Assembly (NCBI RefSeq): GCF_000564855.1 | Contig: NZ_AYXG01000029.1 | Span: 1-59,407, forward strand | Source of the DNA: Actinokineospora spheciospongiae | GTDB taxonomy: Bacteria > Actinomycetota > Actinomycetes > Mycobacteriales > Pseudonocardiaceae | Direction: 5' to 3' | Length of the DNA: 59,407 bases | In this document: positions 1-59,407 of the stretch, piece by piece | Numbering within the stretch: the stretch's first letter is position 1 | Layout of the letters: each line of letters begins with the position of its first letter | The notes under the pieces: generated by a model | The model's input: the letters and a program-made list of their open reading frames with translations, nothing else | Told to the model about the DNA's origin: nothing | The model's database searches: none | Made by a program: the position numbers and the translations under genes

Positions 1-98
1 GCGGTGGCAGCCTCAAAGATGCCCGACACCACCACAAAAGCGGTCCGCCACAGCGCCGCGTCCACCACCGGCGCAGCCGGTGCCGTGCGCTCACTCAT
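1..98 (-). CDS. N-terminal start of an unidentified, possibly membrane, protein (runs off window)
   Basis: Only the first 32 codons are visible, starting at ATG 98. The start overlaps the preceding stop as ATGA. The peptide begins MSERTAPAAPVVDAALWRTA and continues into a hydrophobic stretch (FVVVSG). This resembles the first membrane helix of a transporter, perhaps an MFS drug or siderophore exporter, but too little is visible to be sure. The same N-terminus occurs in altered form in the 57-aa ORF just upstream, so the 5' end of this gene has been duplicated. Its position directly after a siderophore NRPS would suit an export function; that is inference. Confidence 0.55.
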   Translation of the reverse strand, partial: MSERTAPAAPVVDAALWRTAFVVVSGIFEAAT

Positions 99-268
99 GA
101 CAACTCCCCCAGCATTCGATCGATGTCCCTGCCGAGCAGGTCGGACAGCACGTCCAGGACGACCGAGACGGCGATGGCGGCCAGGGAGGTGCCCGGCACC
201 ACCACGAAGGCGGCCCGCCACCGGGGCGCCTCCACGGCCGGTGCGGCAGACGCCGTGCGCCCGCTCAC
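95..268 (-). CDS. 57-aa chimeric ORF: duplicated gene head fused to an NRPS tail
   Basis: GTG start at 268 overlaps the NRPS stop (GTGA), and the TGA overlaps the next ATG. The first ~35 residues (SGRTASAAPAVEAPRWRAAF then a hydrophobic helix) match the head of the next gene. The last ~17 residues (LSDLLGRDIDRMLGELS) match the C-terminus of NRPS 1. This is the product expected when an NRPS-tail/gene-head junction is tandemly duplicated in frame. Coupling to both neighbours suggests it is still translated and may simply keep ribosomes moving across the junction. It has one potential membrane helix and no recognisable domain. It could equally be a non-functional relic. Confidence 0.5.
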   Translation of the reverse strand: MSGRTASAAPAVEAPRWRAAFVVVPGTSLAAIAVSVVLDVLSDLLGRDIDRMLGELS

Positions 269-3200
269 GAGATCTCCCCCAGCAGGCGCTCCACGTCCGC
301 GTCGAGCAGGGCGGGCAGTGCGCGCAGGGCTCGGAGCAGGTCGGCGGCGAGGGCGTCGACCTCGCCGGGGTCGAAGATGCCTGCCTGCGGGGCGAGGACC
401 CCGGTCCACCCGGCGCCGGTGGGGACGACGGTGAGGGTGAGCGGGTGGTGGGTGCGCTCGCGGAACCGGGTGCCGGTGACGAGCAGCCCGGGGGCCGGTT
501 CGCGCAGCCGCGCCGGGTCGACCGGGTAGTTCTCGAAGACCACCAGGCTGTCGAAGAGGCGGGCGCGGCCGGTGAGGGCGGTCAGTTCGGCGAGGCCGAG
601 GTGCTGGTGCTCCACCAGCGCCTGCTGCCGGGCCTGGAGGTCGGCCAGTGCCGCCGCGGTGGTGCCGGTGAGGTGGGCGCGCACCGGGACGGTGTTGGCG
701 AGCAGGCCGATGATGTCCTCCACCCCGTCCACCTCGGCCGGTCGGCAGGCGACCATGGTGCCGAAGCTGACGTCGCGGCGGCCCGAGCGGGTGGCGAGGA
801 CCGCCGCCCACGCCCCTTGCAGCAGGGTGTTGGCGGTGAGCCCGCGGCCGGTGGCGGCGGTGGACAGCGCGCCGACGACCGGTGCGGGGACGTCGAACAG
901 GACCGGGTCGGCCGGGGCGACGGGGGCGGGTCTGCCGCGCAGGAGGTGGTCGCCCTCGGGCAGGTCGGCCAGTTCGACCTGCCAGGCGCGCAGGTCCACC
1001 GCGTGGTCGCGGGCGGCCAGCCACCGGGTGTGCCGGGAGAACGGGACCGGCTCCGGGAGGGCGGTGCCGCTGTAGTGGGCGAACAGCTCGGTGAGGATGC
1101 GCGGGGCGGACCAGCCGTCGGAGAGGACGTGGTGGCTGGTCAGCACCAGGTCGGCGCGGCTGTCCCCACGGCGCAGCACGGTGAGCCGCAGGGGCGGCCC
1201 GGCGGCGAGGTCGAACGGTTCGGCCAGGTCCTCGGCCAGCGCCGCGTCCACGTCGGCGTCGGTGACGTCGCGGACTCGGAACCCGGGTTCGGGGCGGGTG
1301 GGTAGAACCTGCACCGCGTGGGCGGGTGGGAACACCGCGCCCAGGTTGGGGTGCCTGGCGAGCAGTTCCGCGCCCGCGGCCCGCAGGGCGGTCAGGTCCA
1401 GGTCGCCGCGCAGGGTGAATGCGGCCTGCGCGGTGTAGGGGTCGCCGTGCGGGGAGCGGGCCTGGTCGAGCATCAGTTCCTGCATCGGCGTCAGCGGGAG
1501 GACCTGGCCGTCGGGGAACCCGGCGGTGAGGTGGGTCAGTTCGCGGGTGAAGTGTTCGCCCAGGTCGGTGATCTCGGCCGGGGTGAACAGGGCGGCGGGC
1601 CAGGTGAAGCGGACACCAAGCGCTTCGCCGTCGCCGTCGTCGCGGATCAGGGCGTTGACCATGAGCGGGTACGGGAGCGGGAGTTCGTCGCCGCCGGAGC
1701 CGAGCGGGTCGGCGCCCGGCGGGGGCTGCCAGGCGGTTTCCCCCGTCGGTGCGGCGGGGAAGCGGCCCAGGTGGTTCCAGCTCACGTCGGGGTGGCGGAC
1801 CAGGTCGCCGCCGAGGATGCCGTACCCGAGGCCGTCGCCCGCGGCGCGCAGGTGGTCGCGCACCGCGCGCAGGGCGGGCGCGGTGCCCGGGGGCGGGGTG
1901 ATGCGGGCGGGGTGCACGGCGGTGAACCAGCCGACGGTCTGCGCCAGGTCGACGGGGCCGGAGAAGTCGGGGCGGTGCGCGGGGCGGCCGTGGCCCTCCA
2001 GGGCGACCAGCAGGTCCGGGGTGGTGCCGCGCCAGACGGCGACAGCCCTGGCCAGCGCGGTGAGCAGCACCGCGTCCGGGGTGGTGCGGTAGGCGGCGGG
2101 CAGGGTGGCGGTCGCGGCACGGGTGGTGTCGGGGTCGATGCGGACCTGGTGGTGCACGGCGGTGGCGGCGGTGTCGCGGACCGGGTCGAGCACGGTTCCC
2201 GAGAGCGGGGCGGGCGGGGCGGCTGCGACGCGGCGCCAGTGCTCCCGCTCGACCTCCCGGGCCGGTGCGGCGGCGCGCAGGGCCTCCGCCCAGGCCAGCA
2301 GGGGCAGGCCGGAGCGGGGCAGGTCGGCGCCGGAGTGGGCGTGGGCGAGGTCGTCGAGCAGCACCCGCCAGGACACGGCGTCGACCACCAGGTGGTGCGC
2401 CACCAGGACGAGCCTGCCCAGGGCGGGACCGGCGTCGATCCACACCGCGCGCAGCAGCGGCCCGGTGCGCGGGTCCATGGCGGCGCGCAGGCGGGTGATG
2501 TGCGTCTCCGCCTGCGCGCCCGGATCTGCGGCGGCGGGGACGGCGGCGAGGACGTCGGCGGCGGTCACCGCGCCCGCCTCGGGGATGCGCAGCACCGGGC
2601 CGTCGTCGGTGTCGGCGAGGTGGCCGCGCAGCGCGTCGTGGCGGGCCAGGACCGCGTCGAGCACCGCGCGCCAGGTGGTTTCGTCGCCCGGGGGGACGCA
2701 CACCTGCACCCACTGGCAGAAGGAGTCCGCCCGGCCACGGCTCACCAGGTCCCGCATGACGGGTGTCAGCGGCGCGTCACCCACCGCCGGTACGTCCTCT
2801 GTGGACTCATCGGTTCCGCAGCGGGCGGCGATCCCGGCGATGGTGCCGCCCTCGAACACGTCGCGGGCGGTCAGGGTGAGCCCGGCGCGGCGGGCTCGGG
2901 ACACCACCCGCAGCGAGACGATGCTGTCGCCGCCGACGTCGAGGAACGAGTCGTCCAGGCGCACGTCGCCCAGCACCTCGCGGAACACCGCCAGCAGCGC
3001 GGCCTCGGTCGGGGTGGTCGGCGCCCGGTCCTCGGCGGCGGTGTGCGCGGCGGGGGCGGGCAGGGCGTCGCGGTCGAGCTTGCCGGTGGGGCCGAGCGGC
3101 AGCCGGTCCAGGAGGACAAAAGCGGTGGGCACCATGTGGTCGGGCAGGTCGGCGCCCAGGTGCGCGCGCAGCGACGCCGGATCGGGGTCGGCGCCGTCGG

Positions 3201-6200
3201 TGGGCACGACGTACCCGACGAGCCGGTCCCCGCGCACCAGCACGGCGCAGGCGCGCACCCCGGGGTGGCGGCTCAGGACGGTCTCGACCTCGGACAGCTC
3301 GATGCGGAACCCGCGCAGCTTGACCTGGTGGTCGGCGCGGCCGAGGAACACCAGTTGCCCGTCGGGGCGCCAGCGCACCAGGTCGCCGGTGCGGTACATC
3401 CGCTCCCCCGGCGGGCCGTAAGGGTCGGCGACGAACCGCTCTGCGGTGAGCGCGGCGCGGTTGACGTACCCCTGGGCGAGCTTGGGTCCCGCCAGGTACA
3501 GCTCACCGGTCACCCCGACGCCCACCGGGAGCAGGCCCGCGTCCAGGACGTGGGCGCGCACGTGCGGGTCGGGGCGGCCGATGGGCAGCGGGCCGGGGTC
3601 GTCGGGCCGGTAGGTCCAGGTAACGGAGTTGATGGTCACCTCGGTGGGGCCGTAGGCGTTGAACAGCGCCCGGCGGTCACCCCAGCGGCGGGCCAGCTCG
3701 GGGTCGAGGCGTTCGGCGCCGACGACGAAGAACAGGTCGCGGTCCACCTCGCGGTCGTCCGGCATGGCGGCCAGGAACGACGGCAGCAGGTTCACCCCGG
3801 TCACTCGGTGTTCGGTGATGTAGTCCAGCAGCTCGTCGCCGGGCACGCGCACCTCCTCCGGGGCGATGACCGAGGCGCCGCCGGAGAGCAGCGGCAGCAT
3901 GAACTGCCAGAACGCCACGTCGAAGCCGATCGAGGCGAAGTGCAGGTAGCGCTCGCGCTCGCCGATGCCGACCACGTCCTCCTGGAGGGTGACCAGGCTG
4001 GGCAGGCCCCGGTGCGCCACGGCGACGCCCTTGGGCCTGCCGGTGGTGCCGGAGGTGTAGATGACGTAGGCGATCGAGTCGTCGCTGATCCCCTGCCGCG
4101 CCTCGATCGGGTCTTCGTCCCAAGTGGATGGTCCAGCCACGGCGGTGGGGTCGAGGACCGGGATATCGACGGCCAAGGCGAGGGAGTCCGGGGTGGCCAC
4201 CACGGCGGCGGGCGCGATGTCGGCGAGCATGTAGGCCAGCCGGTCGGCCGGGTAGGTCGGGTCCATCGGGACGTGCACCGCCCCGGCCTTGAACACGCCG
4301 AACAGGGCCACGACCAGCTCCACGTCCCGGCCGAGCAGGACGGCCACCGGGTCCTGCGGGCGCACCCCGCGCTCGCGCAGGGCGTGGGCGAGGCGGTTGG
4401 CCCGGCGGTCGAGTTCGGCGTAGGACAGGGTGCGGTCGCGGCAGACCACGGCGTCGGCGTCCGGGGTTTCGCGCACCCACCGGCCGAACTCCTCCAGGCA
4501 GCCGCCCACGGGCCTGCTCGGCTCGGCGCCCTCGCCCAGCGCCAGCAGCGCGTGGTGCTCGGCCGGGTCGAGGGCGCGCAGCCGGGCCACCGGGCGGTCC
4601 GGGTCGGTGACGATCTCCTCCAGCAGGGTGCGCAGCCAGCGGCCGTAGCCCCGCACGGTGTCCTCGTCGAAGGCCTGCGGTTGATAGCCCAAGCCCACCA
4701 CGATCTCTTCGCCGGGGATGACGATGACGGTCAGCGGGTAGTGCGTGGCGTCGGTGATGTCCACGCCGACCAGGTCCAGGCCGGGGGCCAGGGTGGTGCG
4801 GTCGCGGCTGGAGAGCGGGAAGTTCTCCATCACCAGCATGGTGTCGAACAGCTCGCCGAGACCGGCGGCGCGCTGCACGTCCGGCAGCCCGACGTGGTGG
4901 TGCTCGGCGAGGGCAACGCTGTCGGTGTGCACCCGGTCGAGCAGGGCGGCGGCGGTTTCGGCGAGATCGGTGCGGACCCGTACGGGAATGGTGTTGCCCA
5001 GTTGGCCGATGACCCGTTCGACGCCGTCGAGTTCGGCGGGCCTGCCGGAGACCGGGCAGCCGAACACCACGTCGCGGCGGCCGGTGAGCCTGCCGAGCAA
5101 CACCCCCCACGCGGCTTGGAAAACTGTGGTGGCGGTGACGCCGCGACCACGGGCGAAGCCGCGGAGCCGGTCGCTGAAGTCGCGGCCCAGGTTGACCGTC
5201 ACGCGTTCCGGTCGGGCCACTGTGGACACCGCGGCGGCGGGGGCCAGGTGGGTTCCGCCGTCGAGCCCGGCCAGGGCGGTGCGCCAGGCGTCGAGCCCGG
5301 CGGCGTGGTCGCGGCCCGCCAGCAGGCGGTGGTGGTCGGTCAGGGCGGGGGCGGTCGGCGCGGGTGGGCCGCCGCCGAGTTCGGCGTAGGTGGCCAGCAG
5401 GGTGCGCCCGACCAGGGGCATGGACCAGCCGTCGAGCAGCGCGTGGTGGTTGGTGATGACCAAGCGGTGCTCGTCGGGGCCGAGGGTGCACAGCAGGAAG
5501 CGCACCAGCGGCGGGGTCGCGGGGTCGAAGGGGCGGTCCAGGTCGGCGCGGCAGTGCTCGGCCAGCAGGCGGTCGCGGTCGTCTGCGGTGTGCCCGGACA
5601 GGTCGGCGTGGCGCCAGTCGAGGGTGGTCCCGGCCGGGATGACCTGGACGACCTCGCCGGTGGCGGTGGTGTGCAGGTGGACGCGCAGCGCGGGGTGCCT
5701 GCGCAGCAGTTCCCCGGTTGCCGCGCGCATCCGGTCGGGGTCGAGGGCACCGCGCAGCAGGGTCATCGCCTGCACCACGTAGACGTCGGTGTCCTGGTCC
5801 GCGCGCAGGAGGGTGTGGAATGACAGGCCCACCTGCAACGGGGTGGCGGGCAGGACGTCGAGCACCCGACCGCGCCGCTCCAGGGCGTCGATGGTGTCCT
5901 GGTCGAGGTCGACCAGCGGCAGGTCGGACGGGGTGAGGCCGCCGCCGTCGGGTCCGATGCGGTCGGCGTGCGCGGCGAGGGCGGCCAGCGCGGTATCCCA
6001 CGCCCGCCGCAACCCAGCCAGTTCCGCCGGGGTGAGCACCAACCCGGCGGCGGTCCACTCGACGGCGATGCGGGGGGTGGTGTCCTCGCGGACGAAGCAG
6101 TTGAGCGCGAGGACCTGTTCCAGCGCCTTCGCCGGGGGTTCGACGACGGCGAACGGGTCGTCCTCGGGCAGCCGCCACCCGGGCAGCGGGGCGAAGCGGC

Positions 6201-9200
6201 CCAGGTAGTTGAGCAGGACGTCCGGCGGCGGGGTGGCGAACCCGGCGCGGGTCTCCGGGTCGAGGTGGCGCAGCACGCCGTACCCGGTGCCGCTGTCTGG
6301 GACGGCGCGCTTGGCCTCCTTGACCGCGCGCACCAACCGGCCGGTGGCGTCGCCGCCCGCGAGCGCGTCGGCCAGGTCGGCGTCGGCGCGGACGGCGTCG
6401 GCGGGGAGGCGCAGGGGGTGTTCGGCGGTGAACCAGCCGACGGTGCGGGACAGGTCGAGCCCGGCCTGGTCGCGGCCGTGGCCCTCCACGGTGACGGTGA
6501 CCGCGTCGCGCTGCTCGTCGCGCCAGAGCCGCAGGGCCAGGACCAGCGCGGCCAGCAGCACCTCATCGGCGCCCGCGCGGTAGGCCGTGGGCAGGGAGGT
6601 GAGCACGGCGGTGCTGGCCTCGGGTGAGGCGAGCGTGGTGCTGCGGTGGGCGGTGGCGGTGGTGTCGAGGGCCTGGTCCAGCGGGCGGGCGCCCAGGCGG
6701 AAGTCGTCGCGGGCGGGCCGCCAGTGTTCGACCTCGGTGCGGCGGGCGCCGGTGGCGCCCTGCTCGGCGAGCCGGTGGGCGTGGCGGCGCCACGAGGTGC
6801 CGACCGGGGCCGGGGACCCGCCGGTGCACGCGGCACGCAGGTCGGGCAGCAGCACGCGCCAGGACACGCCGTCCACGGCGAGGTGGTGGACGACGACCAC
6901 CAGCCGGTCCGGGTCGCGCAGCAGGACGACCCGCACCAGGTCACCGGAGACCGGGTCGAGGGACGCGGCTGCCGCGCGAGCAACCTCGGCTGCACTGTCC
7001 ACGGTGGACTCGCTGACAACGCGGTCGGCGAGCACCGACCCGCGCGGCGCCACGACCAGCTCACCCTCGGGCGACACCCGCAGGCGCAGGGCGTCGTGGT
7101 GGTCGAGGAGCACGCCGACACCGTGGACGAGGCGGTCCAGGGGCAGGGGGCCGTCGAGGTCGACCACCGTCCACTGGGCGTACCCGGCGATGGCGGTCAG
7201 GTCGGGGTTCCCGTCGAGCAGGGCGCGCACGATGGGCGGCGCGGGCACCGACCCGGTCGGGTCGTCGGCCTCGGCGGGGTCCGCAGGCTCGGCAGCGCGC
7301 AGGTCGCGCCCGGCGGCGGCCAGGGCGGCGAAGCTGCCACGGGCGAGCAGGTCGCGGGGGCGCAGGTCCAGGCCGTGGGCGCGCAACCGACTGCTGACGC
7401 TGATGGCGGTGATGCTGTCGCCGCCGAGGGCGAAGAAGTCGTCGTCCGGGCCGACCCGGTCGACCCCCATCACCTCGGCGACGGTCGCGCACAGCAGCCG
7501 CTCCCGCTCGGTGCCCGGGGCGCGGCCCGCGCCCGAGGTCCGGGGCGCGGGCAGGGCGGCGCGGTCGAGCTTGCCGTTGGTGGTCACCGGCAGCGCGTCC
7601 AGCACCACGACCGCCGAGGGCACCAGGTGGTCGGGGACGCGGTCGGCCAGCGCCGCGCGCACCCCGTCCGGGCTGGGGGTGGCACCCGCGGCGGGCACGA
7701 CGTAACCGACGAGCCGGGCGGTGCCGGTGTCGGTGCGGACGGCGGCGGCAGCGGCGCCGACCCCGGGCAGCGCGCCCAGGGCGGCCTCGACCTCGCCGAG
7801 TTCCACCCGGTGGCCGCGGACCTTGACCTGCCCGTCACGGCGGCCCAGGTATTCCAGCCCCCGACCGGGCACCCAGCGGGCCAGGTCGCCGGTGCGGTAC
7901 ATCCGGTCGCCGGGGTCGCCGAACGGGTCGGCGAGGAACCGCTCCGCGGTGGCCCCCGGTCGGCCGAGGTAGCCACGGGCCAGGTGCGGTCCCGCCAGGT
8001 ACAGCTCACCGGGGCTGTCGGGCTGGACCGGGCGCAGCGCGTTGTCCAGCAGGTAGGCGCGCGTTCCGGGGACCGGGAAGCCGATCGTGGGGGCACCGCC
8101 GTCGATCCGGGCGCCCACGCTGTCCACAGTGGCCTCGGTGGGGCCGTAGAGGTTGCGGGCGGGAACCCCGGATTCGGCCACCCGGCGCCAGAGCGCGGGC
8201 GGGGCGGCCTCGCCGCCGAGGATGAGCAGGGTCGGGCGGTGCGCGCCGTCGAGCAGGCCCGCCTCGACCAGGGGCGCGGCCATCGACGGGGTGGTGTCGA
8301 CGACATCGATGCGGTCGCGGGTGAACGCGGTCAGCAGGGCTTCCGCGTCGCGGGCGAGGTCGGCCGGGTAGAGGTTCAGTTCGTGCCCGCACAGCAGCCA
8401 CAGCAGTTGGTCGAGCGCGGAGTCGAAGGCGAAGGAGTAGGTGTGCGCGGCCCGCAGCCGCCTTCCCGCGCTGCGCTCGGCCTCCGCGACGGTGGTCGAG
8501 CGGTGGTGGTGCACCAGCGACGCGAGGCCGCCGACGCGCCCCAGCACGCCCTTGGGAGTTCCGGTGGACCCGGAGGTGAAGATGACGTACGCGAGGTGGT
8601 CGGGGTGCCGGGGCGCCGACAGTTCCTCAGTGGACAGTGGGGAGTCGGGCAAGCCCGCCAGTTCCGCGCGGACCTCCGGTGCGTCCAGCAGCAGGTGCGG
8701 CACCCCGGCGGGCACGGCGTCGGCGGTGGCCGCCTCGGCGAGCGCGAGCACCGCCCCGGCCTCGGTGGTCGTGGCGCGCAGCCGCTCGGCGGGGTGCTCG
8801 GCGTCCAGCGGCAGGAAGGCGGCCCCCGCGTCGAGGACCGCCAGCAGCGCCACGACCAGGTCGACCGAGCGGGTCAGCGGCAGCGCCACCACGTCGTCGG
8901 CGCCGACGCCACGCGTCCGCAGCAGCCGCGCCAGGCGGTGCACCCGGGCTACGAGTTCGGCCGTAGCCAGCCGCTCCGCCCCGCACACCAGCGCGGTCTC
9001 CCCGCCCCGGTCGGTCAGACCGGCCAGCAGGGCGGGCACGTCGAGCGGGGTACCGGGCGCGGGCGCGGTGCGCCACTCCGCCAGCAGGTGCGCGCGGTCC
9101 TCGGGGGCGACCAGGTCCACCCGGCCGACGGCGGGGGCTGCCGGGTCGGTCAGCGCGGTGATCAGCGCGCGCAGGGCGTCGAGCCTGCGGTCGACCCCGG

Positions 9201-10461
9201 CCTGGTCGTGGGTGCGGGCGTCGACCTCGAAGCCGAGCAGCAGCCCGCCGTCCCCGGTCGGCAGCACGCTCAGCCCCATGTCCTCCGGCGGGCCGCCCGC
9301 GACGTTGCGCATGACCCCGGTGGCCCCGGCGAAGTCCAGGGCGAGGTCGAACGCCTTGAGGTTCACCCCGCGCCCGTGCAGCAGCGCCCCCGCCCCGGCG
9401 ACGGCCAGGTCCCTGGGCAGGTCCTCGCCCCGGTAGCGCTGGTGCGCGCGCATCTCCCGCATCGCCGCCGCCACCCGCGCGGTCAGCTCGGGCAGCCCGT
9501 CGCCGCCGGACACCGCGACCCGCAGCGGCAGCACGTTGACCGCCATGGCCGGGGTGCGCAGCGCCGACCCGACCCGGCACATCAGCGGCAGCGCGAACAC
9601 CACGTCGGCCTGCCCCAGCACCCGGTGCAGGAACGCCGCGTAGCAGGCGATCAGCGCCTCCCCCCAGGTCGCGCCGACCCCCTCCGCGACCGCCTTCAAC
9701 CGGGCCAGGTCCGCCGCGTCCAGCACCGCGCGGGCGGTGACGGTGCGCTCGGGCAGGCCGGTCGCCCCGGTGCCGTCGTCGAGGTCGGGCAGCGGGGTGA
9801 ACCGCTCCCGCCAGTAGGCCCGGTCCCGCTCGGCGCGGGCACTGCCCCGGTAGGCCAGGTCGGCGGCGACCACGTCGGCGAACCGGCCGAAGGTCGGGGG
9901 CGGCGGCTGCTCGCCGCGCACCAGGGCGGTGTAGTGCGCGGCGGCGCGGCGGGCCAGCATCGCCGCGGTGTAGCCGTCGAACACCAGGTGGTGCCCGAGC
10001 TGGGTGAACCACACCTCCCGGTCGGTCAGGCGCAGCACGGTGTGGGAGAACAGCGGGCGGTCCACCATCCCCCGGCACGCCTTGGCCACCCGGTCGCGCT
10101 CGGCGGCGACCAGGGCGTGCGCGGCGGCCACCGGGTCGGCCTCGGCGCGCAGGTCGATGACCTCCGGCAGCGGCACCGGGTCGGCGGAGACCACCTGGCG
10201 CGGGCCGTCCGGGGTGTCGGACACGCGCAGCCGCAGGCTGTCGGCCTCCTCGGTGGTGGCGCGGATCGCCGCGCGCAGCGCCGCCACGTCCACCGGCTCG
10301 GCCCCGCTGATCTCCAGCACGTCGCCGACGACGTAGTACGGCGAGTCCGGCTCCAGCCGCTGCGCGTCCCAGATGCCCCGCTGGGCGCCGGTCAGCTCCA
10401 GGGCGGCCCCGGGCAGGTCGGGGTCCACCGTGGACGTGGTGTCGGCGTGGGCTGTGCTCAA
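265..10461 (-). CDS. NRPS 1 of the catechol siderophore cluster: C-A-PCP-E-C-A-PCP-E-C
   Basis: A 3398-aa cytoplasmic nonribosomal peptide synthetase. TTG 10461 is chosen because AGGAG lies 6 bases upstream and the next gene ends 23 bp before it; the open frame continues further upstream as a shadow. Domains, with approximate motif residues: C1 (HHLVFDG, 154), A1 (TSGSTG, 628), PCP1 (LGGDS, Ser 1015), E1 (HHLAVDGVSW, 1190), C2 (HHALLDGWS, 1668), A2 (TSGTTG, 2137), PCP2 (VGGDS, 2511), E2 ([10 protein letters not shown], 2686), C3 (HHVLSDGWS, 3112). C1 would accept DHB from the aryl carrier protein. Binding-pocket residues read by eye are D-S-D-T-I-G-L-V-D for A1 and D-V-W-L-V-G-A-I-N for A2. 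Acidic residues at 239 and 331 in A1 would suit a basic amino acid such as arginine (inference). Both residues would be epimerised. The protein ends in C3 with no A, PCP or thioesterase. Confidence 0.95.
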   Translation of the reverse strand: MSTAHADTTSTVDPDLPGAALELTGAQRGIWDAQRLEPDSPYYVVGDVLEISGAEPVDVAALRAAIRATTEEADSLRLRVSDTPDGPRQVVSADPVPLPEVIDLRAEADPVAAAHALVAAERDRVAKACRGMVDRPLFSHTVLRLTDREVWFTQLGHHLVFDGYTAAMLARRAAAHYTALVRGEQPPPPTFGRFADVVAADLAYRGSARAERDRAYWRERFTPLPDLDDGTGATGLPERTVTARAVLDAADLARLKAVAEGVGATWGEALIACYAAFLHRVLGQADVVFALPLMCRVGSALRTPAMAVNVLPLRVAVSGGDGLPELTARVAAAMREMRAHQRYRGEDLPRDLAVAGAGALLHGRGVNLKAFDLALDFAGATGVMRNVAGGPPEDMGLSVLPTGDGGLLLGFEVDARTHDQAGVDRRLDALRALITALTDPAAPAVGRVDLVAPEDRAHLLAEWRTAPAPGTPLDVPALLAGLTDRGGETALVCGAERLATAELVARVHRLARLLRTRGVGADDVVALPLTRSVDLVVALLAVLDAGAAFLPLDAEHPAERLRATTTEAGAVLALAEAATADAVPAGVPHLLLDAPEVRAELAGLPDSPLSTEELSAPRHPDHLAYVIFTSGSTGTPKGVLGRVGGLASLVHHHRSTTVAEAERSAGRRLRAAHTYSFAFDSALDQLLWLLCGHELNLYPADLARDAEALLTAFTRDRIDVVDTTPSMAAPLVEAGLLDGAHRPTLLILGGEAAPPALWRRVAESGVPARNLYGPTEATVDSVGARIDGGAPTIGFPVPGTRAYLLDNALRPVQPDSPGELYLAGPHLARGYLGRPGATAERFLADPFGDPGDRMYRTGDLARWVPGRGLEYLGRRDGQVKVRGHRVELGEVEAALGALPGVGAAAAAVRTDTGTARLVGYVVPAAGATPSPDGVRAALADRVPDHLVPSAVVVLDALPVTTNGKLDRAALPAPRTSGAGRAPGTERERLLCATVAEVMGVDRVGPDDDFFALGGDSITAISVSSRLRAHGLDLRPRDLLARGSFAALAAAGRDLRAAEPADPAEADDPTGSVPAPPIVRALLDGNPDLTAIAGYAQWTVVDLDGPLPLDRLVHGVGVLLDHHDALRLRVSPEGELVVAPRGSVLADRVVSESTVDSAAEVARAAAASLDPVSGDLVRVVLLRDPDRLVVVVHHLAVDGVSWRVLLPDLRAACTGGSPAPVGTSWRRHAHRLAEQGATGARRTEVEHWRPARDDFRLGARPLDQALDTTATAHRSTTLASPEASTAVLTSLPTAYRAGADEVLLAALVLALRLWRDEQRDAVTVTVEGHGRDQAGLDLSRTVGWFTAEHPLRLPADAVRADADLADALAGGDATGRLVRAVKEAKRAVPDSGTGYGVLRHLDPETRAGFATPPPDVLLNYLGRFAPLPGWRLPEDDPFAVVEPPAKALEQVLALNCFVREDTTPRIAVEWTAAGLVLTPAELAGLRRAWDTALAALAAHADRIGPDGGGLTPSDLPLVDLDQDTIDALERRGRVLDVLPATPLQVGLSFHTLLRADQDTDVYVVQAMTLLRGALDPDRMRAATGELLRRHPALRVHLHTTATGEVVQVIPAGTTLDWRHADLSGHTADDRDRLLAEHCRADLDRPFDPATPPLVRFLLCTLGPDEHRLVITNHHALLDGWSMPLVGRTLLATYAELGGGPPAPTAPALTDHHRLLAGRDHAAGLDAWRTALAGLDGGTHLAPAAAVSTVARPERVTVNLGRDFSDRLRGFARGRGVTATTVFQAAWGVLLGRLTGRRDVVFGCPVSGRPAELDGVERVIGQLGNTIPVRVRTDLAETAAALLDRVHTDSVALAEHHHVGLPDVQRAAGLGELFDTMLVMENFPLSSRDRTTLAPGLDLVGVDITDATHYPLTVIVIPGEEIVVGLGYQPQAFDEDTVRGYGRWLRTLLEEIVTDPDRPVARLRALDPAEHHALLALGEGAEPSRPVGGCLEEFGRWVRETPDADAVVCRDRTLSYAELDRRANRLAHALRERGVRPQDPVAVLLGRDVELVVALFGVFKAGAVHVPMDPTYPADRLAYMLADIAPAAVVATPDSLALAVDIPVLDPTAVAGPSTWDEDPIEARQGISDDSIAYVIYTSGTTGRPKGVAVAHRGLPSLVTLQEDVVGIGERERYLHFASIGFDVAFWQFMLPLLSGGASVIAPEEVRVPGDELLDYITEHRVTGVNLLPSFLAAMPDDREVDRDLFFVVGAERLDPELARRWGDRRALFNAYGPTEVTINSVTWTYRPDDPGPLPIGRPDPHVRAHVLDAGLLPVGVGVTGELYLAGPKLAQGYVNRAALTAERFVADPYGPPGERMYRTGDLVRWRPDGQLVFLGRADHQVKLRGFRIELSEVETVLSRHPGVRACAVLVRGDRLVGYVVPTDGADPDPASLRAHLGADLPDHMVPTAFVLLDRLPLGPTGKLDRDALPAPAAHTAAEDRAPTTPTEAALLAVFREVLGDVRLDDSFLDVGGDSIVSLRVVSRARRAGLTLTARDVFEGGTIAGIAARCGTDESTEDVPAVGDAPLTPVMRDLVSRGRADSFCQWVQVCVPPGDETTWRAVLDAVLARHDALRGHLADTDDGPVLRIPEAGAVTAADVLAAVPAAADPGAQAETHITRLRAAMDPRTGPLLRAVWIDAGPALGRLVLVAHHLVVDAVSWRVLLDDLAHAHSGADLPRSGLPLLAWAEALRAAAPAREVEREHWRRVAAAPPAPLSGTVLDPVRDTAATAVHHQVRIDPDTTRAATATLPAAYRTTPDAVLLTALARAVAVWRGTTPDLLVALEGHGRPAHRPDFSGPVDLAQTVGWFTAVHPARITPPPGTAPALRAVRDHLRAAGDGLGYGILGGDLVRHPDVSWNHLGRFPAAPTGETAWQPPPGADPLGSGGDELPLPYPLMVNALIRDDGDGEALGVRFTWPAALFTPAEITDLGEHFTRELTHLTAGFPDGQVLPLTPMQELMLDQARSPHGDPYTAQAAFTLRGDLDLTALRAAGAELLARHPNLGAVFPPAHAVQVLPTRPEPGFRVRDVTDADVDAALAEDLAEPFDLAAGPPLRLTVLRRGDSRADLVLTSHHVLSDGWSAPRILTELFAHYSGTALPEPVPFSRHTRWLAARDHAVDLRAWQVELADLPEGDHLLRGRPAPVAPADPVLFDVPAPVVGALSTAATGRGLTANTLLQGAWAAVLATRSGRRDVSFGTMVACRPAEVDGVEDIIGLLANTVPVRAHLTGTTAAALADLQARQQALVEHQHLGLAELTALTGRARLFDSLVVFENYPVDPARLREPAPGLLVTGTRFRERTHHPLTLTVVPTGAGWTGVLAPQAGIFDPGEVDALAADLLRALRALPALLDADVERLLGEIS

Positions 10462-10484
10462 CGCGTGCTCCTGGGATCGGGAGG

Positions 10485-11261
10485 TCAGAAGGAGGGGACG
10501 ACCATCGGGGTGCCGGTCACCGGGTCGGGCACGACGACGCACGGCAGGTCGAAGACCTTGTCGACCAGCGCGGCGTCGACGACCCGCGACGGCGGCCCCT
10601 CGGCGACCACCCGCCCGTCGCGCAGGGCGACGAGGTGGTCGGCGTAGCGGCAGGCCTGGTTGATGTCGTGCAGCACCGCGATCACGGTGCGGCCCGCGTC
10701 GCGCAGCCGGGACAGCAGCTCCAGCAACTGGTACTGGTGGGTGATGTCGAGGAACGACGTCGGTTCGTCGAGCAGCAGGTACGGGGTGCGCTGCGCCAGC
10801 ACCAGCGCCACCCACACCCGTTGCCGCTGACCGCCCGACAGCTCGTGCACCGGCCGGTCGGCCAGGTCGGTGACCCCGGCGGCCTCCATCGCTTCGGTGA
10901 CGGCCTCCTCGTCGGCGACCGACCAGGTGGACAGTAGGCTCTGGTGCGGGAAGCGGCCCCGGGCGACGAGCTGGCGCACCCGGACGTCCTCCGGGGCGAC
11001 GGGCTCCTGCGGCAGGAAACCCAGTGCCCGCGCCAGTTCCTTGCCCGGGTACTCCCCCACCGCGCGCCCGTCGAACAGGGCGGCGCCCCCGGTGGGGCGC
11101 AGCAGCCGCACGAACGCGCGCAGCAGCGTGGACTTGCCGCAGGCGTTGGGGCCGACGACGGCGGTGAACGCGCCGTCGGGCACGTCCAGCGTCAGCCGGG
11201 TGGAGACCACCCGGTCGCCGTAGCGCAGGGTCAGGTCCCGCGCGGTCAAGCGGGCGGTCAC
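10485..11261 (-). CDS. ABC transporter ATPase for ferric-siderophore uptake (FepC/FecE type)
   Basis: A 258-aa protein, the normal length for the family, that couples ATP hydrolysis to import of ferric siderophore through the two FecCD permeases upstream in the operon. It has Walker A GPNACGKST (about residue 37), signature LSGGQRQR (about 141), Walker B YLLLDEPT (about 161) and the switch histidine in VLHDINQA. The DINQACRYADH segment is typical of iron-siderophore ATPases. Its start overlaps the permease stop as ATGA (11258-11261), so it is translationally coupled. The NRPS start follows its stop after 23 bp, which puts uptake and synthesis on one transcript. The substrate is assigned from context. 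Confidence 0.93.
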   Translation of the reverse strand: MTARLTARDLTLRYGDRVVSTRLTLDVPDGAFTAVVGPNACGKSTLLRAFVRLLRPTGGAALFDGRAVGEYPGKELARALGFLPQEPVAPEDVRVRQLVARGRFPHQSLLSTWSVADEEAVTEAMEAAGVTDLADRPVHELSGGQRQRVWVALVLAQRTPYLLLDEPTSFLDITHQYQLLELLSRLRDAGRTVIAVLHDINQACRYADHLVALRDGRVVAEGPPSRVVDAALVDKVFDLPCVVVPDPVTGTPMVVPSF

Positions 11262-12280
11262 GTCCGCCGCACCTCCTTGGTGAGCAGCCAGATCAGGTAG
11301 CAGCCGCCGATGGCGGTGCTGACCACGCCGACCGGCAGGGCGACGGGGGCGAGCAGCGCCTGCGCGAGCAGGTCACCGCCCTGGAGCAGGGCCGCGCCGG
11401 TCAGCGCGGCGGGCAGCAGCGGCACACCGGGGGCACCGGCCAGCCGCCTGCCGATCTGCGGGGCGGCCAGCGCCACGAACGCGATCGGACCGGCCACGGC
11501 GGTGACGGTGGCGGTGCAGCCGACGCCGATCAGCACCAGGTGCAGCCGCAGCCGCTCCAGGCCGACGCCGGTGGTGACGGCGACCTCGCCGCCCAGGCCG
11601 GACTGGTGGGTGGCCTGCGACCGCAGCGCCAGCAGCACCAGCAGTACGGCCAGCACGGCGAACGGGATCGCCAGGTCGTCCCAGCCGACGCCGTTGAGCG
11701 AGCCCGCGCTCCAGGAGCCCGCGGCGATGGCGACCTCCAGTTCGGCGCGCAGCACGATCCAGGAGTTGACCGCGGTCAGCATGGCGTTGACCGCGATGCC
11801 GATCACGACCAGCCGCAGCCCGGACAGCCCGCCCTTGCGCGAGAGCAGGTACACCGCCGTCGCGGTCGCCACGCCGCCCAGAACCGATCCGGTGGTGAGC
11901 TGCGCGGAGGTCCCGGACGCGACGGTGAGCGCGATCAGCGCCCCGGTGTAGGCGCCCGAGTCCAGCCCGATCACGTCCGGGCTGCCCAGCGGGTTTCGGG
12001 TGATGCCCTGGAAGATCGCCCCGGCCACGCCGAGCGCGGCCCCGAAGACCACCCCGGAGAGCACCCTGGGCAGCCGCCAGTCGCGGATGACGACGCTGGA
12101 ACCGCCGCTGGAGCCCGAGAGCGCGGCGAAGACCTTGGCCGGACTGGCCCAGACCGCGCCGTAGCAGAGGCCGAGCAGCCCCAGCCCCAGGATGACGAGG
12201 ACCGCCGCGGCGGTGAAGACGAGGGTGCGGCGCTCGACCCGGAAGGACACCGGGCCGCGACGCAGGACGACGGCGCTCAC
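11258..12280 (-). CDS. FecCD-family iron-siderophore permease (second subunit, FepG-like)
   Basis: A 340-aa polytopic membrane protein starting at GTG 12280, which overlaps the previous gene's stop (GTGA). It has many hydrophobic helices and the family hallmarks: RLPRVLSGVVFGAALGVAGA followed by QGITRNPLGSPDVIG, then LVVIGIAVNAMLTA, and near the C-terminus the coupling segment GPIAFVALAAPQIGRRL that contacts the ATPase. It would form a heterodimer with the upstream FecCD protein to pass ferric siderophore across the cytoplasmic membrane. The start is fixed by the overlap; a much longer open frame upstream is a shadow of the neighbouring gene. Confidence 0.92.
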   Translation of the reverse strand: MSAVVLRRGPVSFRVERRTLVFTAAAVLVILGLGLLGLCYGAVWASPAKVFAALSGSSGGSSVVIRDWRLPRVLSGVVFGAALGVAGAIFQGITRNPLGSPDVIGLDSGAYTGALIALTVASGTSAQLTTGSVLGGVATATAVYLLSRKGGLSGLRLVVIGIAVNAMLTAVNSWIVLRAELEVAIAAGSWSAGSLNGVGWDDLAIPFAVLAVLLVLLALRSQATHQSGLGGEVAVTTGVGLERLRLHLVLIGVGCTATVTAVAGPIAFVALAAPQIGRRLAGAPGVPLLPAALTGAALLQGGDLLAQALLAPVALPVGVVSTAIGGCYLIWLLTKEVRRT

Positions 12281-13290
12281 AGCGGCGCCGCCCCGTAGCG
12301 GCGGACCGCCCAGATGAGCACCGGCCCGCCGAGGAACGCGGTCACGATCGCGACCGGCACCTCCCCGACCGGCAGCAGCACCCGCGCCCCCATGTCGGAC
12401 ACCAGCAGCAGGACCGGGCCGAGGACGGCGGCGAAGGCGACCAGCCAGGGCACCGAACCGCCCGCCACCCGCCGGGCCAGGTGCGGCACGATCAGCCCGA
12501 CGAACAGGATCGGCCCGGCCACGGCGGTCGCCGCCCCGGCCAGCACGGTGATCAGCACCAGCGCCCCGGCGCGCACCCCGGCCACGTTCACCCCCAGGGT
12601 GTGCGCGACCGCCTCGCCGAGCGCCACGGCGTTGAGCTGCCTGCTCAGCAGCAGCGCGCCGAGCAGGGCGGCGGCGATGGCCAGCAGGGGCAGCAGCGTC
12701 GGCGCCTGCTCCCGCCCGGCCAGCGACCCGACCACCCAGAACCGGTACTCGTCGAACACCTCGGGCAGCAGCAGCCGCAGCCCGAGCGACACCCCGGACA
12801 GCACCGAGCTCAGCGCGACCCCGGCGAGCACCAGCCGCAGCGGCGAGCGGTGGCCCACCGCGTACACCAGCGCCATCGCCAGCACCGACCCGACCACGGC
12901 CAGCACCAGTTGCCCGGTCGCGGCGGTGGTGGCGCCCAGCGCGGAGCCGATGGTGATGGCGAACCCGGCGCCGGTGCTCACCCCGAGGATTCCCGGTTCC
13001 GCCAGCGGGTTGCGCGAGAGCACCTGCACCAGCACCCCGGCCACGCCCAGCGCCGCGCCCGCGGCGGCGGCCAGCAGCGCCCGGGGCGCGCGGATGTCGC
13101 GCACCACCAGGTCGTCGCTGGAGCCGGTGGGCTCGAACACTGCCCGCAGCACCCCGGCGGGGGCGATGGTGTGCGCGCCGACGGCGAGGCTGAGCACCGC
13201 CACCGCGGCGAGCACGGCCAGCGCGAGGAGCAGCCACACCCCGCGCGCCCCCGACCGGGAGCGCGCGGGTGCGGCCTGGACAGCGGTCAC
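12277..13290 (-). CDS. FecCD-family iron-siderophore permease (first subunit, FepD-like)
   Basis: A 337-aa integral membrane permease. The GTG start at 13290 overlaps the binding-protein stop (GTGA). Family signatures are clear: RAPRALLAAAAGAALGVAGV, QVLSRNPLAEPGILGVSTGA, LVLAGVALSSVLSG and the ATPase-coupling segment GPILFVGLIVPHLARR. About eight to ten hydrophobic helices are visible, with a basic N-terminus facing the cytoplasm. Together with the next FecCD gene and the ATPase it completes a BtuCD-type importer. The gene order lipoprotein-permease-permease-ATPase is the usual one for such uptake systems. Confidence 0.92.
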   Translation of the reverse strand: MTAVQAAPARSRSGARGVWLLLALAVLAAVAVLSLAVGAHTIAPAGVLRAVFEPTGSSDDLVVRDIRAPRALLAAAAGAALGVAGVLVQVLSRNPLAEPGILGVSTGAGFAITIGSALGATTAATGQLVLAVVGSVLAMALVYAVGHRSPLRLVLAGVALSSVLSGVSLGLRLLLPEVFDEYRFWVVGSLAGREQAPTLLPLLAIAAALLGALLLSRQLNAVALGEAVAHTLGVNVAGVRAGALVLITVLAGAATAVAGPILFVGLIVPHLARRVAGGSVPWLVAFAAVLGPVLLLVSDMGARVLLPVGEVPVAIVTAFLGGPVLIWAVRRYGAAPL

Positions 13291-14282
13291 GGGGCCAGCA
13301 GCGGTGCGAACGCCCGGTCGATCGCGTCCGCGGTGGTCATGGCCGAGCGGTAGGTCGCGGCCTCGGTGTAGCGCAGCGCGAAGACCTTGCCCGCCTTCAC
13401 CGCGGGCAACTCTTTCCACAGCGGGGAGTCCAGGACGTACTGCACGGGCTTGGGTACCGAACCGTCGGCGGCGACGGAGTAGGTGATGGCGTCGGCCTCG
13501 GCGAAGGCCGCGGGCAGCTCCTCGATCGACGGGTACTCGCTGACGTCCTTGGAGCCGCCGCCCTTGACCTTGACCTGGCCGTAGTAGTTCGCCCCGAGGT
13601 CCTGGGCGATGTTGGTGCCCCAGGAGCCATTGAACTCGCGCTGGAAGTTGCCGTTGGCGACCTCGCCGTAGGCGCCGAGGTGGGCGAGCTTGAGGCCGGG
13701 CAGCACCGAGGCGTACTTGGTGGCCAGTTCCTTCGTCTTGGCCTGGTAGGCGTCGCGGTTGGCGTCGAAGGTGGCCAGCGCGCCCGCCGCGTCGGCCTGC
13801 TTGCGCGAGAGGTCCCGCCACGCCGAGGGCAGCGAGGGGCCGATGGCCACGACCGGGGCCACCGCCTCCAGCCGCTTGAGGTCGATGTCGGCGAGCACCG
13901 GCTTGGGCACGCCGATGACGATCAGGTCCGGTTCGGCCTGGGCGATCGCCTCGTAGTTGGTCTCCGCGGCGGATTCCCCCGCCACCTTGTTCAGCTCGTC
14001 GTACTTCGCGCGGTCCTCGGCGGTCATCATCGGCAGCCCCCGCTGCCAGGAGGAGATGCCCACCAGCGGTGCGTCGGCCTCCAGCAGGGCCGGGACGGCG
14101 TACCCGGTGGCCACGACCCGCTTCGGGGCGACCGGGATGGTGATCTGGCCGTTGTCGGCGGCGAAGACGCGGGTGTCGCCCGCGCCCGCGCCGGGCTCGG
14201 CGTCGCCGGAGCCGCAACCGGCGGCCAGGCCGATGGTGAGCACCAGCGCGCTGGCGATGCCGGTGATTCTGGGGATGGGCAT
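13287..14282 (-). CDS. Ferric-siderophore-binding lipoprotein (FepB/FhuD-type periplasmic binding protein)
   Basis: A 331-aa substrate-binding protein of the helical-backbone metal-receptor family. ATG 14282 is preceded by GAGGA at a 5-base gap. The N-terminus is a lipoprotein signal (MPIPRITGIASALVLTIG then LAAGC, Cys about 23), which would anchor it to the outer face of the membrane after lipid attachment. The mature part has the family pattern: PKRVVATGYAVPALLEADAP early, then NYEAIAQAEPDLIVIG, and YPSIEELPAAFAEADAI. It would capture ferric siderophore and deliver it to the FecCD permeases encoded next. A 36-bp gap separates it from the reductase gene upstream, the largest gap in the downstream part of this operon. 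Confidence 0.92.
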   Translation of the reverse strand: MPIPRITGIASALVLTIGLAAGCGSGDAEPGAGAGDTRVFAADNGQITIPVAPKRVVATGYAVPALLEADAPLVGISSWQRGLPMMTAEDRAKYDELNKVAGESAAETNYEAIAQAEPDLIVIGVPKPVLADIDLKRLEAVAPVVAIGPSLPSAWRDLSRKQADAAGALATFDANRDAYQAKTKELATKYASVLPGLKLAHLGAYGEVANGNFQREFNGSWGTNIAQDLGANYYGQVKVKGGGSKDVSEYPSIEELPAAFAEADAITYSVAADGSVPKPVQYVLDSPLWKELPAVKAGKVFALRYTEAATYRSAMTTADAIDRAFAPLLAP

Positions 14283-14318
14283 GGGGTTCCTCGGGGTTTC
14301 GCTCGTACTTCGGGGGTA

Positions 14319-15188
14319 TCAGTGGTGGTCGTGCGGGTGGTCGTCCTCGTCGTCGAAGTCGGCGACGCCGCGCTTCCAGTAGCCGGTGATGTCGTGGTCG
14401 GCCCTGCCCAGGCCCAGTTCGTCGCGGACCCAGCGGCGCAGCGGCTTGATCGAGCCCGCCTCCCCCGCGATCCAGGCGTAGATCCGTTCGCCCCGGGGCA
14501 CGTCGATCCCGCGCACCGCCCGCTCCAGCAGGTCGGTGGTGCCGGGCGCGGCGCCGTCGCGGTGCAGCCAGTGCACCTCGAACCCCTCGGGGGCGCGCAG
14601 GTCGATCCGCTCGCCCGCGTCGGCGACCTCGACGAACGCCCAGCCGCGGGCGGTGCGGGGCAGTTCCTCCAGCCAGCGGGCGATGGCGGGCAGCGCGGTG
14701 AGGTCGCCCGCGAGCAGGTAGCGGTCGTAGGTGTGCGGGACGATCAGCCCACCGGGCGGGCCCGCGACGTGCACCTCGGCGCCGGGTTCGGCGGTGCGCG
14801 CCCAGTCGGCGCCCAGTCCCCCGGCGTGCAGGGCCACGTCCAGGTCCAGTTCACCGGTGGCCGGGTCGTAGCGGCGCACGGTGTACTCGCGGGAGGTGGG
14901 CGACGGCTTGGGCCAGCGCAGCAGGTCGCCGTCGGGCTCGGGCAGGCGCAGGGTGCCGTCCGGCTCCGGGAACAGCACCTTCACGTGCTCGTCGGGCGAG
15001 TGCGCCTCGAACCCCTCGGTCCCCGGGCCGCCCAGGGTGACCCGCAGCAGACCGGTGCCGACCATGGCGGTGCGCACCACCTCGGCGGTGCGCACCCGGA
15101 TCGGGTAGCCGACCTTCTCCGCCGCGGTGCCCGCGCGGACCTCGGCGATGCGCTCGCGGTGGCGGTGGCGGTGGTCGACCCGGCTCAC
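14319..15188 (-). CDS. Siderophore-interacting protein (FAD-dependent ferric-siderophore reductase)
   Basis: A 289-aa cytoplasmic flavoprotein of the SIP/ViuB family, which reduces Fe(III) in imported siderophores so that iron is released. The FAD-binding motif [10 protein letters not shown] lies near residue 100. It is followed by [20 protein letters not shown] and [15 protein letters not shown], then [20 protein letters not shown] and the C-terminal GYWKRG, all typical of the family. GTG 15188 overlaps the carrier-protein stop (GTGA). Both ends are unusual: the start reads [12 protein letters not shown] and the end [13 protein letters not shown], so both termini are His/Asp-rich and could bind metal. 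Confidence 0.9.
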
Positions 15189-15433
15189 GTGCCCGCCCCG
15201 GTCACCAGGCTGGTCCAGCGCTCCAACCGGGGTTCCTCGGCCAGGTCGGCGAACTCGACGGCGGGCGCCCCGGCCGCGCGCCAGCGCTCGACCAGCGCCA
15301 TCGTGCGCATGGAGTCCAGGCCCAGGTCGAACAGGTCGACGTCCGGGGTCACCTCGGCCGGGTCGCAGCCCAGCACGTCGGCGACGTCGGCGCGCAGCCG
15401 CTCGGCGGTCAGGGCGGTCTCGGGGGTGCTCAT
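15185..15433 (-). CDS. Stand-alone aryl carrier protein for 2,3-dihydroxybenzoate
   Basis: An 82-aa carrier protein. [18 protein letters not shown] holds the phosphopantetheine serine (about residue 41). In E. coli this domain is fused to the C-terminus of EntB; here it is a separate gene directly after the isochorismatase, joined by an ATGA overlap at 15430-15433. The DHB-AMP ligase would acylate its phosphopantetheine arm, and the first C domain of NRPS 1 would take up the DHB. The start is fixed by the overlap with the preceding stop. The role follows from carrier motif and operon context. Confidence 0.9.
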
Positions 15434-16098
15434 CGCTGCGCTCCGGCGGGGATCGGCGCCGACAGCGCGGCGAGCGCGGCGGCGGTGGTGGTGACGGCGC
15501 CGCAGCGCTGCGCGACGTACTCGCAGGCCCGGTCGTGGTGCTCGCGGGAGAAGTCGGCAACCGCGTCGCTGACCAGGAACGGGCGCACGTCGCGCATGAA
15601 CGCCTCCACCGCGGTGGTCTGGCAGCCGATGTGCGCGTAGACGCCGGTGATCAGGAGCTGGTCGCGGCCGAGGTCGGCCAGCTGCTCGGTGAACGGGCTG
15701 CGCTGGAACGCGCTGTAGCGCCACTTGTCCAGCACGGTGTCGCCGGGTCGGGGGGCGAGTTCGTCGACGATGTCCGCGGCGCGCGGGTCGTCGTCGATGA
15801 CCGCGCCGATGCCCGCGCCCCAGAACTCCAGCAGCAGGCCGCGGTCCTCGTCGGCCTGGCGGCCCGGCTGGGCGGTGTAGAACACCGGGACCCCGACGCG
15901 GCGGGCCACCTCCAGCAGGGCGGCGGTGTTGGCGACCACCTCCGGCAGCGGCGCCCCCTGGTACGGGGCGAGGAAGTAGCGCTGCGCGTCGTGCACCAGC
16001 AGCGCCGCGCGCGCCGGGTCGGGCCGCCAGTCGACCCGACCGGCGGGCAGTTCGGACGCCTCGGGCAGCCGGTAGGAACCGATCTCGGGCAGGGACAC
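15430..16098 (-). CDS. entB: Isochorismatase (isochorismate to 2,3-dihydro-2,3-DHB)
   Basis: A 222-aa isochorismatase-fold hydrolase that removes pyruvate from isochorismate. The catalytic Asp is in [10 protein letters not shown] (about residue 37) and the Lys in [10 protein letters not shown] (about 123). The region where related cysteine hydrolases place their nucleophile reads [13 protein letters not shown], with glycine at that position, as in true EntB/PhzD isochorismatases that need no cysteine. It lacks the carrier domain of E. coli EntB, which is encoded separately downstream. The GTG start at 16098 lies 3 bp after the entE stop, and its own stop overlaps the carrier-protein ATG. Confidence 0.94.
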
Positions 16099-16101
16099 GG
16101 G

Positions 16102-17736
16102 TCACGCCTCCTTCACGAGGGCGGCCAGGGCCACCCGCAGTTCGCGTTTGCTGGTCTTGCCGACCCCGGTCACCGGGAACGCCTCGACCACCTGCACCAG
16201 GTCGGGCACCTTGAACGCGGCCACCCCGCGCCCGCGGATGAACCGGCGCAGCGCGGGCGCGGTGGGCGCGGCCCCGGCGACCGGCACGACGTAGGCGCAG
16301 GTGCGTTCGCCCAGGTAGTCGTCGGGCACCGCGACCACGGCGGCGTCGAGCACGTCGGGGTGGGCCATGAGGTGGTCCTCGACCTCCTCGGCGGCGACCT
16401 TCTCCCCGCCCCGGTTGATCTGCTCCTTGGCCCGGCCGACGACCTCCAGGTGCCCGGACTCCGTCTGCCGCACCAGGTCCCCGGTGCGGTAGAAGCCGTC
16501 CGGGGTGAACGCCAGCGCGTTGTGCTCCGGCGCGCGGTAGTAGCCGCGGATCGTGTACGGGCCGCGGGTCAGCAGCGCCCCGGGCTCCCCCGGTGCCACC
16601 AGGTCGTCCGAGCCCGCCAGCGGGTTGTCCGGGTCGACCACGCGGACCTCGTCGTCGGGGGAGATCGGGCGGCCCTGGGTGCCTAGGACCACCTCGGCCG
16701 GGTCGTCCAGGCGGGTGTAGCAGACCAGGCCCTCGGCCATGCCGAACACCTGCTGCAACCGCACCCCCAGGGCGGGTCCGACGCGCTCGGCCAGTTCCCG
16801 GCCGCACTTGGCCCCACCGACGAGCAGCACGTCCAACGTGGACAGGTCGTGCCCGGTGCGCGCGGCGGTCTGCACCCAGGCCGCGGCCAGCGGCGGCACG
16901 ACCCCGGTGATGGTCACACCCTCGCGCTCGATGAGCCGGAACGCGGTGTCGGCGTCCGGGCGCGGCGAGAACACGACCTTCGCCCCCGCGTGCCAGGCGC
17001 CCAGCACACCGGGTGAGCTGAGCGGGTAGTTGTGCGCGGCGGGCAGGGCGGCCAAGTAGACGCTGTCGGGGGTCAGCGCGCAGATGCGGGCGCTTTCGCG
17101 GACGCTGTAGAGGTAGTCGTCGTGGGTGCGCGGGATCAGCTTCGGCAGCCCGGTGCTGCCCCCGGACAGTTGCAGGAACGCCACCCCCGACGGGTCGGGG
17201 TCGGGCAGCTCGCGCGGGGCGGTGGCGGACAGGTCGTCGAAGTCGGCGGAGCCGACCACGTGCACGTGGCGCACCGAGGCCACGTCGGCGGCCACGGCGC
17301 GCGCGGTGGCGGCGTGGTCGTGCCGCTCGTGCACGCCCACGGTGATGATCGCGGCGGCCTCGCTCTGCTCGGCGAAGTGGCGCAGTTCGCTGTGGCGGTG
17401 GGCGGGCAGCGCGAACACCGGCCAGGCACCGGCCCGCCACAGTCCGAACAGGACCGGGGCGAACTCGGGCACGTTCGGCAACTGCACCACGACCCGCTCA
17501 CCCGGGCGGATGCCGGAGTCGACCAGGCCCGCGGCGATGCGGTGCGCGCGGTCGTCGAACTCGGCGTAGGTCCAGCGGCTGGTGGTCCCGTCCCGCTCGC
17601 CCACCACTGCGACGCGGGGGCCGTGCGCCTCGGCCAGCGCGGTCAGCAGCGCGCCGAAGGTCTGGCCGCGCCAGTGCCCCGCGGCGCGGTAGCGCGCGGC
17701 GACCGACGCGGGCCACGGGGTGTGGTCGAGGGTCAT
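16102..17736 (-). CDS. entE: 2,3-dihydroxybenzoate-AMP ligase
   Basis: A 544-aa ANL-family adenylating enzyme that activates DHB with ATP and loads it on the aryl carrier protein. It has the P-loop [12 protein letters not shown] (about residue 190), the DHB-pocket signature [10 protein letters not shown] (about 235), [15 protein letters not shown] and the C-terminal catalytic lysine in [11 protein letters not shown] (Lys about 529). The length is normal for EntE/DhbE. ATG 17736 overlaps the entC stop (ATGA). The long open frame further upstream is antisense to or out of frame with entC and is not part of this protein. It is the only stand-alone adenylating enzyme in the window and has an aryl-acid, not an amino-acid, pocket. 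Confidence 0.95.
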
Positions 17737-18929
17737 CGCGGGTCCTCGGCGCCGAGCGCGCGCAGCAGCGTGCGGAACTTCGCGCCGGTCTCGGCCAGTT
17801 CCGCCGCCGGGTCCGACCCGGCGACGACCCCGGCCCCGGCGAACAGGCGCACCGACCGGTCGCACACCTCGGCGCAGCGGATGGTGACCACCCACTCGCC
17901 GTCGCCGTTGAGGTCGGTCCAGCCCACCAGCCCGGTGAAGTGGCCGCGGTCCAGCGGTTCCAGGTCGGCGATGGCCTCCCGGGCGCGGACCACCGGCACC
18001 CCGCACACGGCGGGCGTCGGGTGCAGCGCCTCGGCCAGCGCCAGCGCCGAGGAGCCGGGGTCGGCCGGGTCGGCGACCCGGCCGGTGATGCGGGTCGACA
18101 GGTGCCACATCGTCGGCGTGCCGATCACCGACGGCTCGGCGGGCACGTCCAGGTCGACGCAGGACCGGCCCAGCACCTCGGCCACCCCGGCGGCGACGTG
18201 CGCGTGCTCGGCGCGGTCCTTGGCCGAGGCCAGCAGCGCCGCCCGGCGCCTGCGGTTCTCGTCCTCGTCGGCCACCCTGGGCAGCGAACCGGCCAGCGGG
18301 TTGGCCACCACCTCGGTGCCGTGCCGCGACACCAGCAGCTCCGGGCTCGCCCCGAGCAGGGTGCGCGGGGCCGGGTCGCCCGGCGCGCTGACGTCCACGG
18401 CGAAGGCGTGCGCGGCGGGGTCGGCGCGCACCAGCCGGGCCAGCAGCGCGGGCACCGCGACCGGGGTGTCGGCGAGCAGGTCGAGGCACCGGCCCAGGAC
18501 GACCTTGTCCAGGTCGCCGTCGTCGATCAGGTCCAGGGCGCGGCGCACGGCGGCGGTGTAGGCCGCCGGTTCGGGCCGGGGCGTGATCGTCCAGGCGGGC
18601 ACGCGGGCCGCTCCGGTGGGGCCGTCGCCCCCGGGGGCACCGGCCCGGCGGACGAGCGCGGGGACGACCAGGCTGCTCGGACCGTCCGGGCGGAACCCGA
18701 TCGCGCCGACCACCACCGGTTCCTCGACCCCGGCCACGGCCGCCGCCGTCAACGCCGCCGCCGCGGCGGCGGCCCGGGTGCCGTGCGGGGCGTCGACCGG
18801 GGCGTGCACCCCGTCGGCGAGCAGCGAGCCGCGGGCCGAGGAGTAGTAGAACGACCCGGGCAGGTAGGCGGACAGCAGGTCGGCAGCCCGGTGGACCGGA
18901 CGGGGACGCACCAGGGCGGCAGCGGACAC
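17733..18929 (-). CDS. entC: Isochorismate synthase
   Basis: A 398-aa chorismate-utilising enzyme that converts chorismate to isochorismate, the first committed step to DHB. Family features are [11 protein letters not shown] (catalytic lysine region), [42 protein letters not shown] and [11 protein letters not shown], then FTGLVGW and [16 protein letters not shown] near the end with Mg-binding acids. The GTG start at 18929 is supported by AGGGA 7 bases upstream. A 98-bp gap separates it from entA, the largest within the operon, with no iron box visible there, so it is probably read from the entA promoter. Confidence 0.95.
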
Positions 18930-19027
18930 GCGGAATTCCCTTTCGCGAACAAACCACTTCGGACGTTCCCACCCGGCGCACCCGGGCGAGGCAGGACTGG
19001 AGGAGGAAACTTACGAACCGCGGAGGA

Positions 19028-19786
19028 TCAGGCGCACAGGGTCGCCCCGCCGTCGACGTACAGGTTCTGCATGGTGATGTGCCGGGCCCGATCGGACACC
19101 AGGAACACCACGGCGTCGGCGATGTCGTCGGGATCGGCGATGCGGCCGAGCGGGATGCCCACGCGGAACCGCTCCGCGTCCCCGGCGATGACCCGCTCGG
19201 GACCGTTCCCCCCGGTCCAGAGCGCGCGCTGCATCTCGGTGTCGGTCGACCCCGGCGAGACGACGTTGCAGCGCACCCCGGACCCGGCCAGCTCCAACCC
19301 CAGGCACCGGGTGAGCATCGTCGCCGCCGCCTTGGACGCGGCGTAGGCGGCCATCCCGGCGCGCGGCACGCCGACGGCGTTGGACCCGACGGTGACCAGC
19401 GCCCCGCGCCCGCGCGGCACCATGCGCCGGGACACCTCGCGCAGCACGGTGAGCACACCGGTGGCGTTGACCGCGAACGTCGCCGCCCAGTCCTCGTCCC
19501 GGGTGTCGCACACCGACGCCGGTCGCAGCACCCCGGCCGCGCAGACCCCGATGTCGATCGGCCCCAGGTCGCGCTCGACCTCGTCGACCACCCGGGCGAT
19601 CGCCGCCGGGTCGGCCACGTCGGCCGCGAACGGCACGACCGCCCCGCCCGCGACCCCGGCCTCGATGTCGACCGCAGCCACGGTGGCACCCTCTCGGGCC
19701 AGGGCGCCCGCGATGGCGGCGCCGATCCCCCGAGCGGCACCGGTCACCACCGCGACCTTCCCGGTCAACCCAGTTTCCCCACCCAC
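19028..19786 (-). CDS. entA: 2,3-dihydro-2,3-dihydroxybenzoate dehydrogenase
   Basis: A 252-aa short-chain dehydrogenase that oxidises dihydro-DHB to DHB with NAD+. It shows the Rossmann glycine motif [13 protein letters not shown] (about residue 14), an acidic NAD-selective residue in AVDIEAG, the structural motif [16 protein letters not shown] with the catalytic Ser, and the YAASKAAA Tyr-x3-Lys pair (about 150-155). GTG 19786 is preceded by AAGGGGG at a suitable distance. It is the first gene of the siderophore operon and sits 23 bp downstream of the iron box. The SDR assignment is firm; EntA specificity rests on the adjacent entC, entE and entB. Confidence 0.93.
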
Positions 19787-19809
19787 CCGAGCACCCCCTT
19801 TGCGCGTTG

Positions 19810-19828
19810 TTAACTAAGCCTTGCCTAA
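19810..19828 (-). promoter_or_regulatory. DtxR/IdeR/DmdR-type iron box upstream of entA
   Basis: On the minus strand the 19-mer TTAGGCAAGGCTTAGTTAA matches the DtxR-family iron-box consensus TTAGGTTAGGCTAACCTAA at 14 of 19 positions. It ends 23 bp before the entA start and probably overlaps the -10 region (a TAACTT lies just upstream). Iron-loaded repressor bound here would shut off the whole siderophore operon. It is the only such box I found in the window. Confidence 0.82.
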
Positions 19829-19932
19829 GTTACCAATTCACGACGTCGTCTCCGCAAGACAAGGTGCCTATGACCCAGAACACATCTGGATTCGCGCATG
19901 TCAGGGGGTGGTCCCAGCCGTGCCCGGACATG

Positions 19933-19969
19933 GCGAGGGGCGGCGGGCACTTGGCCCACCGCCCCTCGC
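19933..19969 (-). terminator. Long hairpin downstream of the DUF4015-type gene
   Basis: A 16-bp stem (GCGAGGGGCGGCGGGC paired with GCCCACCGCCCCTCGC, one mismatch) with a 5-base loop lies 18 bases past the stop at 19987. It has no U-tract, as is common for actinobacterial terminators. It separates this gene from the promoter of the entA operon, which lies further along the same strand. Confidence 0.75.
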
Positions 19970-19986
19970 GAATGCCGCCGCGTATG

Positions 19987-21567
19987 TCAGGTGGCGGGTT
20001 GCAGGCCCGCGGTGTCGTAGCGGCAGGACGCGTTCCACAGCAGGAACGAACTGGCGCCGCTGTCCTGGGCCGCCTTGATCTGCGCCTGGACCTCGGCCGG
20101 GCCGTAGGACTTGCGCAGGCTGAACGCCTGCAACCAGGGGATCACCTGCGTGCCGCTGTCCTTGGCCTTGGCCTTGGCGACGAACTCGGCCACCGAGCGG
20201 GCGGTGATGTCGTAGGGCTGCGACTCCGGCTGCGCCACCCCGTACTCACCGGGACCCCAGTGCGAGGGGTAGACCATCGGGGCGATGTAGTCGACGTGCT
20301 TCGACATCAGCGGGATGTCCTGGGCCACCGGGCCCGGCCGGGACGCGGCGATGCCGAAGACCGAGGCGCCGAGGAAGGCACCCCGGTCGCGCACGGCGTC
20401 GCGGCTCTTGGCGAGGAAGTCGGCGATGGCCTGCTCCGGGGTGCCCTGCAGGCCGGGCAGCTTCATCTGGCCCAGCGCGCCCTCGGGGCGGCGGATGTAG
20501 TCGTAGAGGACGTCGTCGAAGCCGATGGTCGCCGCCTCGGTGGCCAGGTCCAGGTTGTAACCCACGACCTCGGGGTTGGCGAAGTTGGTGAAGGCGTAGT
20601 CGCCGTAGCCGCCCGACCACGGCCTGCCGTCGTGGGTCTGCACGACCCGGTCGGTCTTGCCCGAGGTCCACGACGCCCTGGCCAGGATCGGGTCGCGGAA
20701 CGCGACGAGCCTGCCGACGACCCGCACCCCCGCCTGGTGCAGTTGGTCGACGACGGCCTTGGCGTCGTAGTGGCTGCGGGTGGCGCCGATCTCGCGGGCC
20801 AGCGGCACCTGCGACTGGTAGCCGACCTCGCCGCTCTCGTCCTTGATGTCGAGCTGGATGGTGTTGATCCGGCCCTCGCGCGCCAACTGGAGCACCGGTT
20901 CGCGCAGGGCGTCCGACGTCCACGCCATCGCGGTCATGTGGACCGCCTTCATGCCGGGGTGGCGCACCGGCACGGTGAAGTCCTGCTTGGCGCTGTTGCC
21001 CGCACCGTCCCTGGCGGACAGCAGCACCTTGGCGGGGGCCTTGTCGAACTGGACCGCGAACGCGCCGTCGTCGCCGATCGGGACGGTCTTGTCGTCGGCG
21101 GTCACGGCCGTGGCGCCGGTCGCCTTGCCCTTGAGGGTGAAGGGCTTGCGGGGGTCGCTGACCGCCACCGGGTCGACCTCCAGCACGGGCGCGGTGCCGT
21201 CGACGGTGAAGCTCCGGGTGGCCTCGCGGTCGGGCATCATCCTGGCGGGCACGCGGGCGGAGACGCTGTGCGCACCGTCGGGCAGCGCCGGGTCGGCGAG
21301 CAGCAGCCGGTCGCCGTCGCGGCGGGTCTGCGCGGGGGCGCCGTCGAGGAACACCTGGACGTCGGCCAGGTCCTGGCCCTCCGGAGCGCTGACGCTGAGC
21401 AGGCGCACCGCGTCGGTGGTGACGGTGGCGCCCTCGTCCACACCGGACACCACCGGGTCGGACGCCGTCAGCGCCCGGACGCTCAGCGGCGCCACGATCG
21501 CCAGCACGACCAGCGCCCCGATGAGCAGCGGTATGACGCGCCGCCTGCGGCTAGCCTGAGTTGCCAC
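19987..21567 (-). CDS. Membrane-anchored putative glycoside hydrolase (DUF4015 type)
   Basis: A 526-aa protein. GTG 21567 is preceded by GGAGGG 8 bases upstream. Residues 10-32 form a signal anchor (RRRRVIPLLIGALVVLAIVA), followed by an Ig-like beta-rich region (about 40-200; DGAHSVSARV, DGAGNSAKQDF). The C-terminal (beta/alpha)8-like domain starts near VKAVHMTAMAW and contains INTIQLDIKDESGEV, GVRVVGRLVAFRDP, FDDVLYDYIRRPEG, DYIAPMVYPSHW and VIPWLQAF, the pattern of the DUF4015/GH13-like family. The predicted site of action is outside the cytoplasmic membrane, on an unknown polysaccharide. It shares a 129-bp divergent promoter region with the deacetylase. It looks like a housekeeping envelope gene rather than part of either cluster. 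Confidence 0.85.
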   Translation of the reverse strand: MATQASRRRRVIPLLIGALVVLAIVAPLSVRALTASDPVVSGVDEGATVTTDAVRLLSVSAPEGQDLADVQVFLDGAPAQTRRDGDRLLLADPALPDGAHSVSARVPARMMPDREATRSFTVDGTAPVLEVDPVAVSDPRKPFTLKGKATGATAVTADDKTVPIGDDGAFAVQFDKAPAKVLLSARDGAGNSAKQDFTVPVRHPGMKAVHMTAMAWTSDALREPVLQLAREGRINTIQLDIKDESGEVGYQSQVPLAREIGATRSHYDAKAVVDQLHQAGVRVVGRLVAFRDPILARASWTSGKTDRVVQTHDGRPWSGGYGDYAFTNFANPEVVGYNLDLATEAATIGFDDVLYDYIRRPEGALGQMKLPGLQGTPEQAIADFLAKSRDAVRDRGAFLGASVFGIAASRPGPVAQDIPLMSKHVDYIAPMVYPSHWGPGEYGVAQPESQPYDITARSVAEFVAKAKAKDSGTQVIPWLQAFSLRKSYGPAEVQAQIKAAQDSGASSFLLWNASCRYDTAGLQPAT

Positions 21568-21696
21568 GTGAGAATCCCTCCGCTGACGGGTTTCGCCCCG
21601 GCTTTCCCCGTTCGGCGGTGCCGTAATCCCAGGTCATACTTTCGTGTGGCCCGCGTTGCGCCGAGCGGGCGACCGGTCGACCGTGGAGAGGTGATC

Positions 21697-22725
21697 ATGA
21701 CTGACCTCGCTGCCGCCGGACGGGTGACCGCCGCCACGGCCGTGCTCGCCCTGGCCGCGGCCTGCGCGAGTCCCGAAGCCACCGCCCCGAGCGCACCGGT
21801 CATCTCGGCGGCACCGGTGGCCCCGACGTCCGCGAGCCCGCCGCCGCCCACGCCGCGGGAGGTCTCGGCGAACGAATTGGGCCAGGTGCCGGTCCTCATG
21901 TACCACCGCGTGATCGCCAACCCGAACAGCGTCTACGACCGCTCCCCCGAGGACTTCCGCGCCGAACTGGAACGCCTGGCGGGCGAGGGCTACGTGACCG
22001 TCACGGCCGCGCAGTACGCCAAGGGCGAGATCGACATCCCCGCGGGCACCCACCCGGTCGTGCTCACCTTCGACGACGGCGACCCCTCCCAGTTCGCCCT
22101 GACCCCGGAGGGCAATCCGGTGCCGGGCACCGCGGTGGCGATCATGCGGGAGGTGGCCGCCGCCCACCCCGCCTTCCGCGCGGTGGGCAGCTTCTTCGTC
22201 AACGCCGACCCCTTCGCCGACCCCGGCGGCCTGCGCACGATCCCGTGGCTGCGCGCGCACGGCATGGAGGTCGGCAACCACACCCTGACCCACTCGAACC
22301 TGCGCACCGCGGGCCCGCTGGCCGCCCAGCAGGACATCGCCCGCGGCGACCAGGCCATCCGCGCGGCGGGCGGGGCGCCGGAGGTCATCGCGCTGCCCTT
22401 CGGCATCCACCCCCGCGAGGCGGGCCTGGCCGTCAACGGGCACTCCGACGGCGCCGAGTACCACTACCGGGGGGCGTTGCTGGTGGGCGCCAACCCCGCC
22501 CCGTCGCCCTACTCCGGCGACTTCGACCCGGTGCGCATCCCGCGCATCCGGTCCCAGGCCGCCACCGGCAAGGAGGCCGAGTTCGCCTCCACGGTGTGGC
22601 TGGACAAGCTCGCCGCCGCCCCCGCCCAGCGCTACACCTCCGACGGCGTGGCCGACCGGGTGTCCTTCCCGCAGGACGCGGGCGCGGTGGCGGAGACCTT
22701 CCGCGCCCAGGCCCAGCCGTACTGA
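21697..22725 (+). CDS. Polysaccharide deacetylase lipoprotein (NodB-like, carbohydrate esterase 4)
   Basis: A 342-aa secreted lipoprotein. ATG 21697 is preceded by GGAGAGG; an in-frame GTG six bases earlier is less well spaced. The signal ends in the lipobox LALAAACA (Cys about 24), followed by a Pro/Ser/Ala-rich linker. The catalytic part carries VPVLMYHRV, HPVVLTFDDGDPSQF (metal-binding Asp pair) and MEVGNHTLTHSNL (HxxxH metal ligands), then IALPFGIHP, so the zinc-dependent deacetylase core is intact. It would remove N- or O-acetyl groups from cell-wall glycans. It diverges from the glycosidase-like gene and converges on the methyltransferase with 26 bp between stops. Confidence 0.9.
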   Translation: MTDLAAAGRVTAATAVLALAAACASPEATAPSAPVISAAPVAPTSASPPPPTPREVSANELGQVPVLMYHRVIANPNSVYDRSPEDFRAELERLAGEGYVTVTAAQYAKGEIDIPAGTHPVVLTFDDGDPSQFALTPEGNPVPGTAVAIMREVAAAHPAFRAVGSFFVNADPFADPGGLRTIPWLRAHGMEVGNHTLTHSNLRTAGPLAAQQDIARGDQAIRAAGGAPEVIALPFGIHPREAGLAVNGHSDGAEYHYRGALLVGANPAPSPYSGDFDPVRIPRIRSQAATGKEAEFASTVWLDKLAAAPAQRYTSDGVADRVSFPQDAGAVAETFRAQAQPY

Positions 22726-22730
22726 GCCCG

Positions 22731-22747
22731 GCCCCACTGGTCGGGGC
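22731..22747. terminator. Short GC hairpin between convergent genes
   Basis: GCCCC and GGGGC form a 5-bp stem with a 7-base loop in the 26-bp gap between the deacetylase and methyltransferase stops. The position fits a shared bidirectional terminator, but the stem is short. Confidence 0.3.
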
Positions 22748-22751
22748 GCGT

Positions 22752-23612
22752 TCACGGCTTGGTGGCGAACACCCACCGGTTCGCCGCCAGCGCGTCGTCC
22801 GGCTCCGGTTCGGGGCCGCGGCCGAGCAGGCGGGTGGAGTGGAAGGGGGTGCGGGTGGTGGTCGACCACCCCCGGGCGCCGAGGTCGGCCGCCGAGTCGG
22901 GGCGGGGTTCGCCGTCGAACAGCCCGAGCAGGTCGATGCCGATCTGCTGCCGCGTGGTGGCGTAGACCGGGTTGTCCCGCACCTTCTCCGGTTCCACACC
23001 GACCTTGACCTCGTAGGCCAGGTCGCTGCCCGGGGTGACCAGGCTGTCCACAGTGTCGACGAGCCGCTTCTCCGCCCCCGCCGGGAGGTAGAGCAGCAGG
23101 CCCTCGGCCAACCAGGTGCTGCGGGCGGTGGGGTCGTAACCGGCGTCGAGCAGGGCGCCCGCCCACTCGTCCCGGAGGTCGGCGGCGATCGGCCTGCGGG
23201 TGACCGGGGGCGTGGCGCCCACGCCGTCGAGCACCCGGTGCTTGAAGGCCAGCACCTCGTCCCGGTCGACCTCGTAGACGACGCAGCCCGGGGGCCAGTC
23301 CAGGCGGAAGGCCCGGGAGTCGAGCCCGGCGCCGAGCAGCACGACCTGGTGGGCGCCCGCGCGGGCGGACCGGAGCAGGTGGTCGTCGAAAACCCTGGTG
23401 CGCAGGCCGAAGTAGCGCGCCAGCCGACCCCACAGCGGGCTGGCGTCGCCGTCGGGCGCGTCCTCGATCCGCGTCGGCCACCCGGCGGACACCGGTGCCG
23501 CGCGCACGAAGTGCTCGGCGTAGTGGTCCTGGACCAGGGAGTCGTGCCGGTGGGTCTCGATGGCGCGGGCCGCGGCGACCAGCAGCGCGGTCAGGCCGAC
23601 GCCGCGTTCCAC
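22752..23612 (-). CDS. SAM-dependent methyltransferase (leucine-carboxyl-methyltransferase-like, PF04072/TIGR00027)
   Basis: A 286-aa class I methyltransferase. It opens with the family pattern VGLTALLVAAARAIETHRHD, followed by YAEHFVRA. It then shows the SAM motif VVLLGAGLDSRAFRLDWP (about residue 87), VVYEVDRDEVLAFK, ADLRDEW and WLAEGLLLYLP. GTG 23612 is preferred because AGGAG lies 8 bases upstream; GTG 23642 would add ten residues without a good ribosome site. The start lies inside the end of the hydrolase gene upstream (22-base overlap), so the two are coupled. Such enzymes O-methylate polyketides and carboxylates. The substrate here is unknown, but placement in the cassette suggests tailoring. 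Confidence 0.85.
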   Translation of the reverse strand: MERGVGLTALLVAAARAIETHRHDSLVQDHYAEHFVRAAPVSAGWPTRIEDAPDGDASPLWGRLARYFGLRTRVFDDHLLRSARAGAHQVVLLGAGLDSRAFRLDWPPGCVVYEVDRDEVLAFKHRVLDGVGATPPVTRRPIAADLRDEWAGALLDAGYDPTARSTWLAEGLLLYLPAGAEKRLVDTVDSLVTPGSDLAYEVKVGVEPEKVRDNPVYATTRQQIGIDLLGLFDGEPRPDSAADLGARGWSTTTRTPFHSTRLLGRGPEPEPDDALAANRWVFATKP

Positions 23613-24226
23613 TCCGGCCGCTCCTGGCTGGACGTCGACCACGCGTTCTCCTCCTCGGCAAGGGTTGTCACGCGGGCGCCGTACAGCGCGCCCATGAAGC
23701 GCAGGACCTCCTCATCGGACCCGTGCAGGCTGGTGGTGCAATCCGCCAGCACGGTGATGTGGAACCCCTTCTGGAAGGCCGTCCGCGCGGTCGAGTCGAC
23801 GCACACGTCGGCGTAGACGCCCGCGAACACCAGGCGGTCGAAGCCCCGGTGGTCGAGGTACCCGGCGAAGCCGTCGCTGAGGAACGCGTCGAAGCAGGCC
23901 CGCTTGGTGAAGACGCGTTCGCCGGGCGCGGGCGAGACCCGGTGGAACTCCGCGCCCCGGGAACCGTCGAGGCACTTCGGCTGCTTGCCCAGCGCCTGGT
24001 CGCGCCGCCGCCAGCTCGGCCCCTGGTGTTCGAGGTCGCCGAGGAACCGGACGAACACGACCTCCACCCCGTGCGCCCTGGCCACGTCGACTGCGCGGGC
24101 CGCGTTCGCGGTGACGGCGTCCAGCTTCGCGGTGTCGCCGCCGAACCGCGCCGCGACGACCGGACCGGTGCAGAAGTCGTGTTGCAGGTCGATCACCAGG
24201 AGCGCCGCGCGTTCCCGACCGGTCAC
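23591..24226 (-). CDS. Isochorismatase-like cysteine hydrolase
   Basis: A 211-aa member of the isochorismatase-like fold, distinct from entB. The catalytic triad is complete: Asp in LLVIDLQHDFC (about residue 14), Lys in RVFTKRACFDAF and Cys in GVYADVCVDSTARTAF. A cysteine at the last position points to amidase/nicotinamidase-type chemistry rather than isochorismate hydrolysis. GTG 24226 overlaps the stop of the dehydrogenase upstream (GTGA). It belongs to the minus-strand cassette running from the ACP to the methyltransferase. The substrate is unknown; it could act on an amide or imine intermediate made by its neighbours. Confidence 0.85.
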   Translation of the reverse strand: MTGRERAALLVIDLQHDFCTGPVVAARFGGDTAKLDAVTANAARAVDVARAHGVEVVFVRFLGDLEHQGPSWRRRDQALGKQPKCLDGSRGAEFHRVSPAPGERVFTKRACFDAFLSDGFAGYLDHRGFDRLVFAGVYADVCVDSTARTAFQKGFHITVLADCTTSLHGSDEEVLRFMGALYGARVTTLAEEENAWSTSSQERPEWNAASA

Positions 24227-25299
24227 GATTCCGCCGCCAGCACGGGTTCCCCGGCTCGGGTGGGCGTGCCCAACTCGGCGAGCAGGGCGTCGACCACCGA
24301 TGTGGTCGAGTGCGTGCCGCCGAGGTCCGGGGTGCGGGTGCCCCGGGTCAGCACGGAGTCGAGGGCGCGCTCCACCGCGGCGACCGCGCCCGCGCAGGAG
24401 CCGTGCCGTTCCGCGATCGCCGCCGCGGCCCGCACCGTCGCCACCGGGTTGACCACGTCGCGGCCCTCGATGTCGTCGGCGGAGCCGTGCACCGTCTGGT
24501 ACTCGACCAGCCCGCGCACCTCGGGGCACAGGTGGATGTTCTCGGTGAAGCGGTTCTCCTGGCGCTCGGAGCCGAACCGGTCGAGCAGGAACGGGTGCAT
24601 CACGTCCGCCCACTCGTTGCCGCCGATGATCATCATCCGCGGCGAGAGGCCGTGTTCGATGAGGTTGCGGTTGACCGTGTCCGGCTGGCCCAGCGCGATC
24701 CGCACCCCGTGGCGGGCGGCGCTGCGCGCGACCCACTCGCCGAGCGCGCCGTCGAGCAGGTGGAACTTGTAGGCCATGACGACCTGGTCGGCCCCGGTGT
24801 CCGGCCACTGCTGCCGGGCCCGCCGCACCGCGAAGGCGATCACCTCGTCGGTGACGTCCTCGGTGAAGGCCATCGTCCGGGTCACCGCACCGGGGGAATG
24901 GGTGTTCTCCCCGGTGTAGAAGCCTTGGGCCTCGTCGCGGACCAGCAGCAGCGTCGCACCGGGTGATTCGATGACGTCGACCTTCACCGCCCGCAGGTGC
25001 TCGCGGACGAGGTAGAGGGATTGCGCGTTGATCGCCGTGCGGAATACGGCGGAAACCCCGAGTTCCGCTTGGGCCCGGCAGAATTCCTCGTAGTGCCGGG
25101 CGTCGTCCCGCGTGATCGACCGGATCTGATCGGCGTCGAGGGTTTTCAACGAGTTGTAGGAATGGTAGAGCCGGGGGGAACGGGTGATGGTGAAACTGGT
25201 CGAGAACAACTCGCCGAGGGCGGTCAGGGTCCGTTCGAACACCCGCGCGAGTTCCGGCCCGGTCCCCCGGCCGACAGCGAGTCCGACAGTCGATTCCAC
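24223..25299 (-). CDS. Isocitrate/isopropylmalate-dehydrogenase-like enzyme (divergent)
   Basis: A 358-aa protein resembling NAD(P)-dependent beta-decarboxylating dehydrogenases. Recognisable elements are a GRGTGPELARVF start (family GDGIGPE), FRTAINAQSLYLVREHLRAV, FTEDVTDEVIAFAVRRAR, VMAYKFHLLDGALGEW (lysine region, usually HKxNIxKxxDG) and YQTVHGSADDIEGRDVVNPVAT (NAD-binding loop). The usual GDIxSDxAA metal site is replaced by GGNEWADVMHPF, so the substrate is probably not a standard one. GTG 25299 follows AAGGAG with a short 4-base gap; GTG 25314 is an alternative. Its stop overlaps the hydrolase start. It could oxidise and decarboxylate a beta-hydroxy acid to give a precursor; that is inference. 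Confidence 0.8.
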   Translation of the reverse strand: MESTVGLAVGRGTGPELARVFERTLTALGELFSTSFTITRSPRLYHSYNSLKTLDADQIRSITRDDARHYEEFCRAQAELGVSAVFRTAINAQSLYLVREHLRAVKVDVIESPGATLLLVRDEAQGFYTGENTHSPGAVTRTMAFTEDVTDEVIAFAVRRARQQWPDTGADQVVMAYKFHLLDGALGEWVARSAARHGVRIALGQPDTVNRNLIEHGLSPRMMIIGGNEWADVMHPFLLDRFGSERQENRFTENIHLCPEVRGLVEYQTVHGSADDIEGRDVVNPVATVRAAAAIAERHGSCAGAVAAVERALDSVLTRGTRTPDLGGTHSTTSVVDALLAELGTPTRAGEPVLAAES

Positions 25300-25354
25300 C
25301 GTGCTCCTTCGCACCGAACGGCCGGGGCGCGCCGCGCGCGCCCCGGAGGGGCGG

Positions 25355-25885
25355 TCAGGCGGGGGTGGGGACCAGGTGGTCGCCCACGATCCCGGCCTTG
25401 TCCGGGCTGTAGTAGTCCTTGATGCTCTCCACCCAGGCGAGCACGCGGACCTGGTCGTCCTCGGTGGGCTCCAGGGCGTCGAAGAGGGTGTTGATGTTGT
25501 CGAACTCGAAGCCGATCGCCGTCATCAGCGCCACGAAGTCCGGGCGGTGGATGAGCCCGTCCTCGTCGGGGTCGGCGAGCGCGGCGAGCGACTCGGCGAA
25601 GTCGGTGAGCGTGTCGTCGAAGCGCTCCGGGGACAGGACGCAGGAGCAGTACTCCTCCATGCTGACCCGGCCGTCCCGGTCGGCGTCCAATTCCGCTTCC
25701 AGGATCGACCAGTGCTTCCGGTAGGCGGCGACCATCGCGTTCTTCGCCGCTCCGCTCGCCCGGGGCGCGGCCTCGACGACACGTTCCGCCGTCAGTTCGA
25801 AATCGTCGGCCTCAATGTACCCGTTGCCATTCGAATCGAAGAGCGTGAAGATGAGCTCGACCCGGTCCAACGCCTCACTGCGCAT
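25355..25885 (-). CDS. EF-hand calcium-binding protein (calerythrin/CabC-like)
   Basis: A 176-aa soluble acidic protein with three good EF-hand loops: DSNGNGYIEADDF (about residue 17), DADRDGRVSMEEY (about 67) and DPDEDGLIHRPDF (about 103). A fourth, EPTEDDQVRVLAW, is degenerate. The spacing matches bacterial calerythrin-type sensors or calcium buffers. It lies 55 bp upstream of the dehydrogenase gene on the same strand and 216 bp downstream of the acyl-CoA dehydrogenase, within a biosynthetic cassette. EF-hand genes are uncommon in such cassettes. A role in calcium-dependent control or an enzyme-partner role is possible but unproven. Confidence 0.88.
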   Translation of the reverse strand: MRSEALDRVELIFTLFDSNGNGYIEADDFELTAERVVEAAPRASGAAKNAMVAAYRKHWSILEAELDADRDGRVSMEEYCSCVLSPERFDDTLTDFAESLAALADPDEDGLIHRPDFVALMTAIGFEFDNINTLFDALEPTEDDQVRVLAWVESIKDYYSPDKAGIVGDHLVPTPA

Positions 25886-26101
25886 ATTTGCTCCCCATTG
25901 TCGCGGCTGCCTTACGATGCCGCTTGGGAACTATGCCAGACCCCGGGCACCGCTCAGGGAACCCAATCAAAGACCATCAGAAAGGGTGAACGGCGCTACC
26001 GCTGCGCACCAGGAACTCCGTTCGGGTCCACCGATCGGCGGGCGTGAACGACACCCGTTCGGCGGTGTGCGCCACGGGCAGGTCCCGGCGGGGACGCCGG
26101 G
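25886..26101. other. 216-bp intergenic region between EF-hand and acyl-CoA dehydrogenase genes
   Basis: This gap is longer than others in the cassette and locally AT-richer near 25,890-25,990, so it may hold a promoter for the EF-hand gene and the genes after it. I see no iron box and no copy of the inverted repeat at 27578. A 6-bp GC stem at 26084-26101 abuts the acyl-CoA dehydrogenase stop but is too weak to call. Confidence 0.4.
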
Positions 26102-27196
26102 TCAGCGGCGGCGCCGCAGGGCGTGGTCGCCGAGGTGGCGCTCGGCGACCTCGTCCGGGCCCTCGATGATCCGCATGACCACCGCGTCGCGGTGCAGGCG
26201 GCCGACGGTGCTGTCCGGGGCGATCCCGGCCGAGCCGTGCAGGCGCACGGCGTGTTCGCTCACGGCGGTGGCCGCCCGGGAGGCGGTGTACTTGGCCAGC
26301 ACGGTCTCGGCGATGGCGGCGGGTTCGCCGCGCTCGCGCAGGGCGGCGGCGTGGGCGCAGACCGCGCGGGCCGCCCGAGCCTCGGCCAGGCAGCGGCCGA
26401 GCAGGGCGCGCACGGCGTCGTGGTCGGCCAGCCGCGCCCCGCCCTGGGTCCGGGTGCCGACGTGGGTGGCGGTGTGGTCGAGGCAGGACTCGGCGATGCC
26501 GACGCAGCCCCAGGCCACGGTGAAGCGCCCGTGGTCCAGCGCCGTCCCGGCCACGTGCGAGAGGCCGTAGCCGGGTGGGGCGATCGCGTTGGCCGCCGGG
26601 ATGGTCACGTCGTCGAAGCGCACGTTGGCGATCCGCGCGGCGCGCATCCCGAGCTGCCCGGTGACCGGTTCCACCGTCACGCCGGGGCGGTCGGCCTCCA
26701 CCAGGGCGGTCCGCAACCCTCCCCCGGACCGGGCCAGGACCAGGAACACGTCGGCGCTCTGCCCGAAGGTGACCCACACCTTGCGCCCCCGCACCCGCAA
26801 CCCGCCCGGGGTGGCCGAAATCTCGGTGTCCACAGCGGACAGGTCGGTGCCCGCGCCCGTCTCGGTGGCGGCGAAGGCGGCCAGCCGGTCGCCACCGGCC
26901 AGGGCGGGCAGCCAGGCGGCGCGCTGCCCCCGGTCGCCCCAGCGCAGGACGGCGGCGGCCACCATGCCCTGCACGGTGACCAGGGCGCGCAGGGCGCTGC
27001 ACACCCCGCCCAGGCTCGCGCACAGCTCGCCGACCTCCGTCGCCGACCAGCCGCGCCCGCCGTGCTCGACGGGGAGGTCCGCGGCGAGGAACCCGGCGTC
27101 GGCGACCGACCGCACCACTTCGGCGGGCAGGCCCGCGCCCGCGTCCCACGCGGCGGCCCCGGCGCGCGCGGACTCGGCGAACGCCGCGTGGTCCAC
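26102..27196 (-). CDS. Acyl-CoA (acyl-ACP) dehydrogenase
   Basis: A 364-aa FAD-dependent acyl-CoA dehydrogenase family protein. It has [18 protein letters not shown] (flavin-binding TETGAGSD motif, about residue 110), [38 protein letters not shown] and, near the C-terminus, [20 protein letters not shown] plus [14 protein letters not shown]. It is encoded 4 bp after a stand-alone ACP, a pairing known from pathways that build hydroxy-, methoxy- or aminomalonyl-ACP extender units (FkbI/FkbJ, ZmaI/ZmaH). The HAD-type glyceryl-ACP enzyme of the methoxymalonyl pathway is not in the window, so oxidation of an ACP-bound substrate is likely but its identity is open. Confidence 0.9.
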
Positions 27197-27200
27197 GCCC

Positions 27201-27479
27201 TCAGCCCCGCGCCGCGGCGAGCTTGCGCTCGACGAACCTCGCCATGTTGTTCATCGTGCGGAAATTGTCCAGTTCGAGGTCTTCTGTTTCCACCCGGAGA
27301 CCGAAGGCCCGTTCCACGTGGGTCACCATTTCCAGGGCCATCAGCGAGTTCACCACACCGAGTGCGAAATAGTCGTCATCGGCTCCGATGGCATTCCCCG
27401 GGAGCGCGGTGTCGAAGAACGCGCGCACCTGCCGCAAAACGTCACCGTCGACCTCCTGCGGCGAGAACTGACTGCTCAC
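27201..27479 (-). CDS. Stand-alone acyl carrier protein with an Asn-Ser attachment motif
   Basis: A 92-aa carrier protein. The serine expected to carry phosphopantetheine lies in [17 protein letters not shown] (about residue 45), so the usual Asp-Ser is Asn-Ser. It is followed by [20 protein letters not shown] and [12 protein letters not shown], a helix pattern like discrete ACPs that carry extender units. GTG 27479 has GGGAGG just upstream. It is the first gene of the minus-strand cassette, partnered with the acyl-CoA dehydrogenase 4 bp downstream, and diverges from NRPS 2. It could carry the unit delivered to the KS module, whose own acyltransferase appears dead (inference). Confidence 0.88.
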
Positions 27480-27577
27480 ATGGCCTCCCGGGTGGGCTCC
27501 CCAGCGAACGTAACACACCCCGCCGAGGCCGGGACAGCGCCGAACGGACCAGCGCATTACAGCGCCCCGCCACTCAC

Positions 27578-27599
27578 CGGGAGTGATTTACCACTCCCG
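27578..27599. promoter_or_regulatory. Perfect inverted repeat in the divergent ACP / NRPS 2 promoter region
   Basis: CGGGAGTG-ATTTAC-CACTCCCG is a perfect 8-bp inverted repeat with a 6-base AT-rich spacer, in the 213-bp region between two divergent operons. It lies about 94 bp from the NRPS 2 start and 99 bp from the ACP start. The form is that of an operator for a dimeric regulator able to control both operons. No iron box is present in this region. Confidence 0.6.
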
Positions 27600-27692
27600 A
27601 TTCCGTTATCAGCCGGACGGCGGTGTCACCCGGGTCGGAACGACTGCGAATATCGCACCTCCGGGTCCGGTGCGGGCCAATTGCACTGCGGG

Positions 27693-30600
27693 GTGGTTCT
27701 GCTGCGCCAAGGATCGGAACCGCTCGCCGCGCCCCTGTCGCCCGCCCAGCAGCGGCTGTGGTTCCTGCACGAGTTCCACCCCGGCGCCGAGTACAACACC
27801 TCGGTCGGTTTCCGGCTGCGCGGTCCCCTCGACCCCGGCGCGCTGCACGGCGCGCTGGACCGCCTGGTCGAGCGGCACGAGTCGCTGCGCACCACCTTCC
27901 ACACCGTCGATGGTCGCGGCGCGCAGGTGGTGGGTCCGCCGTTCCCGCTGCGGCCCGCGCCGACGCCCTGCGCCGAGGCCGATGTGGAGGCGGTGCTGCT
28001 GGAGGTCACCGGGGAGCCGTTCGACCTGCGCCACGGGCCTCCGGTGCGGGCCGCGCTGCCGGCGCTCGGCCCGACCGAACACCTGCTGGTCCTGTGCCTT
28101 CACCACATCGTGACCGACGGGTGGTCGATGGGCGTGCTCGCGGAGGAGTTGGGGGTGCTGTACTCCGCCGCCGTGCGCGGGGAGGGAGCGGAGCTGCCCG
28201 CCCTGCCGCTGCGCTACGTCGACTTCGCCCGCGCGCAGCGCAAGCAGCTCACCGGCGCGGTGCTCGACCGGCACCTGGCGTACTGGGAACGACAGCTCGA
28301 CGGCCTGAACGCCTTGGAGTTGCCCACCGATCGGCCGCACACCACCGCGCGCACCACCGGCGGCGCGCGGTTGACCCGGGCCGTGCCCGCCGACCTGGTG
28401 GCGCGACTGACCCGGGTGGGCCGCGAGCGGGGTGCCACGCTGTTCATGACCCTGGTCGCGGCGACGCAGGTGTTCCTGGGCAGGCGCAGCGGCCAGCGGG
28501 ACGTGGCGGTGGGCACCGCCACCTCCGGGCGCCACGGCACCGAGCTGGCGGGCCTGGTCGGGTTCTTCGTGAACACCGTGGTCGTCCGCTCCGACGTGGA
28601 CGGATCGCTGTCGTTCGCCGACCTGCTCGACCGGGTGCGCGGCACCGTCCTCGACGCCCTGGACCACGACGCGGTCCCGTTCGACCGGCTGGTGGAGCTG
28701 CTGCGACCCGAGCGCGACCCGGGCCGGTCGCCGCTGGCGCAGGTGATGGTGCTGCTGCGCAACACCCCGGGGGGAACCCCGCGGTTGGCCGGGCTGGAGG
28801 TCACCGAGTTCGCGCTGCCGCACCGGACGTCCGCCTTCGACCTGACCGTGGAGTACGTCCCCGTCGAGGACGGCCTGCGGCTGGAGCTGGTCTACAGCAC
28901 CGACCTGTTCGAGGCGGACACGGTGGCGCGGATGGCCGACCAGTTGCTGGTGCTGCTCGACGGGGTGGCCGCCGACCCGGCGGGCAAGGTGGCGCGACTG
29001 CCGCTGACCCCGCCCGCTGAGCAGCGCCTGCTGGCCGAGTGGGCCGAGGGCGAGCGCACCACCGACCACTGCGTGCACGAGCTGTTCGCCGCGCGGGCCG
29101 CCGCCCGCCCCGACGCGGTGGCCCTCACCTGCGACGGCGCGGCGCTGACCTACCGCGAGCTGGACACCGAGGCCAACCGCCTGGCGCACGGGCTCCTGGA
29201 GCGGGGTGTGCGCCCTGAGGACCGCGTCGGGCTGTGCCTGCCGCGCGGGGTCGACGTCGTCGTGGCGATGCTCGCCGTGCTCAAGGCGGGCGGGGTGTAC
29301 GTGCCGCTGGACCCCGACTACCCGCCCGTCCGGCTGGCGCTGATGGTCGCCGACTCCGACACCGGGCTGGTGCTCACCCACGCAGGCCTGCGCGACCGGC
29401 TCCCCGCCGCGACCCCCGTGGTGGCGCTGGACGACGGCGGCTGGGCGGGGCACCCCGGGCACGCGCCCCCGGTGCGGGTCCACCCGCGCGGCGGCGCCTA
29501 CGTCATGTTCACCTCCGGGTCCACCGGCAGGCCGAAGGGCGTGCTGGTGGAGCACCGCTCGATCGCCCGCCTCGCCGCCGGGGACCCGCTGCGGGTCGGG
29601 CCGCGCGACGTGGTGGCCCAGTACTCGACGACCGCGTTCGACGCCTCCACGTTCGAGATCTGGGTGCCCCTGCTCTGCGGCGCCCGGCTGGCGCTGTGCG
29701 TGCGCGGCCTGCTCTCGGCCGAGGAGCTGGGCCGGTTCCTCGCCGCCGAGTCGGTGACCACGCTGTGGCTGACCGCGGGCCTGTTCCACGAGGTGGCCGC
29801 CGCCGACCCGGGGGTGTTCGCGGGCCTGCGCTGGCTGGGCTGCGGCGGTGACGTGATCGCCCCCGAGCACTGCGCCGAGGTGCTGCGGCGGGCCCCGGAC
29901 CTGCGGCTGGTCGACGGGTACGGCCCCACCGAGGGCACCACCTTCGCCACCGCGCACGTGGTCGGGCCGGGTGAGGCGCCGGTGCCGATCGGGCGGCCGA
30001 TCGCGGGCACCCGCTGCCACGTGCTCGACCACACCCTGGAGCCGGTCCCCATCGGTGTCCCCGGTGAGCTGTACGTCGGCGGGACCGGCCTGGCGCGCGG
30101 GTACTGCGGACGCCCGGGGCTCACCGCGCAGCGGTTCGTGGCCGACCCGTTCCACCCCGGTGAACGGCTGTACCGCACCGGGGACGTGGTCCGCTGGACG
30201 CCCGCCGGGGTGCTGGAATTCCTCGGGCGGGCCGACGACCAGGTCAAGATCCGGGGCTTCCGGGTGGAGGTGGGCGAGGTCGAGGCCGCGCTGCGCGGGC
30301 ACCCGGCGGTTACCGAGGCGGTCGTGGCCGCCCGCGAGCACGTGCCCGGCCACAAGCGGCTCGTCGCCCACGTGGTGGCCCCCGGTGCCGATGGGGCGGA
30401 GCTGCGCGCGTTCCTGGCCGCGACCCTGCCCGCGCACCTGGTGCCCGCCGTGGTCGTGCCGCTCGACGCGCTGCCGCTGCTGCCCAACGGCAAGCTCGAC
30501 CGCGCCGCCCTGCCCTCGGCGCCCACCCGGCAGGCCCGGACCCACGTCCCGCCCGGCGGTCGCGACGAAGAGGTGTTGGCGCGGGTCTGGGCTGAAGTGC

Positions 30601-33600
30601 TCGGTGTGGAGCGCGTCAGCGCCGACGACAACTTCTTCGCCCTGGGCGGGGACTCCATCCTGAGCCTGCAAGTGGTGTCCCGGGCGCGGGAGCTGGGGTT
30701 GCGGATCACCCCGAAGGACGTGTTCCTGCGCCAGACCCTGGCCGGGGTCGCCGCGACCGCCGACACCGAGCCCGCCGTCACCGCCGAGCAGGGGCCGGTG
30801 ACCGGGCAGGCGCCGCTGACGCCGATCCAGCACTGGTTCTTCGCCACCGTCACCACCTCTCGCGAGCACTTCCTCCAGTGGATCGCGGTGGAGCTGCCCC
30901 CGGACGTGGACCGGGTGGCGCTGCGCGCGGCGGTGGAGGCGCTGCCCGTGCGGCACGACGCGTTGCGCACCCGATTCCGGCAGGTGCGGGGGCAGTGGGT
31001 GCAGGACGTGCCGCCACCGAGTGCGGAGGACGTCCTCGTTCCTGACCAGTCCACGGTGGAGGATTTCCTGCTGCTGGTGCGGACGGGGATGGATCTGGAC
31101 GCGGGCCACCTGTTCCGGGCCGGGGTCGTGGCCTCGGACCGGTTGGTGCTCGCCGCCCACCACCTGGTCGTCGACGGGGTGTCCTGGCGGGTGCTCTTGG
31201 CGGACCTGCGCACCGGCTACCAGCAGGCAGCGGCCGGTCGGGCGATCGAGCCACGACCCAAGACCACCTCCTTCCGCGACTGGGCGCGATTATTGGCCGA
31301 ACATGCGGGGAGCGGCGGGTTCGACCACCACCTGCCGTACTGGGCTCAGGCGATCGTGGACGTCCCGGTGGTGAAGGGCGAACCGGGGCACCCGGAGCGC
31401 GCCGTCACCGCGCACCTCCCGGCCGAGGACACCGCTGCCCTGCTGCGCGCGGCGGCCACCGCCTACCGCGCCAGGGTCAACGACGTGCTGGTGGCGGCGC
31501 TGGGCGTGGTGCTCGCCCGCTGGACCGGGCACGACCGCGTCCCGCTGGAACTGGAGGGCCACGGCCGGGAGGACGTCCTCGACGGGGTCGACCTCACCCG
31601 CACGGTCGGGTGGTTCACCACCCTGTTCCCCTTCACCGCGCTGTTCCCCTCCAATGCCGACGTGCGCGGCGCACCGGACTGGGGCGCGGTGCTCAAGTCG
31701 GCCAAGGAGGGGCTGCGCGACGCGCACGGGCACAGCCTCAGCCACGGCGCCCTGCGCTGGCTCACCGACCGCGAACCGGCCGAACACCGACCCGTGGTCA
31801 GGCTGAACTACCTGGGGCGCTTCGACTCCGCCCACGACGACCTGTTCCCCCCGACCCCCGAGGGCATCGGGCTCGACCGCGCCCACCCGACCACCGGCAC
31901 GGCCCAACTCGACGTCGTCGCGAGCGTGACCGCCGGGGGTGAGCTGGAGTTCGAGTGGACCCACTCCCCCGGCGCCCACACCGAGGCGACCGTGGCCAGG
32001 CTGGCCGAGGAGACGCTGACCGCCCTGCGCGAGATCACCGCGCACTGCGCCGAACCGGGCGTGGGCGGGCCGACCCCGTCGGACTTCCCGCTGGCGGGCC
32101 TGGACCAGGCCGAGCTGGACCGGGTCGTCGGCGACGACCGGTCGGTGGAGGACGTCTACCCGCTGACCCCCATGCAGAGCGGGATGCTGTTCCACGGCCT
32201 GTCGCTGCCCGGCCTGTACCTGGAGCAGGTCGCGTTCACCGTGACCGGCCTCGACGACCCGGCGGCGCTGGAACGGGCCTGGGCGCGCGTGGTCGAGGCC
32301 ACGCCCGTGCTGCGCACGTCGGTGGTGTGGGAGGGACTGCGCGAACCCCTCCAGGTGGTGCGGCGCGAGGTGGCGGTCCCGGTCGCGCACCACGACTGGC
32401 GCGGCATCCCGGAGGCGCAGCGGGAGGAACGGCTGCGGCGGCTGCTCGCCGACGACCGCGCCACCGGGATCGACCCCGGCGCGGCGGCGCTGCTGCGGCT
32501 GGTGTTCGTGCGCACCGGCGAGACCGAGGTCCGGGTCGTGTGGAGCTTCCACCACGTCCTGCTCGACGGGTGGAGCCTGTTCCAGGTGGTGTCGGACGTG
32601 CTGGCCGTGGTCGCGGGTGGCACGCCGCGACCGCGCCGCCCGTTCCGCGACCACGTGGCCTGGGCGCGGGCGCGCGACACCGACGCCGCCGAGCGGCACT
32701 GGCGGGGCGTGCTCGCCGGTTTCGCCGAACCCACCCCGCTGCCCTTCGACCGGCCGCCGGGCCGGGCGCACCGCTCGTGCTCGTCGTCGGCGCACGACCT
32801 CGTCCTGCCGGAGGGGGTCACCGCCGACGTGCGCGGCTTCGCCCGGCGCAACCGGCTGACGCTGAACACGGTCGTGCAGGGCGGGTGGGCGCTCCTGCTG
32901 GCCCGGCGCGGCGGCAGGCGCGACGTGTGCTTCGGGTCGGTGGTCTCCGGGCGCCCGGTCGGGTTGGCGGGCGCCGACTCGATCGTGGGGATGCTGGTCA
33001 ACACCGTGCCGGTGCGGGTCGAGGTCGACCCGGCCGACACGACCGACCTGCCGGGGTGGCTGGGGCGGTTGCAGGCCGCGCAGGCGGAGGCCCGCGGGTT
33101 CGAGCACCTGCCGCTGCCCCGGGTCCAGCGGTTGGGCGCGGTGCCCCCGGGGCGGAACCTGTTCGACAGCGTCGTGGTGTTCGAGAACTACCCGCTCGAC
33201 CACGAACCGGCCGGTGCGGGCGGGCCGCGACTGGGTGACGTCGTCGCCGTGGAGAACACCAACTACCCGCTGCACCTGGTCGCCCAGGGCGGTTCCCGGC
33301 CGGGCGAGCCGCTGGCGCTGCAACTGGGCTACGACCCGGAGCTGTTCGACGCCGCGACCGCCGAGGGGTTGTGCGCCGAACTGGCCGGGCTGCTGGCGGA
33401 CCTGACGCGGGGCGCGGTCCCGGCCGTGGACCTCCCCGCGACCGCCGCACCCGTGGTCGCGCCCCCGCCCGGGCCCCGGGAGTTCACCGCCCCGCGCGGT
33501 GCCGCCGAGCGGGCCGTGGCCGACATCTGGGCCGACGTCCTGGCGGTGCGGCGGGTCGGGGTGTGGGACGACTTCTTCGACCTCGGCGGGGATTCCCTGC

Positions 33601-33749
33601 TGGGGATGCGGGTCGCCGCCCGGGTGGGCGCGGCCTTCGGCGTGGCGCTGTCACCGCGCGCCCTGTTCGACAACCCCACGGTCGGCGCCCTGGCCGCCTT
33701 CGTCGAGCACTCCTCGGCGGCGGTCGACTCGCGCGACTACGAGCTGTGA
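27693..33749 (+). CDS. NRPS 2: C-A-PCP-E-C-PCP (second module lacks an adenylation domain)
   Basis: About 2018 aa. GTG 27693 is tentative, chosen because the C domain ([11 protein letters not shown]) begins about 15 residues later; no strong ribosome site is visible and TTG 27681 is possible. Motifs by approximate residue: C1 HHIVTDGWS (137), A1 [10 protein letters not shown] (608), PCP1 LGGDSIL (985), [11 protein letters not shown] (1158), C2 HHVLLDGWS (1620), PCP2 LGGDSLL (1967). A1 pocket residues read D-A-F-W-G-G-G-T-F, close to a valine-type code (DAFWIGGTF) except at position 299. C2 runs through a Pro/Ala-rich linker straight into PCP2, so that carrier must be loaded in trans. A rare TTA codon lies at 31290. 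It is followed closely by the KS hybrid gene. No thioesterase is present. Confidence 0.93.
31290..31292 (+). promoter_or_regulatory. In-frame TTA leucine codon in NRPS 2 (possible bldA control)
   Basis: TTA encodes a leucine in [11 protein letters not shown] within the E domain. TTA is very rare in GC-rich actinomycetes and, where it occurs in secondary-metabolism genes, ties translation to the bldA tRNA. It is the only in-frame TTA I found in the window by eye. Confidence 0.6.
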
Positions 33750-33763
33750 GACGGGAGAGCGGC

Positions 33764-36700
33764 GTGGCGGATCGGGACGGGCCGGGCGGGGACATCGCCG
33801 TGATCGGGGTGGCCGCGCTGCTGCCCGGGGCGAGCGGCCTGGACGAGCTGCACCACCTGCTGGCCGCGGGTGAGGACCGGGTGGCGCCGCCGACGCCGAC
33901 GCGGGTGCGCCACACCGGGGGCGAGCCGGGCACCGAGTACCTGCCCATGGCCTACCTCGACCGGATCGACCTGTTCGACCACCGGTTCTTCGGCATCCCG
34001 CTGCGCGAGGCGGAGGCGATGGACCCGCACCACCGGCTGCTCATGCAGTTGGCGCACGCGGCCATCGAGGACGCGTGCCTGCGCCCGAGCGGGCTCCAGG
34101 GGTCGCGGACCGCGGTGGTCCTCGGTCACGCCCGCTCCGACTACGACACCCTGTACGGGGAAGACGACCCGCTGCACACGCTGGGGTCGTTGCCCGCGGC
34201 GCTGGCGGCGCGGATCGCCTACCACTTCGACCTCACCGGCCCGGCGTTCACCGTCGACACCGCGTGCAGCAGCGCCCTGGCCGCCGTCGCCCAGGCGGTC
34301 ACGGAACTGCGCCGCGGTGCCGCCGACCTGGCACTGGCGGGCGGCATCAGCCTGCGCCCGGTGCTCATCCCCACCGAGGGGCACGTCCCGGCGCGCGGGG
34401 TGGAGACCACCGACGGGCGGTGCCGCCCCTTCGACGAACGCGCCACCGGCGCCGCGGCGGGCGAGGGCGGCGCGGTCGTGCTGCTGCGCAGGCTGGCCGA
34501 CGCGGTGGCCGCGGGCGACCCGGTGCACGCGGTGATCAAGGGCATCGCGGTCAACCACAACGGGCACCGGATGGCCAGCATGGGCGCGCCGAGCCGCAAG
34601 GCGCAGACCGAGGTGATCACCGCGGCCTGGCGCGACGCCGGGGTGGCGGCGGACTCGGTCGGCTACGTGGAGTGCCACGGCTCGGCGACCCCGCTCGGCG
34701 ACGTGATCGAGGTCGACGCCCTGCGCCAGGCCTTCGCCGACGCGGGCGTGCCCGCCCCCGGCTGCCCGATCGGGTCGATCAAGGGCAACCTCGGGCACCT
34801 CGACGGCGCCGCCGGGATGGCCGGGCTGCTCAAGGCGCTGCTGGCGGTGCGCCGCGGCGAGCTGTACCCGACCGCGCACTTCACCACCCCCAACCCGATG
34901 CTCGACCTGTCCGGCCCGGTGCACGTCAACCCCGCCCGCGCGCCGTGGGCGAAGGACGGGCCGCGCCGGGCGGGGGTGAGCGCCTTCGGCATGACCGGCA
35001 CCAACGTGCACGCCGTGCTGGAGCAGGCACCGCCGCGCCCCGGCGCCGCCGTTCCTGACCTGGGCGGCGAATTGGTCACTGTCTCGGCGAAGTCCGCCTC
35101 GGCGTTCGGCCGCTACTGCGACCGGCTCGCCGACTTCGCCGCCACCACCGACCACGACCTGCGGACCGTCGCGCACGCGCTGAACCGGGGCCGCGACGAC
35201 CACCCCTACCGCGGCGCGTTCACCGCCCGCACCACCCGGGAACTGGCCGAGGCCCTGCGCGCCGCAGTGCCGCCCCGGGAACCCGCGCCCGATGAGCGGC
35301 CGGTGGTGGTGCTGCTGGCCGGTGACGCGGTCGTGGAGGAGGAGACCTGGCGGGAGCTGTGCACGACGTTCCCGGCCCTGGCGGACACCCCGCTGCCAGA
35401 GGCCCCCGCCGCCCGGTTGGTGGCGACGGGCGTGGCGCTGCTCGCCCTGGCCCGGTCGCTGGGCGTTCGGCACGACCACCTGGTCGGGTCGGGGGCGGGG
35501 AACCTGGTGGTGAGGGTGGCGCGGGAAGAGATGACCCTCGACGCCGCACTGCGGGCGGCGGAGGGCATGGCGCTGAGCAGCGAGCTGGACCACGCGCGGC
35601 TGGCGGGGGTCGCCGAACGGTTCACCCGCGACGGCGCGGTGCTCGTCGACCTGGCCACCGACGGCGTGCTCGCCCGGGAACTGCGGCGGCTGCGGCCGGA
35701 GCTGCCCCGGGTGGAACTGTTCGCCGCACCCGGGCGCGGCAGCGTGCTGCGCCAGCTCGGCGCCCTGCACCGGCTCGGGGTCCGCCTCGACTGGGACGCC
35801 CACTACGCCGGGGCGGACATCCCCCGCGTCCCGGCGCCGACCTACCCGTTCGACCCGGTGCGCTGCTGGTGCCGACCGGTCGGGGCACCCGCGCCGCAGC
35901 CGGTGAGCAGGCCCGCGTCCGCGTCACCCACCCCGATGCCGGGTGCGCCGGAGGACCGCGTCATGGCGGTGTGGCGGCGGGTGCTGGGTGCCGACGACCT
36001 GGCGCCCGACTCGGACTACTTCGCCCTGGGCGGCACCTCCATCGCCGGGATCAGCGTGCTGCGCTCCCTGGAGGACGAGTTCGGCATCCAGCTCACCTTC
36101 GCCGACCTCTACGCCCACCGGACCGTGCGCGACCTCGCCGCCCGGGTGGCGCAGCTCCGGGCCGAGGGCGGGTCGGCAGGCGCCCACCAGGACATCCCGG
36201 TCCTGCCCCGGGGCGGCCCGCTGCCGGTGTCCTTCGGCCAGGAACAGCTCTGGTACCTCGACCGGCTGAACCCGGGCACCGCCCTCTACAACATCACCCA
36301 CGACCTGCGCCTGCGCGGACCGCTCGACCAGGCCGCCCTCACCGCGGCCGTGCGGGACCTGATCACCAGGCACGAGGTGCTGCGCACCCGGATCGCCGCC
36401 GACGACGACGGCGTGCCGCACGCCCTGGTGCGCGCGGAGGAACACCGCGTGGCGGTGCACGACCTGTCCGCGCTGCCCGAGGACGAACGGCACCGCGAAG
36501 CCCGGCGGCTGATCGACGAGGACGCGCTGCTGCCCTTCGACCTGGCCGAGGGGCCGCTCGTGCGCACCGCGCTGCTGCGGCTGGGCGACGACGACCACGT
36601 GCTGCTGTGGACCTACCACCACATCGTCTACGACGGCTGGTCACCCACGGCGTTCTTCCGCGACCTCAGCGAGTTCTACCGGGCGCGGCTGGCCGGGCGG

Positions 36701-39115
36701 GCACCCGAGCTGCCGGTGCTGGGCGCCCAGTACGCCGACTTCGCCGCCTGGCAGCGCCGCAGGCTCGCCGACGGGGTGCTGGCCGAGGGCCTGCGGTTCT
36801 GGCGCGGCGCCCTGGCGGGCCTGCGCGCCGACGAACTGCCGCTGGACCGGCCCCGACCCACCACCCGCGACTTCACCGGCGCCATGGTGGAGTTCGAGGT
36901 GACCGGGGAGCAGGCGGAGCGGGTCCGCGAGTTCAGCAGGCAGCAGGGGGTCACCAGCTTCGTGACCATGCTCGCGGTGGTCGACACCCTGCTGCACCGC
37001 TGGGCCGGGCACACCGACGTGGTGATCGGGGTGGCCACCTCCGGGCGGGTCAACCCCGCCACGCACGACCTCATCGGCTACTTCAACAACGTGCTGCCGT
37101 TCCGCACCAGCACCGCGGGCTCCCCGCCGTTCACCGAGCTGGTGCGCCGCTGCGCGCGCACGGTGGCCGACGTGCTCGACCACGAGGAGGTGCCGCTGGA
37201 GAAGGTCGTCGCCGACGTGCTCGGCCGCCGCGACCCCGGCAGGCACCCGCTGTTCGACGTGGCCTACACCTACCAGAACGTGCCGCAGGACACCGCTGAA
37301 CTGGGTGGGCTGGGCTGCTCCCGCTACCTCGACGGCGCCATCGTCGGGATCGCCCCCGGCACGGCCAAGTTCGACCTGACCGTGGGCGTGGTCGACCAGG
37401 GCGAGGGCCCGATGAGCGGTTACATCGAGTACGCCACCGCCCTGTTCGACCGCGCCACGGCCGAGCGGCTGGCCAAGTGGCTGCCCGAGATCGTCGCCGA
37501 GGTCGCCGCCGACCCCGACCGGCCGCCGCACCCGATCCCCACTCCGGCACCCGCTCCACAGTGGAGGGAACCCCAGCCCATGCCCCACTCCCCCAATGGC
37601 ACCTCCCGCGCCGGACAGGTCCTCACCGCCGTGGTCGCCGACCTGCTGGCCCTCGACGACGTCAAGCCGAGCGACAACTTCTTCGACCTCGGCGGCGACT
37701 CGGTCCTGGGCGTCCGGGTGGCCGCCCGAGCGGCCAAGGCGGGGGTGCACGTCACCCCGCAGCAACTCCTGCAGTGCCGCACCATCGACGAACTGGCCCT
37801 CGTCGCCGCCGTGGACGGCCACGAGCGGGAACCCGCCCAGGCCCCCGACCGGCACATCCCGCTGACACCGATCATGCACCACTTCCTGGAGCACGTACCC
37901 GACGGCAACGCGGACTTCGTGGAGGTGCAGGTGTTCGAGCTGACCTCCACCGCCGTCACCGCCGAACACGCCCGCGCCGCCGTCGAACACCTGCTGGCCC
38001 GGCACGAACCACTGCGCTACCGCTTCCGCGGCAACAGCCTCAGCCTGCACGCCGAGTGCGCCCCACCCGGCGACACCCCGTTCGACGTCTCGGTCCTGCC
38101 GCCGATGGACGAGCAGCGCGAACGGGAACGCATCGCCGCCGACTGCCGGGACCTGCGCACCGACCTGGACCTCAAGCGCGGCCCGGTGGTGCGTGCCCGC
38201 TACTACCAGCGCGGCCACGGCCGCAGCGCGCTGCTCGTCCTGCTGGTCCACCACTTCGTCTTCGACAACATGTCCACCGTCGTGCTCATGGACGACCTGG
38301 ACGCCGCCCTCACCGACCTGGTCGCCGGTCGCGCGTTGGCACCCCAACCACACGCCCCGGGCTGGCGGCGGTGGTCGGAACACCTGCGCGACATGTCCAC
38401 CTCCGACACCCTGGCCGCCGAACTGGACTACTGGACGGCCATCGCCCACGCGGGCGCCGACCTGGGCCTCCCACCGGGAGAAGGCGGGGGCGGCACGGCC
38501 CGGTACTTCCTCGACACCGTCCCGACCACGGGCAGCGCGTCCGAACGGGAGGTGGCGCTGTGCGCGGTGGCGCACGGGCTGGCCCAGTGGAGCGGGACGG
38601 CGGGCGCCTACCTGACCGTGGAGGGCGAGGCCACCCCCAGCGCCTACCGGCACGCGGGCCGGGGACCGGCGGTGGGCTGGTTCACGACCCTGCACCCGGT
38701 CGTCCTGCCCATCGAACCGGGCGCGGCAGTGCGGGACTGCCTGCCCGACGTGGTCGACCGGGTCCGCTCGGTGCCCAACGACGGCGTGGGCCACGGGATG
38801 CTGCGGCACCTGTCGCCGCACAACCCGGCGGTCGCCCGGTTCCGCGCCCTGCCCGAGCCGCAGGCCATCCTGCTGCACGCCCCCAGCGACATGGCCGCGT
38901 TCGACGCCGGGGTGCGGCTGATCAGGATGCGGTGGGACCTGGCGGTCAACCTCAAGCAGGCGGTCTCCACCTGGTTCCCGCTGATCGTCGCCGTGGCCGA
39001 GCGCGAATCCCGGCTGTGCGTGGAACTGACCAGCGTGGACCGCTTCAGCCAGGCCGAACTGGAAGCCATGGCCTCGCGGATCGGCGCCGCCTTCACCGCG
39101 CTGGCGGACGGGTGA
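33764..39115 (+). CDS. Hybrid PKS-NRPS: KS-pseudoAT-ACP-C-PCP-E-like, with no active AT and no A domain
   Basis: About 1783 aa. GTG 33764 has GGGAG 6 bases upstream; GTG 33746, overlapping the NRPS 2 stop, is an alternative. The KS keeps its catalytic Cys (VDTACSSA, about 167), His (VECHGSATPLGD, 303) and His (KGNLGHLDGAAG, 344). The next region keeps an AT-like start (RELCTTFPAL) and the post-AT linker (PTYPFDPVRCW) but is only about 180 aa, and GHSxGE has become GSGAGN (about 576), so the nucleophile is missing. Then follow an ACP (LGGTSI, 758), C (HHIVYDGWS, 953), PCP (LGGDSV, 1311) and a variant E/C domain (HHFVFDNMS, 1497; GHGMLRHL). Extender unit and amino acid must both come from other proteins. 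It sits directly after NRPS 2. Confidence 0.9.
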   Translation: MADRDGPGGDIAVIGVAALLPGASGLDELHHLLAAGEDRVAPPTPTRVRHTGGEPGTEYLPMAYLDRIDLFDHRFFGIPLREAEAMDPHHRLLMQLAHAAIEDACLRPSGLQGSRTAVVLGHARSDYDTLYGEDDPLHTLGSLPAALAARIAYHFDLTGPAFTVDTACSSALAAVAQAVTELRRGAADLALAGGISLRPVLIPTEGHVPARGVETTDGRCRPFDERATGAAAGEGGAVVLLRRLADAVAAGDPVHAVIKGIAVNHNGHRMASMGAPSRKAQTEVITAAWRDAGVAADSVGYVECHGSATPLGDVIEVDALRQAFADAGVPAPGCPIGSIKGNLGHLDGAAGMAGLLKALLAVRRGELYPTAHFTTPNPMLDLSGPVHVNPARAPWAKDGPRRAGVSAFGMTGTNVHAVLEQAPPRPGAAVPDLGGELVTVSAKSASAFGRYCDRLADFAATTDHDLRTVAHALNRGRDDHPYRGAFTARTTRELAEALRAAVPPREPAPDERPVVVLLAGDAVVEEETWRELCTTFPALADTPLPEAPAARLVATGVALLALARSLGVRHDHLVGSGAGNLVVRVAREEMTLDAALRAAEGMALSSELDHARLAGVAERFTRDGAVLVDLATDGVLARELRRLRPELPRVELFAAPGRGSVLRQLGALHRLGVRLDWDAHYAGADIPRVPAPTYPFDPVRCWCRPVGAPAPQPVSRPASASPTPMPGAPEDRVMAVWRRVLGADDLAPDSDYFALGGTSIAGISVLRSLEDEFGIQLTFADLYAHRTVRDLAARVAQLRAEGGSAGAHQDIPVLPRGGPLPVSFGQEQLWYLDRLNPGTALYNITHDLRLRGPLDQAALTAAVRDLITRHEVLRTRIAADDDGVPHALVRAEEHRVAVHDLSALPEDERHREARRLIDEDALLPFDLAEGPLVRTALLRLGDDDHVLLWTYHHIVYDGWSPTAFFRDLSEFYRARLAGRAPELPVLGAQYADFAAWQRRRLADGVLAEGLRFWRGALAGLRADELPLDRPRPTTRDFTGAMVEFEVTGEQAERVREFSRQQGVTSFVTMLAVVDTLLHRWAGHTDVVIGVATSGRVNPATHDLIGYFNNVLPFRTSTAGSPPFTELVRRCARTVADVLDHEEVPLEKVVADVLGRRDPGRHPLFDVAYTYQNVPQDTAELGGLGCSRYLDGAIVGIAPGTAKFDLTVGVVDQGEGPMSGYIEYATALFDRATAERLAKWLPEIVAEVAADPDRPPHPIPTPAPAPQWREPQPMPHSPNGTSRAGQVLTAVVADLLALDDVKPSDNFFDLGGDSVLGVRVAARAAKAGVHVTPQQLLQCRTIDELALVAAVDGHEREPAQAPDRHIPLTPIMHHFLEHVPDGNADFVEVQVFELTSTAVTAEHARAAVEHLLARHEPLRYRFRGNSLSLHAECAPPGDTPFDVSVLPPMDEQRERERIAADCRDLRTDLDLKRGPVVRARYYQRGHGRSALLVLLVHHFVFDNMSTVVLMDDLDAALTDLVAGRALAPQPHAPGWRRWSEHLRDMSTSDTLAAELDYWTAIAHAGADLGLPPGEGGGGTARYFLDTVPTTGSASEREVALCAVAHGLAQWSGTAGAYLTVEGEATPSAYRHAGRGPAVGWFTTLHPVVLPIEPGAAVRDCLPDVVDRVRSVPNDGVGHGMLRHLSPHNPAVARFRALPEPQAILLHAPSDMAAFDAGVRLIRMRWDLAVNLKQAVSTWFPLIVAVAERESRLCVELTSVDRFSQAELEAMASRIGAAFTALADG

Positions 39116-40107
39116 TCGCCCTGGCGGCAGCGGGCTGGCACCTGCCCGACCCGGTCCCGGTCGCCGACCTGCCCGAACTGGCGCACCTGTCCCCCGCCGA
39201 ACGCGCCACCTGTGCGGCCCTGGGCATCGACAGCGTCGCGGTTGACGATTCCCTGGGCCCGACCGACCTGGCCGCCCTAGCCGCCCGCCGCGCCCTCGTG
39301 GCAGCGGACCGCGAACCCGACGACGTGGATGTTCTGCTCGTCATCGAGTCCCGCGCTCCGGACACCCTGGTCAGCTCCGAGGCCACCCGCCTGCAAACCG
39401 CCCTGGGTGCCCGCCGTGCGATGGCCTTCTCGGTGGGCGGCCTTGGCTGCGCGTCACTGACCCCCGCCCTGCTCACCGCCGAGGGCCTGCTGCGCGCCAA
39501 CCCGGACCTGCGGACGATCCTGGTGGCCCACGGCAGCAAACCGGCCACCCCCGGCCGCTACCGCCACCCGGTCACGCTGAACGGCGACAGCGGCGGAGCG
39601 CTGGTGATCGCTAGGGAAGGCCCGGTCCTCGTGCGCGACATGCTGCTGGAAACCAACGGCGACTACGCGGACCTGTTCCGGGTCGACTACCGCGACCGGT
39701 CGTTCGAGCGGTGGCGGGAGGAGTGCGCCGACCTGCCGACGTACTCGTTCAAGCTGGCGGTCGAAACCCGCAACCGCCTGCGCTCCCTCACCGAGAGACT
39801 GCTGTACCGCAACGGCCTCCGCCCGGCTGATGTGGCCTGCCACATCAGCCAGAACCTGTCGGCCACATCCCTGCGCAACCACGAGGAAATCCTGGGCGCC
39901 CCCCTGACGAAGTCCTGCCAGGACAACCTGTCCCGCTACGGCCACCTCGGCCCGAACGACGTCTTCCTCAACCTCTACAGCGCCTTGGACCGGGGTGAAC
40001 TCCACCCGGGGGATCGCGCGGTACTGCTCAACGTCAGTCCGGTCGCCGCGTGGAGCGCGCTACTGGTGGAAATCGGCCCCCAGGAAGACGCGCACCACCT
40101 GCTGTGA
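39112..40107 (+). CDS. KASIII-like (FabH-fold) ketosynthase or acyltransferase
   Basis: A 331-aa thiolase-fold protein. GTG 39112 overlaps the hybrid gene's stop (GTGA), so the two are coupled. The nucleophile is in AFSVGGLGCASLTPAL (Cys about 111). The histidine is in ACHISQNLSATSL (family HQAN), and the usual YGN(T/S) asparagine is replaced in LSRYGHLGPNDVF by histidine. A Cys-His-His site departs from standard FabH (Cys-His-Asn). It recalls KASIII relatives that transfer acyl groups rather than condense and decarboxylate. Likely roles are acyl loading or transfer between carriers of the adjacent line; this is inference. It is the last gene of the plus-strand operon. Confidence 0.82.
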   Translation: MIALAAAGWHLPDPVPVADLPELAHLSPAERATCAALGIDSVAVDDSLGPTDLAALAARRALVAADREPDDVDVLLVIESRAPDTLVSSEATRLQTALGARRAMAFSVGGLGCASLTPALLTAEGLLRANPDLRTILVAHGSKPATPGRYRHPVTLNGDSGGALVIAREGPVLVRDMLLETNGDYADLFRVDYRDRSFERWREECADLPTYSFKLAVETRNRLRSLTERLLYRNGLRPADVACHISQNLSATSLRNHEEILGAPLTKSCQDNLSRYGHLGPNDVFLNLYSALDRGELHPGDRAVLLNVSPVAAWSALLVEIGPQEDAHHLL

Positions 40108-40114
40108 CGCCTGT

Positions 40115-40139
40115 CCGTCGAGTTCCCACACCTCGACGG
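40115..40139 (+). terminator. Hairpin after the KASIII-like gene
   Basis: CCGTCGAG pairs perfectly with CTCGACGG over a 9-base loop, 7 bases past the stop at 40107. It has no U-tract. It probably ends the NRPS 2 - hybrid - KASIII transcript. Confidence 0.55.
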
Positions 40140-40201
40140 CCCACTGATCACCATGTGCCACACTGGCAGCAGCAGGCTCAGTGGCAAATCGGGGGTACAC
40201 C

Positions 40202-40654
40202 ATGGCACGGCTTCTCGCCCATCTGGACGACAGCGTGGAGGTCGACCACAACCACTTCCTGATGCAGGAAGTACCGACACTGCGCACGATGAGCGTCGAC
40301 GACATGCCCGGCGACGACGAACTCGTCGCGGGCAGCGACGGTGGGCTCTACTTCCACAGCGCCGCGAACGATCACGAGGCGGATGTGCGACTCGAACTCT
40401 GGGACGCGGAGCCGGACCCGGTGGCGGCGCCGTGGACCCTCGGGGCCACGGTGTCGACCGACCTGCGAGACGCGGTCCGGTTCAACTCGATCTTCATGGT
40501 CTTCTCCGGGCGAGAGCTGGTCCTGCCGGTGTCGGGCCCGTACATGGCCCGCGTCTCGACCCGGGGTCGTGACGCTGCTGCGGAGTTGGAGGAGGCCACC
40601 TTCGCCAAGGGCGTGGAGAAGTGGCTCGTGCAGCTGTGGTCGCGCCCGGCCTGA
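40202..40654 (+). CDS. Uncharacterised 150-aa cytoplasmic protein
   Basis: I do not recognise this protein. ATG 40202 is preceded by GGGGG about 7 bases upstream; an in-frame GTG at 40181 lacks one. The sequence (MARLLAHLDDSVEVDHNHF) is acidic, has no signal peptide or membrane helix, and looks like a single compact beta-rich domain (GGLYFHSAANDHEADVRLEL, FNSIFMVFSGRELVLPVSGP) with a helical end (AAELEEATFAKGVEKWLVQL). It lies alone between a terminator and a convergent small membrane-protein gene. Coding character looks normal for the region. The function is unknown. Confidence 0.65.
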   Translation: MARLLAHLDDSVEVDHNHFLMQEVPTLRTMSVDDMPGDDELVAGSDGGLYFHSAANDHEADVRLELWDAEPDPVAAPWTLGATVSTDLRDAVRFNSIFMVFSGRELVLPVSGPYMARVSTRGRDAAAELEEATFAKGVEKWLVQLWSRPA

Positions 40655-40664
40655 TCCGAGTCGG

Positions 40665-40931
40665 TCAGGACGTCCGGGCGTGCAACCAAGCGCGCACGGC
40701 CAACCCCAGGGCGAGGACGCCCAGCACCGCCATCACGATCACGGCGGTGGTGGGTACCACGCCCATCTCCGCAAGCGCGCAGAACCCGGCGGACGGGAAC
40801 GGGGAGCAGTAACGCATCCGGTCCAGTTCTTCCGGTCCAGGCTTGCTGATCCGGTAGGTGAACCCTGCCAGCACGATGAGCAGCACACCTGCGGTGATCA
40901 GAATGACGACCGTGCGCCTCGTGGACATCAT
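40665..40931 (-). CDS. Small two-helix membrane protein
   Basis: An 88-aa protein with two membrane helices: VVILITAGVLLIVLAGF (residues 8-24) and AVIVMAVLGVLALGLAV (about 63-79). They flank a roughly 38-residue loop containing two cysteines (RYCSPFPSAGFCALAE), which could form a disulfide outside the cell. Two adjacent ATG codons start it (40931 and 40928). AGGGGGA immediately upstream is better spaced for the second. It converges on the uncharacterised gene with 10 bp between stops and lies downstream of the XRE regulator gene. The function is unknown. Confidence 0.6.
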   Translation of the reverse strand: MMSTRRTVVILITAGVLLIVLAGFTYRISKPGPEELDRMRYCSPFPSAGFCALAEMGVVPTTAVIVMAVLGVLALGLAVRAWLHARTS

Positions 40932-41003
40932 TCCCCCTGGTCCGATGAGCAGCGCGAGGAATCAGCTTAGATGATCGGCGCCTGCTGTGACGGGGTTGTT
41001 TCC

Positions 41004-42179
41004 TCAGCAGGCCAACAAGAGATCGCGGTCGCGCCACGCCGTGCGGAGCAGGGATGCCGATCCGGAACTCAGGCGGGGTTGGAGGCGGGCAACGGCGTCG
41101 GCGGTGAAGGGTTCCTCGTGGGCGTAGTCGATGGCGCGCGTGCCCGCACCGTCGTGTTCGGGGTTGCCCAGGAATTCCTCGGAGTACTCGCGCATGATGT
41201 TGTGCCACAGGGAGAAGTCGTTCCGCACGTCGGTGGCCGCCGTGGTGGAGGATTGGAACTCCCCGGACGGCACCACCGAGCACATGCCCCCGCCGTCCGC
41301 GACAGCCGTGGGATCGCGCTGGTGCAGGGTGAACCGGTGCCCCGCCACGGGGTCGTGGCGGATGGTCAGCGTGCTGATGCCGGGTGACACCAGCCACCGG
41401 TGGGGATCGAACGGGTCCGGCACGCCCGCCCTGATCGGCAGGTCGTCGAGCCGTGGCACAGACCCCCTGGAGCGCACGAAGGCGGCTTTGAACTCGTGGG
41501 CGACGTACTCCTTGACGTCGAACACCTCGAAAAAGGTCGTGGTGCCGAACCGCAGCGCCAGGCCCTCCTCGGCGCGGACGTCGAGCAGGCGGTAGCTGAC
41601 GCGGTTCTCCAGCAGCCGGGGCAGGACGAGGTCCCGGACCGCCCGGCTGTACGACGGGTACCTCTCGCCCCGGTCGGTCAGCGGCAGGACGCCGTCGAGC
41701 GGTGCGGTCAGGGGTGGGGCCGCGGGGTGCGTGACGTCGAACTCCAAGCGGACGTCCTCCAGCGGGATCGGGGTGTCCAGCAACCAGCCCGGGCCCGCCA
41801 GCACGTGGCCGTCCCAGGCCCGCACCGACTCCGGGTACAGCCACGCCGCGAGTTCGGACAACTCACGGCCCCGCCGCGCCGCCGCCCTCCGGACCGCCAA
41901 CCACTCGCCCTGGCTGCGGCGCACCCGCTCGTCCGCAGCCGCACCGGCAGCACGCGAAGAAGGCCGCTCAGCCTCGTTGATCATGTCGTCGAGCCGGGCG
42001 GCGTCGACCCCGAGCAGGTCGGCCAACAGCGGCCGCATGTGCGGCAGCGGCTCGTGTTCCCCGGACTCCCAGGTCGCCACTGTCGTCCGGTCGACCCGCA
42101 AGGCCTCGGCGAGGCTTTCCTGCGTGTACCCGGCAGCCCTGCGCGCGGCTGCCAGGCCCGACCGCCGAGACCGGCTCAT
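41004..42179 (-). CDS. XRE-family HTH regulator with a large C-terminal domain containing a partial Nudix-box-like motif
   Basis: A 391-aa protein. Residues 8-65 form an XRE helix-turn-helix (LAAARRAAGYTQESLAEAL, RVDRTTVATWESGEHEP). The rest is a cytoplasmic domain I cannot name. It contains LWHNIMREYSEEFLGNPEHDG, which matches the REUxEExGU half of a Nudix box, but the upstream Glu is missing. A KEYVAHEFKAAFVRSRG segment and IRHDPVAGHRFTLHQRDP are also notable. ATG 42179 gives a natural N-terminus just before the HTH. As the only regulator in the window it is a candidate to bind the inverted repeat at 27578, but it may equally be unrelated to the clusters. Confidence 0.82.
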   Translation of the reverse strand: MSRSRRSGLAAARRAAGYTQESLAEALRVDRTTVATWESGEHEPLPHMRPLLADLLGVDAARLDDMINEAERPSSRAAGAAADERVRRSQGEWLAVRRAAARRGRELSELAAWLYPESVRAWDGHVLAGPGWLLDTPIPLEDVRLEFDVTHPAAPPLTAPLDGVLPLTDRGERYPSYSRAVRDLVLPRLLENRVSYRLLDVRAEEGLALRFGTTTFFEVFDVKEYVAHEFKAAFVRSRGSVPRLDDLPIRAGVPDPFDPHRWLVSPGISTLTIRHDPVAGHRFTLHQRDPTAVADGGGMCSVVPSGEFQSSTTAATDVRNDFSLWHNIMREYSEEFLGNPEHDGAGTRAIDYAHEEPFTADAVARLQPRLSSGSASLLRTAWRDRDLLLAC

Positions 42180-42326
42180 CCCCGACTCCCTTCCTGCTGG
42201 ACCTCAGCGAAGGTAACAGCCGGTTCGAGCACCCGCGCCCGCCGCGCCCGCACCCCACAAACTCCCCGCGTCGATGGGCTCGTGGGCTTGGAGGTCACAG
42301 CGATCCCGGTTGCGCCGGCGATCCTG
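42180..42326. other. Intergenic region upstream of the XRE gene
   Basis: It presumably contains the promoter of the XRE regulator gene. No copy of the 27578 inverted repeat and no iron box was seen. Confidence 0.4.
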
Positions 42327-42356
42327 GCTCCGGGGCGCCCGTGGGCACCCCGGAGC
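42327..42356 (-). terminator. Strong hairpin after the SdrD-like gene
   Basis: GCTCCGGGG-C-GCCC / GGGC-A-CCCCGGAGC forms a 13-bp stem with one mismatch and a 2-base loop. It starts 7 bases beyond the stop at 42363. It insulates the downstream XRE gene from read-through. Confidence 0.75.
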
Positions 42357-42362
42357 GGTGGA

Positions 42363-43481
42363 TCAGGTGGCGTTGATGGGGGTCGTGACCGAGGTTGCCG
42401 GGCCCGACTCGAAGAAGATGCCGCCACCGATCGTGATGGTGAGGTTGCCGGTGGTCGGGGCGGTGATGGCGACCTTCACCGTGAAGGTGACGGTGGGCGG
42501 GGGGACGCGGAAGAAGCTGTCGCGGAGGCTGAAGTAGTCGGAGCCGAAGAGTTCGAGGGACCAACTGGGGGTGGAGGTGACCTCGGTGAAGATCAGGCCT
42601 GCGGGGCTGCCGGTGGAGTGGATGGCGTGGGTGTCGAGGGCGTTGCCGGTGAAGGCGGCGGTTCCGGTGAAGGTGACCGTGCCGCCGACGTGGAGGGTGG
42701 TGGTGTCGCGGTCGGGGGTGAGGGTGAGGGTGCCGGTGTTGTGGGCCTCGTAGTAGCCGACGTCGGCGGTGGCGGGGGTGGTGGGGCGCACCGAACCGTT
42801 GGGGCCCAGCTGGAAGGTGAACGTGGGGCCTCGGCCGGTACCCTGCTCGAAGTCGGAGTCCCGGGTGGGGTCTGTGCCCTGGTGGGCGGGGGACTGGGTG
42901 TACATCCGGCCGCCTTCGTAGCCGTCCGACGACTGGAGGGTCGCTTCGCCCAGGGCGACGTCGTCGATGGTGTAGCGGCCGTCCGCGTTCATGGTGGTGG
43001 CACCGTTGTACACGGTCAGACCGATGCCCGCGCTGAAGCCCGGTTCGCGGGCTTCCCTGATGCCGTTGGCGTTGAGGTCCTTCCACGACCGGCCGGTGAT
43101 CTTGCCGCCGCGGGCGCCGAAGTTCGCCGTGGACAGCTTGTCCGCGGTCACGGTGACGCGGCGGGTGGTGGGGGTGCTGAAGCCGTAGTTGTACTGCTTG
43201 CCGTCGACCTGGTAGACGCCCGGTGCCAGGTTCGGGAAGCTGTAGGTGCCGCCCCAGGCCGTCTGCGTGCCGGTGATGTAGTTGCCGTACCGGTCCGACA
43301 GGGTGACCCACCCGAGGTACAACCCCGGCTCCACCCCGTTGATCCGGCCGTCGGCGTCGCGGTCGAACCAGACCTTGCCCTCGATGGAGCCGGTGGGTGC
43401 CGGGTCCGCGGTGGCCGTGCCTGCCGTGCCGACGATGAAGGCTGCGATGAGCACGGCTGTGCCGCATGTTCTGAGCTGCAT
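42363..43481 (-). CDS. Secreted SdrD/CnaB-like beta-sandwich protein
   Basis: A 372-aa exported protein. ATG 43481 begins a typical Sec signal (MQLRTCGTAVLIAAFIVGTA) with likely cleavage after TATA (about residue 29). Two SdrD B-type repeats follow: SIEGKVWFDRDADGRINGVEPG (about 36, calcium-loop-like acids), then YSFPNLAPGVYQVDGKQ; and KITGRSWKDLNANGIREAREPG (about 135), then YTIDDVALGEATLQ. The C-terminal ~150 residues are Thr/Gly-rich beta-strand sequence with no LPxTG anchor or final helix, so it is probably released or held non-covalently. It has no evident link to NRPS chemistry and looks like an insertion between the two NRPS blocks. Confidence 0.82.
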   Translation of the reverse strand: MQLRTCGTAVLIAAFIVGTAGTATADPAPTGSIEGKVWFDRDADGRINGVEPGLYLGWVTLSDRYGNYITGTQTAWGGTYSFPNLAPGVYQVDGKQYNYGFSTPTTRRVTVTADKLSTANFGARGGKITGRSWKDLNANGIREAREPGFSAGIGLTVYNGATTMNADGRYTIDDVALGEATLQSSDGYEGGRMYTQSPAHQGTDPTRDSDFEQGTGRGPTFTFQLGPNGSVRPTTPATADVGYYEAHNTGTLTLTPDRDTTTLHVGGTVTFTGTAAFTGNALDTHAIHSTGSPAGLIFTEVTSTPSWSLELFGSDYFSLRDSFFRVPPPTVTFTVKVAITAPTTGNLTITIGGGIFFESGPATSVTTPINAT

Positions 43482-43597
43482 GAAATTTCTCGACTCCCCA
43501 GTTGAGAATTCCGGTGTCCCGGTGATCCCGGTACACAGGAAGGCGTGTGGGGGGCCTCCCGGTTCCCCGGGCCACCCGCTGGGGTTAGTCGGGGGCG

Positions 43598-44835
43598 TCA
43601 GTGGTGGGCGGGTTCCTTCTGGGCTTCGAGGAGGTCCTTCTTGTCGGGGAAGGCGCGCAGCGCGGGGCTGATCAGGGCCAGGATGGTCAGCACCGCGATC
43701 CCGGCCGTGCACAGCAGGATCACCTGGGTGCCGCCCGCCAGCCCGGCCAGCAGCCCGCCCACCGCAGGACCCGCCGCCGCGGAGGCGCCGCCGAGGACGG
43801 CCATGACGCTGCTGAAGCGGCCGCGCATCTCGTCGGGGGTGAGCAGGAGTTGGTAGGTGCTGATGGTGACGTTGGCCGTGGGGGCGAGGAAGGCGATGCC
43901 CGCGAGCAGCAGGCCCATCAGGTAGCCGTTGTGGATGAACACGGCCACCGGGGTGAGGAGGGTGAGGGCGACGAAAATGCCGACGATGGACAGGTACGGG
44001 GTGAGCAGGCGGTTCAGGGTGGGGGCGGCGAGGGCGCCGAGGAGGCCGCCGATGCCGAACATGGCCGCCATGACGCCGATCTCGGCGGGTGAGAGGCCGC
44101 GTTGGTGGGCCAGGACGATGATGACGATGTAGAACGCGGTGAAGAAGAAGTTCACCCCGATCAGGCAGGCGGCCGTGGCGCGGATGAAGCGCTGGCCCCA
44201 CACCCAGCGCAGACCGTGCCCGATCTCGGGCAGCAGTCTGCTCAGGGAGGCCCGTGCCCGTTCCTGCGCGGGGACGCGCAGGAACAGCAGGGCGATGAAC
44301 GAGAACACGTGCAGGACCATGTCCACCGCGAACGGGACGACCCTGGCCAGCGTGAACAGGGCTCCGCCGAGGGCGGTGCCGGACAGTTGGCCCAGGTAGC
44401 CGCGGGCGGCGTTGCCCGCGATCGCGCTGTGCACCTGTTCGGCGGGCACGACCCGGGGCAGGGTGGCGTGCTCGGCGGGTTCGAAGAAGGCCCGGCACAG
44501 GCCCATCAGCGCCGCCGCGGCGATGATGTGCGCCAGGCCGAGCACGTCGAACCACAGCGCGGCGGCGATGCTGGCCGCGGCGAGGATCTGGCCTGCTTCG
44601 CACAGGAGCATGACTCGTTTGCGGTCCCAGCGGTCGACCAGGGCGCCCGCGGGCAGGCCCGCGACGAGTTGGGCCGCCGCGCTGGCGCCGACCGCCAGGC
44701 CCGAGGCCGCCGGGGAGCCGGTGACCACGAGCACCAGCAGCGGCAGGGCGATGGTGACGGCGTTGAAGCCGACCTCTGAGGCGACCTGCGCGCCCCAGAG
44801 GATGCCGTAGTTGCGGTTCTTGCGGAGGGGGGTGC

Positions 44836-44839
<4 letters not shown>
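43598..44839 (-). CDS. MFS exporter of the EntS / MFS_3 type
   Basis: A 413-aa, roughly 12-helix membrane transporter. It starts [20 protein letters not shown] and has the MFS motif [15 protein letters not shown] (about residue 68) and a second-half equivalent near [15 protein letters not shown]. The overall pattern ([42 protein letters not shown]-type helices) is that of the enterobactin exporter EntS and drug-efflux relatives. ATG 44839 overlaps the NRPS 3 stop (ATGA), so it is coupled to the synthetase and probably exports its product or confers self-resistance. The longer open frame upstream is a shadow. Confidence 0.9.
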
Positions 44840-57159
<12,320 letters not shown>

Positions 57160-57177
57160 GGCGTCGTCTTCCCTGGG

Positions 57178-59407
57178 TCAGTTGCGCTCGTCGCCCGCGG
57201 CCGCGGACTCGAGTTCGGACAGGATGGATTCCTCGACCGCGCGGGCCAGGGCCGCGACGGTGTGGCAGCCGATGACCTCGCGCAGCGAGATGTCGACGTC
57301 GAAGGTCTCCCGCACCTTGGTGGTGACGTGCAGGCTGAGGATCGAGTCGCCGCCGAGGGCGAAGAACTCGTCGTCGACCCCGACCTCCGCCACCGCCAGC
57401 ACCTCGGCCCAGATCTCGGCGATCAGCGTCTCGGTGATCGTCCGCGGCGCCTGGTGCTGCGCCACCGACACCTGCGGCTCGTCCGCGAGGACAGCCACCC
57501 CGTTGCCGGTGGCGGGCCGCATCGGCTCGCCGAGGGAGTCGAGCAGGGTCCGCAGCGACTGGTACGGGTCGGTCACGGCGGCGTCGAGCAGCACACCCAG
57601 GCGCCTGCCCATCTCCTCGACGGTGGCCGCGTCGAACACGGCCGGGTCGTAGGTGAAGGCGAAGGTGAGCCGGCTCCCCGGGTAGACGATCACGCTCATC
57701 GGGTAGTTGGTGGTCTCCACCGCGCGCACGTCGCCCAGCCGCAGCCCGTGCTCGGCGGCGGCCTGGTCGTCGATCGGGTAGTTCTCGAACACCACCAGGC
57801 TGTCGAACAGGTTGGCCCGCCCGGTGACGCCGCTGAGCCCGCGCAGCTGGTTGAGCGGCACGTAGCCGAACCGCCGCGACTCCACCTGCGCCAGTTGCAG
57901 GCGTTGCAGCCACGGCACCAGCCGCGCCCTCGGGTCGGCCTCGGCGAGCACCGGCATGGTGTTGATGCAGATGCCGATGATCTCGTCCACCCCCGGCAGC
58001 TCGTCGGGCCTGCCGGACACGGTGCTGCCGAAGCACACCTGCTGCTGACCGGCGCAGTCGGCGAGCAGCAGCGCCCACGCACCCTGCACGACGGCGTTGC
58101 CGGTCAGCCGGTTGGCCCGGCCCAGCTCGGCGACCCGCTCGCTGGTGCGCTCGGAGAGCCGGACGGTGATCCGCTCGGTGGAGCGCTGGCCGTGGCTGGT
58201 CGTGGCGACCCGGTCGACCGGCAGCGGGGTGGGCTCGGTCAGCCCGGACAGCAGGCCGCTCCAGTGCTCCCGCGCGGCGTCGCGGTCCTGGCGCCCGAGC
58301 CAGGCCACGTAGTCGCGGAACGGCCGCCGGGGCACGGGGTCGCCCGCCCCCGGGTGCCCGGTGAGCCGGGCGTGCTCGGCGAAGACGTCGGTGAGCACCC
58401 GGAACACGCTCCACCCGTCGAGCAGCAGGTGGTGGAAGGTCCACACCACCCGCACCTCGTCGGCGGAGAGCCGGGCGATCCGCAGCCGCATCAGCGGGGG
58501 CGCGGTGAAGTCCAGCTCGTCGCCGCGGTCCTGGGCCAGCAGCTCGCCCAGCCGCTGCTCGCGCCACGGCTCCGGCTGCGCCGCCCAGTCCTCGTGCGCC
58601 ACCGGCACCCGCCCGGAGCGGTGTACCACCTGCACGGGCTCGGGGAGGTTCTCCCAGGCCACGGCGGTGCGCAGCACGGGGGTGCGGTCCACGACCCGCT
58701 GCCACGCCTCGGCGAGCAGGGCGGGGTCGCCCACCCCGGCCAGCGTGCAGGTGACCTGCTCCAGGTAGAGCCCCTCGCCCTCCTGGGCGAGGCTGTGGAA
58801 CAGCATGCCGCTCTGCATCGGGGTCAGCGGGTAGACGTCCTCGACCGCCCGGCCGGTGCCGACGATCCGGTCGACGGCGGCCTGGTCGAGGCGGGCCAGC
58901 GGGAAGTCCGACGGCGTGCAGCCGCCCGCCCCCGGCTCGGCGCAGTGCGCCACGAGCGAGCGCAGCCGGGCGACCATGCCCTCGGCCAGCGCGCGCACCG
59001 TCTCCTCCTCGTGCAGCTCCGCGGAGTGGAACCAGGTGAACTCCAGCCCGGAGCGGTCGGCGCGGCCGACGACCTCCAACTGGTGCGCCCTGGTCGCGCC
59101 CTGGTCCTCGTCGAGGCCCAGCGGCCCGGCGGGGGCGCTGTAGAGCCCGTCCACCACGCCCGCGGTGTCGAACTGGCCCAGGTAGTTGAACGAGACCTGC
59201 GCCTGACCGGTCCCGGTGGCCCGGTCGCCGAGGTAGCGCAGGGCACCGTGGCCGACGCCGCGACCGGGCACCGCCCGCACCTGCTCCTTGACCGACTTGA
59301 GCAGCGCGCCGGGCTCCTGGCTGCCGGACAGGTCCAGCGCGACCGGGAACAGCGTGGTGAACCAGCCGACCGTGCGGGACAGGTCGACGTCGTCGAACAG
59401 TTCCTCG
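57178..59407 (-). CDS. NRPS 4, C-terminal part: ...E-C-PCP (terminal module lacks an adenylation domain)
   Basis: The 5' end lies beyond the window; 742 residues are visible. It begins in the second half of an E domain ([42 protein letters not shown]). A full C domain follows ([26 protein letters not shown] near 58430; NYPMSVIVYPG), then directly a PCP ([15 protein letters not shown], Ser near 57340). Only about 35 residues separate the C domain from the PCP, so there is no A domain. The tail ESILSELESAAAGDERN is acidic and may dock to the basic N-terminus of NRPS 3, encoded 18 bp later. The same E-C-PCP ending is found in NRPS 2. Confidence 0.93.
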   Translation of the reverse strand, partial: EELFDDVDLSRTVGWFTTLFPVALDLSGSQEPGALLKSVKEQVRAVPGRGVGHGALRYLGDRATGTGQAQVSFNYLGQFDTAGVVDGLYSAPAGPLGLDEDQGATRAHQLEVVGRADRSGLEFTWFHSAELHEEETVRALAEGMVARLRSLVAHCAEPGAGGCTPSDFPLARLDQAAVDRIVGTGRAVEDVYPLTPMQSGMLFHSLAQEGEGLYLEQVTCTLAGVGDPALLAEAWQRVVDRTPVLRTAVAWENLPEPVQVVHRSGRVPVAHEDWAAQPEPWREQRLGELLAQDRGDELDFTAPPLMRLRIARLSADEVRVVWTFHHLLLDGWSVFRVLTDVFAEHARLTGHPGAGDPVPRRPFRDYVAWLGRQDRDAAREHWSGLLSGLTEPTPLPVDRVATTSHGQRSTERITVRLSERTSERVAELGRANRLTGNAVVQGAWALLLADCAGQQQVCFGSTVSGRPDELPGVDEIIGICINTMPVLAEADPRARLVPWLQRLQLAQVESRRFGYVPLNQLRGLSGVTGRANLFDSLVVFENYPIDDQAAAEHGLRLGDVRAVETTNYPMSVIVYPGSRLTFAFTYDPAVFDAATVEEMGRRLGVLLDAAVTDPYQSLRTLLDSLGEPMRPATGNGVAVLADEPQVSVAQHQAPRTITETLIAEIWAEVLAVAEVGVDDEFFALGGDSILSLHVTTKVRETFDVDISLREVIGCHTVAALARAVEESILSELESAAAGDERN

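What the first reader, a model, noticed from the sequence alone, without database searches (positions are those of the whole stretch)
27693..59407. Assembly line with three A-less C-PCP modules and a dead AT: system-wide loading in trans
NRPS 2 (second module), the KS hybrid (second half) and NRPS 4 (last module) each have a C domain running straight into a PCP with no adenylation domain. The only PKS module has no usable acyltransferase. Four carriers on three proteins lack an in-cis loading enzyme while all catalytic C and KS motifs remain intact. Single trans-loaded modules are known (for example in yersiniabactin and kutzneride pathways), but four in one line is striking and suggests shared trans-acting adenylation and acyl-loading proteins, off-window or hidden among the cassette enzymes.
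Basis: partly seen in the sequence, partly recalled or inferred. Interest (0 to 1): 0.85.

Follow-up and report, generated by a model that had tools for sequence, protein, structure and literature searches.

The report
Peptide assembly lines missing loading domains
Two neighbouring bacterial peptide-building enzyme systems really do lack several built-in loading parts; the same gaps occur in related species, so they look like an evolved design in which other enzymes do the loading, although this particular strain's copy of one system may be running down.

Summary
The anatomy is confirmed: three C domains run straight into a PCP (linkers 8, 4, 20 aa; A-bearing modules: median 500), and the only KS module has a dead AT, with C, KS and carrier residues intact. 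It is not one line. The minus-strand NRPSs continue on contig C32 as a separate system with a PBP-type thioesterase. The plus-strand pair belongs to a family mapped at 19 loci (Actinokineospora, Saccharothrix, Solihabitans, Streptomyces and others). Of 17 loci judged, five keep A domains in both A-less positions, two lack one, ten (this strain included) lack both. The AT is dead in 19 of 19, and each locus has a KASIII-like enzyme with the Cys/His/Asp triad of acyltransferases ChlB3 and CerJ; 14 of 19 have an FkbH/dehydrogenase/carrier cassette expected to make hydroxymalonyl-ACP. Likely mechanism: KASIII moves that unit onto the module ACP, and a resident A domain charges the A-less PCPs (capreomycin precedent). 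No stand-alone NRPS A gene was found beside the lines. This strain's plus-strand line lacks the usual starter A-PCP, FkbH and 3-hydroxyacyl dehydrogenase, so it may be decaying. New variant of known kinds.

The parts
27693..33749 (+). NRPS P2: C-A-PCP-E-C-PCP; module 3 lacks an A domain; the N-terminal A1-PCP1 of relatives is missing here
32157..33680 (+). A-less module 3 of P2 (C then PCP, 8-aa linker)
33764..39115 (+). Hybrid P3: KS-AT(dead)-ACP-C-PCP-divergent E
35063..35932 (+). dead AT remnant with its post-AT linker, GSGAG instead of GHSxG
36221..37783 (+). A-less module 5 of P3 (C then PCP, 4-aa linker)
39112..40104 (+). KASIII-like enzyme, GTG start overlaps the TGA of P3, Cys113/His278/Asp283 as in ChlB3/CerJ
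27204..27479 (-). free-standing acyl carrier protein (LGVVNSL motif, GTG start), divergent from P2
26102..27250 (-). acyl-CoA dehydrogenase, next to the free ACP
57178..59407 (-). C-terminal part of the minus-strand NRPS, (E)-C-PCP with an A-less module, 20-aa linker; its N-terminal part A-PCP-C-A-PCP-E is inferred to be C32:2-5833
44836..57159 (-). NRPS P4: C-A-PCP-E-C-A-PCP-C-A-PCP-E, all modules with A
43601..44848 (-). MFS transporter downstream of P4

Best explanation
Two lines lie back to back. (1) The plus-strand P2-P3-KASIII line belongs to a conserved actinobacterial NRPS-PKS family whose fuller members read A1-PCP-C-A2-PCP-E-C-A3-PCP / KS-AT(dead)-ACP-C-A4-PCP-E / KASIII. A3, then A4, were lost (order inferred from their distribution) while C and PCP stayed intact. 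The in-cis AT is dead at every locus mapped. The extender is most likely hydroxymalonyl, made on a free ACP by FkbH, a 3-hydroxyacyl-CoA dehydrogenase and an acyl-CoA dehydrogenase, and the KASIII-like enzyme most likely carries it from the free ACP to the module ACP, doing the AT's job. The A-less PCPs are most likely charged by an A domain of the same line working on more than one carrier, A2 being the best candidate for module 3. (2) The minus-strand line (C32 plus 57178-59407, then P4) is a separate synthetase, probably released by a PBP-type thioesterase; its A-less module 3 groups with that of P2. Shown: anatomy, conservation, motif states, gene neighbourhoods. Inferred: substrates, who loads what, direction of transfer, order of losses, the C32-C29 join. 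In this strain line 1 lacks its starter A1-PCP1, and FkbH and the 3-hydroxyacyl dehydrogenase are not beside it, so it either borrows them or is decaying.
For: Same A-less junctions in other genera; A3 and A4 both present in 5 of 17 judged loci, A3 lost and A4 kept in 2, both lost in 10. 13 A-less module-3 C domains, both of the window's among them, lie on one side of a branch (82/78; 83% of 200 bootstrap trees). No GxSxG in the AT of 19 of 19 core loci. Full FkbH/HCDH/ACAD/ACP cassette in 14 of 19. KASIII with Cys/His/Asp in 19 of 19; 16 of these loci were found with the AT region and 3 with the KASIII itself. Fold hits of its model: NatS, ChlB3, DpsC, then FabH and CerJ entries, one CerJ with malonate on the Cys. 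A second KASIII-with-cassette type sits beside KS modules with no AT match (L113, L117), whereas 8 of 9 cassettes without KASIII and with a KS in span have an AT with GxSxG. A2 has a W278-x-GGT[F/M] code in 12 of 12 A3-less lines with an A2 in view, 0 of 4 A3-bearing lines; these A2 form one clade with the last A of P4 (0.978). No stand-alone NRPS A beside the lines. PBP-type enzyme: best PDB hit 6ksu, 1.6e-70 (SurE, recalled name), then Ulm16. Precedent: CmnA-A1 loads A-less CmnI in trans (PMC12400406).
Against: No loading was measured. G045 has lost A2 as well as A3, so A2 cannot be the universal loader. Core loci are related to each other, so the KASIII/dead-AT link rests on about two independent lineages, and L111 in this very genome (contig C20) has a dead AT and a cassette but no KASIII in span. 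By PDB sequence search ChlB3 (1e-12) practically ties with a FabH (1.2e-12), so the acyltransferase reading rests on the triad. KASIII could instead release the product, as AfcL does (PMC12186527). The single-branch grouping of A-less C domains is only moderately supported. In the window strain the line lacks A1-PCP1 and adjacent FkbH and HCDH; in A. pegani P2 is visibly decayed; A. enzanensis has an intact core but no cassette in the 80 kb read.
Confidence: 0.45

Rival explanations
1. A stand-alone A or A-PCP enzyme encoded elsewhere in the genome charges the A-less PCPs. Odds overlap with the other rivals, which concern different steps.
For: Known for other lines (PMC7539972 abstract; PMC8949500 section 4.1). 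The genome has 108 AMP-binding matches on many contigs. G045, without A2, would need some other loader.
Against: No such gene on C29 or C32, nor any other A domain in the 100-kb spans around the G172, G224 and G143 cores, although 14 of 19 loci carry the extender cassette with them.
Confidence: 0.25
2. In this strain the plus-strand line is a decaying remnant and its A-less carriers are not loaded at all; only the minus-strand line works.
For: A1-PCP1 is absent here, and in A. pegani it survives only in degraded form without the carrier Ser motif, where P2 has also lost most of E and C3; no FkbH or HCDH beside the window line.
Against: P2, P3 and KASIII are open and motif-complete from C2 on; dN/dS window against A. 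pegani is 0.17-0.43 for P3 domains and KASIII, similar to the minus-strand line (0.26-0.43), and 0.19-0.50 for P2, P3 and KASIII domains against A. enzanensis.
Confidence: 0.3
3. The KASIII-like enzyme releases the finished chain by transfer to an amine or alcohol, and the ACP is loaded by a housekeeping AT (FabD type).
For: No TE domain was matched in P2 or P3; AfcL, a KASIII-like enzyme with the same triad, releases a peptide (PMC12186527 passages). The genome holds AT matches in short frames, for example 364 and 425 aa.
Against: It does not explain why KASIII goes with absence of a working AT in a second cluster type whose KS protein has its own C-terminal reductase-like region (L113, L117, region judged by eye), nor the dedicated cassette.
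Confidence: 0.25
4. FkbH loads glycerate directly onto the A-less PCPs, as FkbH domains replace A domains in vioprolide-type modules.
For: Precedent in PMC8949500 (passages); FkbH lies beside 14 of 19 core loci.
Against: The FkbH cassette is equally present in lines that keep A3 and A4 (G109, G142, G060, L026), so it does not track A loss; the two dehydrogenases point to hydroxymalonyl.
Confidence: 0.05
5. Assembly deletions removed the A domains.
For: The window is a whole contig of a 262-contig draft and its right end lies in a sequence repeated elsewhere on the contig.
Against: The same junctions occur in independent assemblies, among them the single-contig genomes G172, G267, G224 and G239.
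Confidence: 0.02

Closest known systems
Capreomycin/viomycin NRPS with A-less module CmnI/VioI loaded by CmnA-A1 (PMC12400406, first of three parts read)
   Same: Module without A whose carrier is loaded in trans by the A domain of another module
   Different: There one A-less module is described; here two per plus-strand line plus a dead-AT PKS module, and specificities are unknown
WS9326A trans A domains (PMC7539972, abstract and outline seen)
   Same: Modules depend on A domains acting in trans
   Different: There two trans A domains lie downstream of the modular NRPS genes; none found beside the lines here
Zwittermicin hydroxymalonyl-ACP pathway and ZmaA-AT (PMC4207774, passages seen)
   Same: NRPS-PKS hybrid; extender made on a free ACP, last step an FAD-dependent oxidation
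   Different: ZmaA-AT keeps GYSFG and does the ACP-to-ACP transfer itself; here the AT has no active Ser and a KASIII-like enzyme is encoded with it
ChlB3/CerJ KASIII-like acyltransferases (PMC9573744, passages seen)
   Same: Fold and Cys/His/Asp triad with the same five-residue His-to-Asp spacing as ChlB3; ChlB3 moves an acyl group between carriers, CerJ moves malonyl units
   Different: About 23% identity; in the passages seen none acts as the AT of a modular PKS
SurE/Ulm16 PBP-type thioesterase lines
   Same: Minus-strand line ends in an E domain and has such an enzyme beside it
   Different: Its third module lacks an A domain

Membership tests
NRPS line with an A domain acting in trans on an A-less module (capreomycin type) | module with intact C and PCP residues and no A domain | tested here: met
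NRPS line with an A domain acting in trans on an A-less module (capreomycin type) | an A domain of another module aminoacylates the A-less PCP | not testable with these tools
   needs protein MS
NRPS line loaded by a stand-alone trans A enzyme | free A or A-PCP gene in the cluster | tested here: not met
   an unlinked gene is not excluded
PKS module using hydroxymalonyl-ACP | FkbH, 3-hydroxyacyl-CoA dehydrogenase, acyl-CoA dehydrogenase and free ACP beside the PKS (composition recalled) | tested here: inconclusive
   met in 14 of 19 core loci; the window has only the acyl-CoA dehydrogenase and the ACP; a full cassette lies on contig C20
PKS module using hydroxymalonyl-ACP | in-cis AT that accepts the ACP-bound extender | tested here: not met
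   no GxSxG in 19 of 19
KASIII-like acyltransferase (ChlB3/CerJ) | KASIII fold with a Cys/His/Asp triad | tested here: met
   19 of 19; fold; triad as described in PMC9573744
KASIII-like acyltransferase (ChlB3/CerJ) | acyl transfer activity without Claisen condensation | not testable with these tools
   enzyme assay needed
SurE-type (PBP-type TE) cyclopeptide synthetase, minus-strand line | PBP-type TE gene in the cluster and a terminal E domain without TE | tested here: met
   the C29-C32 join is inferred from a 32-bp overlap
Canonical trans-AT PKS | stand-alone malonyl AT in the cluster | tested here: not met
   none of the 42 AT matches of this genome lies on C29 or C32

The most novel reading that the evidence does not exclude
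A ChlB3/CerJ-type KASIII acyltransferase has taken over the acyltransferase role of a modular PKS, feeding hydroxymalonyl from a free ACP to a module whose own AT died, in a family of lines that also shed A domains one after another and let a resident A domain charge several carriers.
Probability: 0.35. Interest if true: 0.7.

Novelty: new variant of a known kind. Interest (0 to 1): 0.5.

Why it matters
The family is a natural series (all A domains, one lost, two lost) in which loss of a loading domain can be compared with what happens to the remaining A domains. It makes the question of how an NRPS tolerates A loss directly testable with related proteins, and it suggests a new kind of trans-acting acyltransferase for unusual extender units, which would be useful for engineering.

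Tried and rejected
Assembly artefact: rejected (same junctions in independent and single-contig genomes). FkbH loading of the A-less PCPs: disfavoured because FkbH does not track A loss. A tetronate-type role of FkbH plus KASIII (recalled, no call) was set aside because the cassette includes both dehydrogenases; not tested. A class-level search (394 genomes drawn from a larger group) found no relative of the AT-ACP region at E <= 1e-25 besides the window, although two Streptomyces relatives were found through the KASIII. The search with the C32 A domain was unspecific: 183 of 297 genomes at E <= 1e-100; only the A. pegani locus among them was mapped for a minus-strand line, so relatives of that line elsewhere are not excluded. 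Search for A1-PCP1 in this genome and in A. pegani gave only general A-domain similarity (at most 52% identity). Paper searches (open-access library only) listed nothing that I recognised as this family; one search returned no paper. A-domain residue codes use GrsA numbering recalled from memory; amino-acid assignments are leads only. The C, E, A, PCP and KS models were built from this window's own sequences, so weak or very different domains could be missed. The first AT model contained two wrong-frame rows and was rebuilt; the motif test there looked only for G[H/Y]SxG and was repeated for any GxSxG on the 19 core loci. In one search the A4 gap in P3 came out as two long gaps (216 and 150 columns) and smaller ones, and for P2 the aligner misplaced the A3 gap, so these alignments show loss but not exact end points. 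Two AT-region relatives (G141, G089) were not mapped; both have a KASIII match a few kb away. Of about 30 core-type KASIII matches and the further matches of about 39-47% identity, only those in the 19 core loci, L113 and L117 were mapped. Two of 28 non-core FkbH loci were not fetched; L126 has a weak KASIII-like match (43 bits) beside a weak FkbH and was not counted.

Full report
WHAT IS IN THE WINDOW. The window is contig C29 of a 7.5-Mb, 262-contig genome. It is in the same genus as G119 and G201, whose contigs match Actinokineospora pegani and A. enzanensis records by length; G143 matches Saccharothrix yanglingensis in the same way. The window holds three NRPS systems. (a) 265-11292 minus (P1, C-A-PCP-E-C-A-PCP-E-C) lies beside isochorismatase, chorismate-binding, SDR, AMP-binding ligase, FecCD, SIP and periplasmic binding genes: by its neighbours a catecholate siderophore cluster, not part of the finding. 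(b) Plus strand: P2 27693-33749 (C-A-PCP-E-C-PCP), P3 33764-39115 (KS-AT-ACP-C-PCP-E) and a KASIII-like gene 39112-40104 whose GTG start overlaps the P3 stop. (c) Minus strand: 57178-59407 (E-C-PCP) and P4 44836-57159 (C-A-PCP-E-C-A-PCP-C-A-PCP-E). The right contig end shares an exact 32-bp end with C32; the 32-mer occurs three times in the genome, the third copy internal to C29, so the join of C32 to C29 is inferred. It gives A-PCP-C-A-PCP-E-C-PCP. Upstream on C32 are a PF00144 protein whose best PDB hits are 6ksu (1.6e-70; titled alpha/beta hydrolase, SurE by recall) and PBP cyclase Ulm16 (1e-64), and an MbtH-like frame found by motif.

Three C-PCP modules with linkers of 8, 4 and 20 aa; across the loci mapped, A-less linkers are -3 to 24 aa (24 modules), A-bearing 430 to 522 aa (36 modules). 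All 24 A-less C domains keep HHxxxDG and all 24 following PCPs keep GGDS. The AT region has no GxSxG in 19 of 19 core loci; at the aligned place it reads GSGAG here and GSGxG, GAGAG, GSAGG, GFGAG or SSGLS elsewhere. Even the hydroxymalonyl-specific ZmaA-AT keeps GYSFG (PMC4207774, passages).

NOT ONE LINE BUT TWO. Domain maps of the window and 18 other core loci (16 of the 19 found with the AT region, three with the KASIII) show the fuller form A1-PCP-C-A2-PCP-E-C-A3-PCP / KS-AT-ACP-C-A4-PCP-E / KASIII. Of 17 loci in which both positions could be judged, A3 and A4 are both present in 5 (G109, G142, G060, G068, L026), A3 is lost and A4 kept in 2 (L024, G045), and both are lost in 10 (window, G119, G201, G172, G267, G224, G143, G159, G239, G290; in G119 C3 itself is largely deleted). 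G022 and L027 were left out because their upstream NRPS differs or P3 runs off the locus. G068 lacks the E of module 2; G045 lacks A2 and has an extra C-A-PCP. P3 is 61, 56 and 53% identical to three A4-bearing relatives outside the gaps. A minus-strand line of this layout was mapped only in the window and G119. Its C-PCP groups with the A-less module-3 C domains of the plus-strand family: 13 A-less rows on one side of a branch, support 82/78, 83% of 200 bootstrap trees. One loss followed by duplication is allowed and moderately favoured, not proven.

WHO LOADS THE ACP. Fourteen of 19 core loci carry FkbH, a 3-hydroxyacyl-CoA dehydrogenase, an acyl-CoA dehydrogenase and a free ACP in the span read (the FkbH of G172 was identified by TIGR01686). 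G068 has only the 3-hydroxyacyl dehydrogenase, L024 none in its 10-kb flanks, G119 and G201 none in 120 and 80 kb; the window has only the acyl-CoA dehydrogenase and the ACP. Zwittermicin makes hydroxymalonyl on a free ACP with a final FAD oxidation; that FkbH-type and 3-hydroxyacyl dehydrogenase enzymes do the earlier steps is recalled. Normally an AT then transfers the unit; here the AT is dead. The KASIII, directly after P3 in 18 of 19 loci (a few genes away in L027), has Cys/His/Asp in 19 of 19, the triad reported for ChlB3 and CerJ (PMC9573744, passages); condensing KASIII enzymes have Cys/His/Asn (recalled). By PDB sequence search ChlB3 (1e-12) and a Vibrio FabH (1.2e-12) practically tie (species of the FabH); the predicted model (mean pLDDT 82, seven sequences) matches NatS first, then ChlB3 and DpsC, with CerJ and FabH entries following. 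As a contrast I looked at 26 of 28 other FkbH loci in the same genomes. Thirteen have FkbH and both dehydrogenases. Two of them (L113, L117) also have a KASIII with the same Cys, His and Asp by eye, and there the KS module has no AT match, only a post-AT-like YPF..RYW stretch. Eleven have no KASIII match: eight have an AT with GxSxG (L119, L120, L125, L128, L129, L130, L131, L133; L119 and L120 come from close relatives), two have no KS in span (L118, L122), and one, L111 on contig C20 of this very genome, has a dead AT. So the link is strong but has one exception, and the core loci are not independent of each other.

WHO LOADS THE A-LESS PCPS. C29 and C32 hold eight NRPS A domains and one separate ligase, no free NRPS-type A domain. 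The 100-kb spans of G172, G224 and G143 hold no A domain besides A1 and A2 at the thresholds used; G267 and G239 hold others at a distance (a low-scoring 847-aa ORF; a separate NRPS), as do G201 and G119 (low-scoring matches). The A2 domains of A3-less lines share a W278-x-GGT[F/M] code in 12 of 12 with an A2 in view (10 plus-strand, 2 minus-strand lines) against 0 of 4 A3-bearing lines, and form one clade together with the last A of P4 (0.978): an A2 exchange coincides with A3 loss. G045, which lost A2 too, is the counterexample; the A2 of L024 and L026 is outside the loci held. The capreomycin case (CmnA-A1 loading CmnI, PMC12400406, first of three parts read) shows that such in-line trans loading occurs, there in a Saccharothrix. 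I rate in-line loading above a distant A enzyme, without proof.

STATE OF THE LINE IN THIS STRAIN. P2 begins at C2: A1-PCP1 is gone, with no significant tblastn match in 23-28.8 kb and no close copy elsewhere in the genome (at most 52% identity). A. pegani keeps a degraded A1-PCP1 and has lost most of E2 and C3. FkbH exists elsewhere in the window genome, with a full cassette on C20, so cross-supply is possible. dN/dS (Nei-Gojobori) against A. pegani is 0.17-0.43 for P3 domains and KASIII, 0.43 and 0.47 for P2 C2 and A2, but 1.27, 0.74 and 0.83 for P2 E2, C3 (74 aa aligned) and PCP3, where the A. pegani copy is broken; the minus-strand line gives 0.26-0.43; against A. enzanensis P2, P3 and KASIII give 0.19-0.50. 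So P3 and KASIII look maintained, and P2 is doubtful.

VERDICT. It is a new variant built from known kinds.

Noticed in passing
window 265-11292 (-): Siderophore-type NRPS P1 ends in a C domain with no following A or PCP; a free amine acceptor or a split module is possible.
   Followed up: partly
window 1-265: Two similar gene starts in tandem at the left contig end, as if the gene downstream of P1 had a truncated duplicate.
   Followed up: no
L111 (G000:C20:92001-106000): The same genome has a second cluster with a full FkbH/HCDH/ACAD/ACP cassette and a KS module whose AT is also dead, but with no KASIII match in span; it and the window's KASIII could complement each other.
   Followed up: partly
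L113 (G201:C1) and L117 (G045:C16): KS modules without an AT match, followed by ACP and a reductase-like region, beside an FkbH cassette and KASIII: a second, different family with the same combination.
   Followed up: partly
L030-L031 (A. pegani P2 homologue, G119:C107): P2 decayed in frame: A1 remnant, PCP1 without its Ser motif, E2 and C3 mostly deleted, while P3 and KASIII remain intact.
   Followed up: partly
L001:7448-7906 (+): MbtH-like frame (motif search only) beside the PBP-type thioesterase gene on C32.
   Followed up: no
window 24223-25521 (-): ORF that matches isocitrate/isopropylmalate dehydrogenase models mainly at its C-terminal part; it lies between an EF-hand protein and a leucine carboxyl methyltransferase family protein, both of which also lie beside the core in A. 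pegani.
   Followed up: no
window 37847-39115: The terminal E domain of P3 is divergent (HHFVFDN and EGEATP here, other variants in relatives) and sits at the end of a line without a TE; its role, epimerase or release, is open.
   Followed up: partly
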